Positions 1 through 64,000 of a stretch of DNA of 64,000 nucleotides are shown one piece after another. This stretch comes from Eunapius fragilis (lineage: Eukaryota > Porifera > Demospongiae > Spongillida > Spongillidae): the NCBI GenBank assembly GCA_963681505.1, contig OY811984.1, positions 3,172,858 to 3,236,857 on the forward strand. Direction: 5' to 3'. Numbering within the stretch: the stretch's first letter is position 1; each line of letters opens with the position of its first letter. The position numbers and the translations under genes were made by a program. Under the pieces are notes generated by a model. It was not told where the DNA came from and ran no database searches. It saw only the letters and a list, made by a program, of their open reading frames with translations.

Positions 1-1
1 A

Positions 2-589
2 CGTTTGAAGTTAACATACTATGAAAGAAATAAGTGGCACCAAAAGTGGATTACAAATGTCAAAAAGAATGTGACTACAATCTACCATTTCAGTTACAAG
101 TCCAGTGACTCACCTCATGTTATTAGTAATGCAGGTCTTCTGGAAGGCTTAAATCATTACGATGTGTTACACATTCAGCAGGAACTTGGTATAACACTAT
201 TTTTTGTGCAGTTCATTTTACCTGACAGTGTGTATTTTAACAGATCACCCTATGTCAGATGAAATTGATGAATTCCTAACTGCTCCTGTTGTGATTGCAA
301 TTGACAGAGTAAACAAAGAAACGTATAAATGTACTTCAATGGTGGAAGGTAATATATTTCACATTTTTCATCCTGCTGAAATACATCATTTCACTGGTTT
401 TAGACCACAGGTGTATCATTGTATCCTAACTTGGCTAAAATGGCTTGTGACTATTTTTCCATACCTGTACCTGCATCAAGTGCATCAGTTGAACGTATTA
501 TTAGTGCAGGGGTTGATCTTGTTGTTCCAACACACTGTTCACTGCTGGATGAAACCATTCGTTTTGGACATGGGATCATAAAGGTGTGA
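2..589 (+). CDS. hAT-family transposase C-terminal part (3' end, three exons)
   Basis: The gene runs in from the left edge. Exons 1-188, 244-348 and 411-589 join through GT-AG introns of 55 nt (189-243) and 62 nt (349-410). Both introns correct a frame change, and from base 2 the spliced frame is 157 codons including the stop. The last exon reads YPNLAKMACDYFSIPVPASS followed by ASVERIISAG, the C-terminal dimerisation signature of hAT transposases (YP-x-LA, then SSA-x-x-ER-x-x-S-x-G). Upstream, a DEIDEFL stretch fits the usual acidic lead-in to that region. The catalytic core and BED finger would lie outside the window. Because the reading frame is unbroken and intron-split, it may be a recent element or a domesticated ZBED-like host gene. 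The motif and splicing are seen in the sequence; family membership follows from the motif. Confidence 0.72.
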
Positions 590-1084
590 TTTGTCCTACC
601 TTAATTGACGACTTTGATGCAATAGAAGAATCAAATGAGCCACTTGATAAGCTGCTGTCAGCTAACACTCACAAGAACTGACACTATGGACTAAGGGATA
701 TCATGTGACATGTATGAATGTTGATCTGTGTACGAGAATAACACAAACAACTTAACAAGTAGCCTCATCAGCTGACACCAGAGCAACTGACCCCTTGCAT
801 CCTTTTGTAGATGAATGTTGATCCTCTTAATGCACTGCCTTTACAGTAGTTAGCAAGAAACATTAATCCAACCAAGTTTGTCATATTTATGGCTCATCAC
901 ATGTAGTTTGTGAAAGGAGGATAGTAAAGATAAGGATTGGTTTGGGTGGTGTAAAAACAAGGCACTATGAATTTGGTAAGACCACATGCATGCAACGAAA
1001 ACTCTACATTTAGCAGCTAGAGCGGTGTTCATTGCTCGAAAACCACGCCAATGAAGCCGATCCTACATAGGACCCACTACCGTG

Positions 1085-1240
1085 GATTCAGATATCTGAT
1101 CACCGTTACCTTCAGATTCAGATAATGTACTCTAGATCCGTTCGGTAATCAGATCAGATTCAGATACACGCCGGAACTAAACGGATCAGATCAGATTACC
1201 ATGGTCGAATCGAATCTGATCTGATCTGATCTGATCTGTT
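1085..1240. repeat. CAGATT / GATCT short repeat with inverted halves
   Basis: Several copies of CAGATT- and GATCAGATC-type words on the left face a run of GATCT units at 1212-1239. GATCAGATCAGATT near 1185 and AATCTGATCTGATC near 1213 are exact reverse complements about 15 nt apart, so the stretch can fold into a hairpin. It looks like a degenerate pentanucleotide repeat; no terminal repeats or target duplication were found. Confidence 0.5.
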
Positions 1241-1627
1241 AAAGCCTTATGTTACGTTACTGGACTCATGCACTTGGTCTTCATATGAGATACCAGAGGA
1301 ACATGCAGAGTACACGATACATTTATTCAAGCAAATGCCGAATACGTATGGCAATAGAGCGTAAAATTCAAGGCTTTCCCGCACTAGGTTTGTAAGATGA
1401 CAATTAGCGCAGTTACGACCGCACAAACAAACGTTTCTTATCGTTTGTCTCTGAGCATTTCCACTCGGCCATCTAACATCACAGCGTCTCAATAATACCA
1501 TCAACTACATGTAAGTGGTGACTACGCTGCGGTACCCTATATACGTACGTGCATTGGTCTGGGTACGAGATTAGGCTCAAGCGAAATTCTTGTCACAATG
1601 CATGCACAAGACTTCTAAGAGAAATTC

Positions 1628-1633
1628 TTTATT
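1628..1633 (-). promoter_or_regulatory. Candidate polyadenylation signal of the ROCO gene
   Basis: On the minus strand the hexamer AATAAA lies about 165 nt downstream of the TAA stop at 1796-1798. It is the nearest canonical signal I found after the stop. Use of the site is inferred only from motif and distance. Confidence 0.4.
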
Positions 1634-1795
1634 TAAATGTCACAGTATATCCATGTACACAAACAGCATGATTGCATGCTAATGGTCGAGTTTAACACAA
1701 CACCACTTTAAAAAAATTTACGTCCGCTTAAATGTGCATTAGTATACAATCACTAATAAACAGAATAACAGTAACCGCTCTAGTTCAAGAAATAG

Positions 1796-2109
1796 TTATG
1801 AAAATCCAATGTCACATTCTAAGTACTTGGTAGCAAGAGTATCAGCCAATTCATTATTCCCAACAGCTGGTCTTCTCAGGATGTCAATAATATGACTCCA
1901 TGTGTATGGAGTTTTTGAACCTTGCTCACTCCACTTTATGAACACCTGTTCAAATGACTTTTGGGCCGACTCTGCATATCCAGCATTCTGATATTGAATG
2001 CCATCCAGAACATCAGAAGCCATGCCTAACTGCACTCCCACAGCTCTCCACTTTGCAGGGATTACAGCACCAATTTCATTCATAAGATCTGATAGTTGTG
2101 GTCCAACAC
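1796..2109 (-). CDS. ROCO gene last exon: Death domain
   Basis: The acceptor TTTTGCAG ends at 2110, and the exon runs to a TAA stop at 1796-1798 (314 nt). It encodes about 104 residues that read as a Death domain: an N-terminal PQLSDLMNEIG helix, the core KWRAVGVQLGM pattern, a KWSEQG segment, then TWSHIIDILRRP and NELADTL. The W-x-x-x-G-x-x-L and the tW-x-x-I-I-x-I-L-R patterns are the usual Death-domain landmarks. It joins the previous exon in phase 1, completing a glycine codon across the junction. Death domains make homotypic contacts with other Death-domain proteins; the partner here is unknown. Confidence 0.85.
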
Positions 2110-5100
2110 CTGCAAAATACAAGATAAAATGAAACACATCAAAATGCACTACAATGTGATCAGAGATGAATACACGTGGTGTCTTCCTACATATGGACCA
2201 ATTTTTTTGCATTTATCAGGAACCAAGAGAGGTTACCAGTATCATTAAAATAATTAACAGTATACTGTATACATAACTGTATTTTTATAATTAAAGAAAA
2301 GTGAAAATGCATGTAATCACCTGAAATTGTTTCACTGTTGCGAAGCTCAAGTCCTATCAGCTTGGGAAGACGAGGTTCTGCCTTGATCCATTCAGCTATC
2401 ACTACAACCTTCCCATTCAAATCACAAACACCATCCTTTTTTTCCAATAAAGCCTTCCTCAATTTTGACATCTCTGTACAAGGCAGTGAAAGGGGCAATA
2501 CACCCTTATTAAACAGGGTGTTGACCTCACGAGGGTCAATGACAAACTCATCAACGTCAATATAAGGACAACACTGCTTGAAAGTCTTCCGAATGTCCTG
2601 AAGGACAACTAGCTCTTGATACTGTGATCCAGGAAAGGATGCAGCTACATATAGAGAATGAAACTGCTCCACAACATCAACAAGGATGGTTACACCTTCA
2701 TCATTATTCCAGCAGATACCAGTACTCCAGACAATGCACTGACGATTAAGTCTCCTGAGCTCTGGATTACACAAGACATCAGCATTCCTGCAGCGATTCG
2801 TCAGAGTGAGTATTAGACCATGAAGAAAGCGATTATGGAAGAACTGGTGTTCCTCATTGGTGCGCATCAGCCAACCAAAGCTTCCCTTTGTATTAAAATA
2901 AGCAGGATCAAAGCTAGCAGGTCTGCCTACATTAATCAAAGATGGAAAGAAGAGGGAATAGCAACTACCAGCACTATCTTTGGTCAAATCAATTGAGGCT
3001 TGAGAAGTGTCTACAATTCTGAAAGTGCTGTCAACTATGAGACATAATTTGAGTTGGGATAGAAACTCAACCAGCATGTGAACATCAAGATCTGGAAAGC
3101 ATTTTGTAATGCGAGATATTGGGACTAGCCCAATATTGCTGGCTAGGTCACGGTATTGCTCAAACCCTTTAGGAGCAAACAACACACCTGCAACTCTCTC
3201 TAGCAACATATTCTTCTGCACCACTACCCAACTCTCGTCAACATTACGCCTGTTTTGAATAAATAGAATAAGACCTTTGGCAGATAAGATTTCAAGAATT
3301 GACACCATCTTGGAGGTTTCCGTGGGTAGGACATTGGTCTCATCTTCCTGAAGCTTAGACTGCAGGTATGAGATGGTTAGGACTTGCTGAGAAGGTACCA
3401 TCTGTTGTAGAAAGGCATACAGGATATGACAATCAGTAGAGATGACTGGACATTGCTGGACCACAATGTCATTTGATCCCCTCAGTTGATCTATGAATCT
3501 TTTCATATTGTCACTGAAACGGGCTCTGGCATCCAAGGCAATGAAACCTGTAAAGTGCTGATTTTTAAAAATGGTTTTTGCAAGATCTTCAATGGCATTA
3601 GTACGGCTTAGGAGATCTTCTTTATTCACTTTGTCAGCATGGGTACCCACCACTATCACCTCTGATGGATGTGGACATTCTGAACACACATTAGATATCA
3701 TTGTGGACCAGTAGTAGAGCTGTTTGTTGATTTCTTTTTGAGAACATCTGATGTCCACTAGTGAAAGGAATATGGCAGGACTGCTAAGTGAGATGGACTC
3801 CATACAAGCACAGTGACTGGTGTAGTACTCAGGCTGACCAGCCAGGTCATAGAGGACCATATTGCCACGTGGACTCTGAATGTTGTATGGAATGATGCCT
3901 GCTGTCAGTGGTTTGGGTGGTTCAACAGCTCTGAAATAGTTCTGAAAAGAATTGCTAAATCACCAAAGTGGAATGCTCATACCACATTAAATTATTCTTT
4001 GACATACTTTTTGAATCGACTGCCTGAATAAAAACAACACTTTCATCCTTCACTATTGATGTATTTATGTTGGCATACCAAATAACCTACCTGCACTGCT
4101 TCACACGTTTATCTTCTGTATGATTTTGAAAATAATACAATCAACGTATGAGATTAACTAAACTCTAAGAAGTCTTAGGAAAAGTACTTGTAATAAAGCA
4201 ACTGTAATAGAAAACAGAAACTGCAACATCTAATGTACATAAATGAATACGACAGTCATGATAATGAAAAAGAAAGAAACAACAAAACAGAGTAAGGTTT
4301 GAAACTGGTTGTGTCGGTGCAACAGTTAATCTTAATCATGCTTTAATTTACAAGTTGTTTTTTTTTTTAACGAACAAACTGAAATAACCATATGGTCATT
4401 ATTATTACTGAACTACTAGGTTTCAAGCCTTACCACAAAGATAAAAAGAAGGCAATTAGCCATGTACGTGCCAAAATACTAATTTTAATATGTGAACCAT
4501 ATACATGAAGTTTTATCATTTTGCACCATTCTATGACATCCGTAAAGTCACCACAACTCACCTTTAATAGATCCATTGTTGATCCAACTTCGTCATTGCA
4601 GTCATAAATACGCATTACTGCCTGTGCAAGGAAAAATGATGATCTGAAGTGAGCAGAAGTGCCTCACAGAACCAGCTGGCATTTTTGATACTAGTGACAC
4701 AATTCAGAGTGCAGAACTATTCATTGTATTAAGATACTTTGTTATATTCCAAAATTAATGAAGGAACGTACCGGTGATTAATTATATGTACAATGAAACG
4801 ACATAATACAATGTACAATGTCATAGTGCACAGAATGAACACACAGAGACATGTACATTACAGTTATCATCTGTGGTAGAGTTAATCTGCACTGTGGGCA
4901 CCAGTATGGGACCTTTTGTGTCTTCGAGCACAACTGCTATTTACAAAGATGGCAATTCTCTTATAATTGAATAGAGGGAAGCAAACTACTACTGTTCAAT
5001 ACTTATTCATACGTACACTGTAGTTTCATGTTCTGCTGTTATGTCAAGCATTTAAAAATGCTTAATAACATTCCAATTATTGCCCAGTACAGTAATCAAC

Positions 5101-7219
5101 ATTTCTAAATGTAGTACTTGTCTATTCAGTGTGCATGCAGACTTTAGTAGATTACAATAGTTACATGTACATGTGGGCCATGACATACCAACCAGTAGGG
5201 AAGGAGAGGAGAACCAAATAAGGAGGATTAAAAGGGAGTGGGGAGAGGATTGTGATATGAGGAGGTTCCTCTAGAAAGCACAGATGTGTGTGTGCTGTAA
5301 TTTGACATTTTTAAATGGTAAGGCAGTCAAAAATCATGAAATACACCATAACATGTAAGTTTCTCCATGCAGTTCAAGCCTTGATTTAGTTTAGAGTGAG
5401 GAAGAGTGCATGTTAAATGTATATGTGCCTCATGAACATTTGTAATAAATTACATTACACGAGCATGTGTACCCGTGTGTGCATGCATTAGTTTTGTGTG
5501 TGTGCACGTGTATGAAGTACCCAGAGCTCTATGTGATGTGAGATGTACACGTATGGTGGCCTCCTCCTTTCAGGGGTTTGTTGAAATGAGAGGAAAAAGG
5601 ACCTAGTATTACATTTGTATGTCAGAGATTTACCACATGCAGAGTGTACTGGAAGCTAAATTCCTCTGATCAGTATTGTGTAGAATGAAGAGGGTTGTGT
5701 TCTATCCCATTCAATGGGGTCATTTGTGGCCCTTTCTAGTCTTTTGTGCAAGTAATACCAAACATCAAATAAGTCAGTACAAATGGGATAGTCTGAACTT
5801 TTGATAACATGTCTTGAGTTTGTTCTTAAGGACTTGGATAATGGAACAAAAATACATCTACAGTTCCATTGCAGGCATCACAGCCTGGAAGTACAAATAT
5901 GGGTCACAGTACAATCTCAACAGCAGAAGCTTTTCAGCACAATGCTTCCACCCATGACACCAAGATGCATTAATGGTGTTTGAAGAGTAAACCACACTAG
6001 TACAACTCAGTAAGTATGTCAAACTTTTATGTGTTCATTTGTGTGTGTTAAAACTGAATAAGGCCTACATAAATATATGGGACAGTTTCCAAGAAAATGG
6101 CCATTTGATAAAAAAGTTTATAAAAATGCATTACGTTTGAAACACTATAACGTCCCAACGATTAACGCTATCGACATAATATTTTCACCACTTCATACTA
6201 CACCATTTCTCTACTCTGTATTTTGTAGCCTTGCACTATATCCGTGCCAACGTTCCAATGTGCGTTACTCCCTGGGGTTCAAAATCACCATATCTTCATG
6301 CAGGAGCGTTCTTCACATTCGGTACATTGGTAGAGGAGTCCTGTAGCTATTGATTTGTACTGTCGGTTAATTTTTACTCTATCAGTTACAGAGATCCAGC
6401 TGTGCAAAGGTAATGCACATTTCCCGGTCGATTCGCGCCATTATTGCATTCAACCTGTCACCCAATCCAACAATGACTTTTGATAACTTCCGTGTCCCAC
6501 CCATTCTCCACCTATTCTCTCACTTAAAGTAGCTTTGGTCGATGCGGGTAAAAATAGCAAGAGTTATCACTTCGTAATACAATCGTACCAAGTAACGAGT
6601 GGATGCAGTAATCTTACCACTTAGTTCCCGCGTCGCGGGAAGCAGTATGCATCACGGCGCGCATAAGGATTTTCTATATGCACACTTGCAATCACCCTTT
6701 GTACCGCTCAGCAGAAGAAGTTGGCATATAATGACGCCTTCCTTTTTTGTTTTTGCCATAATCTTTGCTATAAACTTCATTATGTCAAATAGGAAGCTAT
6801 AGTAGACACCTCTTAATAGAATAGGATGATTTGAATGCATACATGTAGCTGGAATATTTAGTGTGTTATATTGCAAGTATTATGTACAGTCACAAGGCAA
6901 CTTGACATGCATGGAGAGTAGATGCCAATCACATGCAACAATACAGAGACACACAGATGTTCAATGGACTGCATGTGGATTTGACAGAGAACAGGTGCAG
7001 AGGTGACCTTACAGGTGAAGCGTATTGTTTGACAAGTGCACAAGGGCGCAATAAAGCTCAAAGTCATTGCAAGTGGTATGAATCACAGAAATGATGACGA
7101 GAAGTTAGGCAATAAATAGAAGCTTCCTTACATTTGGCCACTGACGAGAGGTGGGCATAAATGGTTTAAACATTTTGATTTGATCTGTAATTTCTTGGCA
7201 CATTGTATTACAGCATGCA

Positions 7220-7260
<41 letters not shown>

Positions 7261-8864
7261 ACAAATCACAACACATGTAAAGACGATGATTCTATGGAGA
7301 AGAGGACACAACATCCTCCCAATTAAAAAAATAAAAACGATGTATGGAATGCTTCATATTGCTACATGAAATGGAGGGAGGGAGAGAGCGATGGAGTATT
7401 TGCATGAAGGCACATTGCCATTAGAGACCAAACTCATTGCAAGTAATACAAAAGCTGAGTGGATGTAGCAGACCTCAGTGATTTGGCAAGGCATTAACCA
7501 AATAGGAAAATGCATAGCCCTTCAAAGGTACACTAGGTGCAATGACAAGCACCTCTGAGCAGAGTAGTCATGTGCAAAAAAGGCCTCGCATTGCATACAG
7601 AGGACCAGCTGTACAAGAATGTCACATTAAAGTACCAAAAATGAAGAACTCACACATATGTAAGGAGTTCAATGAAACAGAGTGCAAGTGCAATGTGAAT
7701 CATGTAATTTTCATCTGCATAACCTGGTATGTGTGTGTGCATGTGAGTGCATGTGTGTGTGCATGTGTGTGTGCATATGTGTGTGCATGTGTGTGTGTGC
7801 ATGTGTGTGCATGTGTGTGTGCATGTGTGTGTGCATATGTGTGTGCATGTGTGTGTGTGCATGTGTGTGCATATGTGTGTGCATGTGTGTGTGTGCATGT
7901 GAGTGCATGTGTGTGTGCATGTGTGTGTGCATATGTGTGTGCATGTGTGTGTGGGCATGTGTGTGCATGTGTGTGTGCATGTGTGTACACACTAGTATGC
8001 CAAATGTGTGTATGGGTCAATGCCACTGTGTACAACACAAGTTCAAGTGAGAACCAAGATGAATGTGCTATGTGTGAGCTAAAAACTATGAAGTTTAGTC
8101 ACTAAGTGTGCATGGTCGATATGAAGATGAGGTTCAACTAATCATGACACACTGAGAAGATACAGACCAGTGGTCTTATAAGCTTGTCCATGCACTAGAA
8201 TGCATGTACTGATACACAGTGAAAGACAAGAAATAGGGAAGTGTTGTTAAACACCTCCACTGACTGATGTGAGTGTGTAGAAGCATACAGCCTTCGTTGT
8301 GGTACTCTTTGTCACATGCATGTGGTGTGTGTATGCAAGTGTACAATGGTGCATGTACATACATCCTATATGAGACACAGCATAGATTGCTACAGTCACA
8401 TGTATGTATGTATGTATGTATGTATGTATGTATGTATGTATGTATGTATGTATGTATGTATGTATGTATGTACATGTATGTATGTATGCATGTATGTACA
8501 TGTATGTATGTATGTATGTATGTATGTATGTATGTATGTATGTATGTATGTATGTATGTATGTATGTATGTATGTACATGTATGTACATGTATGTACATG
8601 TATGTATGTATGTATGTATGTATGTACATGTATGTATGTATGCATGTATGTACATGTATGTATGTATGTATGTATGTATGTATGTATGTATGTATGTATG
8701 TATGTATGTACATGTATGTACATGTATGTACATGTATGTATGTATGTATGTATGTATGTATGTATGTATGTATGTATGTATGTATGTATGTATGTATGTA
8801 TGTATGTATGTATGTATGTATGTATGTATGCATGTATGTATGTATGCATGTATGTATGTATGTA

Positions 8865-8903
<39 letters not shown>

Positions 8904-10875
8904 ATTCATACATAGCAAGCAGGCAGTCATCTGTCAGGTGTGCATTCGTGCTTACAATGTCTAGGTATTACCTCACACATAGCATGTGGATTGCACTCAT
9001 CCTGGCTCACATACGCTTGCATACTACATGTATGTACTTGTCCACACATTTGTGTAACACACACACACACATACACACACATGTACACACCCACATACAC
9101 ACACACACATGTACACACCCACATACACACACACACACAAGTACAGTACATGTACAGCTGTACCACATTCACAAAGGACAGACATTGCATGTATGCATAT
9201 GTTCATTCGTTATAGAGAGTGCTTACACATGTGTAGTGTACTGCACATTCATGTGTTGCACACTAGAATACAACGTTGGATCCTGTATCGATTCATAGAC
9301 ATATGTGCACAAGGATGGAGGGAAGAATGATGGGAGGGTGGGGGGGAGGAGGGAGGGTGGGAGGGAGGAGGGAGGGTGGGAGGGAGGAGGGAGGGTGGGA
9401 GGGAGGAGGGAGGGTGGGGGGGAGGAGGGAGGGTGGGAGGGAGGAGGGAGGGTGGGAGGGAGAAGGGAGGGTGGGGGGGAGGAGGGAGGGTGGGAGGGAG
9501 GAGGGAGGGTGGGAGGGAGTAAGGGAGGGAGGGGAAAATGAAGAGCGGGAGGGATGGAGGAAAGAAGAGAGGGAGGGTCAGAGGGAAAAAGGAACAGAAA
9601 ACGGAGGGAGAGAGGGTGGGTGGGAGGGATGGAAGAAGGTAGAATATTTGCACAAAGACACATTGTTACACACTGGGAAATTGACTAAACTCATAGGGAG
9701 GGAGGGAGAGAGGGAGGGAGGGAGGGAGGGAGGGAGGGAGAGAGGGAGGGAGGAGGGAGGGAGGGAGGGAGGGAGGGAGGGAAGAATGAAGGGAGAGAGA
9801 GGGAGGGACGGAGGAAAGAAAAGAGGGAGGGAGAGAGGTAGGAAGGAACAGAAGAGGGATGGAGGGAAGGAAGAAGGAATATTTACATGAAGACACATTG
9901 CTACACGCTGGCAAATAGCCCTTCAAAGGTACACTAGGTGCAATGACAAGCACCTCTGAGCAGTGTAGTCATGTGCAAAAAAGGCCTCGCATTGCATACA
10001 GACGACTAACTGTACAAGAATGTCACATTAAAGTAGGAAAAATGAAGAACCCACACACATGTAAGGAGTTCAATGAAACAGAGTGCAAGTGCAATGTGAA
10101 TCATGTAATTATCATCTGCATAACCTGGTATGTGTGTGTGCATGTGTGTGTGCATGTGTGTGTGCATGCATCATGTGTGTGTGTGCATGTGTGTACACAT
10201 GATGCACGCACACACACATGCCAAATGTGTGATGGGTCAATGCCACTGTGTATAACACAAGTTCAAGTGAGAACCAAGATGAATGTATATCCATGTGCTA
10301 TGTGTGAGCTAAAAACTATAAAGTTTAGTCACTAAGTGTGCATGGCCGGTATGAAGATGAGCTTCAATTAATACATGACACACTGAGAGGATACAGATCA
10401 GTGGTCTCATAAGCTTTTCCATGCACTAGAATGCATGTACTGATACACAGTGAAAGACACTGCATATATGCATATGTGTATCATTAATTGAGAATGAGTA
10501 CTACAACATGTTTACATGTACTGCATTTACATGACGTGTTGCACACAAAGAATGCATTGTTAGATTTAGAAATGGTTCATGTACACATGGATATTCTTGA
10601 ATGAGAGTCAAAACTTGTAAATGGTTTGAGCTGAAACTTTTTGGAGCAGAAGTGGAGGACGTAGAAATACGAACTATAAGAGAAGAGTTATGCCAAATAG
10701 GGAAGTGTTGTTAAACACCTCCACTGACTATAGAAAGGGTGATGTGAGTGTGTAGAAGCATACAGCCTTCGTTGTGTTACTCTTTGTCACATGCATGTGG
10801 TGTGTGTATGCAAGTGTACAATGGTGCATGTACATACATCCTATATGAGACAGCATAGATTGCTACAGTCACATG

Positions 10876-10948
<73 letters not shown>

Positions 10949-12895
10949 GTGTATGTGTGTGTGTGTGTGTGTGTGTCCATTCATACATAGCAAGCAGGCA
11001 GTCATATGTCAGGTGTGCATTCGTGCTTACAATGTACCACATTCACAATGGGACAGAATTGCATGTATGCATATGTTCAATCGTTATAGAGAGTGCTTAC
11101 ACATGTGTAGTGTACTGCACATCCATGTGTTGCACACTAGAATACAACGTTGGATCCTGTCTCGATTCATGGACATATGTGCACAAGGATGGAGGGAAGA
11201 ATGATGGGAGGGAGGGAGGGAGGGAGGGAGGGAGGGAGGGAGGGAGGGAGGGAGGGAGGGAGGAAGGGAGGAGGTAGGGAGGGAAGAATGAAGGGAGGGA
11301 GAGGGAGGGACGGATGAAGGAAGAGAGGGAGGGAGAGAGGGAGGAACAGAAGAGGGATGGAGGGAGGGTGGGTGGGAGGGAAGGAAGAAGGAATATTTAC
11401 ATGAAGACACACTGTTACACACTGGCAAATAGAGACTAAACTTATTGCCAGTAGTACAAAAGCTTGAGTGGATGTAGCATGAAATTTGGCAAGACCCTAG
11501 CCAAAAAGGAAACCTATATTACATGCCAGCCCTAGAAGTGAATGATATTTTGAGTACAAGAAACCTAAAGCCTTTTAGTGTTGTGCTATTCTCATGTGTA
11601 ACAGTGAGTATATGTATAAGTGTGTATGCTTGTCAGTATTTGTATGTGTGCAATGCAATGGGGACATGATACATGCATCGTCCTATAAAGGTACACAGTA
11701 TGCTATTACATGCACCCATGTACAGTGCATTCATGTCAAAGAAGGCCTCTAAGTTGTGTACAGAGCTGTATAGGAGTTTCATATTAAGAAAGAAAAACTA
11801 AACAACACATAATGAGTTCAATGAAACAGAGTGCTTGTGCATTTGCAATGTGAATCATAACAGTTCTTATCATGTATAACTTGTGTGTGTGTGTGAGTGT
11901 GTGCAAACATACATAATGGGTCAATGCCAGTTTGCATACACAACTACAAGTGAGAACCAAGATGAACGTATATCCATGTGCGATGTGTAAGCTAAAACTG
12001 CATGTATAAGGGTTAGTTGGATGGTGTGTGGGACCTGAGTAACAATTACAGGTGCATAATGTTGAGTGTACATTCTTGGACTGTGTGTGAGCTGAAATCT
12101 TTTTAAACAGTATGTGAAGGCGTAGAAATAAGAGCTAAGTGTGTGTAGAAACATACACATTCTTTGTAATATGTGTGTGGTGTGTTTATGCAAGTGTACA
12201 TATACGTCCCATCCAATTGAGGCAAAATGTATAATGTAGTTATGAAGCATAAGCTGCATGTCAATTACATGTGCACACAGAGGTCAGAACATGAGGCAAA
12301 TCATGAGTTGTGTATGTGTGTGTGTACAACACTGTTAGACAGGCTTATTGTTGGCAACATGTAAACAATGTGTGTCTGTGCTTGTACAATATGCAACACG
12401 ATGGTATGGAGGTTCATTTTACATAACAACACAGGTGTGCGCACAAGTACATAGTATGTGAGCCAGAAGGAGTGCAATCCACATGATATGTGTGAGGTAA
12501 TACCCTGGATTTTGCAAGCATGATGCATGTACAGATAATGCATTCAAAAGGCATGTACATGTATGTTCCATTGTTAATAGAAAGTGCTTTGTTTTTACTA
12601 ATACATGTAAGTGAACTGTACATGAGTGTATGTGTTGCACACTAGAATAGGTCCCTAGATTGTGTACAGTTTCATTCACACGATGTGTGCACATGCCATA
12701 AGAGTGTGAGAGTCAGCATGTGACATGTTCTTGGACTGTGTGTGTGAGCTAGCTGAAAGTAGGGACAAAGTGCAAAATTCAGTAGGGTTAAATTCCAAAT
12801 AGGAAAGCATTATTACACACCTTCAATGACCATAAAAAAGGTGATGTGCATGAGTGCATAGGAACATTACAACCCCAATAGCGCTGTTCTTTGTC

Positions 12896-12943
<48 letters not shown>

Positions 12944-15900
12944 AATGTGTGTGTAAAGGACCTGTATGTACATCACCCTAAATGGGAGTATGCTGCTATA
13001 TGTAGTGTGGTCATGTCTCAAGGGAAGGCTCTATTATGGTGAACACAGAAGCAATGATATAGTTACAGAGAGACCACATATATGACATAGAAGCCAGTTT
13101 CAGTAGGGTGCATGTACAGAACACAGTTGTGCATGACACAATGTGTGTACCTACATTACTAGACAGTTTCCACATATAAAACAGCTAGTGCGTGCGTGTA
13201 TGCGTACGTATGTGTGTTTGCCCATCATGAGTATGCTACACATCTATTTACGCAACAATGCAGTGTATGCACAAACACACAAGGCCGGATGATGTATTCT
13301 CACGAACTACCTTGTATGCGAGCTATGCACTATAGGAGCAAGAAAATACAACTGTTACTGAGTGGGCATAGCAAAAATTATGACATAAAGGAAAGAGTGA
13401 TTATACACCAACTTCTCCTGCTGAGAGAGAAGGGTATGGCGAATGCAAAGGAAAAGTTCTTACATGCGTTGTGATGCATACTGCTTGACCGCGACCTGTG
13501 AACCAAGCGATAAGACTACTGCAGCTATTCCCTTCGATCCGTTGTTTCAATACGATTGTGTGACGAAGCGATACGTTCTTTAACCCGCATCAACCAAAGA
13601 ATAGATGGAGAATGGGCGGAACGCCTAAGTTATCAAAAATCATTTGGATCGGGGGAGGGGAGACGGTGCAGGTTGTATGCAATAATGGCGCAAATCGACC
13701 GGGAAATGTTCAATAACTTTGCACAGCTGGATCTTTGTAACGGCTTTGGTAAATATTAACGAACAGAACACGTCAATAGCTAAAGGGCCCCTCTAGATTC
13801 AGAAGCAATTTAAATGATCCTACCTAAAGATATGGTGATTTTGAACCCCACGGGGTATCGGACATTGGAAAACTGACAATAATTGCATGCAAGACTCCAA
13901 AATACATCTTCCAGTAGACAGATGGTGTAGTATGAAGCGTCGAAAATACGAAGTGGATAGCATTAACCGTTCCGAAGATAAAGCAGTTTGAGTTTTATGT
14001 TACAAACAAAAAAACACAAGGGTCATTCTCTCATAGAACATTTCATATATATATATAATTATTCATATATATATATGACACTTGATGATCAAAGCCACCA
14101 GCGCTGATCAAACAAAGATCAATTAAATAGCATGAGGTCAATTGACTACCAGGGCAATGAGAATAATTAGGATTATTAACTATTACAGGTATGGAGGCAT
14201 GGCGCCAGACATTGCAACGTGTTTAACCCAACTATAAAGTCTCACTAACTATTGTATCATTTATAAATGAGTGAGTTGTATTGGGGGCACAAACATCTGG
14301 GGAGGGTCACAGAAGGACTGGGAGATGGGAGGTCTTGAGTCCTTTTGTCTCCCATGATTTATGATATGGCTGTCAATACTAATACTAAATTTAACTAGGC
14401 AGAGGTTATGAGTTGGGGGAAGGGGGAGGGGCTGGGGGTGAAACCTACTCTTATTAAACATACACATACCTGGGCCAATGTACTCTTGCCGGCTCCACTG
14501 TTCCCACATAAAATGACTTTGCTGAAGGTGTGCACAGGAAACTCGCTGTGAATTCTCAATAACTTTAGTATTTCATAATATCCACTTGCTAGCATCACTG
14601 GGGTCTTTCCATCTGTATCTTTAATGTTCACATCAATTCCAGGTGCCATCAGCAGTTTCTTTACACAGTCAGTGTGACCTTTTCTAACAGCCACATGTAA
14701 CGGTGTAGAACCCTTGCAGTGTAGAAAAACATGAGTCATGTAATAAATTGCTCAGGTTAATGGTGAAGTTTTAATATCAGCTGGGTTAACCAATGTGTCA
14801 TTTGCATACATGTAATATGTTTGTAACTTGTGAATCACTCCATACATGATGTAGATCAAGAGATGAGATTGAAATGAACAGGTGGTGATAGAAATAACAG
14901 CATTACATTAGGCTAACAGTGGTTATCACTAAGTTCATAATTCCAGTCATTTAAAGACACATGAAAAAAAACCCATTCTATGGTAATTTGAACAAAAACC
15001 AGTTTTCAGTATACCTACATGCAATACGTACAAATACATGTATGCCCTGATGTTGGATGATTTTAATTCAATTCACCAGATAAACGAGAGAGAAGGAATA
15101 TCAAAAAGAAGCATCACAAAACCAATAAATGTCAAATGATCAAGGGTATGAATCAAGAAAAGGAAAATGTTCATGCACAATACAACTGGAGTTTTTGTTG
15201 AGTGCTTCTCCACTTTAGCAAATACATCCCTTGGGGTTCAAAGTTTAGAATGACAATACAGTACATGTATAAGTAACTGGAGATGAACTGATTGTGAAGC
15301 AAAACGAACAAAAGAAGCACTAATAGGTACATGTAGAGATGAGGAAATTAGGAAGGCAAGAAAATTGATGAAATGGCCAACACTTTGACACATTACTATG
15401 GCCATGATGTTGGATGAATTTTTGTCACTAAACAGATACATTTAATAACTAAAAACAATGAATTAAAACACAGTTTTCACTATATCTACATGCAATACTT
15501 ACGCCCTGATGTTGGATGATTTTGATTCAATTCAGCCGATAAAAGGGAGAGAAGGAATAAGTATCAAAAACCAATGAAGGGAACTTGAGGAAATGAATGA
15601 ATCAAGAGAGGAAATATTTATGTACAGGACAATGCTATGGCAAAATCCATTCCAGGTCGCTACTGCTACTGGGAAAATGTATCCGCTGATGTTGGATTAA
15701 TATTGCAAACTCATTTTCATACTAATAATTCAAGAAATCCCCAATGCTTAATCTCACATAATCACTCTATGTTAATGCTGATTTTCAAAGCAAGGATATG
15801 AATTAAAAAACAGGCATTCATGCACAATAAAACAGGTTTTTCAGTAGGTTATCTTAAGCAAAAAACATCCCTTGGGGTTCAATGATTGGTACAATAATAC

Positions 15901-18900
15901 ATGTACACGCAGTTTACACATATATCCACAGGCAATACTTACGTCCTGATTCTGGATGATTTTAATTCAATTCACCAGATAAGCGAGAGAGAAGGAATAT
16001 CAAAAAGAAGCATCACAAAACCAATAAATGTCAATTGATCAAGGGTATGAATCAAGAAAAGGAAAATGGTCATGCACAATACAACTGGAGTTTTTGTTGA
16101 GTGCTTCTCCACTTTAGCAAATACATCCCTTGGGGTTCAAAGTTTAGAATGACAATACAGTACATGTGCAAGTAACTGGAGATGAACTGATTGTGAAGCA
16201 AAACAAACAAAAGAAGCACTAATAGGTACATGTAGAGATGAGGAAATTAGGAAGGCAAGAAAATTGATGAAATGGCCAACACTTTGACACATTACTATGG
16301 CCATGATGTTGGATGAATTTTTGTCACTAAATACATACATTTAATAACTAAAAACAATGAATTAAAACACAGTTTTCACTACATCTACATGCAATACTTA
16401 CGCCCTGATGTTGGATGATTTTGATTCAATTCAGCCGATAAAAGGGAGAGAAGGAATAAGTATCAAAAACCAATGAAGGGAACTTGAGGAAATGAATGAA
16501 TCAAGAGAGGAAATATTTATGTACAGTACAATGCTATGGTCAAAACCATTCCAGATCGCTACTGCCACAGGGAAAATGTATCCGCTGATGTTGGATTAAT
16601 ATTCCAAACTCATTTTCATAATAATAATTCGAGAAATCCCCAATGCTTAATCTCACATAATCACTCTATGTTAATGCTGATTTTCAATGCAAGGATATTA
16701 ATCAAAAAACAGGCATTCATGCACAATAAAACAGGTTTTTCCGTAGGTTATCTTAAGCAAAAAACATCCCTTGGGGTTCAATGATTGGTACAATAATACA
16801 TGTACATGCAGTTTACACATATATCCACAAGCAATACTTACGTCCTGATGTTGGATGATTTTATTTCAATTCACCACATAAGCGAAAGAGAGGATATATT
16901 AAAAAGAAGCATCACAAAACCAATAAATGTCAGATAAATTTGGAATAAATACCATCAACATCATATAACCAGAACAATGAATATAAATAAATATCCACAT
17001 GTAATTGCATGGTGAAGATGATGGCAGTACATGTTACTTTCGATGCACTCATTGTCACTAAATAGATATTCAATGACTAGAGAACACATTACAGATCATG
17101 GAAGTGACACTGATCATTCCTAAATAAATGGATTGGAACCAATGATCAACTAAACTATTAATGTCACAATGGCTTGTGTGTCAAAAAAATCAGAGAAATC
17201 AAACAAGCCAGAACCACAATTGGAAGAATGAATCATAAATGTGCTGTCTAAATTATCAGCAACGGCCTACACCATGATAGGTTGCTAAGGCAACAAAAAT
17301 GAAACATTGCCATGGTGAACACCATGACAGGGTACAAGTTGCTATGGCCAATGCCATGATAAGTTGCTATGGCCTACACCACGATATGTTGCTATGGCAA
17401 AAACATGAAAGATTGCCATGGTCAACAGCATGACAGATGACTATGGACTATCCAACAACATGAAAGATTGCCATGGTCAACACCATGACAGATGACTATG
17501 GACTATCCAACAGCATGAAAGATTGCCATGGTCAACACCATGACAGATGACTATGGACTATCCCATCACAAGTTGTTGTGACCAACACTACGACAGTTTG
17601 ATATGGCCAAAACCATAAGTTCCCACCATGATAGGTTGCTTTGCAACAGAATGAAAGATTGCCATGGTAAACACCAACACAAATGACTACGGCCTATCCC
17701 ATGACAAGTTGCTGTGGCCAACACTACGACAGGTTGTTATGGCCAAAACAATGCCAGGATTTTAATCAAGAAACAGGTATTCATGCATAACACTACAGGT
17801 TTTTCTGTAGGTTATTTTCTAGCTAAAACATCCCTTTGGGTTCAATCATTTGTACAATAATACATGATCATCCATTGTAGATGAAGTAAAGACAAGCTAG
17901 GCAGTTGAGAAAATAGCCCAACAGGACATTGCTTACTGAAGGTGATGAAAGTACATTTTACTTTGGATGGAAATAATGTCACTAAATAGTTACATTAAAT
18001 GACTATCAAACAGCCAACGACAATGAACTAAAACACAGTATACACATGCATCAGCAGGCAATATTTACGCTCTGGTGTTGGATGATTTTGATTCAATTCA
18101 CCAGATAAACGAGAGAGAAGGAATATTAAAACTACATGTAAGCATCACAAAACCAATAAATGTCAATTGATCAAGGGTACGAATCAAGAAAAGGAAAATG
18201 TTCATGCACAATACAACTGGATGGAATCATTGTCACTAAATAGATACATTTAATAACTATAAAATAACTAAAACTATGAATTAAAACAAAGTTTTCACTA
18301 TACATGTATCTACATGCAATACTTACGTGCTGATGTTGGATGAATTTGATTCAATTCAGCCGATAAAAGGGAGAGAAGGAATAATTATTAAAAGTATCAA
18401 AGACCAATGAAGGGAATTGGAGGAAATGAATGAATCAAGAGAGGAAATATTTATGTACAACACAATGCTATGGTCAAAACCATTCCTGGTCGCTACTGCC
18501 ATAGGGAAAAATTACCAGATAATGTTGGATTAATATTCCAAACTCATTTTCATACTAATAATTCAAGAAATCCCCAATGCTTAATCTCACATAATCACTC
18601 TATGTTAATGATGATTTTCAAAGCAAGGATATTAATAAAAAAACAGGGATTCATGCACAATAAAACAGGTTTTTCTGTAGATTATCTTAAGCAAAAAACA
18701 ACCCTTGGGGTTCAATGATTTGTACAATAATACATGTACATGCAGTTTACACATACATCCACAGGCAAAACTTACGCCCTGGTGTAGGATGATTTTGATT
18801 CAATTCACCAGATAAACGAGAGAGAAGGAATATTAAAAAGAAGGATCACAAAACCAATAAATGTCAATTGATCAAGGGTACGAATCAAGAAAAGCAAAAT

Positions 18901-21900
18901 GTTCATGCACAAAACAACTGGATGGAATCATTGTCACTAAACAGATACATTTAACGACTATACAACCTGATGTCAAATAAATTTTGATTCATTACAGCAA
19001 ATATAGGAATATCAAACAGCACTGTAATTCAAGGCATCATTACATTAATGATAGCAACTTGAACAAGAGTGAGACAAAAATCTATGAAGCAGAGAAAAGG
19101 TGGAGCTGATGATGATGTGGTAAACATCTTGTGCAGGACAGAATGACAGTAACTGTAGATGGATTTCCTAACTCCACAAGGGAAGCAGATTACACAGAAA
19201 AGTGACTCACTTGATTCACATCAGCTCCTGCCTTCAAAAGCATCTCCACTACAGCTATGTGACCATTAGAAGCCGCACGATACAGTGGTGTCTGTAACAT
19301 GAAAGAGATAACATCCATTACACTCCAACCTCCATCTTAGCACCACCACTGGTACACTACACTTCTTACAACCTGATATGACAAATACTTCTAACTCATT
19401 TTCATAATAAAAAATCAACAAATCCCCAATGATTAATCTCACATCATTGATCTATGTTAATGTTGATTCTTGAGCAAGGATTTTAAAACAGGTATTCATG
19501 CACAATACAACAGGTTTTACTGTAGGCTATTCTTAGCAAAAACATCGCATTGGGTTCAATCATTTGTACAATAATACATGTACATGCAGTTTACAGATAT
19601 ATCCACAGGCAATACTTACGTCCTGATGTTGGATGATTTTGATTCAATTCACCAGATAAGCGACAGAGAAGGGATATTTAAAAGAACCATCTCAAAACCA
19701 ATAAATGTCAATTGATCAAGGGTACGAATCAAGAAAAGGAAAATGTTCATGCACAATACAACAGGATGGAATCATTGTCACTAAATAGATACATTTAATA
19801 ACTATAAAATAACTAAAAACAATGAATAAAAACACAGTTTTCACTACATCTACATGCAATACTTACGATCTGATGTTGGATGATTTTGATTCAATTCAGC
19901 CGATAAAAGGGAGAGAAGGAATAAGTATCAAAAACCAATGAACGGAACTTGAGGAAATGAATGAATCAAGAGAGGAAATATTTATGTACAGCACAATGCT
20001 ATGGCCAAAACCATTCTAGGTCGCTACTGCCATAGCAAAAAATTACCAGATAATGTTGGATTAATATTCCAAACTCATTTTCATAATAATAATTCAAGAA
20101 ATCCCCAATGCTTAATCTCACATAATCGCTCTATGTTAATGTTGATTTTCAAAGCAAGGATATTAATCAAAAAACAGGGATTCATGCACAATAAAACAGG
20201 TTTTTCCGTAGGTTATCTTAAGCAAATATATCCCTTGGGGTTCAATGATTTGTACAATAATACATGTACATGCAGTTTACACATACATCCACAGGCAATA
20301 CTTACGTCCTGATGTTGGATGATTTTAATTCAATTCACCAGATAAGCGAGAGAGAAGGAATATCAAAAAGAAGCATCACAAAACCAATAAATGTCAATTG
20401 ATCAAGGGTACGAATCAAGAAAAGGAAAATGTTCATGCACAATACAACTGGAGTTTTGTTGAGTGCTTCTCCACTTTAGCAAATACATCCCCTGGGGTTC
20501 AAAGTTTAGAATGACAATACAGTACATGTACAAGTAACTGGAGATGAACTGATTGTGAAGCAAAACAAACAAAAGAAGCACTACATGTACATTTAAAACA
20601 CTCAATAACAATCAACTAAAACACAGTATACACATATATCCACAGGCAATACTTACGTCCTGATGTTGGATGATTTTGATTCAATTCACCAGATAAGCGA
20701 CAGAGAAGGGATATTTAAAAGAACCATCACAAAACCAATAAATGTCAAATGATCAAGGGTACGAATCAAGAAAAGGAAAATGTTCATGCACAATACAACA
20801 GGATGGAATCATTGTCACTAAATAGATACATTTAATAACTATAAAATAACTAAAAACAATGAATAAAAACACAGTTTTCACTACATCTACATGCAATACT
20901 TACGATCTGATGTTGGATGATTTTGATTCAATTCAGCCGATAAAAGGGAGAGAAGGAATAAGTATCAAAAACCAATGAACGGAACTTGAGGAAATGAATG
21001 AATCAAGAGCAGAAATATTTATGTACAACACAATGCTATGGTCAAAACCATTCCAGGTTGCTACTGCCATAGCAAAAAATTACCAGATAATGTTGGATTA
21101 ATATTCCAAACTCATTTTCATAATATTCAAGAAATCCCCAATGCTATCTCACATAATCACTCTATGTTAATGTTGATTTTCAAAGCAAGGATATTAATCA
21201 AAAAACTGGGATTCATGCACAATAAAACAGGTTTTTCCGTAGGTTATCTTAAGCAAATATATCCCTTGGGGTTCAATGATTTGTACAATAATACATGTAC
21301 ATGCAGTTTACACATATCTCCCCAGGCAATACTTACGACCTGATGTTGGATGATTTTGATTCAATTCACCAGATAAACGTGAGAAAAGGGATATTAAAAC
21401 TACATGTAAGCATCACAAAACCAATAAATGTCAATTGATCAAGGGTACGAATCAAGAAAAGGAAAATGTTCATGCACAATACAACTGGAGTTTTTGTTGA
21501 GTGCTTCTCCACTTAGCAAATACATCTCTTGGGGTTCAAAGTTTAGAATGACAATACAGTACATGTACAAGTAACTGGAGATGAACTGATTGTGAAGCAA
21601 AACAAACAAAAGAAGCACTACATGTACATTTAAAACACTTTTCAGAGACAAGTGGAATTGTTTCAATTGCATAGGTGCTTTGGATGGCAAACATATTGTC
21701 ATAAGACCTCCTGCCAACACTGGATCGTACTACTTCAACTATAAACATCACTTCAGCATCGTGCTTTTGGCTTTGGTTGATGCGGATTACAAGTTTCTAT
21801 ATGTTGACATTGGCTGCAATGGTAGGGTATCAAATGGAGGTGTTTTCAAGAACAGTAGTTTATATGCTGCTCTTGAAAACAACACCCTGCATCTGCCCAA

Positions 21901-24900
21901 TCGTAAAGCACTACCTGGACAGAGTCAGCCTATGCCTTACACAATAGTAGCTGATGATGCATTTCCACTTAAGGATTATCTCCTAAAGCCCTACAGCCTG
22001 TCAGGACTAACAATACAGAATCGTGTATTCAACTACCGATTAAGTCGAGCTCGCAGAATAGTGGAAAATGCATTTGGCATTCTTGCTAACAGATTCCGAA
22101 TATTTATGGCACCAATTGCCTTAAAACCTGAAAAAGTTGAAGCTATCATTAGCCTGTTGCAGCCTGCACAATTTTCTTCGAACTCGAATTGGTGCCCGTT
22201 GTGCCTACACTCCTTCTTCAGTTCTAGACAGTGAAGATTCTGAAACACATTCAGTATTACCTGGTAACTGGCGACAAGGTCCAACACCTCAAGGACTACT
22301 ACCACTTGTACTGGCAAAGACGATTTGAATTATTAGAAACTACATGCATATATCTGTGTTCATATGTAAATATATATGTAAATACTATATACCTTAAGAT
22401 ATGGTTGTAAAACTTCATGTATGGCTTCATATGTCTCAGGGATTATTATAGGCCTATATTAAACCCATTCCACAGGCGTGCGCTGATAAAATGTGAACTA
22501 TAGGCTTGTTTTCAATTTTCCATCAAAATTCTGTCACACTAGTTTCCATGCTTACTACACCACCATTGTCAATCCTACATGTATATGCCCGCCAACTTTC
22601 TCGTTAGAGAAAGTTTTTGTTTACTTGTAAGTACCAAAAACCAATGAAGCGCACTTGTGAAAATGCACATGTGTGAATCAAGAGAGAAAATATTTATACA
22701 GGGATTATTTGTCCAATAGTCTGAGCAGCAATTCTGTAGATGTACTTCAAACTTTCGTAGGATTCATATAAATATTGCATGAATTGGTTATCACACAACA
22801 TGCGGGGATGCAACAATTTGCTTAATTGCCAACCTGTGGCCAAAAACCTTAATGTCAGAGCTAGTCGTTCTCCTGGATGAATAGATTGGCGCATTTTAGT
22901 ATCCTTTCGGATTATTAAAGGAGCCACCATGCCAAGCAATTCCTCAAATGTTGCAGCGTCCATCCGTACGAAGTTACGATAGCTGGATACATCCAGGACC
23001 TTTAGCTCTTGCAAAAGATGTTCATACGCTCCATGCGCTCCACGATTAAGCAACCACTTTTTAACCCACATAGACCTTTCCCTTCGTTTCCTCCGTCGAT
23101 TCTTCAACCTTATTGCAATTACAGCGGCACAAACTCCAACGACATCAGCTTCCGCCATAATGAATACCACTAAATTGATTTAATAGTTATTCAATGACTA
23201 GAGAACACATTACAGATCATGGAACTGACACTGACCATTCCTAAATAAAAGGATTGGAACCAATGATCAACTAAACTATTATGTCACAGTGGCTTGTGCG
23301 TCAAAGAAATCAGAGAAATCAAACAAGCGAGAACTACCATTGGAAGAATGAATCATAAATGTGGCGACCAAAATAATCATCAATCCAACGGCCTACACTA
23401 TGATAGGTTGCTGTGGCCAACACCATGCCAAGTCGTTATTGCTGATGATGGATGAATTTTACAGCAAATATCTATAATCATAGAATAGCTCAAATCAACA
23501 GCCATAACAAGAACAATGATTTTAAATACAGTTTACACAATTATCCACATGCAATTCTCACTATTTTTGTTCCATTCAGCAGATAAAAGAGAAGGAATAA
23601 TTATTAGAAACAGCACTAAACCTATGAAGCTCACTTGAGCAAACGTATGAATCAAGAGCGAAAATATTCATGCACATTACAACAGTTAACTTAGGGAATA
23701 TACTATGTACACATATCTGAATGCAATACTTTAAGTTGCTATGGCCAAAACCATGCAAGGTTGCCATTGCCACGTGCAACAAATACAACCTGATGTTAAA
23801 TAAACTTTGATTCGTTACAGCAAATATTAAGCGGCCTGTAATTCAAGGCACCACTAAATCAATGATAGCAACTTGAACAAGAGTGTGACACAAATCTATG
23901 AAGCAGAAGCAGAGAAAAGGTGGAGCTGATGATGATGTGGTAAACATCTTGTGCAGGACAGAATGATAGTAACTGTAGACGGATTCCCTAACTCCACAAG
24001 GGAAGTAGGTCACAAAGAAAGTGACTCACTTTATTCACATCAGCTCCTGCCTTCAAAAGCATCTCCACTACAGCTATGTGACCATTTTCAGCTGCACCAT
24101 ACAGAGGTGTCTGTAACATGAAAGAGATGACTCCAACCTCCATCTTAGCACCACCACTGGTACACTGCACTTCTTACAACCTGATATGACAAATAGTCCA
24201 AACACATTTTAAAAATCAACAAATCCTCAATGTTTAATCTCACATCATCGTTCTGCTAATGTTAATTTAACTTTTTGAGCAGGGATTTTAATCAAGAAAC
24301 AGGTATTCATGCGCAATACAACAAGTTTTTCTGTTGGTGATCTTTAACAAAAACATCCCTTTGGGTTCAATCATTTGTACAATAATACATGATCATCCAT
24401 TGTAGAGGAAGAAGAGATAAGAAAGGAGAAAGCTAGGAAGGTGAGAAAATAGCCCAACAGGATACTACTTGGTGAAGGTGATGAAAGTACATTTTACTTT
24501 AGATGGAATGATTGATTGTCACTAAATAGTTACAAGTAATGACTATGAAACAACCAACAAAAATGAACTAAATCACAGTTTTCACTATATCTTCATGCAA
24601 CACGTACGTTCTGATGTTGGATGATTTTGATTCAATTCAGCCGATAAATGAGAGAGAATGAATAATTATTAAATATATCAAAGACCAATGAAGGGAACTT
24701 GACGTACAAAGAGGAAATATTCATGCACAGCACAATGCTATGGCCAAAACCATTCCAGGTCGCTACTGCCACAGGGAGAAATTACCAGATGATGTTGGAT
24801 TAATATTCCAAACTCATTTTCATAATAAAAAATCAACAAATCCTCAATGCTTAATCTCACATCATCGCTCTATGTTAATGTTCATATTTAAGCAAGGATT

Positions 24901-27900
24901 TTAATCAAGAAACAGGTATTCATGCACAATACAACACGTTTTTTTGTCGGTTATCTTTAGCAAAAACATCCCTTGGGGTTCAATCATTTGTACAATAATA
25001 CATGTACATGCATAGTACATGAAGTAGAGATAAGAAAGGAGAAAGCTAGGAAGATGAGAAAATAGCCCAGCAGTATATTGCTTGGTGAAGGTGATGACAG
25101 TACATTTTACTTTGGATGGAATCATTGTCACTAAATTTAATGACTAAAATACAACCAACAACAATGAACTAAAACACAGTATACAAATACATCCACAGGC
25201 AATACTTACGCTCTGATGTGGGATGATTTTGATTCAATTCACCAGATAAGCGAGAGAGAAGGAATATTAAAAAGAAGCAACACAATAACAATAAATGTCA
25301 AATGATCAAAGGTATGAATCAAGAAAAGGAAAATGTTCATGCACAATACAACTGGAGTTTTTGTTGAGCACTTCTTCACAAACTTTAGCAAATACATCCA
25401 TTGGGGTTCAAAGTTTAGAATGACAATACAGTACATGTGCAAGTAACTGGAGATGAACTGATTGTGAAGCAAAACAAACAAAAGACGCACTAATAGGTAC
25501 ATGTAGAGATGAGGAAATTACGAAAGCGAGAAAATTGATGACATGGCCAACACTTGGACACATTACTATGGCCAACACCATGCCAGGTTGCTTCTGCCAC
25601 ATGAAATAATTACACGATGATGTTGGATGAACTTTCATTTATTGGAGACAAATTTGGAATAAATACCATCCAGAATAGTTCAAATTCATCAACATCCATA
25701 ACCAGAACAATGAACATGAATAAATATCCACATGTAATTACATGATGAAGATGATGGCCTCACTCCACAAGGGAAACAAGTCACACGGAAAGTGACTCAC
25801 TTTATTCACATCAGCTCCTGCCTTCAAAAGCATCTCCACTACAGCTATGTGACCATTTACAGCTGCACCATACAGAGGTGACTGTAACATGAAAGAGATA
25901 CTGTAACATCCATTATACTCCAACCTCCATCTTAGCACCACCACTGGTACACTGCACTTCTTACAACCTGATATGACAAAATAGTCCAAACTCATTTTCA
26001 AAACTAAAAATCAACAAATCCTCAATGCTTAATCTCACATCATCGCTCTATGCTAATGTTGATTTTTGAGCAAGGATTTTAATCAAGAAACAGGTATTCA
26101 TGCACATAACAAAAAGGTTTTTCTGTAGGTTATCTTTACCAAAAACATCCCTTTGGGTTCAATCATTTGTACAATAATACATCATCATCCATTGTAGAGG
26201 AAGTAGAGACAAGAAAGGAGAAAGCTAGGAAGGTGAGAAAATAGCCCAACAGGATATTGCTTGGTGAAGGTGATGAAAGTACACTTTACTTTGTATGGAA
26301 TTACTGTCACTAAATAGATTCATTTAATGACTAAATAACAATCAAATAAAACAATTTACAGATATATCCACAGGCAATACTTACAAACTGATGTTGGATG
26401 ATTTTGATTCAATTCAGCCGATAAAAGGGAGAGAAGGAATAATTATTAAAAAGTCTCAAAGACCAATGAAGGGAACTTGAGGAAATGAATGAATAAAGAG
26501 AGGAAATATTTATGCACAACACAATGCTATGGCCAAAACCATTCCAGGTTGCTACTGCCACAGGAAAAACGTACCTGCTGATGATGGATTAATATTCCAA
26601 ACTCATTTTCATAATAATAATTTACCAAATACCCAATGCTTAATCTCACATCATCGCTCTATGCTAATGTTGGTTTTTGAGCAAGGATTTTAATCAAGAA
26701 ACAGGTATTCATATACAATTTTTAAAAAGCTTTTCTGTAGGTTATATTTACCAAAAATATCCCTTTGGGTTCAATCATTTGTACAATAATACATGATCAT
26801 CCATTGTAGAGGAAGAAGAGATAAGAAAGGAGAAAGCTAGGAAGGTGAGAAAATAGCCCAACAGGATATTGCTTGGTGAAGGTGATGAAAGAACACTTTA
26901 CTTTACATGGAATGATTGATTGTCACTAAATAGTTACATGTAATGACTATAAAACAACCAATAACAATGAACTAAAACACAGTTTTCACTATATCTTCAT
27001 GCAACACGTACGTTCTGATGTTGGATGATTTTGATTCAATTCAGCCGATAAAAGAGAGAGAAAGAATAACTATTAAAAATATCAAAGACCAATGAAGGGA
27101 ACTTGACGTACAAAGAGGAAATATTTATGCACAAGACAATGCTATGGCCAAAACCATTCCAGGTCGCTACTGCCACAGGGAAAAATTACCAGATGTTGGA
27201 TTAATATTCCAAACTCATTTTCATAATAAAAAATCAACAAATCATCAATGCTTAATCTCACATCATCGCTCTATGTTAATGTTCATATTTAAGCAAGGAT
27301 TTTAATCAAGAAATAGGTAATCATGCACAATACAACACGTTTTTTTGTAGGTTATCTTAAACATCCCTTGGGGTTCAATCATTTGTACAATAATACATGT
27401 ACATGCATAGTACATGAAGTAGAGATAAGAAAGGAGAAAGCTAGGAAGGTGAGAAAATAGCCCAACAGGATATTGCTTGGTGAAGGTGATGACAGTACAT
27501 TTTACTTTGGATGGAATCATTGTCACTAAATTTAATGACTAAAATACAACCAACAACAATGAACTAAAACACAGTATACAAATACATCCACAGGCAATAC
27601 TTACGCTCTGATGTGGGATGATTTTGATTCAATTCACCAGATAAGCGAGAGAGAAGGAATATTAAAAAGAAGCAACACAAAACCAATAAATGTCAAATGA
27701 TCAAGGGTACGAATCTAGAAAAGGAAAATGTTCATGCACAATACAACTGGACTTTTTGTTGAGCACTTCTTCACAAACTTTAGCAAATACATCCATTGGG
27801 GTTCAAAGTTTAGAATGACAATACAGTACATGTACAAGTAACTGGAGATGAACTGATTGTGAAGCAAAAACAAACAAAAGAAGCACTAATAGGTACATGT

Positions 27901-30900
27901 AGAGATGAGGAAATTAGGAAGGCAAGAAAATTGATGACATGGCCAACACTTTGACACGTTACTATGGCCAACACCATGCCAGGTTGCTTCTGCCACATGA
28001 AATAATTACACGATGATGTTGGATGAATTTTCATTTATTTCGAATAAATACCATCCAGAATAGATCAACATCCATAACCAGAACAATGAATATAAATAAA
28101 TATCCACATGTAATTGCATGGTGAAGATGATGGCAGTACATGTTACTTTCGATGCACTCATTGTCACTAAATAGTTATTCAATGACTTTAGAACACATTA
28201 CAGATCATGGAACTGACACTGACCATTCCTAAATAAAAGGATTGGAACCAATGATCAACTAAACTATTAATGTCACAGTGGCTTGTGCGTCAAAGAAATC
28301 AGAGAAATCAAACAAGCCAGAACCACCATTGGAAGAATGAATCATAAATGTGGTGTCCAAAATAATGATCAATCCAACGGCCTACACTATGATAGGTTGC
28401 TGTGGCCAACACCATGCCAAGTCGTTATTGCTGATGATGGATGAATTTTACAGCAAATATCTATAATCATAGAATAGCTCAAATCAACAGCCATAACAAG
28501 AACAATGAATTAAAATACAGTTTACACAAATATCCACATGCAATTCTCACTATTTTTGTTCCATTCAGCAGATAAAAGAGAAGGAATAATTATTAGAAAC
28601 AGCACTAAACCTATGAAGGACTTGAGCAAACGTATGAATCAAGAGCAAAAATATTCATGCACATTACAACAGTTAACTTAGGGAATATACTATGTACACA
28701 TATCTGAATGCAATACTTTAAGTTGCTATGGCCAAAACCATGCCAGGTTGCCATTGCCACGTGCAACAAATACAACCTGATGTTAAATAAACTTTGATTC
28801 GTTACAGCAAATATTAAGCGGCCTGTAATTCAAGGCATCACTAAATCAATGATAGCAACTTGAACAAGAGTGTGACACAAATCTATGAAGCAGAAGCAGA
28901 GAAAAGGTGGAGCTGATGATGATGTGGTAAACATCTTGTGCAGGACAGAATGACAGTAACTGTAGACGGATTCCCTAACTCCACAAGGGAAACAGGTCAC
29001 ACAGAAAGTGACTCACTTTATTCACATCAGCTCCTGCCTTCAAAAGCATCTCCACTACAGCTATGTGACCTTGCTTAGCTGCACCATACAGTGGTGTCTG
29101 TAGCATGAAAGAGATAACATCCATTACACTCCAACCTCCATCTTAGCACCACCACTGGTACACTGCACTTCTTACAACCTGATATGGCAAATAGTCCAAA
29201 CTCATTTTAAAAATCAACAAATCCTCAATGCTTAATCTCACATCATCGTTCTGCTAATGTTAATTTAATTTTTTGAGCAGGGATTTTAATCAAGAAACAG
29301 GTATTCATGCACAATACAACAAGTTTTTCTGTAGGTTTTCTTTAACAAAAACATCCCTTTGGGTTCAATCATTTGTAAAATAATACATGATCATCCATTG
29401 TAGATGAAGAAGAGATAAGAAAGGAGAAAGCTAGGAAGGTGAGAAAATAGCCCAACAGGATATTGCTTGGTGAAGGTGATGAAAGTACACTTTGCTTTAT
29501 TATCACTAAATATAAACATTAAGACTAAATAACAATGAAAAAAATAACACAGTTTACAGATATATCCACAGGCAATACTTACCAACTGATGTAGGATGAT
29601 TTTGATTCAATTCAGCCGATAAAAGGGAGAGAAGGAATAATTCTTAAAAGTATCAAAGACCAATAATAGGAACTTGACGAAATTAATGAATAAAGAGAGG
29701 AAATATTTACAATGTATGCACAGCAATGCTATGGCCAAAACCATTCCAGGTCGCTACTGCCACAGGAAAAATGTACCCGCTGATGTTGGATTAATATTCC
29801 AAACTCATTTTCATAATAAAAATTCACCAAATACCCAATGCTTAATCTCACATCATCGCTCTATGTTAATGTTGATTTTTGAGCAAGGATTTTAATCAAG
29901 AAACAGGTAATCATGCACAATACAAAAAGGTTTTTCTGTAGGTTATCTTTACCAAAAACATCCCTTGGGGTTCAATCATTTGTACAATAATACATGATCA
30001 TCCATTGTAGATGAAGTAGAGAGAAGAAAGGAGAAAGCTAGGAAGGTGAGAAAATAGCCCAACAGGATATTGCTTGGTGAAGGGATGAAAGTACACTTTA
30101 CTTTGTATGGAATAACTGTCACTAAATAGATTCATTTAATGACTAAATAACAATCAAATAAAACAATTTACAGATATATCCACAGGCAATACTTACAAAC
30201 TGATGTTGGATGATTTTGATTCAATTCAGCCGATAAAAGGGAGAGAAGGAATAATTATTAAAATTATCAAAGACCAATGAAGGAAATTAGAGAAATGAAT
30301 GAATAAAGAGCGAGGGGGGGGGGGGCAAAGAAATCTGTATGGACCCCATCGTCCAATACTGTAGAGCTTGAAGAGAGGATTACAAATCTGCTTTTAAAAT
30401 AAAAATCTGACTTAAGAGAAAAACATACGAGGGATTTAAAAACGAGGGCGTAGGGGGTACCACCCTACGCCCCTTACATTTTTCTATCTTTTTTGTTTCG
30501 CTTCAGATTCACATGGGATTGACATCGATCGATTCACCGAGGTGAAAGTAGCTTGTTAGGACCGAAGTACAACGTGTAAACCCTCGCTAAAACCTTGTGC
30601 ATGTTTTAACCCAGTAATTAAACCTACCACACGTATCTCAGGAACGGCTGGGTTAAAACGTTAACTACATCGTTCTAGATTTTAGCGAGGGTCTAAAACT
30701 TGGTCTTAGGTGCTAATGAGTTACTTTCACTGAGAGGAATCGATCGATGTGACTCCCATATGAATCTGAAGCGAAACAAAAAAGATACGAAAAAGCGATA
30801 AAATGTAAGGGGCGTAGGGTGGTACCGCCCACGCCCTCCTTTTTAAATCCCTCGTATGTTTTTTCTCTTAAGTCAGATTTTTATTTTAAAAGCAGATTTG

Positions 30901-33900
30901 TAATCCTCTCTTCAAGCTCTACAATATTGGACGATGGGGTCCATACAGATTTCTTTGCCCCCCCTCGATAAAGAGAGGAAATATTTATGCACAGCACAAT
31001 GCTATGGCCAAAACCATTCCAGGTCGCTACTGCCACAGGAAAAATGTACCTGCTGATGATGGACTAATATTCCAAACTCATTTTCATAATAATAATTTAC
31101 CAAATACCCAATGCTTAATCTCACATCATCGCTCTATGCTAATGTTGATTTTTGAGCAAGGATTTTAATCAACAAACAGGTATTCATATACAATTTTAAA
31201 AAGACTTTTCTGTAGGTTATCTTTACCAAAAACATCCCTTTGGGTTCAATCATTTGTACAATAATACATGATCATCAATTGTAGATGAAGTAGAGATAAG
31301 AAAGGAGAAAGCTAGGAAGGTGAGAAAATAGCCCAACAGAATATTGCTTGGTGAAGGTGATGAAAGTACACTTTACTTTATTATCACTAAATAGATACAT
31401 TTAATGACTAAATAACAATGAAAAAAAAACCCAGATATATCCACATGCAATACTTACCAACTGATGTTGGATGATTTTGATTCAATTCAGCCGATAAAAA
31501 GGGAGAGAAAGAATAATTATTAAAATTATCAAAGACCAATGAAGGAAATTAGAGATATGAATGAATAAAGTTAGGAAATATTTATGCACAGCACAATGCT
31601 ATGGCCAAAACCATTTCAGGTCGCTACTGCCACAGGAAAAATGTACCTGCTGATGATGGATTAATATTCCAAACTCATTTTCATAATAATAATTTACCAA
31701 ATACCCAATGCTTAATCTCACATCATCGCTCTATGCTAATGTTGATTTTTGAGCAAGGATTTTAATCAAGAAACAGGTATTCATATACAATTTTTAAAAA
31801 GCTTTTCTGTAGGTTATCTTTACCAAAAACATCCCTTTGGGTTCAATCATTTGTACAATAATACATGATCATCAATTGTAGATGAAGTAGAGATAAGAAA
31901 GGAGAAAGCTAGGAAGGTGAGAAAATAGCCCAACAGAATATTGCTTGGTGAAGGTGATGAAAGTACACTTTACTTTATTGTCACTAAATAGATACATTTA
32001 ATGACTAAATAACAATGAAAAAAAAAACCCAGATATATCCACATGCAATACTTACCAACTGATGTTGGATGATTTTGATTCAATTCAGCCGATAAAAGGG
32101 AGAGAAAGAATAATTATTAAAATTATCAAAGACCAATGAAGGAAATTAGAGAAATGAATGAATAAAGTTAGGAAATATTTATGCACAGCACAATGCTATG
32201 GCCAAAACCATTTCAGGTCACTACTGCCACAGGAAAAATGTACCTGCTGATGATGGATTAATATTCCAAACTCATTTTCATAATAATAATTTACCAAATA
32301 CCCAATGCTTAATCTCACATCATCGCTCTATGCTAATGTTGATTTTTGAGCAAGGATTTTAATCAAGAAACAGGTATTCATATACAATTTTTAAAAAGCT
32401 TTTCTGTAGGTTATCTTTACCAAAAACATCCCTTTGGGTTCAATCATTTGTACTATAATACATATACATGCATAGTATATGAAGTAGAGATAAGAAAGGA
32501 GAAAGCTAGGAAGGTGAGAAAATAGTCCAACAGGATATTACTTGGTGAAGGTGATGAAAGTACAATTTACTTTACATGGAATGATTGTCACTAAATAGTT
32601 ACATGTAATGACTATAAAACAACCAACAACAATGAACTAAATCACAGTTTTCACTATATCTTCATGCAACACGTACGTTCTGATGTTGGATGATTTTGAT
32701 TCAATTCAGCCGATAAAAGAGAGAGAAAGAATAATTATTAAAAATATCAAAGACCAATGAAGGGAACTTGACGTACAAAGAGGAAATATTTATGCACAAC
32801 ACAATGCTATGGCCAAAACCATTCCAGGTCGCTACTGCCACAGGGAAAAATTACCATATGATGTTGGATTAATATTAATATTCCAAACTCATTTTTATAA
32901 TTAAAAATCAATAAATCCTCAATCCTTAATCTCCCATCATCACTCTATGTTAATGTTCATATTTAAGAAAGGATTTTAATCAAGAAACAGGTAATCATGC
33001 ACAATACAACAGGTTATTCTGTAGGTTATCTTCAGCAAAAACATCCCTTGGGGTTCAATCATTTGTACAATAATACATGTACATGCATAGTACATGAAGT
33101 AGAGATAAGAAAGGAGAAAGCTAGGAAAGTGAGAAAATAGCCCAACAGGATATTGCTTGGTGAAGGTGATGACAGTACATTTTACTTTGGATGGAATCAT
33201 TGTCACTAAATTTAATGACTAAAAAACAACCAACAACAATGAACTAAAACACAGAATACAAATACATCCACAGGCAATAATTACGCTCTGATGTGGGATG
33301 ATTTTGATTCAATTCACCAGATAAGCGAGAGAGAAGGAATATTAAAAAGAATCATCACAAAACCAATAAATGTCAATTGATCAAGGGTACGAATCAAGAA
33401 AAGGAAAATGGTCATGTACAATACAACTGGACTTTTTGTTGAGCACTTCTTCACAAACTTTAGCAAATACATCCCTTGGGGTTCAAAGTTTAGAATGACA
33501 ATACAGTACATGTGCAAGTAACTGGAGATGAACTGATTGTGAAGCAAAACAAACAAAAGAAGCACTAATAGGTACATGTAGAGATGAGGAAATTAGGAAG
33601 GCAAGAAAATTGATGACATGGCCAACACTTTGACACGTTACTATGGCCAACACCATGCCAGGTTGCTTCTGCCACATGAAATAATTACACGATGATGTTG
33701 GATGAACTGTCATTTATTGGAGACAAATTTGGAATAAACACCATCCAGAATAGTTCAAATTCATCAACATCCATAACCAGAACAATGAACATGAATAAAT
33801 ATCCACATGTAATTACATGTGGATATTTAGGCCTCACTCCACAAGGGAAACAAGTAGAGAGAAGAAAGGAGAAAGCTAGGAAGGTGAGAAAATAGCCCAA

Positions 33901-36900
33901 CAGGATATTGCTTGGTGAAGGGATGAAAGTACACTTTACTTTGTATGGAATTACTGTCACTAAATAGATTCATTTAATGACTAAATAACAATCAAATAAA
34001 ACAATTTACAGATATATCCACAGGCAATACTTACAAACTGATGTTGGATGATTTTGATTCAATTCAGCCGATAAAAGAGAGAGAAGGAATAATTATTAAA
34101 ATTATCAAAGACCAATGAAGGAAATTAGAGAAATGAATGAATAAAGAGCGAGGGGGGGGGGGGGCAAAGAAATCTGTATGGACCCCATCGTCCAATACTG
34201 TAGAGCTTGAAGAGAGGATTACAAATCTGCTTTTAAAATAAAAATCTGACTTAAGAGAAAAACATACGAGGGATTTAAAAACGAGGGCGTAGGGGGTACC
34301 ACCCTACGCCCCTTACATTTTTCTATCTTTTTTGTTTCGCTTCAGATTCACATGGGATTGACATCGATCGATTCACCGAGGTGAAAGTAGCTTGTTAGGA
34401 CCGAAGTACAACGTGTAAACCCTCGCTAAAACCTTGTGCATGTTTTAACCCAGTAATTAAACCTACCACACGTATCTCAGGAACGGCTGGGTTAAAACGT
34501 TAACTACATCGTTCTAGATTTTAGCGAGGGTCTAAAACTTGGTCTTGGGTGCTAATGAGTTACTTTCACTGAGAGGAATCGATCGATGTGACTCCCATAT
34601 GAATCTGAAGCGAAACAAAAAAGATACGAAAAAGCGATAAAATGTAAGGGGCGTAGGGTGGTACCGCCCACGCCCTCCTTTTTAAATCCCTCGTATGTTT
34701 TTTCTCTTAAGTCAGATTTTTATTTTAAAAGCAGATTTGTAATCCTCTCTTCAAGCTCTACAATATTGGACGATGGGGTCCATACAGATTTCTTTGCCCC
34801 CCCTCGATAAAGAGAGGAAATATTTATGCACAGCACAATGCTATGGCCAAAACCATTCCAGGTCGCTACTGCCACAGGAAAAATGTACCTGCTGATGATG
34901 GACTAATATTCCAAACTCATTTTCATAATAATAATTTACCAAATACCCAATGCTTAATCTCACATCATCGCTCTATGCTAATGTTGATTTTTGAGCAAGG
35001 ATTTTAATCAACAAACAGGTATTCATATACAATTTTAAAAAGACTTTTCTGTAGGTTATCTTTACCAAACACATCCCTTTGGGTTCAATCATTTGTACAA
35101 TAATACATGATCATCAATTGTAGATGAAGTAGAGATAAGAAAGGAGAAAGCTAGGAAGGTGAGAAAATAGCCCAACAGAATATTGCTTGGTGAAGGTGAT
35201 GAAAGTACACTTTACTTTATTGTCACTAAATAGATACATTTAATGACTAAATAACAATGAAAAAAAAACCCAGATATATCCACATGCAATACTTACCAAC
35301 TGATGTTGGATGATTTTGATTCAATTCAGCCGATAAAAGGGAGAGAAAGAATAATTATTAAAATTATCAAAGACCAATGAAAGAAATTAGAGAAATGAAT
35401 GAATAAAGTTAGGAAATATTTATGCACAGCACAATGCTATGGCCAAAACCATTTCAGGTCACTACTGCCACAGGAAAAATGTACCTGCTGATGATGGATT
35501 AATATTCCAAACTCATTTTCATAATAATAATTTACCAAATACCCAATGCTTAATCTCACATCATCGCTCTATGCTAATGTTGATTTTTGAGCAAGGATTT
35601 TAATCAAGAAACAGGTATTCATATACAATTTTTTAAAAGCTTTTCTGTAGGTTATCTTTACCAAAAACATCCCTTTGGGTTCAATCATTTGTACAATAAT
35701 ACATGATCATCAATTGTAGATGAAGTAGAGATAAGAAAGGAGAAAGCTAGGAAGGTGAGAAAATAGCCCAACAGGATATTGCTTGGTGAAGGTGATGAAA
35801 GTACACTTTACTTTATTGTCACTAAATAGATACATTTAATGACTAAATAACAATGAAAAAAAAAACCCAGATATATCCCCATGCAATACTTACCAACTGA
35901 TGTTGGATGATTTTGATTCAATTCAGCCGATAAAAGGGAGAGAAAGAATAATTATTAAAATTATCAAAGACCAATGAAGGAAATTAGAGAAATGAATGAA
36001 TAAAGTTAGGAAATATTTATGCACAGCACAATGCTATGGCCAAAACCATTTCAGGTCACTACTGCCACAGGAAAAATGTACCTGCTGATGATGGATTAAT
36101 ATTCCAAACTCATTTTCATAATAATAATTTACCAAATACCCAATGCTTAATCTCACATCATCGCTCTATGCTAATGTTGATTTTTGAGCAAAGATTTATA
36201 TCAAGATACAGGTATTCATATACAATTTTTAAAAAGCTTTTCTGTAGGTTATCTTTACCAAAAACATCCCTTTGGGTTCAATCATTTGTACTATAATACA
36301 TATACATGCATAGTATATGAAGTAGAGATAAGAAAGGAGAAAGCTAGGAAGGTGAGAAAATAGTCCAACAGGATATTACTTGGTGAAGGTGATGAAAGTA
36401 CAATTTACTTTACATGGAATGATTGTCACTAAATAGTTACATGTAATGACTATAAAACAACCAACAACAATGAACTAAATCACAGTTTTCACTATATCTT
36501 CATGCAACACGTACGTTCTGATGTTGGATGATTTTGATTCAATTCAGCCGATAAAAGAGAGAGAAAGAATAATTATTAAAAATATCAAAGACCAATGAAG
36601 GGAACTTGACGTACAAAGAGGAAATATTTATGCACAACACAATGCTATGGCCAAAACCATTCCAGGTCGCTACTGCCACAGGGAAAAATTACCATATGAT
36701 GTTGGATTAATATTAATATTCCAAACTCATTTTTATAATTAAAAATCAATAAATCCTCAATCCTTAATCTCCCATCATCACTCTATGTTAATGTTCATAT
36801 TTAAGAAAGGATTTTAATCAAGAAACAGGTAATCATGCACAATACAACAGGTTATTCTGTAGGTTATCTTCAGCAAAAACATCCCTTGGGGTTCAATCAT

Positions 36901-39900
36901 TTGTACAATAATACATGTACATGCATAGTACATGAAGTAGAGATAAGAAAGGAGAAAGCTAGGAAAGTGAGAAAATAGCCCAACAGGATATTGCTTGGTG
37001 AAGGTGATGACAGTACATTTTACTTTGGATGGAATCATTGTCACTAAATTTAATGACTAAAAAACAACCAACAACAATGAACTAAAACACAGAATACAAA
37101 TACATCCACAGGCAATAATTACGCTCTGATGTGGGATGATTTTGATTCAATTCACCAGATAAGCGAGAGAGAAGGAATATTAAAAAGAATCATCACAAAA
37201 CCAATAAATGTCAATTGATCAAGGGTACGAATCAAGAAAAGGAAAATGGTCATGTACAATACAACTGGACTTTTTGTTGAGCACTTCTTCACAAACTTTA
37301 GCAAATACATCCATTGGGGTTCAAAGTTTAGAATGACAATACAGTACATGTGCAAGTAACTGGAGATGAACTGATTGTGAAGCAAAACAAACAAAAGAAG
37401 CACTAATAGGTACATGTACCACTGCCACATGAAATAATTACATGTTGATGTTGGATGAATTTTCATTTATTTGGAATAAACACCATCCAGAATAGATCAA
37501 CATCCATAACCAGAACAATGAATATAAATAAATATCCACATGTAATTGCATGGTGAAGATGATGGCAGTACATGTTACTTTCGATGCACTCATTGTCACT
37601 AAATAGTTATTCAATGACTAGAGAACACATTACAGATCATGGAACTGACACTAACCATTCCTAAATAAAAGGATTGGAACCAATGATCAACTAAACTATT
37701 AATGTCACAGTGGCTTGTGCGTCAAAGAAATCAGAGAAATCAAACAAGCCAGAACCACCATTGGAAGAATGAATCATAAATGAATCAAGAGCGAAAATAT
37801 TCATGCACATTACAACCGTTAACTTAGGGAATATACTATGTACACATATCTGAATGCAATACTTTAAGTTGCTATGGCCAAAACCATGCCAGGTTGCCAT
37901 TGCCACGTGCAACAAATACAACCTGATGTGAAATAAACTTTGATTCGTTACAGCAAATATTAAGCAGCTTGTAATTCAAGGCACCACTAAACCAATGATA
38001 GCAACTTGAACAAGAGTGTGACACAAATCTATGAAGCAGAAGCAGAGAAAAGGTGGAGCTGATGATGATGTGGTAAACATCTTGTGCAGGACAGAATGAT
38101 AGTAACTGTAGACAGATTCCCTAACTCCACAAGGGAAGTAGGTCACAAAGAAAGTGACTCACTTGATTCACATCAGCTCCTGCCTTCAATAGCATCTCCA
38201 CTACAGCTATGTGACCATTTTCAGCTGCACGATACAGAGGTGTCTGTAACACGAAAGAGATGACATCCATTATACTCCAACCTCCATCTTAGCACCACCA
38301 CTGGTACACTGCACTTCTTACAACCTGATATGACAAATAGTCCAAACTCATTTCAAAAATCAACAAATCCTCAATGCTTAATCTCACATCATCGTTCTGC
38401 TAATGTTAATTTAATTTATTGAGCAGGGATTATAATCAAGAAACAGGTATTCATGCACAATACAACAAGTTTTTCTATAGGTTTTCTTTAACAAAAACAT
38501 CCCTTTGGATTCAATCATTTGTACAATAATACATGATCATCCATTGTAGATGAAGTAGAGATAAGAAAGGAGAAAGCTAGGAAGGTGAGAAAATAGCCCA
38601 ACAGTATATTGCTTGGTGAAGGTGATGAAAGTACATTTTACTTTAGATGGAATCATTGATTGTCACTAAATAGTTACATGTAATGACTATAAAACAACCA
38701 ATAACAATGAACTAAAACACAGTTTTCCCTATATCTCCATGAAATACTTACGTCCTGATGTTGGATGATTTTGATTCAATTCACCAGATAAGCGAGAGAG
38801 AAGGAATATTAAAAAGAAGCATCACAATAACAATAAATGTCAATTGATCAAGGGTACGAATCTAGAAAAGGAAATTGTTCATGCACAATACAACTGGACT
38901 TTTTGTTGAGCACTTCTTCACAAACTTTAGCAAATACATCCCTTGGGGTTCAAAGTTTAGAATGACAATACAGTACATGTACAAGTGACTGGAGATGAAC
39001 TGATTGTGAAGCAAAACAAACAAAAGAAGCACTAATAGGTACATGTAGAGATGAGGAAATTAGGAACGCAAGAAAATTGATGACATGGCCAACACTTTGA
39101 CACATTACTATGGCCATGATGTTGGATGAATTTTGATTTATTGCAGATAAATTTGGAATAGATACCATCAACATCATATAACCAGAGCAATGAATATAAA
39201 TAAATATCCACATGTAATTACATGGTGAAGATGATGGCAGTACATGTTACTTTCGATCCACTCATTGTCACTAAATAGATATTCAATGACTAGAGAACAC
39301 ATTACAGATCATGGAAGTGACACTGACCATTCCTAAATAAAAGGATTGGAACCAATGATCAACTAAACTATTAATGTAACAGTGGCTTGTGCGTCAACGA
39401 AATCAGAGAAATCAAACAAGCCAGAACCACCATTGGAAGAATGAATCATAAATGTGGTGTCCAAAATAATGATCAATCCAACGGCCTACACTATGATAGG
39501 TTGCTGTGGCCAACACCATGCCAAGTCGTTATTGCTGATGTTGGATGAATTTTACAGCAAATATCTATAATCATAGAATAGCTCAAATCAACAGCCATAA
39601 CAAGAACAATGAATTAAAATACAGTTGACACAAATATCCACATGCAATTCTTTGCTCTATTTTTATTCCATTCAGCAGATAAAAGAGAAGGAATAATTAT
39701 TAGAAACAGCACTAAACCTATGAAGGTCACTTGAGCAAACGTATGAATCAAGAGCGAAAATATTCATGCACATTAGAACCGTTAACTTAGGGAATATACT
39801 ATGTACACATATCTGAATGCAATACTTTAAGTTGCTATGGCCAAAACCATGCCAGGTTGCCATTGCCACGTGCAACAAATACAACCTGATATTAAATAAA

Positions 39901-42900
39901 CTTTGATTCGTTACAGCAAATATTAAGCAACCTGTAATTCAAGGTACCACTAAATCAATGATAGCAACTTGAACAAGAGTGTGACACAAATCTATGAAGC
40001 AGAGAAAAGGTGGAGCTGATGATGATGTGGTAAACATCTTGTGCAGGACAGAATGACAGTAACTGTAGATGGATTTCCTAACTCCACAAGGGAAACAGGT
40101 CACACAGAAAGTGACTCACTTTATTCACATCAGCTCCTGCCTTCAAAAGCATCTCCACTACAGCTATGTGACCATTAGAAGCCGCACCATACAGTGGTGT
40201 CTGTAACATGAAAGAGATAACATCCATTACACTCCAACCTCCGTCTTAGCACCACCACTGGTACACTACACTTCTTACAACCTGATATGACAAATAGTCC
40301 AAACTCATTTCAAAAATCAACAAATCCTCAATGCTTAATCTCACATCATCGTTCTGCTAATGTTAATTTAATTTTTTGAGCAGGGATTATAATCAAGAAA
40401 CAGGTATTCATGCACAATACAACAAGTTTTTCTATAGGTTTTCTTTAACAAAAACATCCCTTTGGATTCAATCATTTGTACAATAATACATGATCATCCA
40501 TTGTAGATGAAATAGAGATAAGAAAGGAGAAAGCTAGGAAGGTAAGAAAATAGCCCAACAGGATATTGCTTGGTGAAGGTGATGAAAGTACACTTTACTT
40601 TATTGTTACTAAATAGATACATTTAATGACTAAATAACAATGAAAAAAATAACACAGTTTACAGATATATCCACAGGCAATACTTACAAACTGATGTTGG
40701 ATGATTTTGATTCAATTCAGCCGATAAAAGGGAGAAATGGAAAAATTATTAAAAGTATCAAAGATCAATGAAGGGAACTTGACAAATGAATGACTAAAGA
40801 GAGGAAATATTTATGTACAACACAATGCTATGGCCAAAACCATTCCAGGTCGCTACTGCCACAGGAAAAATGTACCCTCTGATGTTGGATTAATATTCCA
40901 AACTCATTTTCATAATAATAATTTACCAAATACCCAATGCTTAATCTCACATCATCGCTCTATGCTAATGTTGATTTTTGAGCAAGGATTTTAATCAAGA
41001 AACAGGTATTCATGCACAATACAAAAAGGTTTTTCTGTAGGTTATCTTTACCAAAAACATCCCTTTGGGTTCAATCATTTGTACAATAATACATGATCAT
41101 CCATTGTAGATGAAGTAGAGATAAGAAAGGAGAGAGCTAGGAAGGTGAGAAAATAGCCCAACAGGATACTACTTGGTGAAGGTGATGAAAGGACATTTTA
41201 CTTTAGATGGAATGATTGATTGTCACTAAATAGTTACATGTAAAGACTATAAAACAACCAACAAAAATAAACTAAAACACAGTTTTCACTATATCTTCAT
41301 GCAACACGTACATTCTGATGTTGGATGATTTTGATTCAATTCAGCCGATAAAAGAGAGAGAAAGAATAATTATTAAAAATATCAAAGACCAATGAAGGGA
41401 ACTTGACGTACAAAGAGGAAATATTTATGCACAACACAACGCTATGGCCAAAACCATTCCAAGTCGCTTATGCCACAGGGAAAATTTACCAGATGATGTT
41501 GGATTAATATTCCAAACTCATTTTCATAATAAAAAATCAACAAATCCTCAATGTTTAATCTCACATCATCGCTCTATGTTAATGTTCATATTTAAGCAAG
41601 GATTTTAATCAAGAAATAGGTAATCATGCACAATACAACACGTTTTTTTGTAGGTTATCTTTACCAAAAACATCCCTTTGGGTTCAATCATTTGTACAAT
41701 AATACATCATCATCCATTGTAGAGGAAGAAGAGATAAGAAAGGAGAAAGCTAGGAAGGTGAGAAAATAGCCCAACAGGATATTGCTTGGTGAAGGTGATG
41801 ACAGTACACTTTACTTTGAATGGAATGATTGTCACTAAATAGATACATTTAATGACTATAAAACAACCAATAACAATGAACTAAAACACAGTTTTCACTA
41901 TATCTTCATGCAACACGTACGTTCTGATGTTGGATGATTTTGATTCAATTCAGCCGATAAAAGAGAGAGAAAGAATAATTATTAAAAATATCAAAGACCA
42001 ATGAAGGGAACTTGTCGTACAAAGAGGAAATATTTATGCACAACTCAATGCTATGGCCAAAACCATTCCAGGTCGCTACTGCCACAGGGAAAAATTACCA
42101 GATGATGTTGGATTAATATTCCAAACTCATTTTCATAATAATAATTTACCAAATCTTCTCCCATCATCGCTCTATGTTAATGTTCATTTTGAGCAAGTAT
42201 TTTATCCAGAAATAGGTATTCATGCACAATTTTCTGTAGGTTATCTTTACCAAAAACATCAATTTGGGTGCAATCATTTGTACAATAATACATGATCATC
42301 CATTGTAGATGAAGAAGAGATAAGAAATGAGAAAGCTAGGAAGGTGAGAAAATAACCCAACAGGATATTGCTTGGTGAAGGTGATGACAGTACTTACATT
42401 TTACTTTGTATGGAATTATTGTCACTAAATAGATACATTTAATGACTAAATAACAATGAAATAAAACAGTTTACAGATATATCTACATGTGCCCTGATGT
42501 TGGATGATTTTGATTCAATTCAGCCGATAAAAGGGAGAGAAGGAATAATTATTGAAAGTATCAAAGACCAATGAAGGGAACTTGAGGAAGTGAAATATTT
42601 ATGCACAGCACAATGCTATGGCCAAGTCGCTACTGCCACAGGGAAAAATTACCAGATGATGTTGGATTAATATTCCCAACTCATTTTCATAATAATAATT
42701 TACCAAATTCCCAATGCTTAATCTCACATCATCGCTCTATGTTAATGTTGATTTTTAAGGAAGGATTTTAATCAAGAAACAGGTATTCATGCACAATACA
42801 ACAGGTTTTTCTGTAGGTTATCTTCAGCAAAAACATCCCTTGGGGTTCAATCATTTGTACAATAATACATGTACATGCATAGTAGATGAAGTAGAGAGAA

Positions 42901-43310
42901 GATCACAAGTATTAAAAGTTATAGGAGAAAGCTAGAAAGGTGAGAAAATAGCCCTACAGGACAAGACAGAATGACAGTAAATGTTGATACATTACATGAA
43001 GCAATAGAATCAATTGTCATTGTTGGTTATTTGTTACATTCTCCTGCACACGCAATAAGGTACAGTTCATGTACATGTATACTGTATGCATTGGGGAGGT
43101 CAAGTATTTATGCACAGTGTACATTACAAACTGTGCATTCTATCATTGTCCTCAATACTTACAATCAACACTCATCACATGAACAAACATCAACATGAAG
43201 AGACTAGAATCAGATCACACATGTACCTGATACGTGTCATTGACGTTGACACCAAGTAATAGCAGTCGCTGAACAGTTTGCACATCACCAGCCTGGCATG
43301 CGTCACACAA
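1796..43310 (-). CDS. Ankyrin–ROC–COR–Death domain gene (DAPK/ROCO-like), multi-exon
   Basis: Recognised exons in transcript order are 43227-43310, 40120-40200, 38163-38243, 29017-29097, 25801-25881, 24030-24110, 19211-19291, 14470-14712, 4562-4621, 2321-3941 and 1796-2109. All junctions are phase 0 except the last, which is phase 1. The order ankyrin repeats, Ras-like ROC GTPase, COR and Death domain matches the C-terminal half of animal DAPK1. No kinase domain is visible, and the true start must lie upstream of 43310 in an exon I did not find. In this family ROC binds GTP, COR mediates dimerisation, and Death domains recruit apoptosis or immune partners. The chain of exons is inferred from splice motifs and phase. 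Directly joined, the 81-nt ankyrin exons give 27-residue repeats, six short of a canonical 33, so small exons are probably missing or some copies are skipped. Confidence 0.7.
2321..3941 (-). CDS. ROCO gene exon: ROC GTPase (G3 to end) and COR domain
   Basis: This is a single 1621-nt exon with acceptor CTTTTCAG at 3942-3949 and donor CAG|GTGATT at 2320, encoding about 540 residues. Residues 1-36 read NYFRAVEPPKPLTAGIIPYN and, a few residues on, the G3 motif DLAGQ at 32-36 followed by PEYYTSH, as in ROC domains. THADK at about residues 100-104 fits the G4 base-recognition motif. The rest, from about residue 170, matches the length and pattern of a COR domain plus a linker, including a conserved-looking FGWLMRTNEEHQFFHNRFL stretch. 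No internal stop or frameshift is present, so the exon looks intact. An open ATG at 3860 is internal to the ROC domain and not a likely start. Confidence 0.87.
4562..4621 (-). CDS. ROCO gene 60-nt exon in the ROC domain
   Basis: The acceptor CCTTGCACAG and donor AAG|GTGAGT frame a 60-nt phase 0-0 exon encoding AVMRIYDCNDEVGSTMDLLK. It sits between the P-loop exon at 14.5 kb and the exon starting at 3941. Joined, it gives a P-loop GNSGAGKSTLAQ, then this segment, then the switch region with TAGIIP, which is the spacing expected of a ROC domain. The 620-nt intron downstream of it (3942-4561) holds nothing I recognise. Confidence 0.72.
4622..6109 (-). other. Intronic sequence of the ROCO gene
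   Basis: Part of the ~9.8 kb intron between the 60-nt exon and the P-loop exon. I see no coding exon, transposon end or tandem repeat in it apart from short GT-rich words near 5460-5520. Confidence 0.5.
7225..7260. repeat. (GT)n microsatellite
   Basis: An uninterrupted GT dinucleotide run apart from one T insertion at its start. Confidence 0.9.
7730..7990. repeat. (GTGTGCAT)n microsatellite
   Basis: About 260 nt of GTGTGCATGT-type units with occasional GAGTGCATG and GCATATG variants. The matching place in the second module (about 10131-10200) has only a short version. Confidence 0.9.
8401..8901. repeat. (TATG)n tetranucleotide array ending in (TG)n
   Basis: About 470 nt of TATG units interrupted by TACATG and TGCATG variants, passing at 8871 into a pure TG run. 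The matching place in the second module, 10875-10975, is only about 100 nt long. Confidence 0.95.
9056..9140. repeat. CA-rich microsatellite
   Basis: CACACA runs interspersed with ACATGTACACACCCAC units, in two to three repeats. Confidence 0.85.
9308..9535. repeat. G-rich GGGA/GGGT minisatellite
   Basis: Units of the type GGAGGAGGGAGGGTGGGA are repeated about ten times. The plus strand has closely spaced GGG runs with strong quadruplex or triplex potential. Transcripts of the minus-strand host gene carry the C/T-rich complement. Confidence 0.92.
9696..9860. repeat. (GGGA)n microsatellite
   Basis: A GGGA tetranucleotide array with GAGA and GAAGAA interruptions, separated from the upstream G-rich array by a short copy of the module edge (about 9640-9695). 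Confidence 0.92.
10875..10975. repeat. Short (GT)n(TATG)n(GT)n array in module 2
   Basis: A GT run, about ten TATG units, and another GT run. It is the collapsed counterpart of the long array at 8401-8901, with the same unique flanks on both sides. Confidence 0.9.
11205..11395. repeat. (GGGA)n microsatellite in module 2
   Basis: A GGGA array following the same unique block (ending near ATGATGGGAGGG) as the array at 9308, so it marks the end of the second module. Confidence 0.92.
12899..12942. repeat. (GT)n microsatellite in module 3
   Basis: A pure GT run of about 44 nt, following CTTTGTCACATG, the same lead-in found before the TATG arrays in modules 1 and 2. Confidence 0.9.
14041..14077. 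repeat. (AT)n palindrome
   Basis: Two short ATATAT runs flank ATAATTATT, making a self-complementary stretch just outside the right arm of the foldback element. Confidence 0.7.
14470..14712 (-). CDS. ROCO gene exon: last ankyrin repeats and P-loop (G1) of ROC
   Basis: The acceptor CTGCAAG ends at 14713 and the donor CAG|GTATGT follows 14470, giving a 243-nt phase 0-0 exon of 81 codons. It begins GSTPLHVAVRKGHTDCVKKL, one ankyrin repeat, continues with DVNIKDTDGKTPVMLASG of a second, partial repeat, and ends with a nucleotide-binding P-loop GNSGAGKSTLAQ. The P-loop lysine and serine are intact. Ankyrin repeats leading straight into a P-loop is the layout of the DAPK1 ankyrin–ROC junction. Confidence 0.85.
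14713..19210 (-). other. ROCO gene intron made of satellite monomers
   Basis: Apart from about 300 nt of unique sequence next to the exon, the intron consists of diverged satellite monomers and the minisatellite at 17255-17760. Repeated short open frames on both strands in the monomers begin and end at arbitrary places and carry no recognisable domain. Confidence 0.6.
17255..17760. repeat. Minisatellite of ATTGCCATGGTCAACACCAT units
   Basis: About 500 nt of related units. The best-preserved part (about 17405-17575) is three copies of a unit of about 55 nt that contains GCCATGGTCAACACCATGAC and GACTATGGACTATCC. Flanking copies are more diverged and contain GTTGCTATGGCC. Single diverged units recur near 23400, 28385 and 39490 within the satellite. 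Confidence 0.85.
19211..19291 (-). CDS. ROCO gene 81-nt ankyrin exon, copy 6
   Basis: Acceptor TGTTACAG, donor GTGAGTCAC, phase 0-0, 27 codons. It reads TPLYRAASNGHIAVVEMLLK followed by AGADVNQ. It differs from the commonest copy by Arg for Gly after TPLY, Ser-Asn at the loop positions and a final Gln. It is the last 81-nt copy before the P-loop exon. Confidence 0.8.
21641..22328 (+). pseudogene. PIF/Harbinger transposase, C-terminal catalytic part
   Basis: The frame starts after a junction with satellite sequence near 21640 and reads FRDKWNCFNCIGALDGKHI, then KHHFSIVLLALVDADYKF, VADDAFPLKDYL and RARRIVENAFGILANRFRI. These are the DDE_Tnp_4/HARBI1-type catalytic blocks. The three acidic residues are present, at 21683 (GALDGKH), 21953-21958 (ADDAFP) and 22064 (VENAFG). 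A one-base loss near 22150 shifts the frame; the C-terminal block ACCSLHNFLR continues in the next frame to a stop at 22326-22328. The N-terminal half is absent here and lies on the opposite strand at 22694-23170. The element is therefore inactive. The strand is opposite to the host gene. Confidence 0.85.
22500..22627 (+). mobile_element. 3' terminal region of the Harbinger element
   Basis: The stretch from CAATTTTCCATCAAAATTCT to TTTACTTG matches, with several substitutions, the right arm of the 237-bp palindrome at 61450-61686. Shared words include ACACCACCATTG, TCAATCCTA and TCGTTAGAGAA/TTGTTAGAGAA. It lies directly downstream of the catalytic fragment, so it is most likely the terminal inverted repeat region of that element. 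Satellite sequence resumes right after it. Confidence 0.65.
22628..22693. repeat. Satellite fragment between the two Harbinger halves
   Basis: About 65 nt matching the satellite block around AAAACCAATGAAGGGAACTT, in the usual orientation. It separates the plus-strand C-terminal half from the minus-strand N-terminal half. Confidence 0.7.
22694..23170 (-). pseudogene. PIF/Harbinger transposase, N-terminal part, inverted
   Basis: This is an open frame of 158 codons on the minus strand. Its basic start RLKNRRRKRRERSMWVKKW and the blocks GAYEHLLQEL, YRNFVRMDAATFEELL and ERLALTLRFLATG are typical of the N-terminal half of Harbinger transposases. It breaks off after TIGQIIPV at a junction with satellite sequence. 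About 50 residues that would join it to the catalytic half at 21641 are missing, and the two halves face opposite directions. It is either one rearranged copy or two independent truncated insertions. Confidence 0.8.
24030..24110 (-). CDS. ROCO gene 81-nt ankyrin exon, copy 5
   Basis: Acceptor TGTTACAG, donor AAA|GTGAGT, phase 0-0. It reads TPLYGAAENGHIAVVEMLLK followed by AGADVNK, the commonest form of the repeat. It is flanked on both sides by satellite monomers and by the same approximately 100-nt unique intron edges as the other copies. Confidence 0.82.
25801..25881 (-). CDS. ROCO gene 81-nt ankyrin exon, copy 4
   Basis: Acceptor TGTTACAG, donor AAA|GTGAGT, phase 0-0. It reads SPLYGAAVNG and then as copy 5. 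The first residue is Ser instead of Thr, and the first loop residue is Val. The intron edge just outside the donor is shorter than in other copies because an ATGATGGCC junction interrupts it. Confidence 0.82.
29017..29097 (-). CDS. ROCO gene 81-nt ankyrin exon, copy 3
   Basis: Phase 0-0, with the acceptor shifted to TGCTACAG and donor AAA|GTGAGT. It reads TPLYGAAKQGHIAVVEMLLK followed by AGADVNK. The Lys-Gln pair at the loop is unique to this copy and needs at least three nucleotide changes from the Glu-Asn form, while the surrounding codons are unchanged. Confidence 0.82.
30311..30967. mobile_element. Palindromic MITE, hAT-like, copy 1
   Basis: The ends are CGAGGGGGG and CCCCCCTCG, and almost the whole 657 bp is an inverted repeat. 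The outer ~170 bp of each arm include GATGGGGTCCATACAGATTT and its complement, and inner arms pair around ATCGATCGAT. It is flanked on both sides by the 8-bp direct repeat ATAAAGAG (30303-30310 and 30968-30975). An 8-bp target duplication with G-rich short ends is typical of hAT. No coding capacity, so it would depend on a transposase supplied in trans. Confidence 0.85.
34149..34806. mobile_element. Palindromic MITE, hAT-like, copy 2
   Basis: A duplicate of the MITE at 30311, carried by the 3838-bp tandem duplication, with the same flanking ATAAAGAG at 34141-34148 and 34807-34814. It differs from copy 1 at a few positions, including the length of the terminal G run. Confidence 0.85.
38163..38243 (-). 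CDS. ROCO gene 81-nt ankyrin exon, copy 2
   Basis: Phase 0-0, acceptor TGTTACAG, donor CAA|GTGAGT. It reads TPLYRAAENGHIAVVEMLLK followed by AGADVNQ. It combines the Arg and the final Gln seen in copy 6 with the Glu-Asn loop of copy 5, which suggests exchange between copies. Confidence 0.82.
40120..40200 (-). CDS. ROCO gene 81-nt ankyrin exon, copy 1
   Basis: Phase 0-0, acceptor TGTTACAG, donor AAA|GTGAGT. It reads TPLYGAASNGHIAVVEMLLK followed by AGADVNK. It shares the CCA and GCG synonymous codons and the Ser-Asn loop with copy 6 but has Gly and Lys where copy 6 has Arg and Gln. Confidence 0.82.
43227..43310 (-). CDS. ROCO gene first recognised ankyrin exon
   Basis: Acceptor TTTTTTGATCAACAG, donor CAG|GTACATGTG, 84 nt, phase 0-0. 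It encodes LCDACQAGDVQTVQRLLLLG followed by VNVNDTYQ, which reads like the first, capping ankyrin repeat of an array. It has no start codon, so at least one more exon must lie further right. I could not identify it between 43310 and 47400. Confidence 0.7.
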
Positions 43311-44759
43311 CTGTTGATCAAAAAAAAGTATACTCTGTACAGGGCATTGCATGTGATGTAACACCATGATGCAGAGGAGCAATACCATTACATCATGTAT
43401 GTTCACATATTCACTAATACTGCATAGGCAGTAGAAGGTATTTGAGATTAGTCAAGCCCATGATTAATTGATTTATTAACATCGCACCATGCCTACGTTT
43501 CAACTGAAAATTTATAATTACAGAGATGAATGGCATGTAATTGAAGAGCCTGAATGTTTGTTATCATTCCCACTAATGAACTCCTTAGTGATGCCAATGC
43601 AAATTTAATATCATGAAGTTAATTGATGTGTTCATACTGTCTGTGCATGTATCATCATTCAGAGCTGCAATAAAAGAGAGATGAATACACAAGCCATGAT
43701 AATCATATGCAGAATGAACAGCTGAAATTGATGGCGTTAAATATGATGTGAAGTGGAATAAATGCTAATATTCGTGCTGCAGATTACAATGTCATTATGG
43801 TAGATGAGTGAACGGATTTTGCAAATCGCGATAGAAGTCATAGGATGGTGTTGAACCATGCCTGGCTAGATCTCTGGAGTCATAGGATGGTGATGAACCG
43901 TTGTAACCAAAAGAACACTTCGAAGGATTGCCGAAAACCAAAAATGCAACGATAGCTGCATGTCCCGCTTCATAAAAATGGCCTCCATGTTGTCATATTT
44001 ACCTCATACTCACTAAGCAGACGATGCTTAGCAGCCACTAATTAAATAGGTTTAGATAAAAGTACATTGTGACTGTTCCAATACGTGTAACTTTGGAACA
44101 TAGCGATAAACACTTATATAAAGTACTCAATAAGGATATGAAGATTAAATGACTCCGATCCAAGATAGGTTAGGCCATGGACTGGTCAGACTGACCAGTT
44201 CTGCCCTCACTGTACTGAATACTAGATCCCAGGTTAATTCCTGTCCACTAAACTATCCTAGGTCCTGTTACTACATTACTGGTCATCAAAGTCTTGAGAT
44301 CATTTGCATCATTACAGTTATCTTCATAGAAGGAGAATAAATCAGATGCAAGAGTTTAAGCAGGATAAGTAAACACAATGATCTGAACCTGCACCAGTAG
44401 GTTGAATATACGATTGATTGATGGTTAATGAATGTCATTAAAAAATTTAAGTTGCACCGGGACAACGAAGAAATGGATCACTTATCTCTTTGTTGAAATC
44501 GAACGACAACAGTAAGATCTACATTTTCATGTTAATTTCATGTCATAAAACTATGCGCTTCTAGACAAAGGACATGTTTCTAGTGCCCATGCCCAAAAAA
44601 ACTGTTGGTCTTCGTCGTCGTCTTCTTCTAATTCTTAGGAAGGTATAACTTGAAGAACAGCAATAAAACCAATCGCTTCTAAATTTACTGGCACGGTGCC
44701 CCTTAAGGTCATATAGTCGCATATCCACCAAAAGTAGCAAGCAAGCATTATGTATACAA
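43311..44759. other. Gene-poor stretch upstream of the first recognised ROCO exon
   Basis: No supported exon, repeat array or transposon end. It should hold the missing 5' exon or promoter of the ROCO gene if that gene begins nearby, but no clear start was found. A short palindrome GGACTGGTCAGACTGACCAG lies near 44178. Confidence 0.4.
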
Positions 44760-44923
44760 GAAAGAACCGACCAAGTTAAAACCGAAATAACTATTGATAG
44801 GATGAAGATAAATGAAACTAAGTCCGATGGGTCGCTCGAACCCTCGGTTTTAGGTTCAAAATACTAGACTTTTATCTTCATTCTATCAAGAGTTATTTCG
44901 CTTTTAACCCGGTCGGTTCTTTC
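44760..44923. mobile_element. 164-bp hairpin element
   Basis: GAAAGAACCGACCAAGTTAA and the following ~40 nt at the left end are matched, with a few mismatches, by the reverse complement of the right end, which finishes CCGGTCGGTTCTTTC. The loop is about 45 nt. It looks like a small foldback MITE. The class is unknown, and no clear target duplication was seen. Confidence 0.65.
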
Positions 44924-45059
44924 ATGGACACCCTGTATAGAAATAAATTTTAATTAATAATGTTAGACAGTATATATGCTCCAACATGCACTAAATTTAT
45001 TTGGTGTTCCAATCGCAATTTAATCATTATTTTGGCTAGTGAAGTTGTTTTTCTAAAAA

Positions 45060-45370
45060 TGCCTTTGTGTACTCAAAAGAAGAGATCCAAGCAACAAGCA
45101 GAATACTTCCAAAAGCAAGATGAGAACAAGGGTAAAGCCCGAGCGTGCTACAAGGCCGATGCCGAAGTAGACGACCTCTGTACACGACAGCTACAATGCA
45201 GATATTGAATCTAAGCGATCTGCAAAAAGGCAGCGATATCATGAGGACATCAAGGAGAACCATGCTGCTAAAAACCAGTGACATCAAGAGACCTCAAGGA
45301 GAACTGTGCTGCAAAAAGACAGCGATATCAAAAGGACCTTGAGGAGAATTGTGATGCTAAAAGGTAGATA
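45060..45370 (+). pseudogene. Relic of a basic repeat protein
   Basis: Read across two frames, the stretch gives MPLCTQKKRSKQQAEYF, GKARACYKADAEVDD, then, after a frame change near 45180, DSYNADIESKRSAKRQRYHE and DIKENHAAK. Further units follow in a third frame. This R/K-rich pattern with about 15 residues per unit resembles the basic repeats that precede helicase or transposase domains in some invertebrate transposons. The frame changes make it a pseudogene. The assignment is from memory of the pattern and is tentative. Confidence 0.4.
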
Positions 45371-45889
45371 TACAAGGGCAATTCAGCTGCCATTGAGGGA
45401 GCTAATAGGAGTCGGTATTGGAAGGGTCTTATAACTACTACTACTAGGATCATTGGGATGATTATTGAAATGTCGCTTCAGCAATGGATTTTACTCAATT
45501 ACGTATACAGTGAGCAATCTATATCAAAATCGTTTTCTGTTGGAGTAAGGGGGTGATGGCGCGCTATATTAGTCCTTGTCGATCCCTCCCTTGCGTGCAT
45601 CTGTTCTCACATGCACCTCGCCCTTCCCCAGGCCGCTGTTCCCCTTCCTACTGGCCCATGCACATATAGTTGGGCACCACACCACCACGTCACAAATGAT
45701 CATCCCCCGTTGTCAGTCACCTTCCCGACAGCGAAAAATAACTCAACATTTTAAATTTCTATCCGGACACAGTAAACTAATAAGGTTGCTTACAACACAC
45801 CAACATACCTCCTTTATTCCAGCAGTATTTTTCTCATTCGAAGCTCTCTCCATGTTACTGCAAAGGCTGTTTTATGTTTATGTCACGTG

Positions 45890-45988
45890 ACTACATATAA
45901 ATTTGCCTCACGTCTATGCTAGAAAAATGGGCAGGAGAAAGAAAGAAAAAGGAAAGAAGCGGCGGCAATGTGTCAAGGCATTACAAGG
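45890..45988 (+). other. Possible promoter and first exon of a plus-strand gene
   Basis: A TATA-like CATATAAATTT at about 45891 is followed by an ATG at 45927 that opens MGRRKKEKGKKRRQCVKALQ and then a GTATAT donor-like site. Lysine- and arginine-rich N-termini of this kind are common in nuclear proteins. No downstream exon was recognised, and a TIR element begins at 46227. Another, overlapping frame from 45916 stays open to 46269 but ends inside that element. Weak support. Confidence 0.25.
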
Positions 45989-46226
45989 TATATACTAAGA
46001 AAGCAAAGCAGGTGGGGGTGGTTGGAGATGATAGTTTGACTGGTCCGCTTGTAGCTGGGAGGTTAGATGAGACAACGGCGAGCACAAGATATGATAGCGC
46101 TAGCCTGAGCGGGAGTGTTTTTGAAGTGCATTGCAATACGGTCGTAGTTGCTGACGGTAGGGAAAGTGATCATATTTTGTTTCCCGTACCACATAGTGAT
46201 CAGAGAGATGCATCAGGGTCATTGTT

Positions 46227-46507
46227 CAGGGACGTAGCACTCATTATAGGAGTGGTCCGGCGAATTTAATTACTTCATAATACAATTAAAAAACTCTTTT
46301 AAACCATGAACTGTTATAGCAAAATCACAAATTAAAACAGAGAAAATAACCCTGGCCGATGTTGTGAACCCGCGATTCACTTGCACTCGCAATGACCTGG
46401 TTGTTATATAGTATAATGAACAGACGCACATTTAAAAAAAAATTAAGTGCAGGGGGAAAAGTGGTCCGGCGAAAGCCGGACTTGCCGGACCTATTCCTAC
46501 GTCCCTG
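46227..46507. mobile_element. 281-bp TIR element (CAGGGACGTAG ends), 5-bp target duplication
   Basis: It starts CAGGGACGTAG and ends CTACGTCCCTG. Just inside the ends, GTGGTCCGGCGAA recurs on both sides. It is flanked by the 5-bp direct repeat TTGTT (46222-46226 and 46508-46512). CAGGG ends resemble hAT-type elements, in which 5-bp duplications also occur in some lineages. It has no coding capacity. Confidence 0.7.
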
Positions 46508-47433
46508 TTGTTGTCCAGTGAAGCGTAGGCCTATGACTTATCTGCGCATCCACCTACACCATCAGTTATTCCAATCATAACTATCCATTGAATGTAACCA
46601 TAGATTATCTATGATGTAACAGCAGAAATTGATGAGTTCAAGAATGACATTGGACTATTCTTAATTGGTAAACACAAGCAATGACTTAAGGCCAAAAGTA
46701 TCATTTCCTTCAGCATCATTTTGTACCTTCAATAGATCATACTTTTCCTGAGGAATACATGGGAGGATGTAAGCGACGTTTTTACTAACATCGATATGGA
46801 AGAGGTTAATTGTCAATATGTTTGCACATATGGCACCCAAGACCACTCGAAATGACTACATTAGTTGATTCATTGTTCTAACAATCATGTCATCTGTTTT
46901 TAGATCAAATGTATTCAGCTATCATTTTATGATATAGATGGATAATCCCATGTTACAGAACGTTGATTTGATGCCTCCATGTTGAATGTCTGCATGCATG
47001 ATTCATGAATGCATGCACGAGTAATTTCTAATCAGGTAACAATCCTGTGCCAATATTGTCATTAGTCAATGCAAGTGTATTAGATTGGTTTTCATGATGG
47101 AGTGGAAAGGGTCAAAAATATTGATAATGCATGGTTGTAGTAATTAATCGGTCTCCCTTAGTTATGCAACTTTAGGTTACTTTTTAGCGCCACTATCTTG
47201 AATAGCATCATACAAAGCATCGATGTACAAAATGGAAATAACTCTCAAAATATATATTGTTGTAATTAAAGTCACAAATTCGACCTCCCCATTTCCTGAA
47301 GGCTGCGTACGCCCATGCGCGTGCTGTGTACGGTGGCCCTGGAGGTCGCGCTGTGGTACAATGCGGTATGTGCGGTTTTGCTGTCGTACATCGTACAACC
47401 CCCGGAAATGCTGGCTTACATAGTGCCACTTTG
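46508..47433. other. Gene-poor stretch left of the giant palindrome
   Basis: No supported gene. A GCATGCATGATTCATGAATG palindrome lies near 46990. At 47329 the word TACGGTGGCCCTGGAGGTCG closely matches the end of the palindromic element at 53909. Confidence 0.5.
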
Positions 47434-48286
47434 TATGGAATGTCATTTGTGCCAAAATTACACGCAAAATCTGTTATCGAAACCCGCAACACCGCAAGCC
47501 ATTGTGCAGCGCGTTTCTATGCAGCGCGTGCTGTGCGAAGCTGTTTGATCTTACCGTATATCTTATAATACACTTGGTAATACTATATCTGTCTCAGTAC
47601 CATACCGTTCTTTTCTCTGCCTGGAGTTACTTTTCCTGGTAAACCGATTCTTACATACCCAGTTTGGTAGCCTACGTCGAATCAATCGTGCTCTAATAGG
47701 CGCGCCCCTTTTTCTGGAGACTACATAGCTAGTTTGGTGAATTCCGAATAATCATGTATTTAAAATGCTCTAGACCTTTGCTAGTTGATAAGTGGTCAAG
47801 AAATGGATAGTCTTTATTCGTCACCGTGGTGCAGTTATATTAACCTGGTAAGCCCTACGAATCAATTCTGTGCCTTGTACAAACTATACTTGTACGTATT
47901 AAAAAATAAAAATAAAAAAAGGTATATGTAGTGACAGTACAGTCACTTGAACTAAAAAGCCTGCCGACTGAAGTTCGAATTGCATCAAATAAATTATTGC
48001 ATTGAACGATAAAAAGTCACGGGTCGAAATACGGGAACATTTGCAAGTTCCTTTAAAATTAATAGCATGTAGTGAGAAGCATATGCACACAACTATACAG
48101 AACACAACCTGTTCCAAACAGTGCAAGCGCTTATATAAAGAAGCCATGCAATGTCTAGATTATATAATGTCAAGCCTAATGTTGTTGTACTCTGATCATT
48201 GTTTCAACCTCTTTAATTGGTTCCGATTTCCAGGTCATCAGAAAAATCTTCCCCTGTCATCATATGTACATAAACCAAAAACAATA

Positions 48287-48520
48287 ACATATTGTGGAAT
48301 GAAATCACTTAACTCACCATCCCTGGCTTCAGCAATTCTGTCATCCAAGACCATCTTCAGTGTCTGCTGATCTGTCATGTGCCAGAACCACACACCACTT
48401 TTATGGTCAAAATGTTTGTGTTGAAGTGCACGTGACATGTTGTGCTTTTGCAGATTCACTGATGTCCCCTTTATAGCTGCCCAGTTTAGTTGCTTTAAAC
48501 AACATTCCCATTTCTATTTA
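48287..48520 (-). CDS. Unidentified exon-like frame, left arm copy
   Basis: The open frame on the minus strand reads through WAAIKGTSVNL, QKHNMSRALQHKHFDHKSGV and WFWHMTDQQTLKMVLDDRIA, and ends EARDG at a GTGAGT donor-like site near 48320. The reading continues open to 48238. An intact copy lies in the right arm at 58562. I do not recognise the family. The pattern of aromatic and charged residues and the donor suggest a real, possibly captured, exon. Confidence 0.35.
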
Positions 48521-49085
48521 TTGCACACCTTGATATAGAAGGTGATACATGAAGCACTTTTGTCCCACATATGGGCAAGGTAACACGCCTTATTCAACAT
48601 ACTAAACTTAGTACTGACAGAAAACATACTGGCAGTCAGTGCACTACAAAGGCATATGCATAACTTTATTAATATTGATATTGAACTTATGCAAAAAAAA
48701 ACAACCTTAATCGTTACAATACATGCAGCTACCTTTGCAAGTAAAATATACTACTTTTGTTTCCTGCTTCAACTGAACTCTTAAGTCCACAAGGCCAAAA
48801 TATGCTTATTGTGAATCAATGATGACATTGTATCTGTTGCAAAGTTGCATAGCTTATATTTAATATAGATAAGGTTAGGACTTGTGCTTAGGAAATAGAG
48901 GCAATACATGTAGAACACTCATGTATGGCCACCCACATCCCTCAAAAGTTCAAATCAGCAAAACAAAACAATGCAGTTAATTTATTACAAATCCTCAAAA
49001 TAGAATTAAAGTGTCCCAAATAGTGTAAAATTTCATCTTCATGCATGTGACCACTCTCTCACGCGATTAAATACCTTAATTATCG

Positions 49086-49299
49086 TGTGACCCCCCCCCC
49101 ATTTCCCTTTAATGCAAGGTGGAAAGATGCTTTAAATGTGTCGTACTCGTTGTGTCCTTCTAGGCAGTCGCAGGGTTGGATTACAAGTGGATGAAGTCGA
49201 CAAAAGATTCTAAGCTTGCAGAGTCTGTATCGTCGATACAATCCGAGGCAATGAAAAAAATTAATACATCTTGAAGGCTGCAATCCGCCACTGTGCCAG
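49086..49299 (-). pseudogene. HECT-type ubiquitin ligase C-terminal relic, left arm copy
   Basis: It begins at an acceptor CTTTTCAG. The frame reads GTVADCSLQDVLIFFIASDC and ends FVDFIHL at a stop. In another frame the sequence continues QPCDCLEGHNEYDTFKASFH and ALKGNGGG. The LQDVLIFF start, the C-containing PxxxxC-L block and the YDTFK-x8-ALxxxGGG finish fit the last ~75 residues of HECT domains, including a candidate catalytic cysteine. The frame change and stop make it non-functional as read. Family assignment is by pattern only. Confidence 0.5.
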
Positions 49300-49762
49300 C
49301 TGAAAAGAAAAGGTAATGACATTTCAAAATGTAATGCATTGTAATGAGATGGGTCAGTTTCCGCAAAGGTGAGCCTTCGCTATATACAGAAAGTTATTAA
49401 AATGATTCGCTTTGATATCGCTACATCTCCAGAACGGTAAATGCTCTATTTGCTACACTTCATACTACATCATTTCTCTTGCATTAGCTTCGTGCCAGTG
49501 TTACAACGTCCGATACCCCTTGGGGTTCTAACCTGCCATATCTTTGGCAAGAAAAGTCAATTCACTCCTAATTTGGTTTGTACGTAGAGGGATCCTGTAC
49601 CTATTGATTTGTTCTGTTTGTTGATTTTTTTTTCTTTATCCGTTACGGGGATACAACTGTGCAAAGTAATTGCAGGTCGTTTCGCGCCATTTACCTATTA
49701 CGACTGGCATGGTCTTATGGAAATGCAATTACTTCCTGTTAAATAACTATGTCTCCGCCCAT

Positions 49763-49876
49763 CTAAACACTATACAACAAGTACGCGTTTTCGCTTCTTG
49801 CAAACGTCTGGTTCTGTTCCTCTTCAACATAGCGAGCAGAAGCTAAAGATTCGTAGTACGTGGATTCAGCTGCCAT
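49763..49876 (-). CDS. 37-residue ORF, left arm copy
   Basis: ATG at 49876 to TAG at 49763, encoding MAAESTYYESLASARYVEEE and a further 17 residues. It is identical in the right arm (57117-57230) and lies upstream of the HECT relic on the same strand in both arms. It may be the N-terminus of the gene whose C-terminal relic is the HECT piece. No other support. Confidence 0.3.
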   Translation of the reverse strand: MAAESTYYESLASARYVEEEQNQTFARSENAYLLYSV

Positions 49877-50248
49877 CAGCCTGAGCAACACGGTATGTAC
49901 TCTGTAGGTCTACTAGTACGCGCATGCACGTAGAATTCGAAATCGAGCGTGTTGGCTCGGTCAAACCAGAGATTATCTCTGGTCAAACTGCTTGAGTTCC
50001 AATTCATTTATGCGTGCACAACGCTGCAGAGCATGAAAGTGCACGGTGTCTAGGGCTAGCTTAATCTGAAACGCAATCCTTCCTTTTTGACTTCTGCACA
50101 CGCACAGATCATGCACCCCCTTGTAGCTACATGTATTTACCAACATGTAGTACTCTCATTGGCCTAAAACCTCTTTCTTGTCTTCATTGGTGAACCAATT
50201 ATATTTTGGTTCTACAAAATAATATCCATACAAAATAAAATCCATAAG

Positions 50249-50299
<51 letters not shown>

Positions 50300-50913
50300 C
50301 ACACACTCACATTCATACGCAACCTCAGATCAGAGCAATTGGTGTCATTTAATTCTGTCAGAATGCTCCCACATGCTTAGTTTGCAATTGGTGCGTGCTT
50401 GGCATAGTTGATTGTTTGCCAAAAGGGGTCAGGCGACAGTGGGTGTGCTGTCCCCCTACCCTGAGTGTGACTGGAACCAAGGTGACCATTTGGCCAGCCC
50501 ACACCTTGACGCTGGTCAAGGTAAGGTGGTTAGGCCAGGGTAGAAGCCAAATGGGTGCTACCTGCCATTGATGTATAAACAATAACACCAGTAGCAATAC
50601 ATGTATAAGCAACGCAGTTGGCATTTAGCTGGAGTGCATCCTTTATATATACTTGTGTGATCTGGAACCATACCAGGTGTCAATATTTTGGGGAGATGGG
50701 GTATAACCGAAAGTGAGGGAATTAGGTAAATGGAGGTGAGGCTTTCCCAGACTTTTAGGCTCAGGGTAGAATGAAAGTGAGGCTTTCTCAGAAGATACTC
50801 CAGGCTAGAATTTAGCTGGGAATTTAGTGTTGCCTTGTGCACTTACACACACACACACATGCACACACACATGTGCATGCGCACGCACACACACATGCAC
50901 ATACGCACACACG

Positions 50914-50944
<31 letters not shown>

Positions 50945-51435
50945 TATGGCCAATCAGTCATTCACACATCAACATCAACGCTTTGCTATTGCAATTTATT
51001 TTATTTTCTAATTGTCGACCCACATACAAACATTAAACTGCCTTTAGCTGTCATCCTATTCATCACATGCACACACCCACACACTCACATACCTACTCTC
51101 ACACACCAGAAATAATACATACGCACATACAACACACTTGCATGGTGTGTGTACATGTGTGTGCATGATAAAAGTGCACAAGATGATTTAGAAAAAGTAA
51201 AGGCTCCAATAGAAATACAAATGTAAATGCAAATGAGAAACAGGATTACTGAGGCAGTTTTATGTTTGTATGTGGGTGGACAATTAGGAAACAACAGCAA
51301 AGCCCGGACGTTGATGTGTGAATGACTGACTGTCCATGGTATTTATGTGTATCCGTGTGTGTGTGTGTGTGTATGTGTCTGTGTGTGTATGTGTGTGTAT
51401 GTGTGTGTGCGTGTGTGTGTGTGTGTGTGCATGTG

Positions 51436-51657
51436 TGGGCTGTAAACTGGAGTGGGTACAAACAAGACTTTGTTTTCTCATGCAAAAGTCTACGTAAAAG
51501 CGAATAGTCCTTCCTTGGGTGTAACTGTGTGTATGTAATGTTACAAACACACAACAGATTTACATACATACATACATACATGCAGAATGGACATGAGCAA
51601 TGTGAAATGAACATGTGAACATTTATGTTCACCTCAACTTTCAGCAATGCATGCCAG

Positions 51658-51713
<56 letters not shown>

Positions 51714-53008
51714 GTTGCAGGTATTGTTATCATTTATGATCACCATCTGTCAAAGGACCAAATTTTGATATTTTGGCTTAAAACTCCATGTTGAAATGGG
51801 CAATGTTAGATTGTATTTTCAATTTTATAATCAGCTGATAGGAAATTTATAGTGTTGGTTGAGAAGTGAGGGAGGGGGGTATTGGGGCACTTCTCATGCC
51901 CCATCGTCTTTTGAGTGTGTTTACAGCAACAGCATTCAATGCCAGCAGTATTGTTACATGTACATGTATGTTAAGTCCCTGCAAAAGTATGCTTGTATCT
52001 GATATCTCCAATGGTGGGATGTGAATTCATGTACTGTCAGCTTGCATTTTATCTATTAGAAATTATCAGTAATGATAGGTGTTGAAACTTTATTCAATTC
52101 ACTCACTTTAATGGCTTGTGTAATTCAGATTACATGCAGTGATATGTGTGACAATGTGAAACATGTACAGGGTAATAATGTAGTCAAGTGACGTATACAG
52201 GGTAATAATGCAGTCAAGTTGTGTTTGTCATGCATGCATGATCACACTGAGCAACGTGCCTGTACATCTATAGGCAGATGTGGTCTGCACCTTATCACAA
52301 CAACTTGCAGAAGCATGTACTAGAGAATTTATTTACAGCGTTCAATTTATATGAAATTAATGTGGAACCAACTAAGGGATTTCCCCCCCTTTGGGTAATA
52401 CTTGGAGACCAATACTGCCCCATATCCATGTTCCAGTCCGATCTCTTTTACCCTCGTTCTGAATAGAATAACTACGTCATTCAGGTGCTACTTGAACACT
52501 GATTCATTATAATAGCATATATAAATCATGTGGTATACATGTACAATACAAAGTTTCTGGATTCCATTAATGTTATCGGCCCATCCATTGCATGGGCTGG
52601 CCAACCCTAGGTGTTGTCAGTGGTATATCCGATTGGAGATCATGGGATACTCTGTGGGCTCTTGAGTGTGATGCCTCTCTGTCTGCTCCAGAGGAGAGTG
52701 GCTCCTTTGAGTGTGGCTTCCTTGAGTGTGGCTCCCTTGAGAGTGGTTCCTCCCTGGATGCACTGGAGGGTGGCTCCTGAGCTAGTAGAATTTGAATGGA
52801 AATGCCCCAGGCTGTAGGTGTGAATTAGCTGAATTAAGCACTTGCTATTGTTCCCATTCACCAAACATTTTATATACTACGTAAACAAACACTAAAAGTA
52901 CACATTTGGACCTTTGTGGCCTGGGTAGCCCCGCTGTTAGGGAGTTAAATCGACAGATGATGAACAGGTCTTGAACTATTTTTTAAACATCTGGTTACAA
53001 ATGTCTGG
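51436..53008. other. Loop of the giant foldback element
   Basis: Unique sequence between the two arms. It contains a GT microsatellite (51661-51715) and a short run of GTGGCTCCCTTGAGT-type 18-nt units at about 52690-52750. Open frames of about 60 codons near 52278 and 52592 have no recognisable domain. Confidence 0.6.
51661..51715. repeat. (GT)n microsatellite
   Basis: A GT run with a single T insertion, in the loop of the giant palindrome. Confidence 0.9.
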
Positions 53009-53555
53009 TGTTGCCATGTGCACTTCACACACTCACACACACACACATACACACACGTACACACACATACACACACATACACACACATACACACACATAC
53101 ACACACATACACACACACATACACACACACATACACACACACACGGATACACATAAATACCATGGACAGTTGACCAGTCATTCACACATCAACATCCGGG
53201 CTTTGCTGTTGTTTCCTAATTGTCCACCCACATACAAACATAAAACTGCCTCAGTCATCCTGTTTCTTTTTTGCATTTACATTTGTATTTCTATTGGAGC
53301 CTTTACTTTTCTAAATCATCTTGTGCACTTTTATCATGCACACACATACACACAACATGCAAGTGTGTTGTGTGTGCGTATGTATTATTTCTGGTGTGTG
53401 AGAGTAGGTATGTGAGTGTGTGGGTGTGTGCATGTGATGAATAGGATGACAGCTAAAGGCAGTTTAATGTTTGTATGTGGGTCGACAATTAGAAAATAAA
53501 ATAAATTGCAATAGCAAAGCGTTGATGTTGATGTGTGAATGACTGATTGGCCATA

Positions 53556-53586
<31 letters not shown>

Positions 53587-53939
53587 CGTGTGTGCGTATG
53601 TGCATGTGTGTGTGCGTGCGCATGCACATGTGTGTGTGCATGTGTGTGTGTGTGTAAGTGCACAAGGCAACACTAAATTCCCAGCTAAATTCTAGCCTGG
53701 AGTATCTTCTGAGAAAGCCTCACTTTCATTCTACCCTGAGCCTAAAAGTCTGGGAAAGCCTCACCTCCATTTACCTAATTCCCTCACTTTCGGTTATACC
53801 CCATCTCCCCAAAATATTGACACCTGGTATGGTTCCAGATCATGTACAAGTATATATAAAGGATGCACTAAATGCCAACTGCGTTGCTTATACATGTATT
53901 GCTACTGGTACGGTGGCCCGGTAGGTCGCGGGTACGAGC

Positions 53940-54145
53940 AGCGGTTTGAGAGCAAAAATGAGTACGAGCAACGGTCTGAGAGCAAAATTGCGTACGGTCC
54001 GAGAGCAAAATTGCGTACGGTCCAAGAGCAAAATTGCGTACGGTCTGAGAGCAAAATTGCGTACGGTACGAGAGCAAAATTGCGTACGGTCCGAGAGCAA
54101 AAATGCGCAGGAGCTGAGAGCAAAAATGCGTACGAGCTGAGAGCA
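53940..54145 (+). repeat. Subterminal minisatellite, left end of the 2491-bp element
   Basis: About nine units of the type GCGTACGGTCCGAGAGCAAA with AATT joints, each about 22-23 nt. Each unit contains the TACGGT word of the terminus. The inverted counterpart lies at 56165-56390. Confidence 0.88.
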
Positions 54146-54321
54146 GTTGTTTACATTGGATTTAGGCATTACGCCATTTGTTTTTTTTCTTTAAAAAAAT
54201 GGCTTCCAGATGCATCGCTAGCGTCACCCGTTTGTAACTTTTCCAAGGGCTGTTAACATCCTGAGGCAGCGCAAGGCAGCTATTCTCGATCCCTGATTGC
54301 GCACCGGTGTGTAACTGTTTG

Positions 54322-54457
<136 letters not shown>

Positions 54458-54613
54458 AATTCCTTTTACATCGTGATGTGTATCTCTTTATTTGTCATAC
54501 ACTGGTACAGTTAAGAGCAGTCTTGGGAGATTTACCAAAAGCACGGACAGCTGTGGTCTTATCTTATTTACTGTGCACTAAGTCGGCTGACTGAAGTGTG
54601 TGTGTGTGTGTGT

Positions 54614-54659
<46 letters not shown>

Positions 54660-55907
54660 TTTTGTCTGCATCATGCATGTCTATGTTCTAGGCGTTAAAG
54701 AAGGGAAATTTACTTTTAAATCATGCATACCTTCATTTATTGTTTTGTCCCACTATTAATTGAGCCAAGGATCTTGTAACACTCAAGATTGAGATACTAG
54801 TAATCGGCTTCAACTGCCCAGAACTCTCTAAGTTGCTGACATGTTGTCCCTCTCTATCTCATTGCGTTGTTGCAGCTTTGATTGCCTCCCTGTCATTCTC
54901 AGGCTTGGGCAGTGCTGTTAACAGTAGGCGACGGCAATGTTCAACACCAAGGTCTCCCTCTCCAATGCCATGTCTGCTCTGGTCTCTCCCATTCCCCAGA
55001 GGGTCTTGTCAGGAATGATAATGATATAAGCTCAACATTTCCACATCTTGTTGGAGTCTCCAACAGAACTTACCTTCTGTCAGTAGCAGTTAGCCCCTCA
55101 TGCTTCCTCTTGGCTACCGGTGGTCCCTTCCCCTTCTGGTGACCAAAAGGGTTGAGAGCAGTATTGGCACATAGACTAATCGGAAGTATCCAACTCAAGC
55201 CACCACCAATGGCCATCTGGTACTCATTGGAATCCAGGTACAAACCCATACCAGGGGAAGTGACCACCGGTAGCCAAGAGGAAGCATGAGGAGCTAACTG
55301 CTACTGACAGAAAGTAAGCTCTGTTGGCTGGGGAGGAAGACTCCAACAAGATGTGGAAATGTTAAGCTTATATCATTATCATTTGACCCTCTGGGAAATG
55401 GGAGGGTCCAGAGCAGAGATGGCATTGGAGAGGGAGACCTTGGTGTTGAACACTGCCATCGCCTACTGTTAACAGCACTGCCCAAGCCTGAGAATGACAG
55501 GGAGGCAATCAAAGCTGCAACAACGCAATGAGAGAGAGAGGGACAACATGTCAGCAACTTAGAGAGTTCTGGGCAGTTGAAGCTGATTACTAGTATCTCA
55601 ATCTTGAGTGTTACAAGATCCTTGACCCAATTAATAGTGGGACAAAACAATAAATGAAAGTATGCATGATTTAAAAGTAAATTTCCCTTCTTTAACGCCT
55701 AGAACATACACATGCATGATGCAGACAAACCACACACACACACACACACACATACACACACACACACACTTCAGTCAGCCGACTTAGTGCACAGTAAATA
55801 AGATAAGACCACAGCTGTTCGTGCTTTTGATAAATCTCCCAAGACTGCTCTTAACTGTACCAGTGTATGACAAATAAAGAGATACACATCACGATGTAAA
55901 AGGAATT

Positions 55908-55965
<58 letters not shown>

Positions 55966-55998
55966 GCACGCACGCGCGCGCGCGCGCACACACACACC
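55908..55998. repeat. (CA)n(CG)n microsatellite, right arm of the 2491-bp element
   Basis: A CA run followed by CGCACGCACG and a short alternating CG stretch. It is the counterpart of 54325-54457. Confidence 0.9.
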
Positions 55999-56164
55999 AA
56001 ACAGTTACACATCAGGGATCGAGAAGAGCTGCCTTGCGCTGCCTCAGGATGTTAACAGCCCTTGGAAAAGTTACAAACGGGTGACGCTAGCGATGCATCT
56101 GGAAGCCATTTTTTTAAAGAAAAAAAACAAATGGCGTAATGCCTAAATCCAATGTAAACAACTG

Positions 56165-56390
56165 CTCTCAGCTCGTACGCATTTTTGCTCTCAGCTCCTG
56201 CGCGTTTTTGCTCTCGGACCGTACGCAATTTTGCTCTCGGACCGTACGCAATTTTGCTCTCAGACCGTACGCAATTTTGCTCTTGGACCGTACGCAATTT
56301 TGCTCTCGGACCGTACGCAATTTTGCTCTCAGACCGTTGCTCGTACTCATTTTTGCTCTCAAACCGCTGCTCGTACCCGCGACCTACCGG
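56165..56390 (-). repeat. Subterminal minisatellite, right end of the 2491-bp element
   Basis: Inverted counterpart of the array at 53940-54145, made of TTTTGCTCTCGGACCGTACGC-like units in the same order and number as far as I can align them. Confidence 0.88.
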
Positions 56391-56690
56391 GCCACCGTAT
56401 ACTGGTGTTATTGTTTATACATCAATGGCAGGTAGCACCCATTTGGCTTCTACCCTGGCCTAACCACCTTACCTTGACCAGCGTCAAGGTGTGGGCTGAC
56501 CAAATGGTCACCTTGGTTCCAGTCACACTCAGAGTAGGGGGACAGCACACCCACTGTCGCCTGACCCCTTTTGGCAAACAATCAACTATGCCAAGCACGC
56601 ACCAATTGCAAACTAAGCATGTGGGAGCATTCTGACAGAATTAAATGACACCAATTGCTCTGATCTGAGGTTGCGTATGAATGTGAGTGT

Positions 56691-56693
56691 GTG

Positions 56694-56748
<55 letters not shown>
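56691..56748. repeat. (GT)n microsatellite, right arm
   Basis: A GT run matching the CA run at 50249-50297 in the left arm of the giant palindrome. Confidence 0.9.
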
Positions 56749-56750
<2 letters not shown>

Positions 56751-57116
56751 CTTATGGATTTTATTTTGTATGGATATTATTTTGTAGAACCAAAATATAA
56801 TTGGTTCACCAATGAAGACAAGAAAGAGGTTTTAGGCCAATGAGAGTACTACATGTTGGTAAATACATGTAGCTACAAGGGGGTGCATGATCTGTGCGTG
56901 TGCAGAAGTCAAAAAGGAAGGATTGCGTTTCAGATTAAGCTAGCCCTAGACACCGTGCACTTTCATGCTCTGCAGCGTTGTGCACGCATAAATGAATTGG
57001 AACTCAAGCAGTTTGACCAGAGATAATCTCTGGTTTGACCGAGCCAACACGCTCGATTTCTACGTGCATGCGCGTACTAGTAGACCTACAGAGTACATAC
57101 CGTGTTGCTCAGGCTG

Positions 57117-57230
57117 ATGGCAGCTGAATCCACGTACTACGAATCTTTAGCTTCTGCTCGCTATGTTGAAGAGGAACAGAACCAGACGTTTGCAAGAAGC
57201 GAAAACGCGTACTTGTTGTATAGTGTTTAG
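57117..57230 (+). CDS. 37-residue ORF, right arm copy
   Basis: ATG to TAG, the identical inverted copy of 49763-49876. It lies on the plus strand upstream of the HECT relic and of the unidentified exon at 58562, so the three pieces keep the same order as in the left arm. Confidence 0.3.
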   Translation: MAAESTYYESLASARYVEEEQNQTFARSENAYLLYSV

Positions 57231-57721
57231 ATGGGCGGAGACATAGTTATTTAACAGGAAGTAATTGCATTTCCAAAAGACCATGCCAGTCGTATTAGGT
57301 AAATGGCGCGAAACGACCTGCAATTACTTTGCACAGTTGTATCCCCGTAACGGATAAAGAAAAAAAAAATCAACAAACAGAACAAATCAATAGGTACAGG
57401 ATCCCTCTACGTACAAACCAAATTAGGAGTGAATTGACTTTTCTTGCCAAAGATATGGCAGGTTAGAACCCCAAGGGGTATCGGACGTTGTAACACTGGC
57501 ACGAAGCTAATGCAAGAGAAATGATGTAGTATGAAGTGTTGCAAATAGAAAGTCAATAGCATTTACCGTTCTGGAGATGTAGCGATATCAAAGCGAATCA
57601 TTTTTATAACTTTCTGTATATAGCGAAGGCTCACCTTTGCGGAAACTGACCCATCTCATTACAATGCATTACCATTTTTTCATTTTGAAATGTCATTACC
57701 TTTTTTTATTAACCTTTTCAG

Positions 57722-57935
57722 CTGGCACAGTGGCGGATTGCAGCCTTCAAGATGTATTAATTTTTTTCATTGCCTCGGATTGTATCGACGATACAGACTC
57801 TGCAAGCTTAGAATCTTTTGTCGACTTCACCCACTTGTAATCCAACCCTGCGACTGCCTAGAAGGACACAACGAGTACGACACATTTAAAGCATCTTTCC
57901 ACCTTGCATTAAAGGGAAATGGGGGGGGTCACACG
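57722..57935 (+). pseudogene. HECT-type ubiquitin ligase C-terminal relic, right arm copy
   Basis: Inverted copy of 49086-49299, starting at an acceptor AACCTTTTCAG. It reads GTVADCSLQDVLIFFIASDC, ends its first frame at FVDFTHL, and continues in another frame with QPCDCLEGHNEYDTFKASFH. It shares the stop and frame change with the left copy, so the damage predates the inverted duplication. The sequence upstream of the acceptor differs by a small insertion. Confidence 0.5.
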
Positions 57936-58525
57936 ATAATTAAGGTATTTAATCGCGTGAGAGAGTGGTCACATGCATGAAGATGAAATTTTACACTATT
58001 TGGGACACTTTAATTCTATTTTGAGGATTTGTAATTAATTAATTGCATTGTTTTGTTTTGCTGATTTGAACTTTTGAGGGATGTGGGCGGCCATACATGA
58101 GTGTTCTACATGTATTGCCTATATTTCCTAAGCACAAGTCCTAACCTTATCTATATTAAATACAAGCTATGCAACTTTGCAACAGATACAATGTCATCAT
58201 TGATTCACAATAAGCATATTTTGGCCTTGTGGACTTGAGAGTTCAGTTGAAGCAGGAAACAAAAGTAGTATATTTTACTTGCAAAGGTAGCTGCATGTAT
58301 TGTAACGATTAAGGTTGTTTTTTTTTTTGTATAAGTTCAATATCAATATTAATAAAGTTATGCATATGCCTTTGTAGTGCACTGACTGCCAGTATGTTTT
58401 CTGTCAGTACTAAGTTTTGTATGTTGAATAAGGCGTGTTACCTTGCCCATATGTAAAACAAAAGTGCTTTATGTATCAGCTTCAATATCAAGGTGTGCAA
58501 TAAATAGAAATGGGAATGTTGTTTA

Positions 58526-58705
58526 AAGCAACTAAACTGGGCAGCTATAAAGGGGACATCAGTGAATCTGCAAAAGCACAACATGTCACGTGCACTTCAA
58601 CACAAACATTTTGACCATAAAAGTGGTGTGTGGCTCTGGCACATGACAGATCAACAGACACTGAAGATGGTCTTGGATGACAGAATTGCTGAAGCCAGGG
58701 ATGGT
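58526..58705 (+). CDS. Unidentified exon-like frame, right arm copy
   Basis: Inverted copy of the frame at 48287-48520. The reading AAIKGTSVNLQKHNMSRALQ continues through HFDHKSGVWLWHMTDQQ and ends EARDG before GTGAGTTAAG, a good donor match. One residue differs from the left copy (Leu for Phe before WHM). No family recognised. Confidence 0.35.
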
Positions 58706-59577
58706 GAGTTAAGTGATTTCATTCCACAATATGTTATTGTTTTTGGTTTATGTACATATGATGACAGGGAAAGATTTTTCTGATGACCTGGAAATCGGAA
58801 CCAATTAAAGAGGTTGAAACAATGATCAGAGTAAAACAACATTAGGCTTGACATTATATAATCTAGACATTGCATGGCTTCTTTATATAAGCGCTTGCAC
58901 TGTTTGGAACAGGTTGTGTTCTGTATAGTTGAGTGCATATGCTTCTCACTACACGCTATTAATTTTAAAGGAACTTGCAAATGTTCCCGTATTTCGACCC
59001 GTGACTTTTTATCGTTCAATGCAATAATTTATTTGATGCAATTCGAACTTCAGTCGGCAGGCTTTTTAGTTCAAGTGACTGTACTGTCACTACATATACC
59101 TTTTTTTATTTTTATTTTTTAATACGTACAAGTATAGTTTGTACAAGGCACAGAATTGATTCGTAGGGCTTACCAGGTTAATATAACTGCACCACGGTGA
59201 CGAATAAAGACTATCCATTTCTTGACCACTTATCAACTAGCAAAGGTCTAGAGCATATGATTATTCGGAATTCACCAAACTAGCTATGTAGTCTCCAGAA
59301 AAAGGGGCGCGCTTTTTAGAGCACGATTGATTCGACGTAGGCTACCAAGCTAGGTATGTAAGAATCGGTTTACCAGGAAAAGTAACTCCAGGCAGAGAAA
59401 AGAACGGTATGGTACTGAGATATAGTATTACCAAGTGTATTATAAGATATACGGTAAGATCAAACAGCTTCGCACAGCACGCGCTGCATAGAAACGCGCT
59501 GCACAATGGCTTGCGGTGTTGCGGGTTTCGATAACAGATTTTGCGTGTAATTTTGGCACAAATGACATTCCATATAT

Positions 59578-60027
59578 ATGAGCGTGTTTATACATTATGC
59601 GATAAACATTGCGTCATATTGGTCTGGGGCCGAGACTATAGTCTGGACGTAGTGATTATACTGTTTACAGCGATAATCGCTTACGTCATAGACGGTCTGG
59701 GTACGAGACTAGTTTGGTCGGGCTTGCCCTGCTACCTGACCAAACGCGCTAGTAGGGCCCGCCCGACTATGTACAGCACGGATCTGCACAAAACCATTCA
59801 CTTTGCATGTAAAGCATGCATGGTGACTCAACTGTGTGTACACTAGTGTCTATTGTTTTAATCTGATAAGGCCTCCCTACTTATCGATCTACACTGAGCC
59901 ATGTAGTTCACTCCCACACTACCCATCTATTGCATGTAGGCTACACCTCCATGTTTAGATGGGAGTATTTTTACTGGATCAAATTTGACCAATAGATATT
60001 TAGCACGTGACACATATACACCCCTTC
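59578..60027. other. Unique stretch right of the giant palindrome
   Basis: No gene recognised. It contains the word GGTCTGGGTACGAGACTAG at about 59695, also present with one change at 1557, and a GTTTGGTC...GACCAAAC hairpin at 59712-59745. Confidence 0.4.
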
Positions 60028-60419
60028 CAGGGGCGTATTTAGGGGGGGGGGGGGGGGGGCTCAGGGGGCTCGAGCACCTCCCTCCATCTCCGTCTCAAAA
60101 ATGAATACAAGAATGGGCGTGGTTGCCAAAAAAATTCGCGCTAGCTCCTCAGCACCCCTCCAGCACATTGCGCCTGCCCCTCCCTTTTCGTATTGGGCCA
60201 GAAGCTGACAGCACCAGCACCCCCCCCCCCCCCCCCCCCCCACTTTTCGTATCGGACCAGAAACTGACAGCACTCCCCCCCCTTCCCCCCTCGCTTTTCG
60301 TATCGGACCAGAAGCACACCTCCCCCCCCCCGCTTTTCGTATTGAGCCAGAAACCGACAGCACCCCCCCCTTTTCGTATCGGGCCTGACCCCCTCGCTGA
60401 AATCCTGGATACGCCACTG
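60028..60419. mobile_element. 392-bp TIR element (CAGGGGCGTA ends) filled by a minisatellite
   Basis: It starts CAGGGGCGTATTTAGG and ends CCTGGATACGCCACTG, whose complement is CAGTGGCGTATCCAGG. It is flanked by the 5-bp repeat CCTTC (60023-60027 and 60420-60424). The ends resemble the CAGTGGCGTA-type ends of non-autonomous hAT elements. The interior is mostly the C-rich minisatellite at 60180-60385. Confidence 0.65.
60180..60385. repeat. Minisatellite of CTTTTCGTATCGGACCAGAA units
   Basis: About five units built from TTTTCGTATYGGRCCAGAAR, CTGACAGCAC and a poly-C run of variable length. The poly-C runs suggest that slippage drives the size differences. Confidence 0.85.
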
Positions 60420-60628
60420 CCTTCCCTCCCTGTCAATTTTATGATGGAATTGGATTAATAGATTTTTAGCACTGCAGTCTACACACGTGTTATGGTTTTC
60501 CAAGGTATAAAAGTCACTCACCCGCTGAATAGTGCAAATTTAATACTATGTTAATTTTAGGCTTTGCACTTTGCTTGAAAAAAGAAAGAGGTAAAAATTT
60601 AATCATACTCTCTGTCACGTACATGTAG

Positions 60629-61322
60629 ATGGCAGCTGAAGACCTTGGAGGTTTTTTCACCAATGAGGGGTCGGAGGAGGGAGAGGATGACTACATTCAT
60701 CCTCCGACTCCTCTACCCTTCACCCTGCCACCTCCTGAAGCAGCGTTGCCCCCACCACCACCACCAGCACTGTCGCCCCCACCACCACCACCAGTGCTGC
60801 CCCCACCACCACCACCAGCACTGCCCCCACCACCACCACCAGTGCTGCCCCAACCACCACCACCAGTGCTGCCCCCACCACCACCACCAGTGCTGCCCCC
60901 ACCACCACCACCAGTACTGCCCCCACCACCACCACCAGTGCTGCCCCCACCACCACCAGTGCTGCCCCCACCACCACCACCAGTGCTGCCCCCACCACCA
61001 TCACCAGTGCTGCCCCTACCACCACCAGCAGTGCTGCCCTCACCACCACCACCAGTGCTGCCCCCACCCACCACCACCAGTGCTGCCCCCACCACCACCA
61101 CCAGTGCTGCCCCCACCCACCACCACCAGTGCTGCCCCCACCACCACCACTAGTGCTGCCCCCACCACCACCAGCAGTGCTGCCCCCACTACCACCACCA
61201 GTGCTGCCCTCATCACCACCACCAATGCTTCCCTCCTGGCTTGCATGGCCACTGCCACCCTAGCCCGCCTGGCCAGAACAAGCATGGCAAGGAGGCTGGG
61301 GAGGAGGATGTCCCCGAAGTAG
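60629..61322 (+). CDS. Proline-rich ORF with a 24-nt minisatellite
   Basis: An ATG at 60629 opens MAAEDLGGFFTNEGSEEGED, then DYIHPPTPLPFTLPPP and about 20 units of LPPPPPPV encoded by a 24-nt repeat (about 60740-61200). This frame leaves the repeat phase at about 61150. In a third frame the sequence after the repeat reads GQNKHGKEAGEEDVPEVEEG, an acidic tail that could be the original C-terminus if repeat-length changes shifted the frame. A start MAAE also opens the ORF at 57117. It could be a real low-complexity exon or an element's relic. Function unknown. Confidence 0.35.
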
Positions 61323-61449
61323 AAGAGGGAGCGGGCAAGGACACATCATCATACATTCTACTAATTCTTATAAAAATAATAAAAATAATTAAAGATATTG
61401 AATTATAGACTGCAATACTGCTGACAAGGCGAAAAAAAAACTTATGAAA

Positions 61450-61686
61450 CAAGTAAATAAAAACATTCTCTAACAAGAGAGTTGTTGGTATATAGGATTG
61501 ACCAATGGTGGTGTAAGAAGCACGGAAACAAGAGTGACAGAAATTTTACTGGAAAATTGAAATAGGCCTATATTTAGCACATTCCAGTAAAATTTCTGTC
61601 ACTCTTGTTTCCGTGCTTCTTACACCACCATTGGTCAATCCTATATACCAACAACTCTCTTGTTAGAGAATGTTTTTATTTACTTG
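61450..61686. mobile_element. Nearly perfect 237-bp palindromic MITE, Harbinger-related
   Basis: The left arm (from CAAGTAAATAAAAACATTCT) and the right arm (ending TGTTTTTATTTACTTG) are about 105 nt each with no mismatch that I can see, around a loop of about 25 nt containing AGGCCTATATTTAGC. The right arm matches the end of the Harbinger element at 22500-22627. It is probably a non-autonomous family moved by that transposase. A clear 3-bp target duplication could not be fixed. Confidence 0.85.
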
Positions 61687-62815
61687 CATATGGAGGAAGG
61701 GGCAGGCTTAATTTTGCACAGTGCTTGTGGTTTTATGAATGCAAAGTTGCAAGATAAATGTTGACACAGAGAAACATGTTAGACTCCTTGACATATGAAC
61801 ACATACATGGGAGGGAGGCAACCCTATTTTTAAGAGCAGTTTTGTATAGAGAGCGTACAGCAACTGATATAAGGATTGGATTGTGAGTTAAGTACAACAT
61901 ATAATTGTGTGAACTCATATTCCAGGGTTAGGGCCTATAGAGACAGATCCATCAATTTACATGCAGTCAAGGTCACAGCTGCAACCCCATTTGCCATTTG
62001 ATAATCCTGCAAAGCATAAATCTCTTAGAGTGACAACTCTTAAAAGGGCTGTAATTGGTTCCAGATGATGTACTGGAGAACCCAGGGAAGGATTGCTCCA
62101 TGTTCAGGTTTGCAGCCACAGTATATGTGTCAAAGTTTAAGACCACATGCTGGGACACCACAAATGGAATCACGCAGGAAGTTAGTTATTCCTGCAAAGC
62201 GAGGCAGATAGATAGCTCTTAAGAGAGGTGCATGTAATAGGTTCCAGCTGAAAATTAGAGATCGTCATGGTCCTGCATGTTTTAGCAGCCATAGAAGCTA
62301 TGACACATACTGGGCCACCAAATATGGTATCCATACAGGAAGGAGGCAGGCATGTGGTTTTATGGACTGTACAGCTGTAAGCTATACTAACAAAACTAAG
62401 TTTGAAATTTGTGTCAAGCATAACTCTCGTTACTAACACAATAAAACAAATCCAACTCGACAATAAGTTTCTAACTTGTTGGTTCTAGTGCTTCCGCATA
62501 ACGGCTAACATTATACTTCAATCGTGACAAAGATGCAATGCAATAAACCTCTTATCGGAGCAAATCTTATCTTATCAGATCCAGAAGAAGAAGAAGGAGA
62601 AACTTTTTTTCAGGTTCGAGTGTGGGAACGAGAGAGCGTTATCTCTGTTGTCTGAGCTTTCTAAGCGTCGGCAGTTTTATTACATTGTAGGTAATTGTTG
62701 GTTGTATCCAAATACGCTCACTAAAGTCCAACTGATTCTACAGTGCAACGGCAATAGAGGAATCTGGTGTTTTGCTAATCGTATTCATCACACTTCAAAT
62801 CCTACATAGGACCTA
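61687..62815. repeat. Non-coding stretch with a degenerate tandem duplication
   Basis: The blocks around TCCTGCAAAGC at 62006 and 62191 are followed by similar sequence (CTCTTAGAG/CTCTTAAGAG, then TAATTGGTTCC/TAATAGGTTCC, then CAGCCACAG/CAGCCATAG). This indicates two old tandem copies of about 185 bp in 61960-62460. No gene was found in the rest. Confidence 0.5.
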
Positions 62816-64000
62816 CTAACGTAGGTCCTGATGATGGGTCTCTGGGTGGATTTTCAACTGATATCATACATGATGTTGAAGTGATTAAAAGAGAGGCAAT
62901 AAAAGTAGGTTTAGAGCTCAATCCCAGTAAGTCTGAGGTAATAGGCACAGACTCCATTACAACTGAGGCCATCCAGTCATCTCTTCCAGGTGTGCGTGTG
63001 GTGGATGTGGCACAGGCAACCTACTGGATTCACCTATAGGAGATATCACTTCCATATCTGCTACTATCACTGCAAAAACTGCTATGTTAGAATGTCTTGG
63101 AGAGAGACCGAAATACCTCCAAAGCCATGATGCATACCTCCTGTTGCGTCATTCTCTTGCTATCCCCAAACTCCTATACTGTCTTAGAACGTCTCCATGT
63201 TTTATTTCACCTTGCTTGCAGTTATATGATGAAGAGCTCAGGTCCATCATGAGTACCTGCTTTAATTTGCCTTTCACTAAAGGACACCCTGGGTGCACAC
63301 AGGCATCCATGCCAGTGAAGTTTGGTGGACTTGGTATTCGTAGTGCTGTGCAGCTTGCACCCTCTGCTTTTTTGGCTTCTGCTGCTGCCTCCTCAGACCT
63401 CGTCCGCCAGATCTTACCACCATGTCTGCAAGGATACCCCGTCTGTTTTGTAGATGAAGCACTTACTTGCTGGTCAGAGGGTTGCCAGGGGCACCTCCAG
63501 TTGGTACGGCAAAGTACAAGCAAAAGGCATGGGACTCCCCAAGGGTTCTAGCCACAGTCAGCACTCTTCTCTCTAAAAGCACAGACCCACTCTACAAAGC
63601 TCGCCTCCTGGCTGCATGCAACAAAGAATCAGGTCTATGGCTAAATACTCTGCCTGTCACTTCACTGGGTCTTCGTATGGATAATTTGACCATAAGAATA
63701 GCAATTGGTCTTCGTTTGGGTTTGTCCTTGTGTAGACCCCACAGTTGTCACCATTGTGGTTTTGAAGTGACCGATTTAGCTATTCATGGTCTTAGTTGCC
63801 GAAAAAGTGAGGGGCGCCACCATCGACATGCCTCCATCAATGATACAATCCACAGGGCCATGACTGCTGCTAAGATTCCATCTCGCTTGGAGCCTTCTGG
63901 CCTTTTTCGTTCTGACGGGAAAAGACCTGACGGGATAACCACAGTGCCTTGGCAGTGTGTTAAGCTCCTTGTTTGGGATGCCACCTGCCCTGACACATAT
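62816..64000 (+). pseudogene. LINE-like reverse transcriptase, 3' part, frameshifted
   Basis: The first frame reads GPDDGSLGGFS and GLELNPSKSEV, the catalytic YxDD region and thumb of a reverse transcriptase. After a frame change near 63015 the text runs HSLAIPKLLYCLRTSPC and MPVKFGGLGIRSAVQLAPSA. A second frame change near 63480 leads to KYKQKAWDSPRVLA, a CxxC-H-C finger ending HGLSC, GRHHRHASINDTIHRA and KRPDGITTVPW...LVWDATCPDT. The last block resembles a restriction-like endonuclease motif. The frame is open at the right edge. 5' truncation at the catalytic box and two frame changes mark a dead copy. Confidence 0.68.

Follow-up and report, generated by a model that had tools for sequence, protein, structure and literature searches.

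The window, by which we mean the whole 64,000-nt stretch of Eunapius fragilis DNA that was analysed (C14:3172858-3236857 within a 219-Mb genome), carries a gene with an array of ankyrin exons that we call gene A. The array comprises six exons of 81 nt each on the minus strand, a length of 0 mod 3, and all six are in phase 0-0 and bordered by an acceptor ...TACAG upstream and a donor GTGAGTCACT downstream (Table 1). A preliminary description of this DNA had reported six near-identical 81-nt phase 0-0 ankyrin exons within 19211..43310, and this is where we find them, on the minus strand. Its list of variable residues (T,G,SN,K; T,R,EN,Q; T,G,KQ,K; S,G,VN,K; T,G,EN,K; T,R,SN,Q) matches six of six copies, and its count of five amino-acid-changing codons against three silent ones is also ours. 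With ankyrin positions numbered such that TPLH occupies positions 6-9, the codons with an amino-acid change in gene A are 6, 10, 13, 14 and 32, and the silent changes fall in codons 7, 11 and 23.

Two array exons, A1 and A2, were tested alone and each exceeded the Pfam Ank cut-off of 21.1, and three joined repeats reached 87.1 bits. The N-terminal 84-nt exon is 93% identical in two paralogues, genes B and C, and alone gave no Pfam detection. The introns are rich in repeats; a 300-nt reference occurs there in 21 copies that match it at no less than 60%. The units of approximately 600 nt were considered as additional ankyrin exons and rejected; they are intron repeats, and nothing scores apart from the terminal ankyrin exon and the six exons of the array. 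A transposase ORF lies inside the A5-A6 intron. PADLOC returned a single weak match, PDC-M72A (E 0.0017).

Table 1. Coordinates of gene A features, numbered from the first nucleotide of the window.
Feature	Position	Strand	Sequence or evidence
N-terminal ankyrin-like exon, 84 nt	43227..43310	-	LCDACQAGDVQTVQRLLLLGVNVNDTYQ; AG/GT borders, phase 0
Array exon 1 (A1)	40120..40200	-	TPLYGAASNGHIAVVEMLLKAGADVNK; Pfam Ank 26.0 bits
Array exon 2 (A2)	38163..38243	-	TPLYRAAENGHIAVVEMLLKAGADVNQ; Pfam Ank 35.7 bits
Array exon 3 (A3)	29017..29097	-	TPLYGAAKQGHIAVVEMLLKAGADVNK; borders, phase, codon comparison
Array exon 4 (A4)	25801..25881	-	SPLYGAAVNGHIAVVEMLLKAGADVNK; borders, phase, codon comparison
Array exon 5 (A5)	24030..24110	-	TPLYGAAENGHIAVVEMLLKAGADVNK; borders, phase, codon comparison
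Array exon 6 (A6)	19211..19291	-	TPLYRAASNGHIAVVEMLLKAGADVNQ; borders, phase, codon comparison
Last ankyrin repeats and Roc P-loop, 243 nt, phase 0-0	14470..14712	-	P-loop GNSGAGKSTLAQ
Rest of Roc and COR-like region, 1621 nt	2321..3941	-	Pfam on joined exons; paralogue ORFs
Last exon, Death-domain-like, includes stop codon	1796..2109	-	Pfam Death E 0.11, sub-threshold
Intronic repeats, spacing often near 600 nt	24186..42965	.	between and beside array exons

Gene A encodes a full Roc domain, split between the P-loop exon and the exon after it, which begins NYFRAVEPP. When these two exons were joined, Pfam Roc scored 33.7 bits over the complete model (1-119/119, cut-off 27), and the halves scored separately gave 13.7 and 12.7 bits. 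A COR-B match remained below the cut-off of 27 (17.7 bits, E 0.0032), and the structure model of the Roc-COR region (mean pLDDT 34) was too poor to use. The last exon probably carries a Death domain, as suggested by its AlphaFold model, which has six helices at low confidence (mean pLDDT 52). The top six Foldseek matches of this model are all death domains (probability 0.89-0.99, best E 0.25), the entries being Fas/FADD, p75NTR, TNFR1, an oligomeric death-domain complex and RAIDD; none of the Foldseek matches reached E 0.001, and the last exon had no sequence match in PDB. The preliminary description had the gene ending in a GTPase and a Death domain: the former is confirmed as Roc by the exon join, and the latter is probable at a sub-threshold Pfam score.

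Exon lengths and phases within gene A are mutually consistent, and we call it an ANK-Roc-COR-like-Death gene, with what would be the layout of DAPK1 without a detected kinase. A scan of three minus-strand frames over approximately 20 kb upstream (window positions 43400-63200) yielded 0 Pfam families at E 0.01. On this basis we do not favor a true DAPK1 with an upstream kinase, with the caution that such a scan can miss short exons. A control stretch yielded its two array exons and not its N-terminal exon, and a kinase split over short exons could therefore escape. The first coding exon of gene A was not located. We also considered whether the interval separating the P-loop exon from the Roc exon encodes an additional domain; the part scanned, positions 3999-13899, gave none at E 0.01. 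The scanned exons of gene A gave no match to NACHT or NB-ARC, and sub-threshold AAA and nSTAND3 matches were confined to the P-loop.

Genes B and C lie 5' of the window on the same strand as gene A, and their longest aligned blocks are 86-96% identical. The 243-nt P-loop exon is 94-96% identical in both paralogues, and each of them has an open Roc-COR-like ORF that shares 96-97% identity with the one in gene A. Array exons number six in gene A, three in gene B, and five intact plus one with a 2-nt deletion in gene C; it follows that either the latter exon is skipped or gene C is damaged. The three array exons of gene B are identical, including 60 nt of flank. When one array exon was compared by blastn with a 224-kb slice of C14, which contains two runs of 2,500 N, we obtained 15 copies of 79-81 nt and, besides these, two weak partial matches (E 0.52). 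Reading frame and AG/GT borders are retained in 14 of the 15. Genome-wide, the Roc-COR-like ORF gave 79 scored matches (among 152 candidates). The best of these outside C14 was 43% identical, on contig C12, and none of the 79 fell on contig C3. Within the 4 kb upstream of one Roco ORF on C12, no ankyrin exon was detected at the threshold used.

The array exon itself has many relatives. A protein search with one exon scored 150 of 842 candidates and returned 140 matches, which lie mainly on C3 between 4.6 and 8.7 Mb. The C3 exons that were read are 84 nt long, the extra codon being position 5, immediately after the acceptor. A 30-base pattern from the invariant part, with up to 3 mismatches, found 124 matches against 0 for the reversed control; all 100 listed matches were on C3, 71 of the 100 being exact, and C3 holds most or all of the 124 matches to the 84-nt exon. 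The same contig has 30 kinase matches at 91% identity or more, one with an in-frame stop. We merged the 100 listed pattern matches (of 124) with 27 protein-search matches into a set of 121 exons, each of which has a same-strand kinase 3' at some distance; one or more exons were assigned to 28 of the 34 kinase places and none to the other six. This pairing is a weak test because the next same-strand kinase was assigned at any distance, and one exon lies 383 kb from its assigned kinase. One C3 gene end was examined closely; it encodes a heptad-like stretch, which matches Tropomyosin below threshold, and a kinase domain (Pkinase E 6e-33). From order and strand we infer that the C3 array exons and a kinase form one gene.

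The array exons span ankyrin positions 6-32 on C14, that is 27 residues, or 5-32 on C3. They do not amount to the 33-residue ankyrin unit, as the beta-hairpin is missing. Since the exon has no hairpin, the repeats would be 27 residues long if the C14 exons are spliced directly. Engineered ankyrin proteins were the top PDB matches of the joined array, and these alignments show a gap of approximately 6 residues per repeat. A hairpin-coding microexon may be present within the array introns. In the joined exons, position 32 of each repeat would adjoin position 5 or 6 of the repeat that follows. The positions randomised in DARPins are 2, 3, 5, 13, 14 and 33, and ankyrins tolerate substitution at the loop positions 13-14. 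Positions 6, 10 and 32 are framework positions in DARPins, and position 24 is not known to be an ankyrin contact position. Our placing of the variable residues on the ligand face assumes the usual ankyrin structure.

To describe variation on C3 we collected exons from the contiguous pieces L025-L028 and L030-L032 and from 37 hand-picked C3 sites among the 140 protein matches, together with three more short loci from other contigs. Of 65 exons in total, 58 were used; the three of L031 (duplicates of L030), L049 (flank absent) and L051, L052 and L072 (other contigs) were dropped. The 58 exons displayed 13 different amino acids at position 5, eight at position 10, seven at position 13, six at position 32 and five at position 9, where 36 of the 58 had been chosen by similarity and the hot codons were picked from these same data. 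The remaining codons are mostly fixed or nearly so; position 24 is V, L or I (8 changes) and position 14 is invariant in 58 of 58. Five-residue fingerprints from positions 5, 9, 10, 13 and 32 were distinct in 52 cases out of 58. Among the 22 exons from contiguous pieces, pN was 0.355 and pS 0.096 in the hot codons, pN was 0.028 and pS 0.034 in the other codons, and the median distance of the introns was 0.09-0.10.

Changes per site were counted on a tree of the flanks for 57 C3 exons, L036 being left out as well by the flank limits. Codon 5 had 27, 24 and 19 changes at its three sites, codon 10 had 13, 17 and 1, codon 13 had 14, 14 and 4, codon 32 had 4, 7 and 3, and codon 9 had 5, 3 and 2. 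The 274 intron sites had a mean of 2.85, a 95th percentile of 8 and a maximum of 13, and six exon sites lie above the highest of them. Codons 5, 10 and 13 are far above the introns; for codons 32 and 9 any excess is moderate at best. These counts should be interpreted with some caution, since recombination between exon and flank may inflate them. In codons 10 and 13 the third base, at 1 and 4 changes respectively, falls inside the range of the intron sites; this favors amino-acid selection over local mutation, and a local mutation hotspot is thus unlikely for these two codons. At codon 5 the third-base test says little, because C/G changes there mostly alter the amino acid. The duplicated segments L030 and L031 are 99% identical and share their three exon variants; diversification is hence not seen on this time scale.

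The hot codons had been picked on C3; it is the C14 tests that are independent. Changes in the C14 exons were counted by parsimony on a tree of intron flanks, 300 nt on each side. Over 559 intron sites the mean was 0.528 changes per site and the maximum 4. Codon 13 had 4, 3 and 3 changes, a total of 10 against an expectation of approximately 1.6 (Poisson estimate 6.6e-6, or 1.8e-4 when corrected for 27 codons); codon 10 had 2, 1 and 0, codon 32 had 2, 0 and 0, and codon 14 had 1, 0 and 1. Comparison between the copies of gene A gave 0.33 differences per site for codons 10, 13, 14 and 32, 0.026 for the rest of the exon, and 0.067 (5') and 0.175 (3') for the introns. The same four codons in gene C differ by 0.083, a value between the gene C intron means of 0.062 and 0.110. 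Amino-acid changes in gene A occur in three of the four codons that vary on C3 versus two of the 23 others (Fisher p = 0.013), and the test of C3-hot positions over all 14 intact C14 exons gave p = 0.093. With DARPin positions 13-14 for the test set, the values were p = 0.028 for gene A and p = 0.103 for all 14 exons. On the strength of these codon counts and Fisher tests, the C14 family has one clear hotspot, position 13, plus a modest overall trend.

These results bear unevenly on what had been claimed for gene A. That variation is concentrated at binding-surface positions is favored by the gene A test and by the excess of position 13 over the introns, but the other positions are weak, as is the test over 14 exons. 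Of the DARPin contact positions 13-14, position 13 is hot in both C14 and C3, and position 14 is invariant on C3. The wider claim of a recognition face undergoing diversification draws its strong signal from the C3 exons; the identical exons of gene B and the gene C values within the intron means speak against it. The case for a mosaic origin of copy 2, from copies 5 and 6, turned out to be weak. CCT, GCA and GAA in copy 2 match copy 5, and CGT and CAA match copy 6, in alternating order; copy 2 also carries a private CTA, and a mosaic would consequently need several switches within 81 nt. The intron flanks of A2 group with copy 5. Exchange of exons within the array is possible. Taken together, the evidence from the window supports the interpretation in part, and that from the C3 relatives supports it much better.

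We infer that the protein of gene A may be an intracellular recognition receptor. Our favored explanation, which we hold to be somewhat more probable than its negation, is an ANK-Roc-COR-like-Death receptor with a solenoid of duplicated one-repeat cassette exons and diversified contact residues, acting in defence or cell-death signalling. According to this hypothesis the ankyrin solenoid would be assembled from tandemly duplicated cassette exons, each encoding one short repeat, and the variable residues would lie along a single face of the stacked, hairpin-less repeats and determine which ligand is bound. Ligand binding would switch the Roc GTPase and bring Death domains together, and this could start cell-death or defence signalling. 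The array would evolve by exon duplication and homogenisation, with selection retaining new residues at contact positions, and the number and set of exons per transcript may also differ by splicing. Several observations count against this explanation: the gene B exons are identical, the hot codons of gene C lie within the intron means, and p is 0.093 over 14 exons. Moreover, position 14 is invariant on C3, position 24, not known to be a contact position, is variable there, the COR and Death matches are sub-threshold, one gene C exon has a 2-nt deletion, and the near-identical L030 and L031 do not differ in their exon variants.

Plain concerted evolution is a rival account, in which exons were duplicated together with repeat-rich introns, purifying selection acted on the framework, and the C14 differences were drift at tolerant surface positions, with no selection for new binding. 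In its favor, the introns are full of repeats, the exons of gene B do not differ at all, gene C has little excess, if any, the loop positions 13-14 are tolerant, and C14 offers only 14 intact exons. However, tolerance predicts a rate no higher than that of the introns, and this is difficult to reconcile with the 10 changes at C14 codon 13 against approximately 1.6 expected, or with six C3 exon sites above the maximum of 274 intron sites. Recombination between exon and flanks could inflate these counts. We therefore regard drift under concerted evolution as unlikely to be the full account. That the arrays are dead pseudogene exons or an assembly artefact is in our view very improbable. One of the 15 C14 copies is frameshifted, the A5-A6 intron holds a transposase ORF, the gene B exons agree in full, along with 60 nt of flanking sequence, and the L030/L031 pair is 99% identical, all of which decay or misassembly could explain. 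On the other hand, 14 of 15 exons keep frame and AG/GT borders, the Roc-COR-like ORFs of both paralogues are open and 96-97% identical, and the exon flanks differ between copies in genes A and C, so that these copies are not one exon assembled repeatedly.

Another possibility concerns how the exons are used. They could be alternative-splicing cassettes, chosen singly or in subsets, and the role of the protein may be self-recognition, symbiont tolerance or development, not defence. The six phase 0-0 array exons keep the frame, the frameshifted exon of gene C would be harmless if skipped, and the brown-algal counterpart alternatively splices its repeat exons, according to the passages of PMC11378527 that treat it. 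We consider this reading possible, albeit on the doubtful side.

The receptor explanation for gene A can be extended to a broader proposal, which we advance tentatively and with slightly more reservation than conviction. Hairpin-less ankyrin cassettes would constitute an animal recognition repertoire, independent of those of fungi and brown algae, with the same kind of cassette placed on two backbones that are not related, a Roc-COR-Death one (C14) and a kinase one (C3). Paratope codons 5, 10 and 13, and to a lesser extent 32, would diversify under selection with the framework homogenised, and exon choice or shuffling would set specificity, making the repertoire a natural counterpart of a DARPin library. 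If this is true, the same receptor logic would have been invented independently in this animal, on the basis of ankyrin. The C3 exons are also a large natural experiment, comprising more than 100 copies of one scaffold with directly readable variable codons, and allow tests of paratope rules and of selection without a library. One-repeat exon arrays with a diversified ligand face are already known in brown algae, and diversified near-identical repeats in fungi; what our loci appear to combine is such features in an animal, with ankyrin cassettes before two backbones.

The likeness to DARPins lies in a consensus ankyrin framework with few variable positions. The array exons differ in having no hairpin, which in DARPins holds positions 33 and 1-3, and the randomised positions are hot here only at 5 and 13 on C3 and at 13 on C14. 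DAPK1 has ankyrin repeats, and gene A resembles its non-kinase part, a kinase not having been detected in approximately 20 kb upstream. In the part of PMC6337361 devoted to it, DAPK1 (Roco group 3) is metazoan, lacks LRRs, and has a kinase before RocCOR and a C-terminal death domain. The ANK, TPR and WD repeats of fungal NLRs are highly conserved, and the ankyrin repeats can be near-identical; excerpts of the same report (Dyrka et al. 2014, PMC4986451) describe concerted evolution, with positively selected sites in the concave inner helix and in the hairpin/loop. Near-identical repeats with apparently selected positions are thus shared with our arrays, but the fungal core, as given there, is of NACHT or NB-ARC type whereas the GTPase of gene A is Roc. 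Those excerpts of PMC4986451 contain no one-repeat-per-exon array with a 27/28-residue unit for fungal NLRs. The NACHT-ANK family of Tuber melanosporum, with microexons and alternative splicing (Iotti et al. 2012, as summarized in a passage of PMC4986451), is similarly an expanded ankyrin receptor-like family that draws diversity from exon structure, although its exons are described as codon-sized and ours encode whole repeats. Among the matches listed from open-licence PMC titles and the beginnings of abstracts, we found no report of animal arrays of diversified one-repeat ankyrin exons.

The closest parallel may be the LRR-ROCO genes of brown algae, in which each LRR is on its own 72-nt phase-2 exon (Zambounis et al. 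2012, via Teng et al. 2024, PMC11378527). According to the relevant passages of PMC11378527, these genes undergo exon shuffling and splice their repeat exons alternatively, and their concave face is under positive selection. The algal genes use LRRs on 72-nt phase-2 exons, whereas the animal arrays use ankyrin repeats on 81/84-nt phase-0 exons and are followed in gene A by a Death-like domain. The C3 arrays precede kinases, unlike the Roc-COR of the algal genes, and alternative splicing, which is shown in the algae, as far as the same passages go, would be a possibility here. Our signal of diversifying selection comes from parsimony, at three C3 codons, where it is strong, and at one C14 codon. 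In both systems the framework is conserved, with diversifying selection on the concave face in the algae according to those passages (PMC11378527). Going by the same passages, brown-algal LRR-ROCO genes and gene A have in common the Roc domain, with a COR region that in gene A is COR-like, one repeat per exon, and constant exon length and phase.

Codon 5 of the 84-nt ankyrin exons on contig C3, the extra codon that follows the acceptor when TPLH is set at positions 6-9, draws on a restricted codon alphabet: across the 61 C3 exons showing the codon its third base is always C or G, and its middle base is never C. The C3 region was taken to comprise loci L025-L028, L030-L050 and L053-L071, with L051 and L052 left out. 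More than 100 ankyrin exons of 84 nt with variable codons lie between 4.6 and 8.7 Mb of C3, and about 30 near-identical kinase exons are found 3' of them. An 845-aa open frame with two kinase matches is present twice in this contig (C3:7006565-7008256 and C3:7151927-7153618).

Two of the C3 loci, L030 (C3:7263000) and L031 (C3:8131900), are 99% identical and have three exons in common at a distance of ∼869 kb, and the pair represents either a recent duplication or an uncollapsed haplotype. Gene C is a tandem paralogue of the ANK-Roc gene in the window. Its array exon at C14:3349046-3349124 carries a 2-nt deletion and the Roc-COR-like ORF downstream is open; the exon is either skipped or part of a damaged gene.

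Other features inside the window
Feature	Position	Strand	Remarks
DDE_Tnp_4 transposase ORF	21596-22234	+	E 1.8e-29; in the intron separating array exons 5 and 6
Pfam SelK_SelG match	~35904-35981	-	27.8 bits (cut-off 23.3); intron frame, stops read as X; probably chance
Long microsatellite and low-complexity tracts	7500-9900, 60600-61300		open frames produced on both strands

Roc-COR-like ORFs were located at 79 places among the scored matches, on contigs C1, C2, C4-C7, C11, C12, C14 and C23, and those beyond C14 share 37-43% identity with the ORF of the window. The Roc-COR-like ORFs represent a large expansion in the E. fragilis genome.
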